From NCBI GenBank assembly GCA_015179045.1, contig WHUZ01000021.1, positions 620,001 through 684,000 of the forward strand: DNA of 64,000 bases, read 5' to 3'. Under the pieces are notes generated by a model, which was not told the origin of the DNA, did no database searches, and saw only the letters and a program-made list of their open reading frames with translations. The stretch's first letter is position 1. Every line of letters starts with the position of its first letter. Made by a program: the position numbers and the translations under genes. The DNA is from Kalaharituber pfeilii. Lineage: Eukaryota; Ascomycota; Pezizomycetes; Pezizales; Pezizaceae. Below, piece by piece: positions 1-64,000 of this stretch.

Positions 1-800
1 GAAGAATACGTTTGAGCATGAATACATATAGTGTAGTATGCGGGCTCAGGTTCAATACATATTGGCTCGGAGAGAGATATATAATGCATATATCGGATAT
101 ACTGCAAATTATACATTGTAGGTTTGTTGTATTGGATTTTCAATTGTATTAATGTATTAAGATATAGCATACATATAAATAATGAGGTATAAGCAAGCAA
201 AGCTGATACTAATCATACAATAATTGGGTATATGCTTATTCACATATTAACATTCATCGTTATAACCAGCTTCATTTCTATTATGCATGCATAGGAATCT
301 CCTAAAGTTTGGTTACCTAAATAGAACTCAGTAGTTAGAAAGGATAGAACAACTCACCGTTATCTTTAGATTACAAGTTTTATGCATGCTGGGGCTACAC
401 TTTTTTGGAACGATGTTATTCTAGCCTCTCATCCATGCATGACTGTAGAAGTTATGGAAGAATAGTTGCACCATTTGATAGTGGAGAGAAGGCGATGGGG
501 AGAATGGTTGCGCCAACGGACAGTTGAGAGAAGGTGATGGGGAGATAAATGGGCTGACGGGGAGGGGATGGACTCCAGTGTGAAGCAAAGAACTCTTATA
601 TATCCTGTGCAGTAGAACTAGTTAGTTGGAATCTTTCATTGCAGTAATGATGTACTTACGTGCCAGAGTCTTTTTGCTAGAATAAGATAGAAAGGATCTA
701 AAAGTTATATAGAATGAGATAATTATTAGCTATTGTATAGAACATCATTGCAGAGCAAAAACTTACTCAAATTTGCTCAATGACATTGGCTATTTGGCTT
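1..800. other. AT-rich stretch without a recognisable gene
   Basis: No open frame longer than about 60 codons and no recognisable domain was seen. Around 475-560 a short purine-rich phrase (GAGAGAAGGYGATGGGGAGA) occurs twice. I see no RNA gene or promoter that I can support. Confidence 0.5.
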
Positions 801-804
801 AAAT

Positions 805-1062
805 AGTAGGCTCAGAACGGAGGGTCTGTAATAGGTTCAGAACGTAGGGTGATAGACTTAGAACGTAGGCCTATAATAGGCTCAGAATGGAGGGCTGTGA
901 TAGGCTCAGAATGTAGGGGGATAGGCTCAGAATAGAGGAGGATAGACTCAGAACGGAGGGCTGTAATAGGCTTCAGAATAGAGGAGGATAGACTCAGAAC
1001 GGAGGGCTGTAATAGGCTTCAGAATAGAGGAGGATAGGCTCAGAACGGAGGCCTATAATCTT
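805..1062. repeat. Short degenerate tandem repeat
   Basis: About ten degenerate copies of a 21-24 bp phrase of the form ATAGGCTCAGAACGGAGG follow one another. They are arranged partly as a higher-order pair in which the AACGGAGGGCTGT and AATAGAGGAGG variants alternate. It is not open in any frame for long and looks like a minisatellite. Confidence 0.75.
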
Positions 1063-1481
1063 ATTAGTGGTATATTCTTGAGAATAGTGATGAAGATACC
1101 TCACAGAATGATTGGAACCTTTATAATTTCAATATCCGTTAAGCTAACACCTCAAGGACTAAAGGATAGAAAGACTGTTATAGGCTCACTGCAACTGTAG
1201 ACAGAGTAGTCGGTAGATGCAGGCGATATGCGACAGTCAAGGAACCCTAAATGAGTATCATGACTTGTTGTTAGTTTAATTTATAAAAAGTATAAAGGGA
1301 TGAGTAAAATAAAGGCCAACTGCTCATTTCTTATGAATCTTTCATATAGGACACTTTTTGTGAAGAAGGTTTGTTGAGGAGAAGTGCTGAATGAAAGAGG
1401 CATTGGAAAGGCCTTATAAGCGGGTATGAAAGCCCTGTAGATTGATATGGTAGTCTATTGGCCTGTGGAATGTATATTGCC

Positions 1482-2516
1482 GCCAGTCATTTTCCTGATA
1501 TGGCTGGCGCCGATGCTAGAGGATTTGGAGGAGACGCTGAGGAGGGAGTGCCCGGGGGTAGAGTGCGAAGTCCCGTCGTACGTAGACGACATCAATGTGA
1601 CGGCATGGGACTGGGAGGGGGAGGTGGATCAAGAGAGACTGAGAGTGAAGTTGGGTGGTATAACGGGAAGAGTGGCAGAAAAAATGGGGAGTACCGCTGG
1701 AGAAAACGAAACACGAAGATATAGTCTTCGGCAAGGGGAAGAGAAGAAGAAAGGAGGTGGAGAGAGTGAAATGGCTAGGAGTAATTTTCGACTCGACTCT
1801 AGACTTCGACTTCCATTGGAAGGCGAGGATAGAGAAGGCGAGAAAGCACACATCGGCATCGCCGGGAATGAGGCGGCAGATGGCGAAGCAAAGAAGGCGG
1901 CGGACAGAGTAGGAAGGTCGGTGGTGACAGAAGGGGGGCTGCGGCAGAAGTGGAAACGACTGCGCGCGGCGGAGAGGAAAGAAAGGGGGTATGGGGGGGG
2001 CATGGTGATGGAGTGGAGAAGGGGAGCGGCAACGGCGTTCACGAGGTTGAGAACGGGAAAGGGGATGGGGAAGGAGTGGGAAGTGGGGATTGGGAAAGCG
2101 ATGGAGGGGAGTGTATGTGGGTGCGGGGAAAAACAAACAGCGGACCACCTGGCGTTCAGGTGTGAGGAGGTGGAGTACCTGGAAGGATGGGGAAGGTGGG
2201 AGGATATCGATGATAAGAAATGGAGGGTAGAGCAGGAGAACGGGGAGGTGGTGAACGTGCTAGGGGAGTTCTTCGGATCGCTGAAGGTGTAGGGGAGGGG
2301 GTCGTTTGTTCGAAGGTGGCGGGGGAAGAAAGATGTAGCTATTTTTATTGCCTCGAGGGAGGTGGGGCGGGGAGGGGTCGAGGATTTCGTTTGTAGAGAT
2401 GGCGGGGGAAGAAGTAGGTAGAAAAGCCTGCTTGAGGGTCGAAGACCCAGGGGCCCTGCCTTGGCGAGCAGCCGCACGCGGGGTCATGTGATATAAAAAA
2501 AAAAAAAAAAAAAAAA
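1482..2516 (+). mobile_element. LINE family A copy, 5'-truncated and internally deleted
   Basis: The element starts inside the reverse transcriptase domain and ends with the family A tail and a poly(A) run. A 14 bp target-site duplication flanks it, GAATGTATATTGCC at 1468-1481 and GAATGTATATTACC at 2517-2530 (one mismatch), so both ends are defined. It is closely similar to the minus-strand element at 45.78-52.95 kb but lacks everything upstream of RT motif B. It also lacks about 0.9 kb between the end of RT and the last part of RNase H. Its tail contains the CCCTGCC...ACGCGGGGTCATGTGATAT signature shared with the solo tails listed below. Confidence 0.93.
1483..2292 (+). pseudogene. LINE A ORF2 relic: RT fragment fused to RNase H C-terminus
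   Basis: The frame is open from about 1447 to 2292, but only because a deletion happened to join two parts. The first part holds RT motif C (PSYVDDI). The second starts at AHIGIAGNEAADGEAKKAAD, the H and D region of RNase H, and runs into a CxC-x5-H-x4-C zinc-knuckle-like end (VCGCGEKQTADHLAFRC). The join near 1848 lies in a short stretch of microhomology (AAAGCACAC). RT motif A and the first three RNase H acidic residues are missing, so it cannot encode a working enzyme. It is a dead copy, not a host gene. Confidence 0.9.
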
Positions 2517-3173
2517 GAATGTATATTACCAAAAATGGAAGTTAACACCAGGAATCGGCTACCTGCCATGCTGGTAGGAGAGTCAGTCACTTCTGAATTG
2601 CTCTCTCTCTGCCCTGGACCCTATAAGATTTCACTTCGCTCAGCAGAAATACGCCTTCACAGACACACTCAAAAATAGCTTGACTTTCAAAATCCAATGA
2701 GAGGCAACCAGAGATCAAACCTAGGTCGTGGAGCCCCCAATATACAAGGTGCTAGAAACGTACCACCGGTTAGAGTTAGAAATACTGCTGTATCGGCTAG
2801 AGGGGGAAGGGGGGTTGCTGCTATTCTTAATGCAGATCGTTCTCCAGCAAGTGCATATATGGGCCAGCAGAGTCAAAGTCTAGAACAACATTCTGTTGGA
2901 TCCAACTATCATCAAAACCAATACCAACAAGCGCAGTTTGCACATGGTAATAATCGGCAATTTATGACGTCTGTAGTAACTTCTACTAATAGACCGAATA
3001 ATCCTGCAAATGTGGAGCAAGCTCAGGAGTATAGACAAATCACTACTGATTTGAGTGAAACTTTTTTTAACGAGGATGATGAGGATTATTATCCTCAAGA
3101 AGAACAAGTTGAGGGTTCAAGTTACCAACCTGAACAAGATCTCGATAGCGATATGTATAAGGAGAGTGAAGAG

Positions 3174-3250
3174 GTGTATGCAATATATAGACTCTTTGTA
3201 AGACCTTAATTCATATTAGTGCTATCAAATACTAACGTTAGGCTCAATAG
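3174..3250 (+). other. Predicted spliceosomal intron in the transposase gene
   Basis: A 77 bp interval starts with GTGTATG and ends with CAATAG. It contains the canonical fungal branch-point sequence TACTAAC at 3230-3236, 14 bases before the acceptor. Removing it joins the 2697 frame in phase to the 3287 frame, which supports it as a real intron. Confidence 0.75.
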
Positions 3251-3758
3251 ACTCCCTCAAATACGTCAAATGATAAAATCCAAGCAGTGATCGACCGACA
3301 CTTTTATCCTTTACCTGGTGGTGGATCCAACCCCCCCTGCCGTGGAAAGAAACGGAAGTATGATACGCAAAAATTTCGGGATCAATTCGAGAATGGAGGC
3401 GAGATCTTTCGCAGACTGCTTCGTCTAAGTCGAATCTATTTTGCTCGGTACTTTTATATTTTCGATGAAGTTATTGTTCAAATCATCGACACTGCAGCCG
3501 AAATTCCGGGTGGTGTGGACCGTCATTCTGACGGATTCCAGCTTGCCTATAAACGAGCACAAGAATGGAGGAAGAATTGGGCATCAGAGTATGCCAAAGA
3601 TGTCGATAAACTCTGCAACTCATTAGTAAACGCAAATCCGGAACTTAAGTCCAAGAACATGAATGACCTTCCAGCTGCATATGTCAAGTTTTATAAATTT
3701 GAGACCATGTACGCTCTTTTAGGGTCTAATCAGTCCCTTATCGACCTTAGAGCGTGCT

Positions 3759-3807
3759 CACGAGCTGGCTCGAGCTCACCCTCCAGCTCGGCTCGAGCTA
3801 GCTCGTG
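3759..3807. repeat. GC-rich hairpin inside the transposase exon
   Basis: The arms CACGAGCTGGCTCGAGC and GCTCGAGCTAGCTCGTG pair with one mismatch around a ~15 base loop. The ~90 bp GC-rich patch around it stands out in an AT-rich exon and adds a serine/arginine-rich run that I would not expect in the transposase fold. It may be a small palindromic insertion that happened to keep the frame open. Confidence 0.6.
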
Positions 3808-5819
3808 CCGCTCACTAGTGGATAAGCGAGCCCGCCTAATCGCCGAACATGAAATACTTTTTTATGGAAGAGAAGAGCTACTAATGTCGAATTTTATTTC
3901 TCTTCCATACACCATTTTTATTGATGGATTCGGTCTGTACGAAAATGCATATCATTCCCTTTCTGGTATGTATATTACTCCGGCAGGTCTCCCTTACACA
4001 TTAAGGGAGAAAATCAGCAAGATGTATGTGTGGATGTTGGGTCCATTTGGCAGCGATGAAATGGACATGTCTAAAGCGATTGGTCCAGACTGTCGACTAA
4101 TGGATCATGGTGTCGTTATAAAAAGATTAGACCAATCATGTGAGATGAATACACGAATGTTTTGTCTGGCATATAATGGTGATATGCCTCAACAGAATAA
4201 GCTTGCTGGGGTTAAGTCTCATAAAGCTGAAAAAGGATGCCGGAGCTGTTTTATATCAGACAAAAACCTAGGAAATCTCAGTATCGATGTCAAAGCTATT
4301 GGTCGTTACCACTTACCAATGCAACGGCTATTGAATAGTATTCATTCCACTACAACAAAATCTGGAAAGGATAAAATCAGCAAAGAATGGGGTATAACTC
4401 TAGGTGGTCCGATTTTCACATGCCATCCCTGTATCGATTTTCAACGGTCTTGTCCAGTGGACCCTATGCATGCCGAATATCGTATTTCCAAATATTTTCA
4501 TTCATGCATCATAGAGATCTTAACAGCAAAAGGAGTTACTGCTTATCGTCTCATATGGGAAGGCATGGAGCTTCCTTACAAGTGGGGTAGACCCCAAAAT
4601 CCAGTATCACATAAAGGATCAATGGACTTTACAGAACATGGGAGAATTGCATGTTTGAACCCATTCGTGTTGATGCGGTTATTTGCCAATTCTATAAGCA
4701 TTTTGAGACCAACGGCAGAACGCGACCTAAAAAAAACAACTCGACATGGATACCTGCAGTCTTAGACATTTATATGATCATATTATTAATGCTTCATATA
4801 AGATAGCATACTCGAACTACTTGATCATGAAGAGAGAGTTAACTGTCTCAGAACGTGAACAAATTCCACGTACGATTATAGATGCAAGACTATCATTTCA
4901 ATGGATAGTCAAAGGTGTTCAGACTACGGCGGAGTTGAAAGATAAATGGAAGGTTCCAAACTGCCATACCGCATTACATTATGCCGAAGATATCAGAAAT
5001 TATGCTACTCCTCGCAATTCGGCATGTTTTACTGGTGAACAGAAGCACAAAATTTTTAAGCAACATGCTCCTCATACCAACTCAATTGAAAATGATCTGC
5101 AATTACTTCAAGCTGTCAATATGACCCAAACCCTTCGCTATATAATTGACGGTATATATAAGGATCATCCTCACTATGCAAATGTATCCAATACAATTAC
5201 TGCTATACTGGAAAAATGCCCGAGGCTTCAGCAAAACATTATGGGAACTAATAGCAGCAAGCCGCCTGCAAAACCTACAGCAACTATAATGAAATCTATT
5301 GTAGAACATGACGGCAGTCTGTTTACATTCGCTAGAGTAGGAAAACAATATGCAGCAAAGAATATTGCAGAAAAAAATGACTTCGAATCTATTGCGATAA
5401 TATATCAGCAGACTACTGGTATAGATCCACGAATAATCAGAAAAGAATATATCCTGCGATACTGGGCCTCATTTTCTGGTATTTTCGATATATCTGACAA
5501 GCACCGATTCTGTCCTGGGTCTATTGTTGCAACAACAGAATCTACCATACAGTTCGTTTTTATAGAGCGAATTATCTCAATGACAATTGGCCCTCTATCT
5601 CGAGTCTTCTTTGATGTTACGCCATTACGGAGAAATCCAGAAGAGGAATTTTGGGCTGCACCTTACCATGTTTATACTCGAAAAAGTATAGATTTAGGGA
5701 ATGATATTCCACGGATTATTTTGCCACTGAATTCTATAAAACCTGGTAGATTTCATTTTGTTACTAAAATCAAGGACGTTTCATGGTGGTATAATGACCT
5801 GTTAGTTAATACACACTAA

Positions 5820-6452
5820 GTACTATAAAGTTTCGTTCTTATTCTATTCTTATGTGCTATTATAATTCTGGATACTTGTCTATAGAGATTGCATAGCAAA
5901 GCGTATGAATACCATATGTAATGATGATAATATTCAATTTAGTATAGAGCACATTACGAAATGGCTATGGTTGTGCTAGCACTATAAGATTTGGGCATAT
6001 TTTACAAACTGCACAGTATGTAATGCAGACAATACCGGATAAATTCGGGGAAAGTGTATGTACGCCAAGTCGGCATTATTTATAGCTGGCAATTTTTGAA
6101 TTTGAAATTCACTAATGTAATATGGTAGTTCCGTTAAGCTACGATGCATACCGAAGTAATAACACCACACTTTTTGGTACAGTATGATTTCCCGCGTTGC
6201 TATGTAGCCGACAAGTCATGCATGCCACTCATGCGCAAGAAGAACGTTTCTGTTAATGGGTTGCCGAGGGCGCACATTCTACTTTGTGAAGTAAATACTA
6301 TGTATGGGAATTCCCTTTCAATGCATGCTAACACTCATCAATGAAAAATAATATAATTGTGATTTGCGAAGAATAACCTACCAGGCATGACTGTGTATAG
6401 TATTGCTTGCGAACACAACCACATCACTTGGCGTCACATCTATTATCTATTA
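5820..6452. other. No gene seen between transposase and repeat block
   Basis: This AT-rich sequence follows the transposase stop codon. Open frames are short (66 codons or fewer) and show no recognisable motif. It may include the 3' end of the DNA transposon, but no inverted partner sequence was found near 2550-2690. Confidence 0.4.
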
Positions 6453-6617
6453 TCTATTATAGTACTGAGTTACATCCCTCTTGGCGTACACCGAACCCCT
6501 GTCAAAAAAGACCTTGGCGACAACCGCGAATGCCATCTATTATAGTACTGAGTTACATCCCTCTTGGCGTACACCGAACCCCTGTTAGAAAAGACCTTGG
6601 CGACAACCGGGAATGCC
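6453..6617. repeat. 83 bp direct repeat, two copies
   Basis: Two copies with a period of 83 bp (6453-6535 and 6536-6617) share the phrases TATAGTACTGAGTTACATCC, CTTGGCGTACACCGAACCCC and AAAGACCTTGGCGACAACCG. A diverged version (CTTGGCGTCYACCTAACCC, also doubled) precedes the third large repeat copy at 61246-61325. The opening phrase recurs alone near 59175. Confidence 0.85.
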
Positions 6618-7570
6618 ATATCAACGTACCGAGTGAAATGTTCACATACTCCTGAACCTCAACATACCCCTGAACCTTCGTCATAAGGCACATATTAATG
6701 TGGAATATGCCAAACGCCCGACAATACCTATATCAAGAGTTTCCATCACATTTCATATGGAATCAACCTTCACGGAAATGGACACCACGACAATGAGGAG
6801 TTGCAATTGGCCGTATCTATCACTGCACTCCCTTTATGTGAAATGTTCACATTCTCCTGAACCTCAACATACTCGGCATAAGATACAGAAGAATGAGCCA
6901 AATTTTATAGGTATGGTATATCTCTCTCACTATCAGGAGATGAAGCATAACGAGTTCAATTTGACAGGTACAACAGCAGCTTTCCATAGCACAATAGTAA
7001 CAGAGTGAGCCGAATTTAACAGGTATAAGAGTACAATTTGACTGGTATTCGATGGCACGAGATGCAGCTGAACGAGTCAAATTTGACAGGTATGGTAGGT
7101 CCATTTCACCTCGCGAGATGCAGCAAAATGAGCTGAATTTGATAGGCACTTTGACAGGCACGACAGCTCCTCAATGGTGCGAGATGCAGCAGAACGAGTC
7201 AAATGTGATAGGTATGGTAGGTCTATTTCACCTCGCGAGATGCAGCAAAATGAGCCGAATTTGACAGGCACTTTGACAGGTATGATAGCTCCTCAATGGT
7301 GTGAGATGCAGCAGAATGAGCCGAATTGAATAGGTATAACAGTCTCCCTCAATGGCGCAAGATGAGGATGGATGTGGTCAAGTTGACAGATATGACCTTG
7401 ACTGGCAAAAATGAGGCAGAGTAAGCTCAATTTAACAGGTATGACAGCTTTCTCTCAATGGCGCGAGATGTGGCCGAATGAGCTCAAGTTGACAAGTATT
7501 ACAGGACTCTTTCCATAGCATAAGAGCAGCAGAATGAGCTGAATTTGATAGGTATAGTAGGTCTCTCTTG

Positions 7571-7632
7571 CCCTGCCATGGCGAACAGCTGCAAGCGGAG
7601 TTACGTGAAAAAAAAAAAAAAAAAAAAAAAAG
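7571..7632 (+). mobile_element. LINE A tail-only micro-insert (unit A)
   Basis: The insert begins CCCTGCCATGGCGAACAGC and ends in A(n). Left target duplication AGTAGGTCTCTCTTG lies at 7556-7570; the right copy at 7633-7645 has lost two bases. The same insert occupies the same place in units B and C, so it predates the duplication. Confidence 0.9.
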
Positions 7633-8729
7633 AGTAGGCCTCTTGATAGCACGAGATGCAGCAAAATGAACTCAATTGGACTGGTGTGTAGGTCTCCCTT
7701 GACAATACAAGATACAGTAGAATAAACTAACTTTAACAAGTATATAGGTATGGCAAGACTCTTCTACGGCACGAGATACAAAAGAATGAGCCAAATTTCA
7801 TAAGTATGGCACACCTCTCTTACCAGCGTGAGATGTAGTAAACGAACTCAATTTGATAGGTATAGTAGTACCTTTCCATAGGAGAGTAGCAAAGTGAGCC
7901 AAATTTGACAGGTATAATAGGACTCTTTCTGCATTGTGAGATATAGTAGAATGAGCACAATTTGATAGTTATTCAATAGCACAAGATACAGCAGAACGAG
8001 AGTCGAATTTGACAGATATGGCAGGTCTATTTGAGCCTGGGAGATGCAGCAGAATAAGCCGAATTTGACAGGGATTGGTAGATCTCTCTTGCTAACATGA
8101 GATATAGCAGGGCGAGCACAATTTGACAGGCATGACAGCTCCTCAATAATGTGAGATGCAGCAGAATGAGCCGAATTCAATAGGAATGGCAGTCTCTCTC
8201 GATTGTGTGAGATGAGGCAGAATGAGCTCAATTTAACAGGGTATGACAGCTTCCTTTCGATGGCATGAGATGAGGCAGAATGAGCTCAAGTTGACAAGTA
8301 TCACCGGACTCTTTCCACAGTGTGAGAACAGCAGAATGAGCCAAATTGGACAGGTACGGCAGGACCCACCTGGCAGCGTGGAACATGGTAAAATGAGCTC
8401 AATTCACAGTTAAGGCTGGCCCCTTTCGATGGTGCAAAGTGAGGCGGTATGGCTTAATTTGACAGATACAACAAGACCTGCTTTGATGGTGCGAGATATG
8501 CCAAAATGCGCTCAATTTACAATTTTACAGGTATGGCAGATTACTCTCGATGGTGTGAGATGGGGCAAAATGAGAATGTGCTGGACTGGTACAGTATGGC
8601 GGGGTGATAAAGGGGCACCTGCTAAAGGTTATAATCATCGGCTACTACAGTACCTACTGACTCCGGCTCCATTCCCCACCCTTTCTGTTTTTTAAATCGC
8701 AAGCACTCTATAGATAGCGATAGCTATGT

Positions 8730-8996
8730 CTACTCTTCATCATCACCCTCAGCCTTCAATTCTTCCACTTTCTTATATACTCTTGCCATCATTCCAGCTG
8801 TACTAATTATATCCTTTTGTAATTTCTTAATCACCTTATACCAGGGCGGCAAGCGATTAATGATATAAAAAAAATAAAAAAAAAAATAAAAAATCACCTT
8901 ATACCTGTTAATATCCTCACTTGCATAGCATTTATACGTGGGTCTATAGGGCGGATAATAAAGCTGGGTACACCTAAAAGGGCATATGCTGGACAT
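8730..8996 (-). CDS. Short conserved open frame in unit A, function unknown
   Basis: The 88-codon frame begins MSSICPFRCTQL and ends with an acidic, lysine-rich tail (ARVYKKVEELKAEGDDEE). Without the 63 bp added by the LINE B tail insert and its duplicated target, it would be 67 codons. The insert is a multiple of three and adds 21 codons without a stop. The partner copy in unit B has a ~10 bp loss that shifts the frame. I do not recognise a family; it may be the C-terminus of a transposon protein. Confidence that it is translated is low. Confidence 0.3.
   Translation of the reverse strand: MSSICPFRCTQLYYPPYRPTYKCYASEDINRYKVIFYFFFYFFYIINRLPPWYKVIKKLQKDIISTAGMMARVYKKVEELKAEGDDEE
8842..8891 (+). 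mobile_element. LINE B tail-only micro-insert, unit A only
   Basis: The insert starts CAGGGCGGCAAGCGATTAAT, which is more truncated than its relatives, and ends in an A-rich run. A perfect 13 bp target duplication, AATCACCTTATAC, lies at 8829-8841 and 8892-8904. Unit B lacks the insert, so it arrived after the tandem duplication. Confidence 0.92.
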
Positions 8997-9104
8997 CTGA
9001 GCAATATCATTGTGGATAGATATTAACCGGAATTTAGGTAGAGTTTATGGGCTGTAACGAGGGTTTCGCTATCCATAAGTTCTACAAAACCTTCTGACGC
9101 TACA

Positions 9105-9321
9105 TTTGGTACTAGAGCTCCCTAGATGCAGGAGTGGGATTACGTGATATTATAAATAACAATGAGAATATACTGATAAGAATAAATGCAGAGAAACGAG
9201 ATTGTACGGTCATGGAACTGGTAAAGAGTGTACAGTCACTTGACGCCGACTTTACGGGTCCCTTATCCACTACCGCTACACCTACACTCACCCTCGCGGT
9301 CGCGAGGTGGCCACATGCTAG
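9105..9321 (+). pseudogene. Conserved open frame at the end of unit A, cut at the duplication junction
   Basis: An open frame reads LRDIINNNENILIRINAEKR followed by DCTVMELVKSVQSL and TATPTLTLAVARWPHAS, then enters the head of unit B and stops. The unit B copy (11965-12207) carries the same protein with two or three changes and goes on for 17 more residues. The peptide looks like part of a transposon gag-type or helical protein, but I do not recognise it. Confidence 0.35.
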
Positions 9322-12152
9322 TATCAACGTACTGAGTGAAATGTTCACATACTCCTGAACCTCAACATACCCCTGAACGTTCGTCATAAGGCACATATTA
9401 ATGTGGAATATGCCAAACGCCCGACAATACCTATATCAAGAGTTTCCATCACATTTCGTATGGAATCAACCTTCACGGAAATGGACACCACGACAATGAG
9501 GAGTTGCAATTGGCCGTATCTATCACTGCAATCCCTTTATGTGAAATGTTCACATTCTCCTGAACCTCAACATACTCGGCATAAGATACAGAAGAATGAG
9601 CCAAATTTTATAGGTATGGTATATCTCTCTCACTATCAGGAGATGAAGCATAACGAGTTCAATTTGAGAGGTACAGCAGCAGCTTTCCATAGCACAATAG
9701 TAACAAAGTGAGTCAAATTTAACAGGTATAAGAGTACAATTTGACTGGTATGGCAGGTCCATTTTACCTCGCGAGATGCAGCAAAATGAGCTGAATTTGA
9801 TAGGCACTTTGACAGGCACGACAGCTCCTCAATGGTGTGAGGTGCAGCAGAACGAGTCAAATTTGACAGGTATGGTAGGTCCATTTCACCCCGCGAGATG
9901 CAGCAAAATGAACCGAATTTGACAGGCACTTTGACAGGCGCGACAACTCCTCAATTTAACAGGCACGACAGCTCCTCAATTTAACAGGCATGATAGCTCC
10001 TCAATTTAACAGGCACGACAGCTCCTCAATGGTGCGAGATGCAGCAGAACGAGTCAAATGTGATAGGTATGGTAGGTCTATTTCACCTCACGAGATGCAG
10101 CAAAATGAGCCGAATTTGACAGGCACTTTGGCAGGCATGATAGCTCCTTAATGGTGTGAGATGCAGCAGAATGAGCTGAATTTAATAGGTATAACAGTCT
10201 CCCTCAATGGCGCAAGATGAGGATGGATGTGGTCAAGTTGACAGATATGACCTTGACAGGCAAAAGTGAGGCAGAATAAGCTCAATTTAACAGGTATGAC
10301 AGCTTTCTCTCAATGGCGCGAGATGTGGCCGAATGAGCTCAAGTTGACAAGTATTACAGGACTCTTTCCATAGCGTAAGAGCAGCAGAAGAGCTGAATTT
10401 GACAGGTATAGTAGGTCTCTCTCTCTTCCATGGCGAACAGCTGCAAGCGGAGTTAGGTGAAATCAAAAAAAAAAAAAAAAAAAAGAAAAGAGTAGGTCTC
10501 TCTTGATAGCACGAGATGCAGCAAAATGAACTCAATTGGACCGGTGTGTAGGTCTCCCTTGACAATACAAGATACAGTAGAATAAACTAACTTTAACAAG
10601 TATATAGGTATGGCAAGACTCTTCTACGGCACGAGATACAAAAGAATGAGCCAAATTTCATAAGTATGGCACACCTCTCTTACCAGCATGAGATGTAGTA
10701 AAACGAACTCAATTTGATAGGTATAGTAGCACCTTTCCACAGGAGAGTAGCAGAGTGAGCCAAATTTGACAGGTATAATAGGACTCTTTCCGCATTATGA
10801 GATATAGCAGAATGAGCACAATTTGATAGTTATTCGATAGCACAAGATGCAGCAGAACGAGAGTCAAATTTGACAGGTATGGCAGGTCTATTTCAGCCTA
10901 GGAGATGCAGCAGAATAAGCCGAATTTGACAGGGATTGGTAGATCTTTCTTGCCAACTTGAGATACAGCAAGGCGAGCACAATTTGACAGGCATGACAGC
11001 TCCTCAATAATGTGAGATGCAGTAGAATGAGCCGAATTCAATAGGAATGGCAGTCTCTCTCGATGATGTGAGATGAGGCAGAATGAGCTCAATTTAACAG
11101 GGTATGACAGCTTCCTTTCGATGGCATGAGATGAGGCAGAATGAGCTCAAGTTGTCAAGTATCACCGGACTCTTTCCACAATGTGATAACAGCAGAATGA
11201 GCCAAATTTGACAGGTACGGCAGGACCCACCTGGCAGCGTGGAACATGGTAAAATAAGCTCAATTCACAGTTAAGGCTGGCCCCTTTCGATGGTGCAAAG
11301 TGAGGCGGTATGGCTTGATTTGACAGATACAACAAGACCTGCTTTGATGGTACGAGATATGCCAAAATGCGCTCAATTTACAATTTTACAGGTATGGCAG
11401 ATTACTCTCGATGGTGTGAGATGGAGCAAAATAAGAATGTGCTAGACTGGTACAGCATGGCGGGGTGATAAAGTGGCACCTGCCAAAGGTTACAATCATC
11501 GGCTACTACAGTACCTACTGACTCCGGCTCCATTCCCCACCCTTTACTGTTTTTTTAAATCGCAAGCACTCTATAGATAGTGATAGCTATGTCTACTCTT
11601 CATCATCACCCTCAGCCTTCAATTCTTCCACTTTCTTATATCCTCTTGCCATCATTCCAGCTGTATTAGTTATATCTTTTTAATTACCTTACACCTGTTA
11701 ATATTCTCACTTGCATAGCATTTATACGTGGGTCTAGAAGGCGGATAAGGAAGCTGGGTACACCTAAAAGGGCATATGCTGGACATCTGAGCAATATCAT
11801 TGTGGGTAGATATTAACCGGAATTTTGGTAGAGTTTATGGGCTGTAACGAGGGTTTTGCTATCCATAGGTTCTACAATTATTAGCATTATACTCCACAAA
11901 ATATATAAAATTAACCTTCTGAAGCTACATTTGGTACTAGAGCTCCCTGGATGCAGGAGTAGGATTGCGTGATATTATAAATAACAATGATAATATACTG
12001 ATAAGAATAAATGCAGAGAAACGAGATTGTACGGTCATGGAACTGGTAAAGAGTGTACAGTCACTTGATGCTGACTTTATGGGTCCCTTATCCACTACCG
12101 CTACACCTACACTCACCCTCGCGGTCGCGAGGTGGCCACATGCTAGTGATCC
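9322..12152. repeat. Large tandem duplication, unit B
   Basis: This unit follows the same order as unit A, with the LINE A tail at the same site. Differences: it lacks the LINE B tail; it has extra copies of a ~25 bp sub-repeat (AGGCACGACAGCTCCTCAAT) near 9955-10030; and it has 36 bp near 11877-11913 absent from unit A. After 12147 the sequence runs on into CCTGTACTAGTACAAGCACA, where unit A is joined to unit B instead. Confidence 0.92.
10425..10490 (+). mobile_element. LINE A tail-only micro-insert (unit B)
   Basis: This is the orthologue of the 7571 and 62931 inserts. The right target copy AGTAGGTCTCTCTTG is intact at 10491-10505. The left copy near 10410-10424 has a CT expansion. Confidence 0.88.
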
Positions 12153-12207
12153 TGTACTAGTACAAGCACAGGAGGCTAGAGGGAGGATAGATTCATTGGG
12201 GAGGTAA
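11965..12207 (+). CDS. Conserved open frame in unit B, function unknown
   Basis: This 80-codon frame is the fuller version of the one cut off at 9321. It shares IINNN(D/E)NILIRINAEKR and LTLAVARWPHAS and then adds DPVLVQAQEARGRIDSLGR before the stop. Preservation of the frame across the duplicates suggests former coding. No family is recognised, and it is probably a fragment of a larger transposon gene. Confidence 0.35.
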   Translation: MRDIINNNDNILIRINAEKRDCTVMELVKSVQSLDADFMGPLSTTATPTLTLAVARWPHASDPVLVQAQEARGRIDSLGR

Positions 12208-15200
12208 CGTAGCTGCAGCTCTCAAGAAGATAGGCGGTGAGTTAGGGTCAGCAGGAAACAATTCAGGAACGTGTAGCACAATAGCTACTTTCTTCATGAT
12301 CTTGGCGCGGCACAGTAGAAGAAGTGATTGAATACCATGCCGTGCCTGTAATAGTCACCATAACAGCGTTCCGATCGTCTACGCTGAATGAAAACATTTC
12401 CCTCAAAAAATTTTCCCAACCGAATGACCCAAGACACTCATTACGAGCTGGGCAAACCTGATCTCTATGTCTATTTCCAAGTAACCGCACAGTAACATCC
12501 GTGCATGTTAACTCCGTCACGAGACAAGCAGCTCGAGAGAACGCAAAGAAAGACTTTTACCTCGGCTCGATGAATTTCTCAGAGCACTTATGCACCTTCA
12601 TTCAAACTTTATTATCTCTTAACTCTATCTCCCCGACGTGCATAGGCGAATTAAATGTGATTAAGCGCCCGCATAATATACCCCTGGAATCATCATATGC
12701 ACTGTAGATGTGTGTTGCGTGCTACGTAAAGTACTATTCACAACCTTGCAAATACGAGAGCCTCATCAAGCTTTTGTCTTTTCTTCATTTATAAGAGAAA
12801 AAGAAAAATGAAATATCTGCAATACCATTCCCCCTTGTTTCTGCATTTTTACAACTTCCTGGAAATCCTTCGAATTATAACCAGATACGTATTGCATTTA
12901 GGCACGGCAGACAATTACCCGATGTATGCATTGCCCAAGTCGGCAAGCGAGCGTTTTGTGCATACAACAAATCATGTGACGTTTTGCTTACGTTATCGCT
13001 AAAATGATATCTATTCTTAGCTTTTTTTTTCCCTTTAAACTTTTTCAAAATTCCCTGACCGGTACCGGCTCGACCGCTTTCTTCGGCGCCTATTCGCTAG
13101 TCGCCAAGTTTCCAGTAATGTATACCAGAAAGGAAACTTTTGCGGCGAGGTATTGATTACTTGTTAAAGTACTTTAGCTGGGACAGAAGCAATATGCACA
13201 GGTCAACTAGATTGCAGAAACAAGGTAGCGTATCAACTCTCGCTCGCCGCTTTCAATACATAGTCAGAATGAGAAAATAACGTCGAGATGCAAGATTCAG
13301 AAGCCGAGTGCGAAGGAGCGCCGTGCCTTGGGAAAAATAGTTTTTGATTTTCCGCCGTGCCTATGGAGGATTCAAAAGTGCGAAAAGATATATGAAACTT
13401 GAATCGCTGAAGTTCATACAAGGAACTGTTTGCTCTCCACACTATTTGGCGTGTCCTTGTTACAGTATCGAAGCAGTCGTGTAGGCACAAGTCGGACTAG
13501 CAAGTTAGTATTTCCCCCCCGGGAGCGGGCTCCGCAAAGTAGGCGTGAGGTGTTTCTCCACGAACAGGAGTTCGGAATAGCGATACTATAGGGGCGTGCA
13601 GGACCTCTTATACATGAAGATTGTTCCTGTACATTCGATTCAGCCTTGTGGTATCGATATCGCGACGTAAAACGGTGGAAGCGGGCGCTAAAAGTCGCGG
13701 CTTTCTCCAAGTGACACAACGCCAAGTAAGAGAAGTGCGACTTGCAAAGTCGAACCGTTTTCTTCAAGTTGAACAGCGGAAGTAACAAAATTCATTGAGT
13801 TGCGGTCGCTTTCGAGTAATGTCAAGTCTTCTGTACAAAAAGTTTTTTATTCGGCTTCTTCACATACAGTACGTAAGCCACACCCGGCACGATTCACAAC
13901 TCTATGCACAAAGCTTCGCTTCCTATTATGTATTTACTTTCTTAATTATTTTCCATGTTCCGCTACTCCGCGTACTAATACCAGCTATCCTGGGATTCTT
14001 TGTGCTCTGTCACTAGGTATGATATCCCCTAACGTCATTTCCTTGTCCTGCCGTTAGTGTTACCAAATCAAGTTCGTTTTCTGAAACAGGGGGGTTTCTC
14101 CCGAACAAACACGTTTTTTCGAATCCGGATAGACAAAGAAGTGGTGTTTCAGGTGGTGTCTGTAGAGAATAAGAAATCAGAACGTCATGGTTGGAAGGTT
14201 TACTTCTAGTGAATAGTTAGTTTTGAGGAGGTAGGTGCGGGAGATGGGCCCGGGAGTGTTGTTTATATATGTTTGGGGAGTTGCAGAAGGGAGGGCCGGG
14301 ATTTACATTTGAGATGGGGGATAGTGTCTATAACTGTGCGCTGCTGTGGAAGAGTACTGGGATAAGCATTCTGTGGGTTGGGTTCCTTGAATGGTTTGCT
14401 GTTGCAATCACTCTTGCGATCGCTCCGCTACCTCATAATCAATTGGCACCAGTACAAGAAACCGAAAACATAGATTGCGATTCAAGTTCGAAAATACTAG
14501 TATCCTGCCAATCAACACGGGACCGGGTCACCAAACCAGCAAGCACGCAGTGGCTTATGATAGCTCCATTACCCCATGTCTTAACCCCCCCGCGCTCACC
14601 ACCCCTGCACCTGACCCCGTTTTCACTCCTTTCTAGAAGCCCTTGACACTCTTCTCCCGGTCTCACTAACACAAGTCTTACTTTCTAAATTCGTCGCCAC
14701 GGGATCTCTGATAATCTCACGTACCGGGAAGTTGCACCGTGACCACCGGCACGAAATCTCTTTTGGCGCCTGCGCCGCACGTGGAAAACCCAAACATATT
14801 TTAACCCGGGCTGGGCCTCCCGTGTACATACTACTAAGATCTGACTTCACGTTAACCCGCGCCCAAAACAAAAACTGCTAGTACAGACCAGTATGTGACT
14901 CTATATAGCACCGCTCTACCGGGGCTCACACTCTACCTTACCACATGTTTTGCTTTGCGCCGGGGTTTTTGCGTGTCAAAGATTTCGCCAGGCAGCTATA
15001 GCTTAGTATTGGTTTGGACCCCGCCCCCATCCCCCTCCACTATCACGTTTTCCAATTCCCTTCTCACCTCCAGGTATTCCCCTCCCCCACCTTCTTGTTT
15101 CCTCTTTTTCCTTTCATTTATTTCTTTTTTGTTTGTTTTCCCTCTCTTCTCCATCACCACTCGAGCATTATTGATATTGTTTTTTTTTTCCGGAACTTGA

Positions 15201-15649
15201 CTGTTTTGGAAAACCCCATTTTCTAATCCCCAGACCCCAAAACTGACGTCTTCAGTTTATCAGTCGGTACTCCATTTTCCCCTTGGGGAAACGTTCGGCG
15301 GGACCGCGTCGCCAGTCTCCACGTTTTTTTTTTTTTTTTTTTTTGGGAAAACGTCGAGCGTTTGTATCTCATATTCTTCTTTTCTGTCGTGTATATATCA
15401 TAGATTTTTTTTTCTTTTTTTCTTTTTCCCTTAATTTCTTTCTATATCCAGGGACTTTTGCAAAGCCCCACTCCACCCATACCCCCCGGTACATAAAAAG
15501 TATCTCATCTCTGAGAGATATTACACCTACATACGTACATACATTAGAAGAGGACTTCCCCCCCACCTCCCCCCACGTCCCATCTAGAGTCTGCTTGCAG
15601 ACACAACATATCTCAGACAACGAAAAACTAAAACAACAAAACAAAAAAG
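12208..15649. other. Unique DNA and presumed 5' region of the proline-rich gene
   Basis: No frame here shows a recognisable domain; the longest (125 codons at 14269-14646) lacks motifs and looks like chance. Base composition changes near 13.0 kb to more balanced GC without repeats. From 15.0 to 15.65 kb the plus strand has long pyrimidine tracts, typical of fungal promoters and 5' leaders, including C/T runs at 15055-15145 and T runs at 15325 and 15400. I infer the promoter of the 15650 gene lies here but cannot fix a TATA box or start site. Confidence 0.45.
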
Positions 15650-18600
15650 ATGCCTTCGTCAAGTTACATATCGACGTCAAACATGGACAGCTCGAGCACA
15701 CGGTATGTTTTTTCTTTTTCCTTCAAGTTCCCCCTTCACATCTTATACATCCACATCCACACATCGATGCTAACCAACACCATGCTGAAGAAACAGAGCA
15801 CACATGCACACCCGCACACGCTCGACCTCCGCCTCTGCACCAACAACGACCCCAACCTCCACACCCGCATGTCCTCCACACCTCTCCTCGCACTCCTTTC
15901 CCTCCCCCACCTACCCTCTTCCGCCCCAGAAGCCCCTCCCAAGCTTCCCTCCTCCGCCCCCTCCGCTACCAGAGTCTCCAACATGCCCTGGCCTCGTGAT
16001 AAACACTCCCTCCCCCAAAGCCTCCACCTCCGCCTCATCCAAGTCGAAATCAAAGCCCAAAAAGAAAAAGTCAAAGCCGACAAAGTCGATGCTGCTGATG
16101 GCGGGCCTGAAGGAGCCGCCGGCAAGTGTGGGGCCCGAGCGGAAGAAGCTGGGCGGCGGGACGGGCGCAGGGAAGGACGGGGAGCGGTTTAGTACTGTAT
16201 ATGGCCGGAGCGTGCTGGTGGGCAGCGGCGGGAGCGGCAGCGGAGCGAAGGGCGTGCCGCCGGTTCCAAAGATCCCCACCGAGGTTCTCAAGGGCGGCAA
16301 TGCGGCGCAAGCTCAAGCCGGCGCGAACTCGGCATCGACGGGAACGACCACAACAACAGCATTTCTGCCAGCCTCGAGCCGGGCCAGCCGCCAGGCGCGG
16401 GATAGCTGCTTCTCGCTGCACAGCACCGTCAACGGGCCCGTGCCGACCTACTTCTTCGCCGACGAGCCCCCGCTGCCTCCCCTCCCGCTTGCGCGCGCGC
16501 CCACGGTCCGCCGCACGCCGACCAACCCCGCCAAAATCCGCCCGCGGATGCCGTCCACCGTCTCCCGCGCAAGTTCCCGCAGCAGCACGCGCTCCGGCGC
16601 ATCACGGCGCACGCCCACCAGGAACCCCAGCGTCGCGAGCTCCCGCAGCCGGAGGTCGATGGCGAGCTCGCTGGGCGGCAATGCAAGCATGAACAGCAGC
16701 CCGTACATCGGCTCGGGGATGACGCCACCGACGGCGGGGCACGCATTTGACAACAGCTTCGGATATTACGGGTCTGTACCGGGTGAGGAGGAGGCGCCGC
16801 CGCCGGTGCCGGCGATCCCGAAGGAGGTACTGCTGAAGGAGGGTGTGGGCGCGGGCGCAGTTGCGGCGGAGCAAAAGAAGAAGAGGAAAGACAAGCCGGC
16901 GGCTATTACGCTGCCGCAGGAGATCCTGGCGCAGCGCGCCCGCGGGGCCGCTCAAGCTCCCGCGCCGAATGAAAATTCAAAGCCGGGGCAGGAGAGCTCA
17001 ACGGAATGGGAATCCGAGCCCGATGATGGGCAGAGTGGTGCCAGTGCGAGCATGACGAACCAGCGCAACACGACTGCCGTTCCGCCGGTGCCAAAGATCC
17101 CGCATAGCGTGCTGCCAGCAGGGCTGACGGGGCGGGAAGCACCGGTGGCTACGGAGCAGGTGCAGCCGCCGCTGACGGCGCCTGCGGCCTCAACGACTAC
17201 GGCAGCGACACAAAGGAGGCCGGCGTTACCAAGAAAACCAGTTCCGGGAGCATCGCCTTCGAGAATCTCTGCAGCATCGACAACGCCAGCGACACCGGCG
17301 AAGCCGCAAGTCTACTCCATTTACCCTACCTCTCCCCGGCGGGGGTCTAGGGGTCAAATTATCTTCCCGCCCCTAGGCGGACCGATTGCAAGCTCCTCCG
17401 GCGCTTCCAGTCCCACCTCCAGTTCCCACGCAGCCGGCTCCGGAATTAGGAGCATGAACAACGCGCTACGAAGGCAAAAGACTTTGTCGAGGAAGTCGAA
17501 CATCGCAAGCGCAAGGGCGTCGCCGAAGATGATTAGCAGCGTGACGGAGTTTGCAGGGATTTCCAAGTTGGAGCTTGAATTTGTGCCGCTGGGGCTGGCG
17601 CTGGAGGGCCTTACACCCTTGCGGATGTCGCCGTTGGTCGGCGGAGCAAGTCTGGTGATTCCGGAGGATGTTGTGCTCGTTGCAGAAGCGGAAAAGGAGG
17701 CGGAGCAGGAACAGAAGGTGATGACACCGGTAATGTCGAGACCGCGGCCGAAGCGGAGGCCGAAGACAAGGGGAAAGAGTCTGAATAGGGTACCACACGT
17801 TATGGGGGTCGGCATTGTAGGGTTCGAGAGGTCGTTCTATTTGAGTGAGGACGAGGACGAGGACGAGCAGGAAGGGGAAGAGGGAACAGAGAAAGATGTG
17901 GGAAGGGTAAAGAGCATGAGAATACCAGGGAGGAGGTATGTCGACAGTGAAGAGTATACCCTTGTGACTTCATCCGATTTCAAGCCTACTACAAGCCCAG
18001 TAGTGGTGGAGGATGCAAACAAACAAAGCCCTGCTGAGGTTGCCACTGCCACCCTCGTCACTCCCAAGAGCATCACCACAGCTTCCGCTCATGGGAAGTT
18101 TGAGCCACAGGAGGACATCGACCCCACCCGCACCTCGCTCCGCGAATCCTTCTACGAGGAGCTCCGCCAAACGTACTCGAATGTCGCCGGCACCGTCCTC
18201 GACTCCTCGGACGAGGAGGGGGGGTTTGTGGGTGGAGTGATGCACATGGGGACCCCGCCGCTGGACTCGGACCTCGATACCGACTCCTCGAGTTCGACGT
18301 CAGGGTCTCCGCCGTTGCCGCCGCCAGTGTCGCCGCTGAAGCCGTTGAGGATTACAAAGGCGAGCGGGCAGCAGCCGGCGAAGCCAGCGGAGGTGTCGGT
18401 GGAGCACAGCGACCAAGTCACGGTTGTGGAGCTGGATTCGAGGCCGGTGGCCGTGGCGCACGAGCAGGCGCAGCGGAAGCAGAGCAAGCTGCAGCGGCAG
18501 CAGACGATACGGCGGTCCGGAGGCGCGGGGACGGCGCGCGCAAAGCCCCAGGCAGTGGCGGTGCACAAGACGTCCCCGGGTGTGTCCGCCGGGAGCCCGC

Positions 18601-19916
18601 CGGCGCCGGCGCCAACGGCTGCGCGTTCCACCTCCCGCGCGACGAGCAAGACAACCACGGAGCAGCTGGACGGCGCGGAGTTCTTCTACAGCCCAGACCC
18701 GAACGAGGCGTACGCGGCGCTGAGCGCGCGCACCGGCGACCCGTTCTACTCGCCGACATCGCGGAGGCCCTTGGACCTCCCCCCGCGGCCGGTGCAGCCC
18801 GCGGTGTCGATCCCGCCGCCGCCGCCGCCGCCGCGCGCAGAAGTGCCGCTTCCGCCGCTGCCCAGCCAGCATCACGCCACCGTCACTCACCACCACCAGC
18901 CGAACATGGTGCCCGGCACCTCCAAGCGCCGCGTCGAGCTTCCCCGCTTCACGCGGACAGTCCGCCAAGCGAGCTCAAACGCAAGCCGCCCGCCGATCCC
19001 CGTCCGAGAGACCCCGTTCTTCCTCGACGTAAAGACGCCCGGAAGCAGCGTCGTCTACACCTCCTCTCCGCCACTAGAGCAGCGTGGGAAGACGCCTCCT
19101 CCCCCACTCCCGCAGTCCCGTCCTCCTGTCCCTCCTATCCCGTCGGCATACCAAACGCACCCGCACTCCGCTGGAGCATCCCCACTGCCCAACCGCCCCA
19201 CCACCCCCAGTGGGCGTCCCCGCGCAACAACACACTCTGGCAGCCCTGCGCCGCAGCACCACCCACCTCCCCCCATGCCACCTCTTCCACGCCCTCGCAC
19301 CCCCGGCTCCTCCAATACAACCAGTCCCCCACCTTCCTCGCAGCACCGCCCACTGCCCCCACCCCCACCACGACCAACTTATCCCGGCCCACTCCTGCTA
19401 AACCGTAACTCCGAGCCCATCACCTCTGCATCCTCTACCGAGCACGTCCTAAGTCACTATACCCCAGGGACCCTCATCACTGTGCAGACCGGCGACTCGC
19501 CACCTATGCACATCATCTCTGCGCCGAACCCATACGCCTACACGACCTCTACGCCCTACGGCGGCTCCAAGCACTGGCGGAACAAGTCGAATGCCACTAG
19601 TAACAATACTACCAGCAATAACAATGGTAGTTCCGGGTCAGGTGCGATAGAAGGAAGCGGGAATGGGGGTTCCTCGAGACACACGATGAAGGAGAGGTTC
19701 GAAAAGGCGGCGTCGCTGCTCACGAAGAAGAGTAACGGAAATTTGAATGGGTCGCGCGCTGCGCTGGAGGGAGCGGAGCGGAGCGGGAATTATGTTGCAC
19801 CGCCGGTGCCACCAGTGCCGGATGCCGTGGAGGGTGCGCAAATGAGACGCCACGCGAGCAAGCCAAGTTTGAGCAGCTCGTGGAAGAAGTGGCAGAATGG
19901 GGTTTTTGGGCATTGA
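15650..19916 (+). CDS. Large proline/serine-rich low-complexity protein, two exons
   Basis: The predicted CDS joins 15650-15702 and 15797-19916, giving 1390 residues. The ATG at 15650 begins MPSSSYISTSN; the 94 bp intron (GTATGT to AACAG) restores the frame exactly. The protein is mostly disordered: a lysine run near residues 100-115, serine/arginine-rich parts near 270-320, an acidic stretch (SEDEDEDEQEGEEG) near 700, and polyproline blocks in the last third. A PPVPxIPxxVL-type module recurs near residues 170, 350 and 445, with a weaker version (APPVPPVPDAV) near 1351. Such PxxP modules are typical SH3 or profilin ligands, so a scaffold role at the cell cortex or actin is possible, but this is inference. 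The C-terminus has a short helical segment (MKERFEKAASLLTKKS). There are no transmembrane segments and no catalytic domain. GC content is far higher than in the neighbours. It looks intact; I do not recognise the family. Confidence 0.85.
15703..15796 (+). other. Intron of the proline-rich gene
   Basis: A GTATGT donor follows ACACG and an AAACAG acceptor precedes AGCACAC. Splicing makes a CG+A arginine codon and joins the first ATG to the long frame. The alternative start at 15804 would avoid splicing but would lose the upstream ATG context. Confidence 0.75.
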
Positions 19917-21677
19917 GTAATGTATAGAACGATGATGATTTATGTTTCTGTTTCTTTTAGTTTTCACTTGATTTGGTGCTTTGGCTTTGCCTTTTCTTAT
20001 AGAGGGTTTTTGTTTTCTTTTTCCTTTTCATTCTATTCGTCTATCGTGTTATCCATTTCTTTATTTTTTTTTTTAATTTCATGTTTTCTAAAAATCGTTA
20101 TTGTCTTCTTCTTTTTTTATGTTTCGGTTTCCTCCTGTAGACTTTTGCTTTTCACTGGCGCCGCGCGGCTATAGACATACAGTTATATACCCATTCACTA
20201 CTTTTTTTGACTGACATGCTAACGGGGAAAAAAAAAAGCACAACTCACGATCGCTACGAAAAGAAAACTTTTCCTTTGTTTTGGGTTGTTGGTTTTATTT
20301 TTTGTTTTGGTTATATGGACACCTTCGTTTGACGGAAATTTTTTTCTTTTTCTTTATTTTTTCTTATCTAATTTGGTTTGCTTGGATTTGGTACTAGTTT
20401 GGAAGTGCATATTTTTTTTTTAGAAAAAAAGGGGAACTTGATAGATGCATATAGAAGGTAGGGAGGGCGGGATGGGTAAAAATTCTTGGAGGAAGGAATA
20501 GGGCGCTCGTTTTTTTCTCATTTCCTTTGTTTTCGTACGCTCTGTTTTTTTTGTTTTTTTTTTGCTTTTCTAGTGTGTTTTAAATATTCGGCTTGGCAAC
20601 CGCCGGTCTCTTTGGGCTGGGTACGGGAACAGGTATGGTCTAGGCTTACGATATCTTGTTCAATAACGATCCGAAATTCAGTATTGATTTTTTTTTTTGG
20701 CATTTGTGTCAAGTGGTGCGGGTTGAGTGTCGGCTAGTATGTAGACTAAGTGAAAGTTCGTTTGCCCAGGGCAAACATGTTGGTACATATCTCTCTGATG
20801 GTCTTGGCGCCAAGCGAGACACTACATAAGGTATTCTGTTTTGACGCGACGGGCTGGTCCTTCTTTGTCTTCTCTTCGCCCTCCGCCCATGATTTCAGAA
20901 AATTCATGTCCCGCAGTCCCTTAATCTCCCACGCGGTTGACGAGAAAAATACGCAATCCATGATGACAACACACGCAGCAAACTCTGCTAGCGCTATAGC
21001 GCCGTTTCCTGTCTGATGCGACAGAATATGGCGAAGATTATGACTCTCAATCAGCTTAAGAAACTGGTTCGGGGTGCACACGGCCATCTCCAGAGTGAGG
21101 CGCGTGCCATCTCCATCGTTACCCAACGGTAGTCAGCCGCGGCCACTGAGCCTGAGAACGTCATGATCAACCCGCCTCCTACCCTACGGGGCCAAACATA
21201 CGGGCAAACAAAAGCATCTTAGGCAACAGAGAGAACCTTCCACCCCAGAGTCATCGTCACCACAGCAGTCCGCTCAATGACTGAACGCAAGAGAGTAATG
21301 GAATGTGGACAACGGAGCGGCATTCTGCGACTGGGCTCAATCTGGCGCGAAGGCTACCCTTGGACGTCCCAAGATTGATACCAGTGTCGGTATATAAGCA
21401 TTCCAAATAACCACCGACCCATACGCCCGTAACTACTCTCAACTCTACTGTTGGTCTCTCCGCGAGGGCGTCTATATGCCTCTGTTGGCCAGACTGTGTA
21501 GGAACCTCATTCAACGCCAAAGAAGCACTTTCCTAGGCAGCATGCACTGGAGACCCATGGATATTAAATTGGCAGCTAATGCTGGAGAGACTGGTCCAAT
21601 AACCCAAGAGCCATGAAAAACTTGGCTGCAGTATATTCAACACAATATCAGAAGCGCAGATTAACATGCAGGACGCG
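19917..21677. other. 3' flank of the proline-rich gene; no supported gene
   Basis: The 3' region to about 20.7 kb is T-rich on the plus strand with many T runs. A minus-strand frame at 20746-21126 (126 codons, opening with TTG rather than ATG) is the only longer one; it contains TGNGAIALAEFAACVVIMDC but I cannot assign it. It may be a gene relic. The rest shows nothing I can support. Confidence 0.4.
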
Positions 21678-22892
21678 TCTTAGGTGTAGTCTCATGCCAA
21701 GCCCCTAGGGCACTCTCCGAGGTTGGCACTCTCCGAGCGCAGCGAGGGTCTTGACTATCTTTCGTTTTTTTGGGCTGTAACTTTTGTCTACCGAGCACAC
21801 CATAGTAATTTTTCGTAGACGCAACTAATCGCTTGGCACACCGCATCGACACGGCCTATAGATTCTAAGATATATTTATAGAAAGCTAGGTACTCAGCTC
21901 ATCTCAGGGTCCACACCACAACAGAACATCATCACAATAAAATTCGGACCCACTGCCTCACCTCAATCATTCTCATAACCTATACATCTAAACTCAGACC
22001 CTGTACGTCGTCTTAGTAATATACAAATTTGTATCCACTATAGATTTTACTCCGGATCCAAGCACCCGTGCCAAAGTCCAGCTCAAAGGTGGAGGCATAT
22101 GCATGTAGAATATAGATTGTAGCTGATTTGGAAAGCAAGTGTAGAGGGGAATGGTCAGAAGTGCTGGGGCAAATTCTTTCTGGTAGAAGCAACAGGCAAA
22201 AGCTAAGCCTGGCTCTATCGAAGCTGGGTACGTCAGTGGCTGAGGAGTCAAAATGGGTCAGAAAGTTTGCTGGGTAAGGGAGGCGTAGCTGGGTGCTCTG
22301 GAAGCTAGTTACAAGACTACTCTAGAAGCTAAGGACAAGAATAAAGATGAATCTTCAGACAATAGTGACGATGCATCTACCATAGGTAATAATGAGCAAG
22401 TGGGAGATACTAGTGCAAGAGAGGATAGATTGAACGATTCAAATGCCACCAGGAGTTATTAGCCTAGCCTTGTGGGAAGACTAATGCCTAGAGGTTTAGT
22501 CTAGTCTAATATGTGCTCGTTACTAGCATTTAGTGATACAGATGACTATGAACGAAAGAGCATAGTGTGATTGTGGCTGTCAACGGAGGTAGACAGTATA
22601 GATGGTGGGTGGTTCTATAGAGATTAGAAGTACCTTATGATAAACCTAATAGAGGCTTCAAGCAGAGGTCATTGCAGTCATATATTAGTTATTGATGTAC
22701 CTTTTGGTGACAGAAGAGGAATTGCAAAGGAATGTACAACAGTTATGCAATACCAAAAGAAGAAGAAACCTACCTTAGGTATCGAAAGATTTACTAGCAT
22801 TAAAAAAACCAATGACGGCTTATCAGAAAAAATAAGATGAAAAGTATTATTATGAGTATTATATTGATAGAAGATTAGGTATCAACAAGTGC

Positions 22893-23310
22893 TAAAGGTG
22901 CTGTCGACGCCCCTGTCGACCCCTACTCCATCGCTGTCGACAAGGGTGTCGACAGCGGTGTCGACAGCAACAGCAGCGTCGACAGCGGTTGACAGTAACA
23001 GCAGCGTCGACAGCAACAGCAGCGTCGACAGCAACAGCAGCGTCGACAGCAACAGCAGCGTCGACAGCAACAGCAGCGTCGACAGCAACAGCAGCGTCGA
23101 CAGCAACAGCAGCGTCGACAGCAACAGCAGCGTCGACAGCGGTTGACAGTAACAGCAGCGTCGACAGCAACAGCAGCGTCGACAGCGGCGTCGACAGCAG
23201 CATTGACAGCAACAGTAGCATCGACAGTGGCATCGACAGCAGCGTCAATAGTGGCATTGACAGTGGCGTCGACAGCAACAGCAGCATCAACAACGGTATT
23301 GACAGCAGCG
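22893..23310. repeat. 18 bp GTCGACAGCAACAGCAGC minisatellite
   Basis: At its core (about 22980-23180) perfect copies of GTCGACAGCAACAGCAGC follow one another, eight in a row, each with a SalI site. A variant, GTCGACAGCGGTTGACAGTA, appears twice, 150 bp apart, indicating a higher-order unit. The edges degenerate into CATTGACAGCAACAGTAG forms. Because 18 is a multiple of three, several frames on both strands stay open (SNSSVD, TATAAS, LLLLST repeats); I do not regard these as genes. Confidence 0.93.
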
Positions 23311-24330
23311 TCAATTTGACAGGCATGGCAGGTCTCTTTTCAAGTTGATAGCAAGCGATGAGCCAACATTAGCTGAATTTGACAGATATAACAGGTTCCC
23401 GTTGCAAGCACGAGATGCAAGATGTAGCAGAATAAGCTCAATTAACAGGTTATCCAGGTCTATTTCCACTGTACGAGATGTGGCAGAATGAGCCAAATTT
23501 GACTGGTATTGACAGATCCTATACGGTAGTGTAAGATATAATAGAATAAGCTCAATTTGACAGGTATGACAGGTCCAATACAATGGCACAATATATAGCA
23601 GAATGAGCTCAATTCAACTGGTATGGTGTATCTCTCTTATGTAGCAAATGAACTAAATTCAACAGGTCATTCAGGTCTATTTCCATCGTGTGAGATATGG
23701 CAGAACGAGTCGAATTTGAGAGATACGGCAGGCCCTACACGATGGCGTGAGATGTAATAGAATGAACTCAATTTACAGGTATTTTTACCTTGCAACATGT
23801 GGCAGAATGAGCCGAATTTGAGAGGTATGGCAGCTCCTACATGACGGTGCGAGATATAGCAGCATGAGCATAATTCAATAGATATGGCAGGTCCCACTCG
23901 ATGGCGGGAGAAATGGCAGAATGAGCCAAATTTGACAGGTATGAGAGGTTCTATATGCCAGTATGAGATATGATAGAATGAGCTCAATTTAACACATATA
24001 TCAGGTTCTATACAACAGTATGAGATGTAGCAACATGAGCTGAATTTGATATGTATAGTGGGTCTCTTTCGATGGCATGTGATGAGGCAACATGAGCTCA
24101 ATTTAATAGGTATGGTACACCTCCCTTAACGGCGTGAGAGGTGGCAGAATGAGCCGAATTTGATGCCTATAATAGGTTCTATACAACGACATGAGATATG
24201 GCAGAATGAGCTTAATTTAATAGGAATGGCATAGCTCACTTGACAGCGCATAATGAGGTAATATGAGCTCAATTAAACAGGTATGGCAGGTCTTCTAAGA
24301 TTGTAATCTGTAGTAGAATAAGAATACGGT
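23311..24330. repeat. Degenerate 57 bp repeat block inside the Mutator-like element
   Basis: About 17 copies of the same ~57 bp repeat that builds units A, B and C (recurrent AGAATGAGCTCAATTTGACAG and GTATGGCAGGTC words). They are more diverged here than between units A and B. The block joins directly onto the 18 bp minisatellite at CAATTTGACAGGCATGGCAGG. Confidence 0.88.
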
Positions 24331-25308
24331 GGAGCAGTAGTAGAAGAGATGGAATAGTGGAGGGCACTTGTATATAGATCAGCATAGCTAGTTATTAATG
24401 AATTGGTTGTCAAACATGATATTATGGCGCGGTAGAATAAAATCTATGCAATAAGCCTGGGAGGCGTGAGTAGTCAACTACTAATTCTGAGGATATAGTC
24501 TGTAATTGATAATGTAGAGCATATAAGTCTAGAATTGATAATATAGTAAATATCAGGCCATAGTTGAGGATACATAAATGAAAAAGAGCCAAATTCCAGA
24601 TGCCAGAGAAAATACTCAACATTGAGGAGGACAGCCGACGCGGAAAGCCATCCAGACACAGCGTTAGAAAAGTTCTATTACTGGGATAGGCGGTTGACGT
24701 CCCATAGCATTAGTGCATCTGACGCATAGAACGCCTTGGGATGTGAACAATTGTTTTTGCTAATGAGTGTTTGTGATGAAAAATGAGCCTATGATGGCTT
24801 GTGTACATACAGGGTTGCAGTAAATAGAACTAATTACAGCTTAGTTACAACTACACGATTTTATTTCGACGTAGCAACCGTGGTTTCTAAGGGACGTTAG
24901 ACGGTTGCCTTCGCCAAGGACAAGCTTTGCCATAACTAAACGAAAGATAGTCAAGACCCTCGCTGCGCTCGGAGAGTGCCCTAGGGGCTTGGTATGAGAC
25001 TATCTTAGGTGCAGCATGTAGGTTTGACTATTATACAGTAAATAACTGACGGTCACTGCAACTACAGCGCCTAAACAGGGAGATGGTATGGTAATATCTT
25101 AAACAGACTATCCCATGCACGGAAAACGAGCATATCGGTTGATATAAGCGACCTAGTCTTGCAACGGTTTATTGACATGATGTCGGAAGACTCAATGTGT
25201 CATTGCAGACACAATCACGCTTGATATGGATCAAGGCAAGCTGATAGAGGTCTCATGACAGGGACGCCAGGGTTTGGAGGTATACTTTATTTCGTTTGAC
25301 CTGTATAA

Positions 25309-25364
25309 TTTTTTTTTTTTTTTTTCACGTGACCCCGCATGCGGCTGTTCGCCATGGCAGGGCA
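25309..25364 (-). mobile_element. LINE A tail-only micro-insert
   Basis: On the minus strand it starts TGCCCTGCCATGGCGAACAG and ends GGGGTCACGTGA plus A(n). Target duplication GACCTGTATA lies at 25298-25307 and 25365-25374. The insert is 56 bp in total. Confidence 0.93.
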
Positions 25365-25804
25365 GACCTGTATAAAAGATACAAGCATTACAGTTTGAAC
25401 TGAGCGTCATAGTAGCATGCATATGGGCATGTAGTACGCATGTGACTCGAATCGGTCAACGCCAACAAATAAAGTAGCAAACCACATCAACATCAGCCAG
25501 AAATCTAAGGAGAAGGTTTCTGCTCTATCCACAGCCTACAGGCATCCAAGCAGACGCTAGCACTCAATGGAGCATCGACCAGTAGCTATGGTAAAGCTGC
25601 TTATCGCACTCTCCACATGGAGATAAAAGAGTATAATACATCTTGGACGAATGACAAATAGGTCGGATCACTTAAACTCGTTTCTATCCATTTCGACATC
25701 GGCTATTAGCTGCTTAGGTCATTTCTCCCTGGCTTGATCCTTTTTCACGAGTTGTGTGCCAGAATCGTAGATAGAGTTCGGATCGAGGTTTACAAGGGGA
25801 GGCC

Positions 25805-25866
25805 TTTTTTTTTTTTTTTTTTTTTATGTCAATACTCGCATACCGCCCTATGGGCTATGGCGAGGT
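25805..25866 (-). mobile_element. LINE B tail-only micro-insert
   Basis: On the minus strand it starts ACCTCGCCATAGCCCATAGG and ends GCGAGTATTGACATA(n). Perfect 11 bp target duplication AAGGGGAGGCC at 25794-25804 and 25867-25877. Confidence 0.93.
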
Positions 25867-26360
25867 AAGGGGAGGCCATGAGAAACTAATGTAAATTACT
25901 CTATTATCAGGTTAACATCAAATTGAAAGGGTGCCGCGGGCCAAATGTCATAGTTGTCCCATCACGTCGACCACACCTGATAGCAGTAGTACCAACCTCG
26001 TCTTAGCCCATCCATTAACTTGCGGCTACTCCGTCCTTGCATAGATGCTTTATCCTCCTTGCTATATATACATACGTACATTTCACAATTTTCCTTACCA
26101 TAATACCATGCCCGTTATCTATGCTCACATGCTTCAATACGCGCATGTGCAGTACAATATAACTTTTAAAAGATGAATTCTTTTCCTCGATGAAAGAGAA
26201 TTTTCCTGTGTTACCTAGCTACCTTTGAACCTTTCTGGGAATCGTGTTGTATCTGGGACACATGCCAGCAATCCCGACTTTGCGAAAGTTAATGTGAGAA
26301 CTTTGAGCAAAAATATACAACAAGACAGAACGCGAGGCACCCCTCCTACTACTAGTAGTC

Positions 26361-27031
26361 AATGAATCCAACAGGCCAGGCCGGCCGACCAGGCCGGTGT
26401 TCTCAGTGGCCTGGACCAGCCTGGACCGGCCTGGACCGGCCTGATCCACATGAATCAGGCCAACCAGGCCGGTTCAGGCCATTCAGGCCGGTTCAGGCCA
26501 ATTAAACGAATCACTCCACAGCTATCCAGGTGAATTGAGGCCAGCATTTACCACATTGTTTGAGTATTTAAATGAGTAGAATCTCCCATATGTCTAGAAT
26601 TTTAAACAGCAGCGGTCTACGACTTTTGTCAAGTATGTATCACGCTTTGTATTCAAGTATATATACTAAAAAATGTTTTAGAAATGATGGACCTTCCAGA
26701 TGATAATACAACAGACTGGACTCAATTCTTCGATGATGATACCTGATGCGCAACTGTCAATTACTGATAGTGGAAATATCCAGGACTGGCCTGGTTGGCC
26801 TGGACCGGCCTGAATGGTCTGGACCGGCCTGAATGGCCTGGACCGGCCTGGTTGGCCTGGACCGGCCTGGACCGGCCTGATTGTCCTGATTCTTTCAGGC
26901 CGCCTGGGCCGGTCCAGGCGGCCCTCACGGCCTGGCCTGATTGTTCAGGCCAGGCCAGGCCCAGAATTTCACGGTCCAGGCCAGTCCAGGCCTCCGGTTG
27001 GCCTGGCCTGGCCTGGCCTGTTGGATTCATT
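26361..27031. repeat. GGCCTGGACC repeat element with perfect 22 bp terminal inverted repeats
   Basis: Both ends are the same 22 bp in opposite orientation: AATGAATCCAACAGGCCAGG plus CC at 26361-26382 and its exact reverse complement at 27010-27031. Inside each end, arrays of a ~10-12 bp phrase (GGCCTGGACC, GGCCTGAATG, CAGGCCGGTC) make the two flanks strongly self-complementary. The middle, 26515-26760, is ordinary AT-rich DNA. No matching target duplication is visible outside. It may be a MITE-like foldback element. Frames through the arrays (for example 26761-27030) are repeat-driven, not genes. Confidence 0.8.
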
Positions 27032-27338
27032 GGGAAGACAGCGAGAATGATGCAGGCAGCGAAGCCTCAGTAGAAACGGTAAGACAGGTGAGCGCGACCC
27101 CCCCGGGGGTTCAGAAACAGTGAGGGCTACATAGTCCCTCCCATCCTTGGAAAGGAAACACAGATACCCGAGACCAGAGTCACCAGACCACCCACGCCGC
27201 AAGTACCAGAGACGAGGCCACCAACACCCGACCGCCCGCAGACGCCAGATCAGGATGACAGCAATCATGAAGAGCAGTTCATCCTAAAGACAGCCATAGC
27301 GGCAGCAAGGTAAGCCAGGGCCTGAGAGATGAAAATGG

Positions 27339-28472
27339 CGAGACCTCCCCGGGCAGGCCAGTCTGGCGTGCCCGGTTGCAGGGATGTCTACAGGGGACTG
27401 TAACGTATCTACAGGGGATTGCACAGGTCTTCAGATCGCATGCCAGACTTATGCATATGCGTGAGAGGCGAGGTATGTTATTCAATAAATCAAACTATCG
27501 ACATGCAAGGAAGATTCAGGAGGTTAATATGGAGCAGTTGAGAGCACGTGTCAAGTCTGCACTAGAATTACATCTTGCGTTTCCTATGAGAACTCATTGA
27601 CTGATATCATTTCTGACCTGGCCCGCTGATTTTCCTGACGTTCTGCAAGCTCCACACCAGTCGATGCCCACTGCCTTGCTGGGCCTTTTGTCTTTTTCCA
27701 CCTTTAAGAAGGTTCAACAACAGCAGGTGCAAACTCTTGAGGAAGCTCGGGTTGCCACTCACGGAGAAACTGTAGCTGCGTTGTCATTAGCTGATGTAAC
27801 TGCACATAACGTGCTGAGTCTTCGATTCTTCGGATGACAGAGTTTGCTGAAATGCTTGTTCATCTGCAAGTGACCTTAAGAGGCGACCACGGCCTGCGTT
27901 AACTAGTGGGTCATAAAATGGTAGTGGTGGCCCCAGTGCAAGGGGCAGTACTAGTGCGGGCACATGTGCTAGTGTAGGCGCTAATGCTATTACGAGAGCT
28001 GGTGTTGATTCTGCGGAGCTTTCGTCTTGGGTAAGACCGATAATATGTTTTTTTTTTATTTAATATCATTGACCGCTTGCCGCCCTAGGGGCTATGGCGG
28101 AAGATCGATAAATGCTCGCATAGTCCAAGCAGCAGATACAGTAGTAGAGCTCTCAATAAACCATATGCAAACTGCTCACCAGTTAGAGAAGCTTGTCAGT
28201 GAAGTGGTGGCATGAATTTAATTGTAGCCTCCACAATTTGTGCAAGAGAAGGGTGAGCTATAGCCATACTGCTGCGTGGGCAATAGATTGGTAGAGGTAT
28301 GAGTGAGATGTGAACCAAGAAGCAGACCTATTGGTTTTAAAGACGACATACATACTCTTTGTGTCTGGCATGCGATCTGAAGACTTCTGCAGTCCCCTGC
28401 AGACATGATACAGACCCCTATAGACACCTCTGCAACCAGGCAGGCTAATCTGGCCTGCCCAGAGAGGTCCCG
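27339..28472. mobile_element. Element or foldback with ~110 bp inverted arms
   Basis: The arm 27339-27448 (starting CGAGACCTCCCCGGGCAGGC, ending TCAGATCGCATGCCAGAC) is matched in inverted orientation by 28363-28472 (starting GTCTGGCATGCGATCTGAAG, ending AGAGAGGTCCCG), at roughly 80 percent identity by eye. The 0.9 kb between holds no recognisable gene and a LINE B tail insert at 28048. No target duplication was seen, so it could be a non-autonomous DNA transposon or an inverted duplication. Confidence 0.7.
28048..28104 (-). mobile_element. LINE B tail-only micro-insert
   Basis: On the minus strand CCGCCATAGCCCCTAGGGCGG is followed by CAAGCGGTCAATGATATT and an A-rich run. The flanks CGATAATATG (28038-28047) and CGATAAATG (28105-28113) look like a decayed target duplication. 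Confidence 0.8.
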
Positions 28473-29128
28473 TTGTGGTGGTAACCACGGTACCGATGGA
28501 AAGAATAAGGCCAAACGCGGGCCGGAGCGGTACTCAGCGGTAGGGCCACATGATGACACATGCATGGGATGAGGAAGAAAGTTACATTTAAGAAGCGAGA
28601 TGTGGATGTATAGGCTCAGTTGGAAGGTGAAGGTGGTCGATAAATTGTATGTAGATAGGACTGTGGAAGCAAGCAAGAGATATACGGAGACATAGAGACA
28701 TGGACAGATATGGACACGCACAAACAAGACAATTGAAGACCCTTCCTTGACATTTGATCATTGAGGCAGCCCTTGAGGCTTCGTTCCGCCAGCTCTAGAT
28801 ACCGGTACCCGTGCGAAACAGTGGATGCTGTCTAGCCGACATCACACCGTGAAGATGGCCCAGGGCAGGATGAAACAGGAGACGGCACGCGGCATGGGCG
28901 CTTCAGCGGCCGAGGCCCTCAGGGGACTGGAGAAAAGATTCGGGCTAGATAGATGGGAGAAAGAGGTGGAGGCGGGCCTCAAGGCATAGACCAGAGACAT
29001 GACAGAGAAAAACTGGGCGTGGAGGGCAGCCGGGGACAGGACAGAGACCCAGTAGACAGGGGAGTGACGCCCGGGCAGAAGAGATAGCCAAAAGGCAACA
29101 GGAGTAGATAGAGAAGCTATGGGACCGA

Positions 29129-29900
29129 ATGGAAAATGCCTGGGTCGCCAGGCTCAACGTGGCAGTGGAGGCAATAGTAGGAAGGGTAGAACACTTCGAA
29201 GAGGGTATGGGAGGGACCATCAACAAGATACGCGAGGAGCTCGCTAGCCTACGAACACAGAGTGCTATATCGCCAGCGTATCAACCATATTCGACAGGCC
29301 TCGTATCACACTTCCGGACAACGGGACTGAACGGGGTGCCATTTCTAGACAACACTCTGGTATACAACAATAGGGAACCACTTTCCTCAAGAGTCCAGGA
29401 CGGCGCCCATACCCAAACAATACTCTGGCTCACGCGATTTGGGACCCACCACCACCCTCCAAGGGCGAAGATCAGCCACAAGCACAGACCGAGAGGATGG
29501 AAGGGGTGGAATACTCAAATATCAAGGTAGCGGACAGCAAGTGGGCCAGCCACAAGATAACCATAGCACAGACTGAGAGGATGGAAGGGGTGGAACACTC
29601 AAACATCCAAGTATCGGATAGCAAGTGGGCCAGACACAAGATAACCCCATCCACCCAACTCACTCGCCTGGCTCCGCAGCCCAAGCACCGATGGCGGCAC
29701 CAGCAGTCCCAATCATCGACCTAACCACCCTAAAGAGCACGGCGGACTCAGAGAGTGCAGGCATGCCAGACATAGCCCAGGAGGCAACAAAGGTGGACAT
29801 GGTGATAGCGGACACAGAACAATGGCAGGCACGGACGACTCAAATTCCAACAGCTCCAACACTACGGTCACGGTCTACGCCCGCTAAAGGCTAATACAGG
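29129..29900 (+). pseudogene. LINE B ORF1 (gag-like) relic
   Basis: The frame from 29129 reads a coiled-coil-like leader (RVEHFEEGMGGTINKIREEL) and then low-complexity sequence. An in-frame TAG at about 29110 interrupts the same frame just upstream (QQE*IEKLWDRM). An 84 bp tandem duplication (28 codons) lies at 29481-29648, with the repeated phrase RMEGVEYSNIKVADSKWAS. No CCHC knuckle is visible in the surviving part. Confidence 0.55.
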
Positions 29901-30599
29901 CAAGGCACAAGATATCAATATCAAAGGGACATGGAATACCAACACCAATACGAGGAGAATGCCAACGGGACCCAGGAAGAAGAGACGGGCACAAAGGGCA
30001 CCTTCGCAGGCCAGGATACCCGCGACGCCCCCTCAGGGAATGATGCCCACAGCTCCACTGGAGCACAGACACCTACACAGGCCCAGACGCCGGCACAGAT
30101 ACCAACCCATACCCTGGTGCCCACAGCCTCACCACCACTCAGGACTACCGCAAAGGCAGCCACCGAGAAAAGAGCACCCTAAATCATAATACGCTACCGG
30201 GATATTGCGCACTTTCCAGATACCACAACAAAAAAATCACTATCACTATGAGTGCAAATGGCCTTCAAGTGGGCTCAAAATGAAGCTAGAGCATGGAGAT
30301 GTTAACTTATCCTCCACATATTCTCTAGGCTTATTTGTAGCATATAAGTGATGACTTATTTGGTACATACAAAATCCTATGCTGGACATGTTTTCAGTTG
30401 CCAGGTGTGTTAATAATGATTCTACCCTGAGATCCTATTGACTCACTGTATACTCTGCTGCCTATTTCCCGGAAAATACCTTATTATGTTTTATAGCTTT
30501 AGAGAGTCTTCACACAATACTTTTATACTGCATAATAGCCCAGCACTCCTGTGCATATGCAGAAGCAAAGGTGTATGCTTCAATATTATAGTACAATTC

Positions 30600-31376
30600 T
30601 CTACATAATAACCTGAGCACCACCAAACAACTAGACTGGGAACTCAAGTTCGATAAGCACTTCCAGGAGAGACGGAACCTTGGCAAGGCGGCATGGCAGT
30701 AGCCAGCAGACTAGGCAGGTTAGGCCCCTCCCCTCCCGGAGGAGACAGATCTACACAAGCATAGCAAGGCCAATTGTGTGTTGGAGCAGCTGGGCCTGGG
30801 TGGATTATGCAGCTGGGGCTCCAACAGACAAGAAGATCAGAGAGCTAGAGAAATGGCAATACATGATAGCCAGGTCAGTAATGGGGTCTCCATGGGGCAC
30901 ACGGCGGGACATAGTAGAGGGGCTAGCCAGGGAGGACCAGGGTGGGCATCTAGTGGGATGGCAGGAGAGAGCCAGCTTACTTAGGCACAAGGGCCCACCG
31001 TCAATGATGCCGAACTGATAACCATAGCTAGAGTCCTCGAAAAAGGGACGAGGAGATCCTGATTATATCAGACTCGCAAGCAGTGGTTGATAAACTAAAG
31101 AAGATCGTAGAGGGGAAGCCAACCACGGATGGTGCCAGTGAGGTGTGCCGAAAGGCATGAGAGGGCAGGGTGGCCAGTCACCGTCACGGCCAGAGGAGGC
31201 CTAGATGTAGCGGTCATGTGGGTGAAAGGACACAAGGGCATTAAGGGGAACGAAGAGGCAGACGAGGAGGAGATGGCCAGGGGGGTTGGAGGCGATATAC
31301 ACGTCCCCGGCCATGGCGAAGGGGAGGGAGACCCCGTGCTGGACTTACTGAGGTGGTCCGGTGGATGGAGAAATAA
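30600..31376 (+). pseudogene. LINE B ORF2 relic: RT C-terminus and RNase H
   Basis: In shifting frames: LDWELKFDKHFQERRNLGKA, MAVASRLGRLGPSPPGG, then RQIYTSIARPIVCWSSWAWV and KIRELEKWQYMIARSVMGSP, the region downstream of RT that Tad/I-type LINEs share. The RNase H end follows at about 31205 (MWVKGHKGIKGNEEADEEEM), with the conserved His and Asp. The DSQ/DSR acidic motif appears only in broken form near 31070 (SDSQAVVDKLKKI). Frameshifts and stops make it non-functional. Confidence 0.8.
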
Positions 31377-31491
31377 TTTGGTCAATCCTTGGTTCTATTT
31401 CAATTTTCTTTTATTTCCTAACTTTATCTCCTATGCAATTAGCCTCGTCATAGCCCATAGGCGGCACACGAGTATTGATATTAAAAAAAAA

Positions 31492-33340
31492 ATTAACCTA
31501 GGTAAACAAAAGCTACCTTTAATGGATCGGTAGCAAGAAAAAGAGTTCTATTATGTGAATGTTTCCATGTGGGATCGGCTAGCGTAGATGTAAAATACCA
31601 CAATAGCGTTCGTTAATATAGCAAAGGATGTTGGGAAGGGTCGCTATGCCCTTCACTAAACGGGGAGTCGTGATATGATTTGACTCATGGCAACTCAATT
31701 GCACAAGTACCCAAAGGACGTGTGCTGCAGAGCGCATTATCAGGCTTAAGGGAAGATTTTTCCTCACGCCCTCAAATTGATACTACACAAGATATCCAAA
31801 ATTGGTACTTTTATTGGAAGATCAAATCCCCTGATTTAGTCTGGAAAATAAGAGCCTCTAAATACTTGCACTGAAAGTATAATAATTATCAGTGAAATAA
31901 CAAGACAAAAGTCCCTTTTGGTAGACCATGGATTTTCTCTGGTATTCAAAATCCCTGTTTAATCACTGAAAAACGGGGACAGGGCTCAGAATCCCCGTTT
32001 GCTGGCATCATAATCCCCGATCTGTATGTTATAGGGCATCCCTCCAGCACCTTCAATTTGGCCTCTGGTTTCGCTTCGGCTGCATACCCCATCCACGCCC
32101 GATGGGCCTAGCAATGCTGGCGTAAATTTGTCTTCTTTCGCCAGGTGCAGTCCGCTCAGCCGGCTCGCTACTGCCCAGGCTGCCTTCCAAGATTTAGTCT
32201 CTTCCGAATGTGTGTCAAATCTCGGCTCCCAATCTGCCTCCTAGCCCTGCCATTAGGTAGGTTGGGCCCTTGACTCCGAATATGCGTACCTCCGTCTTCT
32301 GTGGATCTAACAGGAAACTCTTCTGTCTCGCCTCCTCCTCTACTGTAATTCACCGCAACACGACGTACACCACGTCCCGACGCACGTTTTACACCAAAAC
32401 TGACCGCGCGCGACAACATATATCTCAATCACCAGAATAGAATTTGGCATGCAGCTTGTGGTTTCGCAGTCTTTCCTGTTAAGAAAATTCTAGGTTTTTC
32501 TGAGGTCCTCCGACTTTTTCCCAAAAGTGGACTGTAAGGTCTGATGATAGTCTCAGCTCTACAATACTAATAGTAGTGTTGCATGTATATGTGCCGGGCC
32601 ATTCGTAACAGTGATTGGGAGAGGTCTTTAGTAACGCCGTTTTTTTCAAACAGTGGATGTGTGAACTGGCGAGTGTGTGTGTGTGTGAGTCTGAGAGGGT
32701 GAATTGTAGGTAGAATGAGAAAATTCATATTCTGAGTAGCCCGGGCCAGTCACGAACCAGCGTTCCATTGAGTAGTCCGGGCTAGTGGTGACTGGCCTGG
32801 GCCAGTCGTGACTGGAACGTTTGTTACGAATGGCCCCGGTACACATATATACAACTAGGTCGAAATACAACGAATGATGCCAAAATTGTACACCACCTGG
32901 AAAGCTATTCCCATAGCAAACGCATTCACCATCAAGCATGTATATTCCTCCCAGTGCACAATCTTCGTTCCGCAAATATTACATAATGATAATTGCAAAT
33001 CCACTGCATTTTCAGCCCAATACCAAGCTCACAATGAATAATACCATCCCATATTTCGTGTTAATGAGCAACATCGGCCCACAGCGCCACTCGTACTCCA
33101 AATGTTATCCTCCCATCAGAGACAAGAAAATAAGTCCATATTACATGAGCTAGTCATGAAATAATATATACAAGATGAAATAAGCAAGAATGCCGTTGTC
33201 CTTGTTCAAGCAAAAGCGATGAGGAAAAGACAAGGAAGAACGAATGAAAGAGGGATATAAAGAATTAAAAAATCTTCTGAAAGAATAGTCACATGTGACA
33301 TATTGTACCCAAATAGTACTCCCCAAACCTTGAGAGTTGA
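31492..33340. other. No supported gene
   Basis: Unique, AT-rich sequence. Around 32735-32820 the word GGGCCAGTCRTGACTGG occurs in several variants and forms short inverted repeats. A minus-strand frame at 32168-32428 (86 codons, arginine-rich) shows no known motif. Confidence 0.35.
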
Positions 33341-33377
33341 CCCTGCCATGGCGAACAGCTACAAGCGGGGTTACGTG

Positions 33378-33420
<43 letters not shown>
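33341..33420 (+). mobile_element. LINE A tail-only micro-insert
   Basis: It starts CCCTGCCATGGCGAACAGC, ends GGGGTTACGTGAAATT, then a ~38 base A run. Only TTGAGA (33330-33335 and 33421-33426) is shared by the flanks, so the target duplication is weak. It lies just downstream of the MARVEL-like gene, within about 70 bp of its stop. Confidence 0.85.
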
Positions 33421-33424
<4 letters not shown>

Positions 33425-33491
33425 GACTACAGATGTACTGTATTAGTCATGTCTCTTGGCATAATCCCTGAACTTCTGCTCATGATCATCA

Positions 33492-36388
33492 TCAATCGTC
33501 ACTACTGCTACTCTTCCACGTCCCACCGCTAAAAAACTCGTTCCGACTCAGTTCAAACCTTACATAGCCGGCAGGGCCACTCTTACTCCTCCTTCGACGA
33601 GTATATGGCTGTCCCTCGTTCAAGGGGCGGCCACTGGCAGAAGCGTTGCGTAGGGCGGAGGTCAGAGGTGTACGTCGCAAAGGTGACGGTGGAGGAGATC
33701 TGGAGCGGTTGCGCCCACGCTCCTGCTCTAGTGCGTCCCCAAGGCTGACTGTGCTGATGCTTTCTATCCTGCCTCGATAGCTCCCAGGGGCATCGGGGTC
33801 CTCCATGGACATCTCTACTTCCCCACTCGGAGAGACAGTAAAATGGCCCATGCACTTGGTTTTCAGTTCCGGAATGGGTGTCCTGGGGCTTCTTGGCGTC
33901 GAAGGAGTGGGTGTGACAGGCAAGGGGGCCGCTGAGGGTGAAAGAGGTGACACTGAATTTGGAATCGGAGGGAGTGGTGGGAGATCCTTATTAATGGTCA
34001 GCGGGGCAACTGTGGTGGATCGGAACCTTCTTGCACCGAGACTGCCATCATTTTCTGTTGTTCCGAGCCCCCCTCCGGTTTTGGATTCGCTGGCAAAACG
34101 GCTATTAGGGCTCGCTTGTCTTCCGGTTGTCATTTTCATTTCGTTTTCCGGATCCTTAGATAATACTGGCGGAGTCGTCTGGATGTGAAGTGGCATTGGA
34201 GCGGACAATCTTCGTGTCTCTCGGCGCAGAGGGAGAGTCAGTGACGGAGAATGTGGTTGCTCTACCATTTCCTGAACACTTGGGTTCTTCTCTCTCTCGG
34301 CAGCCAGCCGGCGAGCTTCCGCAATCTCCTCTACGATCAGCGCCTCTTTCTCCGGATCGAGCAAATCATCTGTACTCTCTTCGGACGAAAAGGTTTCTTG
34401 TCTGTTGATAGGACGTGGGCCGTCTGCTTCATCCCAAGTTTCAACGTCCTCGTTCTGCTGTGAGGGTGAAGGGAACGGTGTCTTTGGAACCCTGCTACTG
34501 AGTTCGGGCTCTGGCTCCAAGGAGGCTGATCGTGAATTCAGTTCCGTGCTTACCCTGTTCAAGAGTTCACTAATGCCCTGATCCCAATTACCCTGCCTGC
34601 CTGTTACATTTGCTACATTGGATTCCAGCTCCTCCGCTGTGATTGATAGCGTCAGATTGGAAGACCGGCGTGGTGTGTGGCTGGAGACTCCGGGGGTGGA
34701 TTGCCGGGCCCCACCGGCAGTGAGGGTGGATCCGGTTGGGCCAATTGGTGCCGATGCCTTGCAGTATCCCGAGCCTTGTGTGTTCACAGGCGATACCATC
34801 TGATGACCACGGGGCAGTATTGTTCCTGGGTGCTGTGCTTCAGAGATGGGCCTTGGTGGTGCTAACGCTCCAATATTCTGGGTGAGATTCCTGTAATATG
34901 CACCGGGATCCTGTGGTCTTGGCTGCAGACCTCCTGGAGGTGCGGATGATATTCGACGCAATGATCGTTGCGTCGCCGTTCGCGTTGGGAAACTAGCCAC
35001 AATCTGGTTCGAGTTGCTAGGGCCGGCATGCAGATGATCATAATCCGATTGGCCCGCATATGAATTGGGAATTGAGCTGTCATAATACGCTTGCCGTGGA
35101 TTCGATGAACCGGCTGTGGTATGTGGTATTGGGCCCTGTAGCACCGCTGGTGAAGGCTTTAAGATGGGACCCTTGCCCAAGGACGCTTGGAAAATCTGAG
35201 ATTGAAGCGGCGAATTCTTCATCAGTTCCTCTCCAAAAACACTTTTCCTTATCATTTCATTTCTTAAAACCTCCCTCGTCCTTCTTAATTGACCGCCCTG
35301 TTGTCCCTGTTCCGCAATATCCAAACTTCCATTGCTCTTTTGTTTTCCCTTGTTCTTCTGTGTCGCAGGACGAGGTTCCGGGATCGATGGTCCACAAATC
35401 AGTCTCCCTGGGATGAACCCTGAGCTGGTTGGGTCTAGATGCTGCGGTAATATTAACTTTCCCTCTCCCCTCGCAATTTTGAATTCCGCTCGGTCAGTTG
35501 TGTTGTATAGGCTTCTTGGTCTCGGCGGAGTAGAAAGCGATCCTTCCTCAAGAAGTGAATCGACCTCAATATTGTAGAAATCGGACCTGGAATGAGGAAG
35601 GTTGACAGGGGGAGTAGCTGGGGGTCCTAATCTGAAGACGGTAAGGTCTGCAGCTGGTTTTCTCTGGTCGCTGGAGCTGGGCTTCATCAGAATATATGCT
35701 GCCATGAGAGCGAGTAATAATGAGGCTGCCCTGTACTAATGTGAGTTTCCTGCCGTCCGTCACTTTCTTGTCCCCGGAATGGAAAATATTCACGAAATCA
35801 ACTCCATGGAATTCTCAAATTCCAATAGACGCGCTGAAAATCATGCATATTTGGAAGGGAAAACTACTCACGCAGTCCAACAGGAACATGCAAAGGTAAT
35901 GATTCCGAACTCGCATCTCCATCCAGCATTCCGCACCTCCCGCTCCGCTCCGGCACAAATACTATCCCGATGAGATGCCCACCAGATATGGTCCCCACCT
36001 GCCGCGGCACCCCATGCAAACATACTGAGAGTCGCGAGCGCCAACGTCACCGCCGGAGAAAGGAATCCAAAGATGAGCGCGATACAACTAAACAAAGTAT
36101 AGAGCGAGGTAAGACCTCCCAAGGCTAGCAAGATGCACCTATGTTCCAGAGATATTCTGGTGAGTTACTGACTGGCTCCATGAGGTGGGTTAAGGGGAGC
36201 GGGGGAATGAAGGAAATTTACAGAACCTACGCAAAGACGAATCCTTCCGCATGCCCTCGGCTGATGTAGGTATCGACAATGGGGACATGCATTGCCAAAA
36301 CTGCACTAGAAGGGAGCAGGATCAAGGTGTATACCACGCAAAGAAGCAGCGGGAACTTCCATCGTTTGTCGACGCCGAACTTTTGCAT
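33492..36388 (-). CDS. MARVEL-like four-helix membrane protein with long cytoplasmic tail, three exons
   Basis: Predicted CDS on the minus strand: exons 36388-36231, 36138-35872 and 35730-33492, 887 residues. Both introns (92 and 141 bp; GTAGGT...ATAG and GTGAGT...ACAG) keep the frame and join one membrane domain that no single open frame shows whole. Helix 1 is KFPLLLCVVYTLILLPSSA (residues ~11-32), helix 2 begins FVFACILLALGGLTSLYTLF (~51-75), helix 3 LSPAVTLALATLSMFAWGAA (~82-102), helix 4 FACSCWTAAASLLLALMAAY (~135-157). This is the layout of fungal MARVEL-domain proteins of the plasma membrane. The ~730-residue tail is Ser/Pro/Arg-rich, disordered and without a recognised domain. Start: the ATG at 36388 is the simplest. 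An upstream exon ending ...ELDLK at about 36500 could splice in (GTATAT...CTAG) and add the segment ASGTIKGPSAPDQDPQ. The gene looks intact. Confidence 0.8.
35731..35871 (-). other. Intron 2 of the MARVEL-like gene
   Basis: Minus-strand donor GC|GTGAGTAG and acceptor TTAGTACAG|GGC. It interrupts the fourth membrane helix. Joining gives CWTAAASLLLALMAAYILMK, a continuous hydrophobic helix, which is the main support. Confidence 0.8.
36139..36230 (-). other. Intron 1 of the MARVEL-like gene
   Basis: Minus-strand donor TTTGC|GTAGGT and acceptor GAACATAG|GTGCATC. Joining produces GFVFACILLALGGL at the start of helix 2. Confidence 0.8.
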
Positions 36389-36439
36389 TTGAGGGTCCTG
36401 ATCCGGCGCCGAAGGGCCTTTGATAGTACCGCTGGCCTA

Positions 36440-39400
36440 GATTGTTAAAGTGTAACGTCAGTTCGGTGTGCGCTAAGGAGAGTAGACACACAAGCATATA
36501 CCTTAAGATCCAGCTCGCTGTGAGAATCTCTGACTGAAAATTTCGAAGCTCGAAGACCACCCCGACAATACGTATCAGCTTAGAGTTCAGAACCAGCGAT
36601 TCAGAATCGATGAAGGCATCACGGTACAGAAAGCGGGCTATTGGTGGTAAAATATTTTGTACACTGACCAGATTTCATGATCTGCGCCATGATCAGCCTA
36701 GATTTAGCTCAGGAACCATTCATTCCCACATAAGCAAAAGCCATGCTAATGAAACGTACTTTGGGTCCAACTATTGAGAGGAACAAAGTTCCAGGTACAG
36801 AGCAATTTCAGGAATACAGGTCGTAGCTTTGTATACGCTCTCCTTTGGTTCGAGTGTGAGGCTGCGCAAAAGAATGACAGGCGGTGGGGCTGATTCTGAC
36901 GATGACTCGTAAGGCAAATCTGCAGGAACTGACGATCAGTGCCTTGGCCCAGCCACAGGAGAACACTCTTTCAATCTTCAGGTTGTAGCAAATGCTTACC
37001 AGTCGTAAGTGTCGTTAGCGAAAGACACGCCTAGAAAGTGATCAGGCAGCGAACTGAAAATGTTGATTCAACGAGTGTACGGTATCTCTCCGATATAGAA
37101 ATCAGTTAGTGAGTGGAAGTAAAAGTAGATATGTGTGCAAGCTGGCGTCCCAACTGCTGCTCGTGGACCAGCCATCATAAGTACCTTTTCCCTCTCAAAG
37201 TCGGTGTCCCATTGGAGTCATCTAGAACAAATACACATCATTTCGAGAGAAACTCTAAGTCGACTTTAGGCCCACCAGAAAATTCCCTAAGAACGACAGC
37301 TGAATGCGGCCGCCAAATCGCTGTCAGCCGCATCAACATATGTACGTTATGATATCAAGCGTGATAAGTACTAGCAGCTTGTAGGCTACTGCTTCTTTAT
37401 CGAAGATCCTCTCGTTCATTCGTGTTACGTATCCCCCTACTCCGGCACCCCGCAGCGGGCTATTGTGTCACCACTCCAGGGAACTGGTACTATGTAGGCT
37501 AGGTTCTGGGACATACGCTATACTATATCCGGTGTAACATTATTTTTGGAGGTGAGATAGGTGGGGTGCACTGACAGACTGGATGGGAGGGGCGGTGATC
37601 CATGGCAAGAGGATTGGGTAAAGATGGACTGTGCCTTGCGACCGAAGTCTACCTAACGTTACTACAGCTACAGGAGTACTGGATGGTGTGTTGCTCACAT
37701 GGCATTGGTGGACATTCGGAATTTCCCGTGGGCCAGTAAGAGCGCCGAATTGATGTTAAGGTGTGTCACGTGTGCAAGTGGGATACTCCATCGTTACTCC
37801 TACATCTGTTGGACTTCCAATGTGCCGCATTGTACTGCTGAGGTATTGCACAGCCTTCTATTGAGAGTCAATCATATCACTACTTTGGTAAGTGATTCCC
37901 GCTCTGGTTTCTGATGTGACACATCATTCGTCGCCTCTGCAAGTCTCAGACGTTATCACGCTAAGCTTTGTGTAGATACATCTAGCACACCACATCCTCC
38001 ACAAGAGACACACCTACAGCAGCACAGCCTCTTGGTCACCTTTGCCTTGGTTGTCGAAATACTGGTGTGCCAAGCCATTTCACACCACGGAACAAATTAA
38101 GTATCGACCATCGGAGAATGTACGAATAACCTTATTGCGAAAGCATCTAGCCGAGTATGCATGTGCATTGTGCGACCATCGGCATATCCGAGTTGTACTT
38201 TATTTTGTTTTGCTTCACACAACTAGATGAAAGCTAAATATAAACCGTGATAGTCTCATACCATTGGGCGCGGAGGCCTAGGAACTCCGAGATTTTTTTT
38301 AATTTACTGGAATGCAGGGGCTTTGATTGGAGAATAAGACAGAATGTGTGATGACAGCGTCATCTTGACCTTATACTCTATTCCTAGCTAAGGCGTTGAG
38401 TTTTCCCGATTCGAACATTAACCCGGGTTTCATTTCTGGGGTCCGGACGAAAAACGTGAATGGCTGTGCCAAAAGTAGGCAACTTGGATACCCCCCGCCC
38501 TCGCTCTACTTCTGACCAAGTCTCACTTTGCGCCTCTGCGAAATCCCATAGTTAGGGAGTAGTCAAGTTCTCATCAATCATATCACATTTCGATGTAGAA
38601 CTGTATCTCCATCCTTCGGATTCTGACTCGGCTCCGTCACCCATCCACTAAAAAATAATCTCATCTGATCCTTTCAACCCACTTGTCCAAAGCCGCACGC
38701 ACCCAAAGCCGCACGCACCCAGACCGTGTTAACCTCTCTTCCTGGTCCTTACAATATGTACATCGTAATGTATCGCGATCTCCCCCTTGTCATTCCTTAG
38801 GAAGCTGGGATTCGTGTCTAAGATCTCATCGAACTTTCTTCGAAGGTCCTGTGCGACCACACATACGTTAAGTAATCTCCTCGTCAGTCCCTGCGTTGAA
38901 TAATCCCCAGCCTCTATTTCCACCCACGTTCTCAAAATCTGTCCATTTTTGTTATGGTGCCGGAAGTTAATAACTAACATGAAATCTGCGACACAACCAA
39001 CGCAACGCAAAACCTATCAACAACCACAACCGGATATGAATTAAGGTAGAAATATCGTAAATTTATCTATTTGAGACGCTCTATCATTCTATGATATTTT
39101 CATGGCAAAATCTTTATTCATTGCAAAACTGAAAAGGTTCAAAGGTTTTTTTTTTTACTTTCTTAGGAAATGTGGAAAATGTTACATGCCAAGCCCCAAA
39201 CAAATGGATTAGTCATCAAAGGTCGCACCCACAGATGACTCTTATATACATGATTTTTGAATACCCATATTGATGACCATCCTTATATGCCTGCGTAATA
39301 CGAAGCAGTTTTCACAAACAAACTTCTTTGCTGCACCCCAATATAGTTCTATGAAATTCATTTCTCAATGAAATCGAGGATAAAATAAAACAATATGTAA

Positions 39401-39440
39401 TGTGACCATGTAAAGCAAAAGCGGCTGAAGGGTGCGCGAT
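36440..39440. other. Upstream region of the MARVEL-like gene and unique DNA; no supported gene
   Basis: The first few hundred bases are presumably the promoter and possible 5' exon of the divergent MARVEL-like gene. A minus-strand frame at 38729-39010 (93 codons; LVINFRHHNKNGQILRTWVE) has no recognised family. TAGTCTCATACCATTGGGC at 38251 resembles the end of the Mutator-like TIR at 21687. Nothing else can be supported. Confidence 0.35.
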
Positions 39441-39540
39441 TGTTCACCGATTGCAAGCAGCAAAATGACACATATGGTGCTGCTTACTAATGCCGGCAGT
39501 CCATGTTTCGGTTATTAACTTTCGGCACCATATTTTTTGC

Positions 39541-40648
39541 GCAACAGAGGGCAACCCACCTGCATTGCCTCCACCCCCCACATCTTTTCCCACCACTTCA
39601 CATAACTTAGCGCCCCAATTCTCCTCCACAAGTCCTCCTTCCCGATCCACATTGTTACCCAAACACCTTCGCTCCAATCAACTTGAAGTTATCCGCCGCG
39701 CCGTCCTCGCCGTCAGACTCGACAGCAAACAAGTCCGTGACAGAGTCGGCCTTCTGCTCGATTGAAAAGTTCTGCCGGAGCCGGCGGGTACCGTGGGAGC
39801 CGGTCGTCGATTGTGAGGAGGAGGTTGCGGAGTCCGGTTTCCCACGGTGTGTGACATTGCTTGTGTGGAGGTTGGTTGTAGTCTTCGGGGTTCCAGATCA
39901 GGCCAAAAGTACCATTTGGGTGGAGAAAGCGGTGCATAGAGCGTAGGGCGGGAAGACTGGAGAACCTGCGGAGTAGGTAGGACCTGGTAGGTGGAGCTAA
40001 TTATGAAGAGAATGGGCGAGGGGCGGGAGATACCAGTGGAAAGCCTAAAAGTTAGTTGTAGGCTTCTAATTAATGAATTGCATGGACATCATCGGGAACA
40101 TTATCTTCCAGTGCGGCAAAGGGATGGGATTGGGGCAGGATGCGTTCATGCTAAATGTATCCATTTTGAGTATCCCATCGCCCCTGGTGTTTGGAACACC
40201 ATGTGCACCCTCAGAAAATCACAATCTCTCGTCCCTCTCCCTACTTACTTACTTGCGCCACCACCACTGCATCTGCCCATCCTTTCAACTCCATCCCTTC
40301 TCCCTTTGAAACATCCCTACCCCCCAGCAGATCCCCGCCCACCACCGTCGTCCCTTCAACCTCCCCCCCTCTTAACACTCTCCGCATATTCTTATGCAGC
40401 TCCACCGCAACAATCTTGTATTCCTCGTCCCTCGCGGCTAAAATCTCGGTAAACTTGCCGGCGCCCGTTGCCATGTCCAGTATTTTTGCATGCCGGTTAT
40501 GCAAGAGGTTGAGGGCGTGGAGGAGGTGGGTGACTGCGGCCGGGATGTACGTGGGGCGATGTGTCGTAAAGTCCGGATTGCGAGAAACTGACGAGGGCGT
40601 TCGGGGGTCGGGAGTTGTTCGAGCCAGACTGGGTGGCTGTTGCAGCAT
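39541..40648 (-). pseudogene. Class I SAM-dependent methyltransferase (type 11-like), three exons, frameshifted
   Basis: Exon 1 (40648-40234) carries FTTHRPTYIPAAVTHLL and the SAM motif LDMATGAGKFTEILAARDE followed by KIVAVELH, and ends WADAVVVAQ at a GTAAGT donor. Two predicted splices follow. A short exon gives AFHW after a TTTTAG acceptor near 40046; a 72 bp intron then joins it in phase to FSSLPALRSMHRFLHPNGTF and GLIWNPEDYNQ. This order (VVVAQ-AFHW-HRxLxPNGTFGLIWN) is typical of fungal UbiE/type 11 enzymes. After WETGLRNLLLTIDDRLPRY the frame shifts twice (reading QNFSIEQKADSVTDLF, then TMWIGKEDLWRRIGALSY), so the C-terminus is broken. The enzyme would methylate an unknown small molecule. 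It is a relic unless these shifts are sequencing errors. Confidence 0.65.
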
Positions 40649-40699
40649 CTTCGGCGGTGGTACCGCGGGGGTCGGGAGTATCGGCCGTCATTGTTGGGA

Positions 40700-41399
40700 G
40701 ATATTGGAATTTGCTTTTATATCTTAAATACCTGGTTCTTAAAGTGGTATACGTATTTTCCCACTTTTTCTAGAACGCGGCAAGATAGACAGGGTCGGCT
40801 AGTGTTGCCTCCTTTTTGAATTCAACTCGGGGCATGAGGCAAGGCTCCAGAGAAGGAGTGGCACGACACTCACATGCATATTTACTTTATATCTTAGAAT
40901 ACCACTTCCAACAATGTTATGGTAAGACAAACTTTGAGGCTACAAGTACCGTCGTTTTTTTTTCCCTTTAAATTCCGTTTGTTCTTCCCAAATCCTTCCT
41001 TCTTTCTTTTCGTAATGCAATAGTTAAGCGAGAAACCTGCCTCAATACATGCTACAGAATTGGAAATGTACTGGAGTACTCGAGTACATACAAAGCGCTG
41101 CTGCTTCTTTTCTCCCCAATTCATTTGTATATGATATCACGGCCTTGATTTTTTTCCTTTCTTTTTATATCATGTTCTTTGAAAACCTAGAAGGCGATTT
41201 TTAGGATCCCGGGTCATAGTCACTTTTCCAAACCCCCCACCGATATTCTAGCTTCAAATTATAGTGAATAATGAGTTCTGCTAGACGAGTAATTGATATT
41301 CCAAGATGGCACCGTATGTCCCAATTTCTTAATTCAAGTACAGTAATTTCATTCATTCCAGTGCGAAATACTCCGTAGAGTATGCTGGAAGGATGCTAT
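40700..41399. other. No gene seen
   Basis: Upstream flank of the methyltransferase relic and AT-rich unique DNA. No frame above 76 codons and no motif. Confidence 0.35.
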
Positions 41400-41527
41400 A
41401 CCAGACTTGTACTAGAAGGAACTGTAAACTAGGGGCTTGGCATGATACTAGCTTTGAACCAGACCTCTTAGCGTCTGTCTTCTGATGACTCAGCATCTTG
41501 TTGCATTCTAACCTGGGCCGACGTTAC

Positions 41528-41530
<3 letters not shown>

Positions 41531-41591
<61 letters not shown>

Positions 41592-41625
41592 CAATATCAT
41601 TACTCACGTGCCGCCCTATGGTGAG
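41531..41625 (-). mobile_element. LINE B tail-only micro-insert
   Basis: On the minus strand it is CTCACCATAGGGCGGCACGT then GAGTAATGATATTGA, a long A run and an (AT) run. Perfect 12 bp target duplication CGACGTTACTTA at 41519-41530 and 41626-41637. The hairpin part is shortened relative to other copies. Confidence 0.93.
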
Positions 41626-41917
41626 CGACGTTACTTAGGAAGACATAGTTTATCAACGAACTGCCCTAGGAGGCGAGATGTGGGCACGAAGCACCAGGCT
41701 AGGAGTTACATAGAAATTCTCTCATCGTCGGTCCCGATTCCACTTCAAGTAGTTAGTTTCATTCGATGCGGTACAGTATGTACGTGTATGTGTTGCTTTA
41801 GACTGATGGTATTCCGTGCAGTAATGTAAAACCATGTAAAAAACATGTACTACAGTAGGTTTTTGAAACATCCGTAAAGCCAGACCTCCTAGCGTGGTTT
41901 GTTTGATGTCTCAGCAT

Positions 41918-41969
41918 TTTTTTATATATATCATTACTCGCTTGCCGCCCTGTGGGCTATGGCGGGGTA
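41918..41969 (-). mobile_element. LINE B tail-only micro-insert
   Basis: On the minus strand it starts ACCCCGCCATAGCCCACAGG and ends GCGAGTAATGATATATA plus A(n). Perfect 12 bp target duplication ATGTCTCAGCAT at 41906-41917 and 41970-41981. Total insert 52 bp. Confidence 0.95.
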
Positions 41970-43225
41970 ATGTCTCAGCATGTTATATTCTAACCCGGGC
42001 TGACGTTACTCAGCTATCGGCTGCAACACCGCCCTAGGAGATGACATGGACATTAGGTACGTCAGGCAAGGAGTTACATAAAATTCTCTCCAGAACAGCG
42101 TTCATCGTGGGTCCCAATTCTACTTCAAATTAATTTCATTCCCGTGTGTACAGTGTATACGTGTATGGAAATGTATTTCTCTGAACTGATCGTACCAAAG
42201 AGACAGAAACACGGCTACGATAAACATTATGCTACAGAGTAAGATGACTAGAATAAATAACACTATCCATTTGCCAGATTAGTACAGTATGTATGTTACC
42301 TTAACAGACCTCTAGCAGCTTCAGCAGTTCACATAACTTCATCAATAGCTATCCCCATAGCTCCAGTGTGGCTATAGCTATCTCCATAATTCCAGCCATG
42401 ACTGTTTTCTTCGAGGTGTGGCTGCTCCTCCAGAAACTTTGGCCTGTGCCCAAGGCACTGTCTTACTTCTCTGACCATGCCGGTGTTCCCTGTGATACAC
42501 ATCTGTGCCCAACCCATATTTTATTGCCAGACTGTAGCTATCAGTTGATTAGGCCGAATCATCACTAGCAGCTTTACAGGTCAATGTGGGTGGATATCCC
42601 CTTCGAGGGTAGACCATGACAAGAACAGCGTGGCTCGTAGGTCCCAATCCTACTTCAAGTGACGCCGGCATGAGATCAATGTATTTCTCTAAACTGATGA
42701 TAGCGATATCGATACTTACGGAGTTATATTATGTTATTGTTTAATGTCCCCGACGCTGCCTGGCTGTTGCACATTTTCTAGGACTGCGCACAGCTTAGAC
42801 TGCAAGTCTCATTCTGGAAACTAAGGGCTTGGCATTAGACTAATTGTAGTTCCTAGCGTGGTTTGCTGATGACTCAGCCTCTTATTGGATGTTTAGGAGC
42901 CAGACATACTTAGTTCTGTATGACTAGCAAACTGCTCTAGGAGATCATAGTCACATCACATTACCAGACTAGGTGTTCCTAGTACATAGGGCTCGATACA
43001 TACTGTTACATCTCACATTGCCATCTTCTATCGAATTCTTTATTAGAATATATGATTCTGACTGTTTTTCTCAACAACATCCGCTATGCCCGCCCCCTGC
43101 CCTACACTTTCTACACTTTCGGTCCCTTCCTTGAACTCCAGCGCCTTTCAGACCTTCATTCTGCCCCAATCTCTATTTGCGGGGTTTCAATTCTCTCTCA
43201 TTTCGAAACCTTAAGGCAGCTTTGC

Positions 43226-43278
43226 CCTGCCATGGCGAACAGCTCCACGCGGGGTTATGTGATATAAATATATTATAA
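43226..43278 (+). mobile_element. LINE A tail-only micro-insert
   Basis: It starts CCTGCCATGGCGAACAGC and ends GGGGTTATGTGATATAAAT with an A/T-rich tail. Perfect 13 bp target duplication AAGGCAGCTTTGC at 43213-43225 and 43279-43291. Total insert 53 bp. Confidence 0.95.
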
Positions 43279-43291
43279 AAGGCAGCTTTGC

Positions 43292-44378
43292 TTATATCCT
43301 TCAGGGCCCAATTAATCCTCCAGTTCCAAGTGTAAACCAGCCCCAAACTCACCAATTCTGAATTCAAAAAGCATCGATACCATGACCCAAACCCGCCAAA
43401 TTTCAATTGAGATTTAGATATATTTCTTGGTATGTGCTAGATTCTCCAAAGCAGACATGCGAGTCGCGTGCCTCATGGCTCATATGAAACTGCTTCTCAA
43501 CTAGCAATATTTTTCGTATTATAATGGTTACTCAGAAATAAAAAAAGCAACATGTTGGAACCAGTCATCTGCAGGCTGCAAGTTCTAATCAGTTGACTTC
43601 TTAACCATTCAAACTTATCATGTGAGGAGAAATTGGCTGTTTGTTGAGATGGTGACGTTTGCTCGACACGTGGCTCTTTTAATTAGCGTTTCGGCTGACG
43701 AGCAGAATCCTCAACCTTCATATAGTTCTCTTACATCAATATACTTTAGCAATAGCGCTATGTCATCGCGAATCTTGTCTAATACGTAAGAAGTACAGGT
43801 AGTGGTATGTTGCATTCTGGCAAGCTGTGATCACATGCATCGGCTTGAACCTTGAACAAAATTCACAGGCTAGTTCACCAACTAGCGCGCCATAAAGATC
43901 AATTGTTGAGGAGTATATAAGAGCCCTTGTCAACCCGCTCGGTCTTGCTATCACACAGTGCTGTCGCAAACCCATCCTGGAACTGTTGGGTGTGGCGGGG
44001 AATCTTGGCATTTCAAGTCCACGGTGGGTGAAAGCCAGAGGGGAAGGTAACTACTAAAAGGGGAAGGGGTACCGGGAAGGTAAGGGTATACCTTGAGGGG
44101 AGAAGGGGGGGGCCTCAGAAGAGATCATCATCGTTACAAGGTCGAAGGAGGTGAGATCCATAAACAACGATCATCTCAGTTGCTTGCTCTTGTCTTCCCA
44201 CTAGACCACTTTTCCCTCTCACAGTGCATTAGTAGTATCTTATGACTCGCTCGCGAAGCTGCTGCAATGCTCGCAATGCGAGCGTTCGCAGGTATCTGCT
44301 AGCGTTCTAGATCCCCAGCCACACGGTGCATATGGCTGTGCCGCTTGCCGCTGTTACAGTGCAGCGGCCACCGCCACC
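43292..44378. other. No gene seen
   Basis: Unique AT-rich DNA to about 44.0 kb, then a purine-rich G-run segment (44030-44120). No coding signal was found. Confidence 0.35.
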
Positions 44379-44392
44379 TACTGTCAGAGGTA

Positions 44393-44454
44393 CTCGCCAT
44401 AGCCCATAGGGCGGCACGTGAGCACTGAAATAAAAAAAAATAAAAAAAAAAAAA
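44393..44454 (+). mobile_element. LINE B tail-only micro-insert
   Basis: It starts CTCGCCATAGCCCATAGGGC, continues GGCACGTGAGCACTGAAAT and ends in an A-rich run. Perfect 14 bp target duplication TACTGTCAGAGGTA at 44379-44392 and 44455-44468. This is one of the cleanest examples. Confidence 0.96.
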
Positions 44455-44715
44455 TACTGTCAGAGGTAAGCATTCCTATGTTGCGTCACGGATTTTGGTT
44501 CGACTCCCCCTCACTTCCGCTCCCTTTCGCCGTCACCCTCCTTCGAGCTGGGCTCCTCGTCGCTCCTGTACCGCTGAGGCAAGCAGATTGTTCGAATCCA
44601 AGAACAGTTTCCCAAACACAGAGCGACATGGACACTACCAGTACAACCTGATATTCACGGCAATCTAGACCGGATTGCTTCTGTTACAATTTCTACGATA
44701 ATGTTAATGTAGTAG

Positions 44716-44775
44716 TTTTTTTTTGTTTTTTTTATATCACATGACCCCGCATGCAGCTATTCGCCATGGCAGGGC
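44716..44775 (-). mobile_element. LINE A tail-only micro-insert
   Basis: On the minus strand it starts GCCCTGCCATGGCGAATAGC and ends GGGGTCATGTGATATAAA. Perfect 10 bp target duplication AATGTAGTAG at 44706-44715 and 44776-44785. Confidence 0.95.
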
Positions 44776-44785
44776 AATGTAGTAG

Positions 44786-45394
44786 ATTAGCGGGTATAAC
44801 TTAGGATAACACTTGGTGCTTGACCTCTCCACCGGGCAGCGATGCTCCTGGAGGTCCATTCGGTGGCTCGTGTGCAATGACGGTGGCTTGTGTCCGGATC
44901 GTGGCTTGCATGCTATGACGATGCAACCAAGCATTGCGATATAGGTACATGCATGACCTGTGATTGCCCTTCTGTACTGGGGTATCGGTTAACCAGGTCG
45001 AATCCTTACTAGCAGTCTTACGATCAATAAACAAGTGGATATCCCCTTCCTGGTAGTTCTTGACGGCTTCACTCCTTCTTGTCATGCAATGTGCCCAACC
45101 CGGAATACACATACTTGAAAGCGAGCTATAGCTTATCGTTTACAAGGGGCAGGACTTCAATAGCAACCTCGAGAGGCGAAGGGCGGTGGTAGTGCTGTGC
45201 AAGGCCGTCTTCGACTATAGCAGCTGGAGGAGGACATGAGGGGCGGGCGGAATGTCTCTGTCCAGCCACTTTCTGACTGGACAGAAGCCGGGATAAGTGA
45301 CGCTAAACTATATATATATCTAAAGCGACCGCTAAGCTACTAGTATCTACAACCTATGTCTACATCCCTGTTAGAAACCATGAGCCGAACACAC
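44786..45394. other. No supported gene
   Basis: A minus-strand frame at 44801-45112 (103 codons) shows no family and crosses no conserved motif. No other signal. Confidence 0.3.
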
Positions 45395-45560
45395 GCGAAA
45401 CAGTCCGAGCGAAACAGTCCGAGCGAAACAGTCCGAGTGTGTAAAACATCCGAACATCCGCGATGGCCTAAGCACTCCGAACATCCGCGATGGCCTAAGC
45501 ACTCCGAACATCCGCGATGGCCTAAGCACTCCGAACATCCGCGATGGCCCAAACACTCCG
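45395..45560. repeat. Two adjacent minisatellites (14 bp and 27 bp units)
   Basis: Three copies of CGAAACAGTCCGAG (14 bp) are followed, about 10 bp on, by four copies of a 27 bp unit containing CTCCGAACATCCGCGATGGC. The 27 bp unit is open on both strands (HSEHPRWPK and RMFGVLRPS repeats), so apparent proteins here are probably artefacts. Confidence 0.9.
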
Positions 45561-46016
45561 GACTGAGTATTCCATATTAGGCAGTCCAAATACTTAGCTG
45601 TTCTGTTCACTGGTTTTGTATGCAACTTCGTGTTATAGAGTTTTTGTATATATATGGGCTCTGGAAGCCCCGTTCGTGATTGATCATTAGAATCGAATAC
45701 ACACATCTCTGAGCCTATTCCTCTGTACTCCTTTTCACAGGTTATGAGCCCGGACTGTGCAATATAGTCCACCGCATTTTTTTTTTTTTTTTTTTTTTTT
45801 TTCACGTGACCCCGCTTGTAGCTGTTCGCCATGGCAGGGCCCCTGGGTCTAGACCCTCAAAGCCCGGAGGCAGGCTTATCTACCTAAATCTTCCACCGCC
45901 ATCTCTACAAACGAAAACATCAACCCCTCCCCGCCCCACTTCCCCGAGGCACTTAAAAATAGCTACGTCTTTCTTCCCCCGCCACCTACTAACAAACGGA
46001 AATTCGCCCCCTCCCC

Positions 46017-49000
46017 CTACACCTTCAGCGAACCAAAAAACTCTCCCAGCGCATTCACCATCTCCCCATTCTCCTGTTCCACCATCCATTTCTTGTCGTC
46101 AATATCCTCCCACCTTCCCCATCCTTCCAGGTACTCCACCTCCTCACACCCGAACGCCAGGTGGTCCGCCGTTTGCCTTTTCCCGCATCCACATACACTC
46201 CCCTCCATCACTTTCCCGATCCTTATTTCCCACTCCTTCCCCATCCCCTTTCCAGTTCTCAACCTCGTGAACGCCGTTGCAGCCCCCCTTCTCCACTCCA
46301 TCACTGCGCCTCCCCCGTACCCCCTTTCTTTTCTTTCCGCCACGCGCAGTCGCTTCCATTTCTGCCGCAGCCCTCCTTCTGTCACCACCGACCTCCCTAT
46401 CCTGTCCGCCGCCTTCTTTGCTTCGACGTCCGCCGCCTCGTTGCCGGCGACACCAATGTGTGCCTTGACCCACATCAGCTTGACGTCCCCCCCCTTCTCC
46501 TTCTTTCTGCGATTTCATCTACCACCCTCCTTAGGTCTCCGGTTCGTGCTTTCCCTAGTCTCCCCGCCTTCTTCACTGCCGCGATTGCTGCCTGTGAGTC
46601 AGTTAGGACGACTACGTTCGCCGGTGCCGGTACTGCTCTTTCCAACCCCCTTCTCATCCCCTTCACCTCCCCGTCCCACACCGTCGCCCCCGTCCCCATC
46701 TCTTCTCCTCCCCCGCCGTCCCACTTCCAAAAACCCCCTCCTACTCTCCCCTTCTCATTCATGCTGCCGTCCGTATAGACGGCCCCTGCCCCCTGTGTTG
46801 CCCAGAAGATCGCTGACTCCCACTCCTCCGCCCCCCCCCCTTTGCGACCTTCGCTATTGGCCTCTTCTATCTCCACTTTCGCACATCTCCCTCCCCATGA
46901 CACTTCGTCTACCCCCTCCGGCATTACGAAGCTCACTGTGCTCTGTACCCTCCCCGCTACCGACTCGAAACCATCCTTCTTCTGCGTCACCCACCCCGCG
47001 CTCCAATCCTTCCAGTCCCGACCCCGCTCCTCCACGTCCCCCTCCCCCTGAAGTCCGCGGTCCAGATGTCTCCACAGCCCTCCGGGTCCCCCATACTCCT
47101 CGCTACAAACCGCGCCTGTGCAGCGTCTAATGCTGTCTCCGCACTCTCCACTCCGGCGATCCAGTTGACTTTCTGCATCGCTGCTCCGTGGACTGCTCCC
47201 GTGGCCTTTTTCAATACCTGGTACTGAATCTTTTCCATTTCCCTCCTCCACTCTTTCTGCCCCCTCCATCCTATCTCCGAACCCCACATCATCACCGCTC
47301 TGATCATCCCCGTGTACAACTGTCGCCAGCTCCGTGGGCTCATTCCCCACTGCCCCGCGCCCACCCCCATCATGGCTCCCGTGAGCTTTCTCGCCTTCTC
47401 TATCCTCGCCTTCCAATGGAAGTCGAAGTCTAGAGTCGAATCAAAGATTACTCCCAGCCACTTCACTCTCTCCACCTCCTTCCTCTTTCTCTTCCCCTTG
47501 CCGAAGACAATGTCTTCGTGCTTTGTTTTCTCTAACGGCACCCCCCATTTCTCTGCTATCTCCTTCGTTATCCTTCCCAGCTTCGCCCTCAATCTCTCTT
47601 GGTCCACCTCCCCCTCCCAGTCCCACGCCGTCACATTGATGTCGTCAACGTACGACGGAACCTCGCACTCCACCTCCGGGCACTCCCTCCTCAGTGTCTC
47701 CTCCAAATCCTCCAGCATCGGTGCCAACCATATCAAGAAAATGACTGGTGACAGCGGCGATCCCTGCGGTACCCCCACGTTTGCTCTTCCTTCCCCTCTG
47801 ACTACCCCATCCCACTCCACCGTAAACCTTCTCTCCCTAAAGAACCCTTTCAGCCACCCCTCCCACCTACCCGCTCTCTCGTCTCTTTTTATCCTGCCCA
47901 AAACCTCCTCCCCTTTCACGTTATTGAAACCCCCTCTCACATCATCGAGACTCCATACTGACCCCCCTTTTCTTGCCAGACACCTCTGCGTTTTGGTGAC
48001 GGCCCTCATCATTGCTTCTGCGGCGTTCCTCCCTTTCCTGCCTCCGAACTGGTGTCGATGGAAAAGTCGGTCCGCCCTCTGCAGCTCGTTTGCCACCACT
48101 TTTTCTCCCAACTTCGCCACGCAGTTAATCAAATTTATTGGTCTCCAACTCCTCACCTGGGACTTGTCCTTCCCCGGCTTCGGAATCATGACCACTTTGC
48201 TTAACTGCCACTCTCTTGGTGTCCTCCCCGCCGCCATCTCCTCCGCCATCTGTGTCATTAGCCCCTTTCCTAACGGGGTCTTCATCACCAGCTTCAAGAA
48301 CTTGTATGATACTCCATCGGGTCCCGGTGCCGACACATTGCTCGTCCCCCTTAGGGCGTCCTCCAGCATTCCCACGATCTTCTCTACCCCATATCCCGGT
48401 CCCTCCCCACTCTCCTCCCCTTCGTCCTCCCTACCCTGTCTCTCTTCCCACTGGAAATTCCTCAGGACAAGTGCTTCGCACTTGTCTTGGTCCGTCCTCA
48501 GCTCTTCCCCCTCCTCTCCCTTCAACTTCCCCATAGTCGCTTTCAACCTCCACGGGTCTTTAGCTACCCTAGCAACCACCCACGGATCCTTCTCCCCCAT
48601 CTCCTCCGCGAAGGCCCTCCAGCACTCCTCCTTCTCCTTTTTTATGTTCGCCTTGAGGGTCCTCTTCGCCTGCTTCCATTTCTCATACCTCTCTGGGTCC
48701 ATCCCCTTTGCTCCTTGACCCACCCCTCCTCTCCCCGCTGCCGTCACCTCCTTTCGAAGGCTCGTTAGCTTCTTTGACCACCATTTCTTACTCCTCCTGC
48801 ATACCCTCACTCCCCGACTGTGCCTTTCCTTGAGGTCCAAAAGTTTCTCGTACGGGTTTCCCCCCGCAGTCCCTCCACCCACTCCCCTTTCTTTTCCCCG
48901 TCCCACTCCTTCATGTCTTCCACCAAATCCTCCACCTCTTCAAAATTCACCCTCCTTCTTTTCTCTCCTCCTCCCCTCTCTGTGTTCTCCCACTCCGTGC

Positions 49001-49647
49001 CTATAGCTGCGTGGTCTGAACTCAAAAAGACCTGTTGCATCCCCTCCTTCACCTCTTCTCCCATCCCCTTCTGCCAACACAAATCAATGACCGACTCCTG
49101 TATCACCCCCTCCTCTGTCTCCTCCACGTCATTTCTCCTTCCGTGTTGACCAGCTCCCATCCGTCCCCTTCGAAGAACTCCTTTATCACCGTCCCCCTCC
49201 CATTATTTTGCACTCCCGCCCCACCCCACGCTTGATGGTGGGCGTTCCAATCCCCCAGAATGACCCCTTTCCTCCCGTCCCACTCCTTCTCTATCTTTCC
49301 TAGCACGTTCTCCATGTCCTCTTTCTTCCAATTGGGCTGGACGTACACTCCCCTACTCTCGTCCCCTCCACCTCCGCCCAAACCCAATTCTTTTCTTCTT
49401 CTCTCACCCTCACCTTCCCTATCCTCCCCTTGCTCACGTGTAACACTACCCTCGTTCCCTCTCTCACCTCCGACTTTATGTCGAAAGATGGGTGGGTCGT
49501 CGTTACCCAGCTCCCTCCCTTCTTCTCTACCCATGCTTCTAATACAAAAAACATATGCAACCCCTCTCTACTCGCCCACTCCAACGCCACGTGCGTGTTG
49601 GCCACCCCGCCCTGCACGTTCTGACATCCTATCTTCCACTTCACCAT
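46017..49647 (-). pseudogene. LINE A ORF2: endonuclease, reverse transcriptase, RNase H, frameshifted
   Basis: From an ATG at 49647: endonuclease (GCQNVQGGVANTHVALEWAS; GVILGDWNAHHQAWGG; FLSSDHAAIGTEW), then RT from about 48.9 to 47.0 kb. RT motifs: VVMIPKPGKDKSQVRSWRP, SLDDVRGGFNNV (motif A), GVPQGSPLSPVIFLIW (motif B), PSYVDDI (motif C) and VKWLGVIFD. RNase H follows: AVYTDGSMNEKGRVGGGFW, VWDGEVKGMRRGL, VVVLTDSQAAIAAVKKAG and MWVKAHIGVAGNEAADVEAK hold the catalytic D, E, D and H/D. The end is VCGCGKRQTADHLAFGC. The frame changes at least five times (near 49.3-49.5, 49.13, 48.85, 47.03 and 46.475 kb), so this copy cannot make the full enzyme, yet the RT block is open for 639 codons. The copy is probably young but dead. 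Confidence 0.88.
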
Positions 49648-49852
49648 GTGGACTTCGGGGCTTCGGTCCTCTCATCCAGGGTGGGTGCCCAGGCGGAATC
49701 CTCAATGCCCTCCACATCCTTCTTCACCCCTTGCATGCCTTCTGCCTCATCGTCCCAACTTCCTTCCTTCTCCTTTCTTTTTGCTTTCGTTTTCGCCTCC
49801 CTCAGAATCTCGCTAATCTCCTCAGCTTCCTTCTGACTTCCGGCATTGAAAA

Positions 49853-52686
49853 CTATTCCCCCCTCTCCCTCCTCCCCCGCCTTCTTCCTTTTTGAGCCCT
49901 CCCCTCCCCAGCTCCCGTTCCTTTCCTTTTTTCCGTAATCGCCCTGAATGCCTCCTTCGCCCCCTCGTCATTGCATTCTTTCGCGACGTGCCCCTTCTTC
50001 TTGCACACCAGGCATGTAATCCCCCCCGTCGTCTGCTGGACTTGCATGTCTCGTGTTCGCGCCGCTCCCCCCTTGCCTCCTCCCTGTGCATACACCCCCT
50101 TCCCTTTCGGTCCCCTAGGAGCGTTCGCTGGTGGTGGCATCCTTATCACCCCTTCTGGCATCCCCTCCTCTCTTCTCCAATTTTGTCTAATCTCCGGTCT
50201 TCTCCCCTGCTGCTGTTTCCCCTTTGGGTTCCAAAGTTGTACCCACCTCGGTTTCCCCAGGATCATCACCCTCTCTTTACACAACCTCTCCGCCTCCTCC
50301 GCATTCGCTACCTCGAACGTCACCGAACTCGACCTCGCCGTCTGTGGGTTCGGTGCCCAAGCAAACCTATGCGGGCCCCGGTTCCCTGCTTTTAGCTCCG
50401 GGTTTTCCTTCTTCACCAACTCCGCGACCTCTTTGTCCGTAACTGCTCCCTTCTGCACCGGTACCCCTTTTATCACCAGCCTTACTGCCTTTTTGTTTTC
50501 CACCCACACCCTCACTGTATCCTTGTACATTGCCCTGATGAGGTCGTCACACTTCTTCAACACCTCCTCATCTTTCATCCCCGCAGGTATCTCCTCGACT
50601 TCCCACACCCTCTCGAAGACGCATACCTCCCCGTGTATGTCCAGCTTCCTGACTCGGAACATGGGTTTTTTCTCCGTAGCCTCCCAATCCCGCCTCGCCT
50701 GCTCGAACACCTTTATCCCCTTTTCTTTCTCTTTCTCCCACGCCTCCCCTTTTGCCACCACCCTCTCCTTATGCTGGGAGGTTACTTGTATCTTCCTCAT
50801 CTTCTTTCCCCCCACGATTTGCCAACCCTCCCCCTCCTGCTTGACTTCTGCCGTGAGGAATCCCCTATTCTCCCGCTCGATCCTCTCCGCTTCCTCTTTG
50901 GCTTCCCTTGCCTTCTTCTCGTCCTCCGCCTTGCTGGATTCCAGCGCCTCCCTTTCCAATTTGCTCGCGCGCTCTTTTGCCAACAGCAGCTCTCTCTTCC
51001 TCAGCCTTTGTTGTGCGTCGAGGGTGTTGTGTGCCTCGATCGCTGCCTCCTGTTTGCGCTTTTCCTCCTCCTCCGCCCTCTTCTGCTCCTCTGCCTTTTT
51101 TGCGATCCTTCTCGCCTCCGCCTGCCTTTCTCTTTCCATTTCCTTTTCCCTATTTTCCTTTTCTACCTGCCGTCTCTTCTTCTCCGCCCTGTCTTTCTCC
51201 TCGGTCGTCGCCAATCCCATGTGCGCATGTATGCTCACGACCATGTCCTCCAGCCTCTTTACTCTTTCCGCCATCCCCTTTTCTTCTCCGGAGTTGACAT
51301 TCTTCTGAACGTCCTCTGCCCACATCCTCATCCCCTTCGCCTTATTCTCTGTCAGCTGTTCCTCTGCCACCCACAGTCCCCTACCCTTTCTATCCTGTTC
51401 CCCCGCCTCCTTTATGAACTCCTGCCATGTGTACCCAAGGCATCCGTCCATCAATTTCGCCACCCCCTCCTCTGCCTTTCGGACCTTCTTCGTGGTTTTT
51501 CCCCTCGCTCTCTTCCCCTTTTCCTTCTCGGCAACCTCCCACATCTGTGCTCTTCTCAGGAAAATGATTGCCGCGTCTACTAATCCTTCCTCTACACTCA
51601 TCTCCCCTCCTTCTCCCATCTCCTCATCCTCCTCTCCCTCCTCCCCTTCTTGCATCTCTTCCTCCTCTTCCCTCATCTCCGTTTCCCCCGCCTGCGTATC
51701 ATCTACTTCCTCCTCCTGGGTCTGTGTGACCTCCGTCAAGTCCACGACCGGAATTATTGGCACTGCCGGTGCCACTTCCGGTGTGACCAGGTCGACTACC
51801 GGTACCGCCGGTGTAACCCTGCTCTTTGTTTGTTCCCTCTCCTGCGTGACTCCTTCCGGTTGGGAGTTTGGGATTTCTTCAAGACTCAGGAAATCTCTTG
51901 TCCCTGGGGCCGGTGTTCCGAAAAGGTTGGTTTTGGATGGTGCTGGGTCCCAGAATGGGCTTACCCCTCCAACTTCCTCATCCTCCTCCATCGCCTCCTC
52001 CATCGCTTCCAGAATGGGCGGAGCCCATCGGCTCCGGTTCCCTCTCTTCGATGGTGACTCTTGCTCTTGCTGTACCCCCCTGACCCTTCCCCCTGTTACC
52101 CTCGGGGTCCTTAGCACTCTCTGTGCTGTCCCCCCGTTTTAACATTCCTCACCGTGATAGTTCCCATCAAATCCTCCCCCTGCTCCTCCCACTCCTGGTA
52201 CATTACCATCCCCGCTTCCCTCAAATCCCTATCCAGTTCCTCATCCGATACCTCCTTGCCCATCAAGCACTCTGTCAAGATTTTCCTAATCATCCTCCTC
52301 TTCGATGGGTCTCTTAAGTCTTGGCTCTTGAACTCAATCGTCTCTTCCCCCCTCTCAATCATCTTTTTCTCCGTTTCTACTTTCAGGTCCATTAATGAAA
52401 GCACTTCCCCTTCCTCCACTTTCGCCCTTTCCCATACATTCGTTCTCTGTGTAGCCTCCACCAGTAACTCCCCAATCGTCTTCCCTTCTCCAGGTTCCCC
52501 TGCCTCCCCTTTCTTGCTGAAAAAATCCTCCGCCTCCCACTCTGTCACCTCTTCCAAGGTATATTGACGTTCCCCGTAGAACACCGTACTCTTCTTGCCC
52601 CACTCTCCTGGCAGGCACGGTCCAAATATCCCGATTCCTTCGCCCTTTCCCTTCTCTACCCTCTTAGTCTTAAGTCCCTGAAACAT
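49853..52686 (-). pseudogene. LINE A ORF1 (gag-like, CCHC knuckle), split by a shift
   Basis: Upstream frame 52686-52111 (191 codons, starts MFQGLKTKRVEKGKGEG) and downstream frame 52117-49853 (754 codons). They overlap by a few bases, and the downstream one has no ATG at its start (it opens with GTG), so the two were most likely one ORF1 of about 940 residues. The shift lies near a run of six C/G at 52130-52135. The protein has an acidic N-part, a long charged coiled coil (about 51.3-50.8 kb; EEAERIERENRG), a gag/RRM-like part (FRVRKLDIHGEVCVFERVWE) and a CCHC knuckle near the C-terminus (CLVCKKKGHVAKEC). It would bind the LINE RNA. A programmed frameshift is possible but unsupported. Confidence 0.8.
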
Positions 52687-53149
52687 TGTTTTTGCCGACA
52701 GCCTTCTATCCTGTTGCCCTTCTCTTGTTTTGTTCTTTTCCTTTTATTTCTTTGTGTATGCGGCGCCTTCTGTTCTTGCCCTTTTTGGCCGTTCTCTGTT
52801 TTGAGCCTAGCCCCTGACACTAGGCCCTAAATCGCAGGTCGATCCTCTTTCGAACTGTTGCTGTTTCTGTTCTAGTGTGCCCAGCCACGATCGGCAGGTC
52901 AGTCTAACCCCAGTGGGTATGCACTGGCCCCAACGAGGTGCTAGGGCCCTGTTTCTTAACGTTTGTATGAGAAGCCCCTGAGAGAACTCATAAAACTTAA
53001 CCTTGATAGAACGAGTCCTAACGTTCTGAATTCTGTAAATCAAAAGAGATATTTTTCCTCAGGCGGTCCTGAGCTTCGTTTTGATACCACTTTTACTTTC
53101 TGGAGGCGCCGGGAAGTTGGAGTTCCTCCAAGCGCTCGTTCTGTAGAAG

Positions 53150-53854
53150 TTGTTGTCGGTGATCAAGGGGTATGAGCAGATAGAAGGAGTGAATTATGGA
53201 GAGACCTTCACCCCTGTCCCAAAATTTACTACTGTTAGAATACTGATGGCCTTAGCAGCTTATAAAGATTGGGACATAGATCAGATGTATATTGTTACTG
53301 CCTTTTTACATCCAGAACTAGCTAAAGAGGTTGATATGGCACAGCTGAAAGGATTTGAGGCGAGTGGGAGTATGAAAGTTTACCGGTTGAAGAAGGCGCT
53401 AAAAAATACAAGATGAAGGATATAGGAGCTGCCCGCCTGTTTATAGGGCTTGAGATTAAGAGTGACAGAGTGAACCAAACTTTTACGCCTCCATCAAACT
53501 TGATACTTTACCTCAATGATGAAGACGTTTAGTATTCAACTTACGTTAAAAGGCCTCTGAATGCCTTTCACTCCAAACTCTCTAGTGGGAAATTTAATTT
53601 ACACATGGATGCATCCTAGGAACTCACCCAGACCATCTACACAGTATTAGCATTAGAGCGTTTCAACTCAAATCCTACAAGCAGAACACGCTGCCGCTGC
53701 AAAATGAGTTTTTTGATACTTTCTACAGATGCTCAATCATGGCTTATCTATGGTGTTCATCATCAGGATATGTGTTACCTACACTCAATAGTAGTGCAAT
53801 CTCATGGAAATTGCAAAAACAACCTACTGTAGCTCTATCATGTACTGAGGCATA
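53150..53854 (+). pseudogene. Copia (Ty1) pol relic, left part: RT and start of RNase H
   Basis: The frame at 53150-53416 reads IKGYEQIEGVNYGETFTPVP and FTTVRILMALAAYKDWDIDQ then VTAFLHPELAKEVDMAQLKG, the N-terminal RVT_2 signature of Copia elements. It is followed by DIGAARLFIGLEIKSDRVNQ and, at 53755-53854, GYVLPTLNSSAISWKLQKQP then TVALSCTEA, the Copia RNase H start. The YVDD region is deleted or unreadable. The relic is cut at 53854 by the LINE at 53855-57309 and resumes at 57310. Confidence 0.85.
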
Positions 53855-53857
53855 ATC

Positions 53858-56800
53858 ATGCAAGACTGGAATACGCACAGCCCGATGTGGAGTTTAAAAG
53901 GAACTGGGGAGAACGGAAAGGGTAGGAGACTGAGGGAGAGAATGGAGGAGGCTGGCTTTGCCTTGAAGGGAGAAAGAGTAGGAACGTGGAGGAGAGAAGT
54001 GGAAGGCAGGGTGCGAGAATCGAGAATAGACTTGGTGTGGGTAAGGGGGGTAGAGGGGGTGCAGGTAGAGCTGTGGGAAGGGGGCTCAGACCACTCAGGT
54101 CTGGTAGTGGAGTCACTGGAGTGGGAGGAGGGGGAGAAGGGAGGGAGAGAAATGGAAGAGAGGGTGAGAATTGATTGGGAAAGGGTGGAGGAAGAGGTCG
54201 AGGGGTGGGGCGGAGAATGGGGAGACGAAGAGAAGAAGAAGTGGCTAGAAAGGGTAGGAAAGGCCCGAGAGGGGAGCGGGTATGAGAGACTCAAATGATG
54301 GAAGGAGTCTCTAGAGAAGAAAGTAAGGGTAAGAGGGAGGAGTAAAAGGTGGTAGACGGAAGAGATTGAAGAGATGAGGAAGGAAGTCAATAGGCTAGCG
54401 CGAGGAGGGGTGGGAGCTAGGGCGAGGTTAAGAGAGAAAGACTCTGAAAGAGAGAGTGAGGGGGTGGAAGGTGGCAGTACAGAAGCTGAAGTGGAAGATC
54501 CGAGAGGAGAAGAAGAGGTGCTGGAGGGACTTCATGGAAGAGGAGGGGCACAGTGACCCATGGAGAGTGGTGAGGGTAGCAAAGGACCCTTTCAGAGGTA
54601 AAGAGAGAATGGGGTTGCTAGTAGATGAGGAGGGAAGAGATTTAGAAGAGAACGAGGAGAAGATGAGGGCATTGATGAGAAGGAATTTCGAGTGGAGGGA
54701 GAGCGGAGAAGACGAGGAGAAAGAGGTAGGAGGGGACGGAGGGGTAGGAGAGGTAGATAAGAGGGAGAGAGAAAGGGTAGAGAAGGAAGTGAGGGCCACG
54801 TTACAGAGCACCAAGAATAACTCGGCTCTAGGACCGGACGGAATCGGGTACCGGCTGATCAAGGCGGCCTTGAGGACACCTATAGGTGATGAGCTAGTGA
54901 GGGAGATCACTGAGAATTGGATTCGAAATGAAACTCCGAAGGAGTGGAAGGAGATGCGAGTGGTCATGATACCCAAGCCGGGATCCAGGGAAGGATATCA
55001 AGGCCACGAAAGCATGGAGGCCCATCAATCTGATCAACTGCATTGGGAAAATTGGGGAGAAGGTGATGGCTAACAGGCTGCAGAAAGAAGACCGAGTTTT
55101 CCATAGGCTTCAGTTGGGAACTCGGAAAGGAAGGAATGCCACTCAAGCAATGGCAAGGGCAGTGACAAAGGTACAGAGGTAGGGGAGGAAGAGCAGCATG
55201 AGTGACAGCGGATGTCAAGGGTGGCTTTAACATCGTGAGGAGGGAGGTAGTTCTGAGGAGGATAGAAGAGAGAGGGAGTGAGGAGATTAAGAAGAAGAGG
55301 GGGTGGTTGGAGAAATTCATGGGTGGGAGGGAGTTCGGGGTGTGGTGGGATGATGAGGAGAGGGGGTGAGGCAGGTCAAACGTGGGGGTGCCGAAAGGGT
55401 CCCCACTCTCACCAGTCATTTTCCTAATCTTCATGGCGCCTACAATCGAGAAGATGGAGGAGAGGGTAAGGAGGGTAGCCGCTGGAGCGGAGGCAGAGGC
55501 GCTGTTATATGTGGACGATTTAGCTGCAATGAACCTGGATTGGAGCCTGCCTCCGGGCTTTGAGGGTCTAGACCCAGGGGCCCTGCCATGGCGAACAGCT
55601 ACAAGCGGGGTCACGTGAAAAAAAAAAAAAAAAAAAACCTGGATTGGCACAACTATTGGGATATGAGACGATTGAGGGAGAAGGTGAAGGTGATGGCAGA
55701 GGTGGCAGAAGAAGATCAGGTCCCACTGGAGGAGTCGAAGTAGGAGATGATAACGTTTGGGGTGGGGAAGAGGTAGAAGAAGTAAGGGGAGAAGATAAAG
55801 TGGCTAGGGGTCATTTTTGATGAGAATCTGACTTTTAGCCCACACTAGCGAAACTGAGTAGGAAGGGCGAGGAGTTTGGCAGGGACGCTGGCGGGGCTGG
55901 GGAATAGGGACTGAGGGATATCACCATGGAGCTGGCGGCAGGTATATACAGGGATGGTGAGAGCGGTGGCAATGTGGGGGAGTGAGATTGGGTGGAGAGG
56001 CCAGAAGGAGTGGAAGAAGGAGATGGAGCGAGTACAGCTGCAAGTTTTGAAGAGAGCAGCTGAAGGGGGGAGAGGTGCTGGGGTAGAGGGGGTGAATGCG
56101 ATATGCGGAGTGGAAGACGTGGAGATGGTACTGGATGGCGCACAAGCGAGAGCGATCATCCGGGAGGTGGAGGTGCTGTCAGAGCTAGCGGAGCTTTACA
56201 CGGGCGACTTCAGAGTAGGGAGTGAGAAGAGAGAGAAGGAGGCGAGAAACTGGAGAGACTGGGGGATGCAGTGGGCACTGGCCGAGAAAGATGGGTATGA
56301 AGCAGTACTGGACTACTGGCAAGGTCAGTGGGCGAGGTTTTCGGAGGAGGGGGAGGAGATCTCGTGGAGAGGGGGGTGTGAGAAGGTGGAGGTGGAGAAC
56401 GCGGTGAGGCTAGGAAGAAAGAAAGGAGGAAGAGAGGAGTCGGTTGAGGAAGCCGGAAGAGGGAGGGCGGTCCTCTTCTCAGATGGCAGCAAAATCGAGG
56501 ATAGCAAGGTGGGGGCGGGTGTATGGGGGAGATCGGCAGTGGTTGCGGAGGTGGTGGGAAGAACAGTAACAGTGTTTGACGGGTAGGTGAGGGGAGTGAG
56601 AAGAGCCTTGGAGAGTGTGCCGGAGGAGGTACCGGTCCTGATCTGTCTGGATTCAGAAGCTGCCATCATGGTGATTAAGAAAGCAGGCAGAGAGGGGAAG
56701 GGGAAAATGGAGGATGTGAGGAGGGTAGTGGATGCAGTGGCAAGGAGGAAGAGGAAGGGGGGTAATGCGAAACTGATGTGAGTTAAGGCTCACATTAGAA

Positions 56801-57193
56801 TTGCAGGGAATGAGAAGGCAGATGAGTAGGCGAAGAAGGGGACGATGGAGAAGGAGAGGGAGGTGGCCACCAGGAGTGGGGTGCGCCAAAGGATAAAGGC
56901 GTGGAGGAAAGAGAAGAGAGAGAGAGATAGAGGGGTTCGGAAGAGGAAAGGTCATGGAGTGGAGTAGGGTGGTGACATCAAACTTCACTGCATTGCGACT
57001 GGAGCGAGGAAGGTGTACTATAGTATGGTTGAAGAAGCTGGAGGTGGCGGAATCGGATAGGTGCAGGTGTGAGGAGGTGCAAATGGGGGAGCATCTCGCT
57101 TTCCGATGCAGAAGCCAGAAGAACCGTCCAGAAGGTTTTGAGAGGTGTAGCGACATGAGAAAGAGCAACGGCGCGATGGGGCCATGTACGTAG
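53858..57193 (+). pseudogene. LINE A2 ORF2 relic: endonuclease end, RT, RNase H
   Basis: Blocks in shifting frames: endonuclease C-part (53858-54298); RT from 54456 with LGPDGIGYRLIKAALRTP and MRVVMIPKPG; motif B GVPKGSPLSPVIFLIF at 55385; motif C LLYVDDLAA at about 55505. RNase H has VLFSDGSKIEDSKVGAGVWG (56470), ICLDSEAAIMVIKKAGREG (56642) and VKAHIRIAGNEKADE (about 56785). A knuckle-like end CRCEEVQMGEHLAFRC lies near 57062. Stops and frameshifts are scattered along the whole length. Confidence 0.85.
55544..55635 (+). mobile_element. LINE A tail-only insert, longer form, nested in LINE A2 RT
   Basis: It starts AGCCTGCCTCCGGGCTTTGA, includes the palindrome GGGTCTAGACCC and the standard tail, and ends in A(n). 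Perfect 12 bp target duplication AACCTGGATTGG at 55532-55543 and 55636-55647. The insert interrupts the RT just after motif C. Confidence 0.96.
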
Positions 57194-57273
57194 AAATTTA
57201 GTTTAGCCTGTCTCCGGGCTATGAGAGCTTGCCCAGGGACCCTGCCATGGCCACGTGCTACAAGCGGGGTTAT

Positions 57274-57307
<34 letters not shown>

Positions 57308-57309
57308 CA

Positions 57310-57410
57310 ATGTACTAAGCCAGAATATATGGCTGCAACTGAAGCTTGTAAGGAAGCTAACTGGTTGTGCAGGCTATTCAATGAGCTAACTCACATGTGG
57401 GCATGATTGA
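57310..57410 (+). pseudogene. Copia pol relic, right part: RNase H C-terminus
   Basis: The frame after the LINE poly(A) reads TKPEYMAATEACKEANWLCR and LFNELTH, the continuation of the Copia RNase H whose start lies at 53755-53854. Together the two halves show a nested insertion. Confidence 0.85.
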
Positions 57411-58107
57411 ACGAAACATACTGCCATCAGGTATCATTTCATCTATGAAGTCATTGAATGCGGATCGGTTCCGGGTCACCCTTCTGTTAGCGTAGGCGTC
57501 GCTAGGCTCGCGAGAGTGGCACTGAGGTGACTACGGTTTCACGAAGGCAGCGAAGCGGATGGCAAAAGGTTACGCGAGAGTGTTAAGTGAGAGTTCAACT
57601 TAGAACACCACTAGTGTCTTGATTTCTTCTAGCTATCTGTTTGGCCTGTTTATATAGACTTCCTGGCCATCAACATGATATGACAATGACATGATGAGTA
57701 TAGATAAGACATGTAGATAAGGAGACGTAGTAGAAACATGCATTATGGTGGTGTTCATCAAGAAGGGACCCCTGTCGACCAAAATTATTGACCTCAACGA
57801 GAAATTATATTTCATTACCTAACTACATCTGATTGAAATTTAAAACCCGTAGATATGTACTATTTCGTCTGCTCTACAACTCTTCGGAGTCCAAATTAAA
57901 AAATAAAAATTAGGTATTGAGAAATATAAGATCAAAAATTTAATACTTTGTATGGGAAGCCCCTAAGGAGTTACATGCCAAGACAGCAAAAATTACTGAA
58001 TTGGTACTAGTGTAGAATGAAAAATTACTATATATAGAAATGATCTACCTACTTAACTCTTCTGTGACTCTTATGCACGTTGTGTAAATTCCTTTGTACC
58101 ATATACA
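57411..58107. other. Probable 3' part of the Copia element and unique DNA
   Basis: No gene seen. A 27 bp phrase at 57744-57770 (TATGGTGGTGTTCATCAAGA plus AGGGACC) recurs exactly in inverted orientation at 59005-59031. A Copia LTR may be present (TGTTAGCGTAGGCG at about 57486), but no matching end was found. Confidence 0.35.
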
Positions 58108-58112
58108 CAACC

Positions 58113-58349
58113 TGTTACGGAGGTGGTAAACGCAGAGAGTTACCGTCCGCCAGGTCAAAAAGACACTTGACTAGCGATACTCGCTAGTCCTCTGCGTGGC
58201 TCATATAGTACTCATTATGCGACTGCGGCGCCTTTCCGGCTGTCGCATGTCGCTTACGTCGCATATGCGCATTTCGTATGCGCTTGCATTTTTCGCTTTT
58301 CACGCGCTCCACCGGCCGCCCACACTACGGTCGCGGTGAACCCGTAACA
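58113..58349. mobile_element. Solo LTR, 237 bp, with 5 bp target duplication
   Basis: It starts TGTTACGGAGG and ends CCCGTAACA, i.e. inverted TGTTACGG/CCGTAACA-type termini of an LTR. CAACC flanks it on both sides (58108-58112 and 58350-58354), the 5 bp duplication of LTR retrotransposons. No internal region is attached, so it arose by LTR recombination. It contains a short palindrome (CTAGCGATACTCGCTAG) and many CGCATATGCG-like words. Which superfamily it came from is unknown. Confidence 0.82.
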
Positions 58350-58368
58350 CAACCATCTCGATAAGCTT

Positions 58369-58777
58369 TCATAGTACGTAAACATTTATAAAAAAAACGA
58401 TTAATAGCAAGATCAGAAATAGAGTTAAGAGCTTGAGGAACTGTTTGTCGTAAATAGTGGAGAAGTCTACATTCATTGTATTCTTCATCAGCTCATTATA
58501 AACATCCACCGCCATACTCAAGTCCTGAATATCCTGCTCATGTTGTTCCTCCTGCTCCTCCTGATTCCCACTCAGACCCATCCACTAAAGACTCTTCACT
58601 CTCGCTATATACAAGCGGTCCGGAGATATCCACATGCATCTCTGCTGTAACCGGCTCGACAGTATTTACTTCCACTCCATACATAACTGCTCTTCTTTTC
58701 GCCTTGCTGGCAGCAGCTTGAGAAGCAAGCAAGCAAGCATTTCTTTTCCTGCTCAGACGGCCCATTTTACCTATCAC
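58369..58777 (-). pseudogene. Fragment of a transposon-type protein gene, frameshifted
   Basis: The upstream frame (58777-58538) begins with a basic leader, MGRLSRKRNACLLASQAAAS, and ends in an acidic SESEESLVDGSEWESG. The downstream frame (58581-58369) continues an acidic NQEEQEEQHEQDIQDLSMAV and ends in a hydrophobic segment. A basic MGR..KR leader followed by an acidic region is often seen at the N-terminus of fungal DNA-transposon proteins, but I cannot name the family. The two frames probably belonged together. Confidence 0.35.
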
Positions 58778-59341
58778 TACATTAGTATTTGTATTTTTTT
58801 AAAGCTAAAAGGTGCTATAGATCAGCATATACTTACTCTCAGGAACCTAACTCAAGTTATCCGATGTCAAAAAGCAGTTTTGCTGTAGAGATTCTCTGTG
58901 TGCGGCGGTGCTGAATTGTGAAAGAGAAATTGCAAAGGGGGGTCAGAACGCAGGGGCCAGGTATTTTTAGTGTATTAGTCAGCAAGCAAGCCAGTGTCAC
59001 ACCTGGTCCCTTCTTGATGAACACCACCATAGGAAGGTCAGTATGCATGTGCGCATATTAGTAGACCATGTGCAGTTATTAGTCTATATAACTTACTTTG
59101 ACACATACTTAGTAGACAACCGCTGGTTATTGGGCCCAAGTGTATAAGCGTTGCCTAGTGGTGATCAGCCACATCTATTATAGTACTGAGTTACGAGAGA
59201 ATGCCCGCTCGCTACGCTCGCAATGGGGGCAGAGCGTGCGGCGGGAGCTGAGGCAGAGCTTGCGACACTCGCGACCGGGATTAGGGGCTTTGGTGCTGTC
59301 ACGGAGTAGTAAATATACTTTTTCAGCCGCTTGCACACATA

Positions 59342-59411
59342 CAGTCTAACCTTGCTATACCGGACAAAAAGTGCCAGATTTTTACTCGTCCGGTATAGCA
59401 AGGTTAGACTG
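59342..59411. mobile_element. 70 bp pogo/Fot1-like hairpin MITE with TA target duplication
   Basis: CAGTCTAACCTTGCTATACC plus GGAC is followed by a ~22 base loop and the exact reverse complement ending GGTTAGACTG. TA lies on both sides (59340-59341 and 59412-59413). The CAGT... ends and TA target duplication are typical of the pogo/Fot1 branch of Tc1-mariner. The element consists of two TIRs back to back, the smallest possible MITE of this type. Confidence 0.85.
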
Positions 59412-59869
59412 TACTTACTGAGAGACCCCCGAGCGAAGCGAGTGGGGTCTATACAACTGCTGGGGAGGGTGACGCACCTAGGGAAGTGACGCGCCTAGAG
59501 GGGTGATGCGCCCTGGGAGGTGACATCAAGAGGAGAAAAACTGATAGAGGTGTACAAACACCGAAGGATAGCACTGTATTATCAAGACCCGCACCTTTAA
59601 AATTGATCTCTACCCTTAGATGTCACATTCCTATCTGGAAACTCACATCCCTCCGCTGCAGTCATATTTACAACAACTATATCTGTCAACTTTATCTAAT
59701 CAACTTCTCTAACTAAAATCTCACCACTACGCTCACTATCTCTTCTAAACTTCCACTTTCCAGTTGCCCACCCATTAACTACAACTTGCTGAATCACTTG
59801 CTGAATTGCCCGCTGAACTGGCCTGCTGAATTGCTTGTTGAATTGGCTGCTGAATCTCCTGAAATTCTG

Positions 59870-59995
59870 AATCCCCTGCTGAATCCCCCACTAAAGTACC
59901 TGCTGAATCCCCCGCTAAAGTGCCTGCTGAATCTCCCACTAAAGTGCTTGCTGAATCCCCTACCGAATCACTTGCCGAATCGCTTGTAGGACTAC
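59870..59995. repeat. 24 bp tandem repeat, both strands open
   Basis: Three or more copies of CTGAATCCCCCACTAAAGTA plus CCTG follow a region of 15-18 bp TTGCTGAATTGCC-like units (59785-59870). On the minus strand it encodes GDSAGTLV repeats within a 101-codon frame; on the plus strand LLNPPLKY repeats. It is a minisatellite; coding is doubtful. Confidence 0.8.
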
Positions 59996-60083
59996 ATGCT
60001 GAACTTGTTGTTGAACTTTCTAACTCATCTGCCAAGCTGCTAGTTAGCTCACATAATGAATTGCTTGCTGAACCCTTCACTGG

Positions 60084-60800
60084 TTTTTTTTTTTTTTTTT
60101 ATTTCATTACTCGCGTGCCGCCTAATAGGCTATGGCGAGATCTTATATAGACTAAAATTCCTTACAAACTGATAAAGAAAAACAAAGAAGAAATAGGAAT
60201 TAAAAGAAACCTGAAGAATTCAGTCCTGCCCTGCCCATTCCAGTATTTCCGCGATATTGACTCCCTTTCCCGGCTGCGTCAAGCACTCCGCCCCTTCTTT
60301 TGTCTTTCGCTTCCATGCCTGGCAATCCCTTGCTATGTGTGTCAAGTTCTCCAGGGCCTTTCCGCATCATCGGCACTCCGGTGAATCCGCCTTGCCTATG
60401 CCGTATCTCCATTCTTTGAGTCCCTTGTTTCCGAGGATGCCTGCTAAAACGGAGATCTTCTTGCGGTTATCTATCTGTTGTAGCGGTCGATATGTCAGTT
60501 GTAGGCGATTTCTTTCTTTGGCTCTGAGGGTTTTGGCTTCTTGGCGGATCCCCGCCTCTGTGGCTATCTCTTCTTCGCATTGTAGGGCGGTGCCTACCTT
60601 CGCCGCCCTGTCTGCCTTCTCGTTCCCTCTTACTCCCTTGTGTGCCTTTACCCATAGCACCGCTAGGTCGTGGTCCCCTCTGGCTATCCTCTTCTCCCAC
60701 TGTTCCCTAACCTCCTGGGAGGTACCTTCCACGTTTGGGTCCCCGTTGGCTATTTTCTGAAGTCTCGATATTGCCGTACGGGAGTCGGTGACTTCATCAC
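60084..60800 (-). mobile_element. LINE B 3' fragment: RNase H, 3' UTR and family B tail
   Basis: On the minus strand: VTDSRTAISRLQKIANGD (RNase H Asp) at about 60800-60745, then VLWVKAHKGVRGNEKADRAA (His, Asp), a KRKTKEG/CRCG-containing end after one frameshift near 60367, a ~130 bp A/T-rich 3' UTR, and the tail TCTCGCCATAGCCTATTAGG...GAGTAATGAAATAAA with poly(A) at 60084. It is 5'-truncated near 60800. It confirms that the family B tail is the genuine 3' end of a LINE. Confidence 0.85.
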
Positions 60801-61245
60801 GACATCGTATAGTGCATTCTCACTTACCTATTATGCTATCCACCATAGCATTCAAGTTTCTCAAGTAGCAAGTTTATTAAAGTACAACCCGATAACCTAT
60901 AATTTTTTCAGTATTAATATAGTAGTGCCAATGGAATAAAAGTGACTCTTACCTTTGCATTGTCAAATTGCGGAGTTGTAAAGGGGTGAAGGTGAGGAGG
61001 GAGTTTTAAGATAGATTTATTCTTAATTCAGCAGAATATCATAGAAGTCAAGCTATCTTTATTTTGATTAGTTTGATGGGACAACTTACTCAAGTTGACA
61101 GAGATTTGCACAGTTTTATTAAAAGTGCTGATCAGAAGCGACTTGTAGAGGTCATAGCTACAAAGTATAGAAATCTATTGGCCCGATAAGAGAGGAGGCC
61201 CAAGTTATTCTCGAAAACTTTTATCTCAGTACTATATAGATAGAC
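60801..61245. other. No gene seen
   Basis: AT-rich unique DNA between the LINE B fragment and the third large repeat copy. No motif found. Confidence 0.35.
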
Positions 61246-62340
61246 ATCCCTCTTGGCGTCCACCTAACCCTTGAAAAAAAAAAAGACCTTGGCGTCTACC
61301 TAACCCCTGAAAAAAAAAAGACCTGTGAAATGTTCACATACTCCTAAACCTCAACATACTCCTGAACCTTCGTCATAAGGCACATATTAATGTGGAATAT
61401 GCCAAACGCCCGACAATACCTATATCAAGAGTTTCCATCACATTTCGTATGAAATCAACCTTCACGGAAATGGACACCATGACAATGAGGAGTTGCAATT
61501 GGCCGTATCTATCACTGCAATACCTTTATGTGAAAAGTTCACATTCTTCTGAACCTCAACATTCTCGGCATAAGATACAGAAGAATGAGCCAAATTTTAT
61601 AGGTATAGTATATCTCTCTTACCATCAGGAGATGAAGTATAACGAGTTCAATTTGACAGGTATAGCAGCAGGTTTCCATAGCACAATAGTAACAGAGTGA
61701 GCCGAATTTAACAAGTATAAGAGTACAATTTGGCTGGTATGGTAGGTCTATTTCATCTCGCGAGATATAGCAAAATGAGCTGAATTTGACAGGCACTTTG
61801 ACAGGCATGACAGCTCCTCAATTTGACAGGTACGACAGCTCCTCAATAGTGCGACATGCAGCAGAACGAGTCAAATGTGATAGGTATGGTAGGTCTATTT
61901 TACCTCGCAAGATGCAGCAAAATGAGCCGAATTTTACAGGCACTTTACAGGTATGATAGCTCCTCAATGGTGTGAGATGCAGCAGAATGAGTCAAATTTG
62001 ACAGGTATGGTAGGTCCATTTCACCTTGCGAGATGTAGCAAAATGAGCTGAATTTGATAGGTACTTTGACAGGCACGACAGCTCCTCAATTTGATAAGCA
62101 CGACAGCTCCTTAATGGTGCAAGGTGCAGCAGAACGAGTCAAATGTGATAAGGTATGATAGGTCTATTTCACCTCACGAGATGCAGCAAAATGAGCCGAA
62201 TTTGACAGACACTTTGACAGGCATGACAGCTCCTCAATGGTGTGAGATGCAGCAGAACGAGTCAAATTTGACAGGTATGGTAGGTCCATCTCACCCCGCG
62301 AGATGCAGCAAAATGACCTGAATTTGACAGGAACTTTAAC

Positions 62341-62540
62341 AGGCACGACAGCTCCTCAATTTGGCAGGCACGACAGCTCCTCAATTTAACAGGCACGATA
62401 GCTCCTCAATTTAACAGGCACGACAGCTCCTCAATTTGACAGGCACGATAGCTCCTCAATTCAACAGGCACGACAGCTCCTCAATTTGACAGGCACGACA
62501 GCTCCTCAATTTGGCAGGCACGACAGCTTCTCAATGGTGC
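62341..62540. repeat. 25 bp sub-repeat array in unit C
   Basis: Eight copies of a 25 bp unit, AGGCACGACAGCTCCTCAAT plus TTGRC, in register. Unit B has about four copies at the equivalent place and unit A one, so the array has expanded differently in each large copy. Confidence 0.93.
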
Positions 62541-62930
62541 GAGATGCAGCAGAACGAGTCAAATGTGATAGGTATGGTAGGTCTATTTCACCTCACGAGA
62601 TGCAGCAAAATGAGCCGAATTTGACAGACACTTTGATAGGTATGATAGCTTCTCAATGATGTGAGATGCAGTACAATGAGCTGAATTTAATAGGTATAAC
62701 AGTCTCCCTCAATGGCGCAAGATGAGGATGGATGTGGTCAAGTTGACCGATATGACCTTGACAGGCAAAACTGAGGCAGAATAAGCTCAATTTAACAGGT
62801 ATGACAGCTTTCTCTCAATGGTGCGAGATGTGGCCGAATGAGCTCAAGTTGACAAGTATTACAGGACTCTTTCCATAGCGTAACAGCAGTAGAATGAGCT
62901 GAATTTGACAGGTACAGTAGGTCTCTCTTG

Positions 62931-62994
62931 CCCTGTCATGGCGAACAGCAGCAAGCGGAGTTACGTGAAATTAAAAAAAAAAAAAAAAAAAAAG
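62931..62994 (+). mobile_element. LINE A tail-only micro-insert (unit C)
   Basis: CCCTGTCATGGCGAACAGC ... GGAGTTACGTGAAATT plus A(n). The 15 bp target duplication AGTAGGTCTCTCTTG is perfect here (62916-62930 and 62995-63009) and identifies the original insertion site shared by units A and B. Confidence 0.96.
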
Positions 62995-64000
62995 AGTAGG
63001 TCTCTCTTGATAGCACGAGATGCAGCAAAATGAACTCAATTGGACCGGTATGTACGTCTCCCTTGACAATACAAGATATAGTAGAATAAACTAACTTTAA
63101 CAAGTATATAGGTATGGCAAGACTCTTCTACGGCACGAGATACAAAAGAATGAGCCAAATTTCATAAGTATGGCACACCTCTCTTATCAGCATGAGGTGT
63201 AGTAAAACGAACTCAATTTGATAGGTATAGTAGCACCTTTCCACAGGAGAGTAGCAGAGTGAGCCAAATTTAACAGGTATAATAGGACTCTTTCCGCATT
63301 ATGAGATATAGCAGAATGAGCGCAATTTGATAGTTATTCGATAGCACAAGATGCAGCAGAACGAGTCAAATTTGACAGGTATGGCAGGTCTATTTCAGCC
63401 TGAGAGATGCAGCAGAATAAGCCGAATTTGACAGGGATTGGTAGATCTCTCTTGCCAACATGAGATACAGCAGGGCGAGCAGAATTTGACAGGCATGATA
63501 GCTCCTTATGAGATGCAGCAGAATGAGCCGAATTCAATAGGAATGGCAGTCTCTCTTGATGGTATAAGATGAGGCAGAATGAGCTCAATTTAACAGGGTA
63601 TGACAGCTTCCTTTCGATGGCATGAGATGAGGCTGAATGAGCTCAAGTTGACAAGTATCACCAGACCTTTTCCACAGTGTGAGAACAGCAGAATGAGACA
63701 AATTTGACAGGTATGGCAGGACCCACCTGGCAGCGTGGAACATGGTGAAATGAGCTCAATTCACAGTTAAGGCTGGCCCCTTTCTATGGTGCAAAGTGAG
63801 GCGGTATGGCTCAATTTGACAGATACAATAAGACCTCCTTGATAGTGCAAGATATGCTAAAATGAGCTCAATTTACAATTTTACAAGTATGGCAGATTAT
63901 TTTCGATGGTGCAAGATGGGGCAAAATGAGAATGCGCTGGACCGGTACGGCATGGTGCTAGAAGCCAGATAAGGAAGCTAGATACACATGAAAGGGCATA

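What the first reader, a model, noticed from the sequence alone, without database searches (positions are those of the whole stretch)
7571..63009. LINE A micro-retroposons: ~40 nt tail-only inserts with perfect target duplications
Seen directly: at 7571, 10425, 25309, 33341, 43226, 44716, 55544 and 62931 the same GCCCTGCCATGG...GGGGTYACGTGA segment plus poly(A) stands alone. Most are flanked by 10-15 bp direct duplications (for example AATGTAGTAG, AAGGCAGCTTTGC, AACCTGGATTGG, AGTAGGTCTCTCTTG). The same segment is the exact 3' end of LINE A at 2516, 45777 and 57309. Most inserts carry only ~38-42 nt of element sequence, far shorter than known SINEs and lacking an internal pol III promoter. They look like the smallest discrete units moved by target-primed reverse transcription in this genome. 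Six independent events in 64 kb (the 7571, 10425 and 62931 copies share one) imply a very high rate.
Basis: partly seen in the sequence, partly recalled or inferred. Interest (0 to 1): 0.88.

Follow-up and report, generated by a model that had tools for sequence, protein, structure and literature searches.

The report
Hairpin-sized retroposons shed by fungal LINEs
This likely fungal genome holds an estimated thousand or so 39-base inserts that copy only the last, predicted-hairpin part of a mobile element (a LINE), about half of those tested showing duplicated target DNA on both sides; they are likely made by reverse transcription of short RNA pieces that end at the hairpin, which would make them among the smallest jumping units known.

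Summary
Seven of the eight listed inserts start within 3 nt of one nucleotide of a LINE 3' tail; the eighth is a longer unit. Of 119 copies chosen by their 3' end only, 56 have an exact target duplication (TSD) of 11 nt or more: 40 are 36-45 nt long, none 46-73, three 74-82, twelve longer, one an artefact. TSDs at the fixed start occur in 44 of 84 and 11 of 24 testable copies, against 0.2 and 0.4 after permutation. A nearly intact tail occurs 1,577 times; about 1,060 are estimated solo. Of 74 copies retaining an upstream hairpin, 32 start 0-5 nt from its 5' base with a TSD: a 76-nt unit. A sequence-unrelated LINE tail does the same in 14 of 43 copies; five inserts there carry only 16-22 nt. 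Starts lie at the 5' edges of predicted hairpins, often after untemplated pyrimidines. This favours short RNA templates ending there over enzyme pausing, but that step is inferred. Discrete head-less, SINE-like units are supported; "smallest in this genome" is not. No description was found in the searches made.

The parts
7570..7608 (+). 39-nt tail-A unit; A-run follows; one event with 10426 and 62930
   Evidence: TSD decayed
10426..10460 (+). tail-A unit with mutated 5' end
   Evidence: 13-nt TSD AGTAGGTCTCTCT
25325..25363 (-). 39-nt tail-A unit, one extra T at the 5' junction; A-run 25309-25324
   Evidence: 11-nt TSD TTATACAGGTC
33340..33378 (+). 39-nt tail-A unit starting with A
   Evidence: no exact TSD found
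43224..43262 (+). 39-nt tail-A unit; TSD overlaps its first two bases
   Evidence: 13-nt TSD AAGGCAGCTTTGC
44737..44775 (-). 39-nt tail-A unit; A-rich end 44716-44736
   Evidence: 10-nt TSD CTACTACATT
55544..55618 (+). 75-nt insert = 76-nt unit less its first A, inside another LINE copy (54402-57305)
   Evidence: 12-nt TSD AACCTGGATTGG; unit defined
62930..62968 (+). 39-nt tail-A unit
   Evidence: 15-nt TSD AGTAGGTCTCTCTTG
45777..48939 (-). LINE A copy, 3' part: reverse-transcriptase ORF at 46987-48939, 3' tail 45802-45875, A-run 45777-45801
   Evidence: RVT_1 E 1.9e-24
1478..2516 (+). related LINE 3' part with the same tail (2453-2491)
   Evidence: about 87-88% identity to LINE A
54402..57305 (+). 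diverged LINE with the same tail (57239-57277), interrupted by the 55544 insert
   Evidence: about 61-64% identity to LINE A
8843..8863 (+). tail-C insert of only 21 nt, followed by an A-rich end
   Evidence: 14-nt TSD AATCACCTTATACC
25829..25866 (-). tail-C unit of about 38 nt (starts ACCTCGCC)
   Evidence: 11-nt TSD GGCCTCCCCTT
41931..41968 (-). tail-C unit of about 38 nt (starts ACCCCGCC)
   Evidence: 12-nt TSD ATGCTGAGACAT
60104..60140 (-). tail C at the 3' end of a LINE fragment (LINE protein match further upstream on the same strand)

Best explanation
The inserts are discrete 39-nt (and 76-nt) copies of the 3'-terminal, predicted-hairpin region of LINEs, many of them flanked by target-site duplications, and they are likely made by target-primed reverse transcription, with the LINE's own enzyme, of short RNA fragments whose 5' ends would lie at the base of a hairpin. 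Shown from sequence: fixed 5' starts, target duplications, A-rich 3' ends, the same YY|R preference at the start of the duplications of both units, and the same pattern in an unrelated LINE tail. Inferred: (1) LINE RNA is cut or trimmed from its 5' side down to the base of the last hairpin (39-nt unit) or of a hairpin 37 nt further up (76-nt unit), perhaps because the stem or a bound LINE protein protects the rest; (2) the fragment keeps the recognition hairpin and poly(A), so the LINE enzyme copies it to its end, adds one to a few untemplated purines to the cDNA and completes the insertion. The unit would be a SINE reduced to its LINE tail.
For: Peaked lengths with an empty 46-73 bin. TSDs at the fixed start in 44 of 84 and 11 of 24 copies, permuted means 0.2 and 0.4. 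56 of 93 copies with an upstream flank unlike any other copy in the sample, 37 sharing LINE sequence, no scores between. Second fixed start: 32 of 74 within 0-5 nt of AAGCC, no supported start 6-84 nt upstream. Folds place G1 of the 39-nt unit and A1 of the 76-nt unit at the first base of 7-bp stems. Stops at 5' edges of hairpins are where a template would end, not where an enzyme coming from the 3' side first meets structure. Untemplated letters between TSD and unit are pyrimidine in 57 of 61, i.e. purines on the cDNA. Unrelated tail C: 14 of 43 TSDs at its stem base, permuted mean 0.3, with compensatory stem changes. Concatemer in L017/L018 holding a whole 39-nt unit with its own A-run between two other tail pieces.
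Against: No RNA data. The hairpin of tail A is only moderately supported: 6, 16, 1, 87 and 65 of 200 shuffles fold as well for five tails, and the alignment test shows no two-sided changes. In a 128-nt stretch of LINE A the predicted fold lacks this hairpin. Five tail-C inserts of 16-22 nt start inside or after the inner hairpin, so the full stem is not needed for insertion. The 39-nt start lies only about 4 nt 3' of another hairpin, which a pausing model could use. No start at the base of that middle hairpin was seen, which a simple trimming model might predict.
Confidence: 0.6

Rival explanations
1. Premature stop on full-length LINE RNA: the enzyme pauses at RNA structure, or at a protein bound at the hairpin base, at fixed bases, and the short cDNA is integrated.
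For: The 39-nt start lies about 4 nt 3' of the GGGTCTAGACCC (or GGACTTCGGTCC) hairpin in the LINE context. Long LINE RNA is predicted to fold differently. Very short tail-C inserts also occur.
Against: For the 76-nt start the 41 nt upstream have no stable structure by themselves (-3.1 kcal/mol, z 0.36). No supported start was seen at the 3' edge of hairpin AAGCC..GGCTT, where pausing would be expected. Untemplated purine addition fits run-off at a template end (inference).
Confidence: 0.25
2. A self-sustaining short family: 39-nt copies are themselves transcribed (from neighbouring promoters), trimmed and re-inserted, evolving apart from LINEs.
For: The variant TTGGCGAG(C/T)AGCTGCGC was seen in four 39-nt copies (three plus one) and in no LINE-linked copy among the copies tabulated.
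Against: The commonest variants occur in both solo and LINE-linked copies, so LINEs suffice as sources. The genome-wide count of the private variant was asked for eleven times and never answered.
Confidence: 0.1
3. Ordinary random 5' truncation of LINE copies.
For: Longer copies do have scattered starts, 98-1474 nt.
Against: Two sharp starts and an empty 46-73 bin in samples chosen without regard to the 5' end.
Confidence: 0.03

Closest known systems
SINE/LINE pairs of the stringent type (UnaL2, ZfL2-1, ZfL2-2; PMC4176376, abstract and introduction read)
   Same: A LINE enzyme acts on RNAs that share its 3' tail stem-loop; pairs are reported also for the Tad1 clade
   Different: SINEs of such pairs have a body besides the tail; here the insert is the tail alone
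Fungal SINEs, e.g. AfuSINE2 of Aspergillus fumigatus (PMC5063351, abstract start and passages read)
   Same: Fungal, 4-14 bp TSDs, LINE/Tad1-like 3' end in AfuSINE2-1a
   Different: tRNA-related 5' part and pol III promoter sequences; 140 bp in the table row seen; far longer than 39 nt
3'-truncated snRNA pseudogenes and tailless retropseudogenes (PMC4476161 section 8; PMC3747384 passages)
   Same: Very short retroposed RNAs with TSDs whose truncation points cluster by RNA secondary structure
   Different: There the 3' end is truncated by internal initiation and the source is a cellular RNA; here the 5' end is fixed and the 3' end is the LINE tail with an A-run
5'-truncated LINE copies (general knowledge)
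   Same: Same LINE 3' end, A-run and TSD
   Different: Their starts vary; here starts are fixed at two places in tail A

Membership tests
SINE | pol III-transcribed head (tRNA, 5S or 7SL related) | tested here: not met
   Only 39 or 76 nt of LINE tail between the TSDs; no Rfam or tRNA match in the window. Transcription itself not tested
SINE | non-coding, dispersed, TSD-flanked, A-rich or LINE-like 3' end | tested here: met
SINE | own lineage evolving apart from the partner LINE | tested here: inconclusive
   Most common variants shared with LINE copies, one variant seen only solo; genome-wide count not answered
Tail of a stringent LINE | 3' tail conserved between partners or between diverged LINEs | tested here: met
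   Tail kept between LINEs of about 61-64% body identity
Tail of a stringent LINE | 3' tail forms a stem-loop | tested here: inconclusive
   Tail A: predicted, pairing kept, two-sided changes only with a structure-aware register. Tail C: compensatory changes
Tail of a stringent LINE | the LINE protein needs the stem-loop for retrotransposition | not testable with these tools
   needs an assay
5'-truncated LINE copy | variable 5' start | tested here: not met
   fixed starts
Processed pseudogene of a cellular RNA | source is a cellular RNA | tested here: not met
   Source sequence is the LINE 3' end; no Rfam match in the window

The most novel reading that the evidence does not exclude
Several LINE lineages of one fungal genome shed free, poly(A)-tailed recognition hairpins of about 40 nt that are retroposed in large numbers: a head-less class of retroposon defined by RNA processing instead of by a promoter, and a 'tail first' step on the way to SINEs.
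Probability: 0.5. Interest if true: 0.85.

Novelty: new variant of a known kind. Interest (0 to 1): 0.72.

Why it matters
What sets the 5' end of LINE copies, how little RNA a LINE enzyme needs in a cell, and how SINEs begin are open questions. A genome with an estimated thousand inserts of a single hairpin region, two fixed start points in one tail and an unrelated second tail doing the same makes them testable: template ends can be read by RNA sequencing and the minimal substrate assayed. Inserts this short would easily be missed by ordinary repeat annotation (inference), so comparable units may be overlooked elsewhere.

Tried and rejected
Rejected: smooth truncation; chance duplications (permutation); a tRNA or Rfam head within the window; splicing as the source of the 5' ends (no AG directly before either start; by inspection only). 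Considered, not decided: a protein roadblock at the hairpin base, and an alternative fold of the long RNA that could hide the hairpin.

Led nowhere: one search used wrong columns for the stem and is void (repeated); one search used a wrong regular expression (repeated); the variant index and the 76-nt label failed and are not used. The literature searches (and 23 for the species) listed no paper on such units; most subscription papers are not in the library, and supplements were not read.

Dropped or doubtful rows: 93 of the 100 places listed were examined (100 of 2,448 are listed); seven were not fetched (one on C1, four on C2, two on C3). In one search, 9 of 93 and 2 of 26 copies had no recognisable 5' arm and were left out. 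In one search, 74 of 75 places were fetched; the 75th is the window's own LINE. In one search, 5 of 61 tail-C copies with short flanks and 13 of 56 without the 5' arm were left out; one of the 14 positives (L050) lies among nested tails and may be spurious. In one search, the 18-nt entry (L093) is an internal repeat of neighbouring tails; the 98-nt entry (L034) also has an 11-nt duplication at the usual start and is probably a 39-nt unit; two or three of the longer entries are expected by chance (my estimate from match length). Upstream sequence was only about 450 nt for most of the first sample, so longer inserts are under-counted there.
Full report
OBSERVATION. The eight inserts are present. 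Seven begin at the same tail position or within 3 nt of it; the eighth (55544) is 75 nt and belongs to a second class. Exact TSDs were found for six of the eight copies, a decayed one for 7570, none for 33340. Three copies (7570, 10426, 62930) share flanks and are one event.

GENOME AND PARENT. The window lies in a 78.0-Mb assembly of 360 contigs. The parent ending at 45777 (-) encodes a reverse transcriptase (RVT_1, E 1.9e-24) and, in another frame, a sub-threshold RNase H match (E 0.0072) that is 89% identical over 189 residues to an RNase H protein of Kalaharituber pfeilii; the RT frame is 95% identical to that protein over 203 residues. The source is therefore likely that desert truffle or a near relative (inference; the assembly is unnamed, and a search for this protein in it did not complete). 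Of five homologues scanned, two have endonuclease, reverse transcriptase and RNase H domains, two the last two and one RNase H alone; this resembles the Tad/I-like layout (recalled).

IS IT DISCRETE? I selected copies by the last 14 tail bases only, so the 5' end was free to vary: 93 of the 100 listed places, on C1-C2, and 26 places spread over the genome by a downstream GATCG filter. In the first set 56 of 93 have an upstream flank unlike that of any other copy in the set and 37 share sequence; scores are at most 15 against at least 30, shuffled maximum 16. TSDs of score 9 or more end within -2 to +6 nt of the fixed start in 44 of 84 (permuted mean 0.2, maximum 1) and 11 of 24 (0.4, maximum 1). 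Without assuming a start, 56 of 119 have an exact TSD of at least 11: 40 inserts of 36-45 nt, none of 46-73, three of 74-82, twelve of 98-1474 and one artefact of 18.

NUMBER. A nearly intact tail (30 places, CCCTGCCWTGGCGAACAGCTNCANGCGGGG) occurs 1,577 times; 157 are preceded by AGGGG and 229 by AGGGA, the LINE context. Among 49 such copies in loci L009-L124, 37 lacked that context and 33 of these had no LINE sequence in the 32 nt upstream, which gives about 1,060 solo copies (estimate: 1,191 x 33/37). More mutated copies are not counted. In the first 100 places, 28 of 32 on C1 lie in its first 0.55 of 2.99 Mb.

A SECOND FIXED START. The LINE A hairpin further up occurs 75 times; 74 were fetched. 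Thirty-two start 0-5 nt from AAGCC with a TSD score of 9 or more; one more has a score of 8; seven have TSDs 85-177 nt further up; 34 show none of 9 or more in the 300 nt held. No supported start lies 6-84 nt upstream.

STRUCTURE. The 39-nt unit is predicted to be a 7-bp stem GCCCUGC/GCGGGGU around an inner hairpin, its first base being the first paired base; the 76-nt unit begins at the first base of the 7-bp hairpin AAGCCUG/CGGGCUU. Support is uneven: 6, 16, 1, 87 and 65 of 200 shuffles fold at least as well for five tails. On the MAFFT alignment pairing is kept (94.4% of cells against 38-47% when slid) with no two-sided changes; with a structure-aware register that I chose, the inner stem pairs better than shuffled arms (3 of 5000). 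The outer 3' arm was nearly fixed by the selection, so it could hardly vary. In a 128-nt stretch of LINE A 3' RNA the predicted fold is different: upstream UUUUCGUUUGUAG pairs with the tail.

AN INDEPENDENT REPLICATE. Comparing the flanks of fetched loci uncovered a second tail of unrelated sequence, (C/A)TCGCCATAGCCC...GGGCGGCATGCGA(G/T)TAATGA plus A-run: 61 copies in the 331 kb held, four in the window. Its outer stem shows CTCGC/GCGAG 26, ATCGC/GCGAT 12, GTCGC/GCGAC 1, CCCGC/GCGAG 3 and the unpaired type TTCGC/GCGAT 1; inner GCCC/GGGC 27, GCCT/AGGC 8, mismatched GCCC/AGGC 2. In 14 of 43 testable copies a TSD ends within -2 to +4 nt of the stem base, against a permuted mean of 0.3, maximum 1; one of them is doubtful (L050). 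Five further copies (window 8843, L013, L025, L036, L048) start inside or after the inner hairpin and carry only 16-22 nt up to the final TGA between exact TSDs of 10-14 nt. Ten of 42 upstream stretches match LINE proteins at E 1e-4 or better, seven of them on the same strand, including the window copy at 60119, so this is a LINE tail too.

MECHANISM. Shown: TSDs, A-rich ends, fixed starts at 5' edges of predicted hairpins, YY|R at the start of the TSDs of both units (43 and 22 inserts), and untemplated letters that are pyrimidine in 57 of 61. A reverse transcriptase moving 3' to 5' meets a hairpin at its 3' edge; starts at 5' edges mean that the hairpin was copied whole and the template ended there, or that something upstream blocked the enzyme. 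For the 76-nt start the 41 nt upstream have no stable structure by themselves. I therefore favour fragments of LINE RNA trimmed or cut at hairpin bases (inference, 0.6). A concatemer in L017/L018, in which a complete 39-nt unit with its own A-run sits between two other tail pieces, looks like template jumping between such RNAs; the two loci are 95% identical duplicates, so it is one case. Against it: no RNA data, the modest stem evidence, the different long-range fold, and the tail-C inserts that lack the 5' arm.

COMPARISON. By anatomy this is a SINE without a head. SINE membership fails on the pol III head and is unsettled for independent evolution; it works like the tail of a stringent SINE/LINE pair (PMC4176376, abstract and introduction read). 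Structure-linked truncation is known at the other end, for 3'-truncated snRNA pseudogenes (PMC4476161, section 8 read). I found no description of head-less units.

LIMITS. One genome; no RNA; whole-genome counts only for exact patterns of tail A; tail C counted only in the window and in loci chosen for tail A, so its density is not a genome average.

Noticed in passing
   Followed up: partly
L017, L018 (C1 near 178 kb and 214 kb): Concatemer of three tail pieces, the middle one a complete 39-nt unit with its own A-run; the two loci are duplicates of one event.
   Followed up: partly
G000 C1 and C2: Tail copies are concentrated at one end of the large contigs: 28 of 32 on C1 in its first 0.55 of 2.99 Mb, suggesting repeat-rich and repeat-poor compartments.
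   Followed up: no
L009, L013, L117: Another LINE family (TCCCTGCCATAGGCTGGTAGCCTGTATGCGGGG tail) also leaves short inserts of about 30-43 nt.
   Followed up: partly
window 45777-48776 (-) and loci such as L155: In LINE A, TTTTCGTTTGTAG some 100 nt upstream is complementary to the tail CTACAAGCGGGG; a long-range fold could hide the recognition hairpin in long RNA.
   Followed up: no
L153: A 76-nt unit sits inside a tail-C copy (TSD AGGGCGGCAAGCG), so the two families insert into each other.
   Followed up: no
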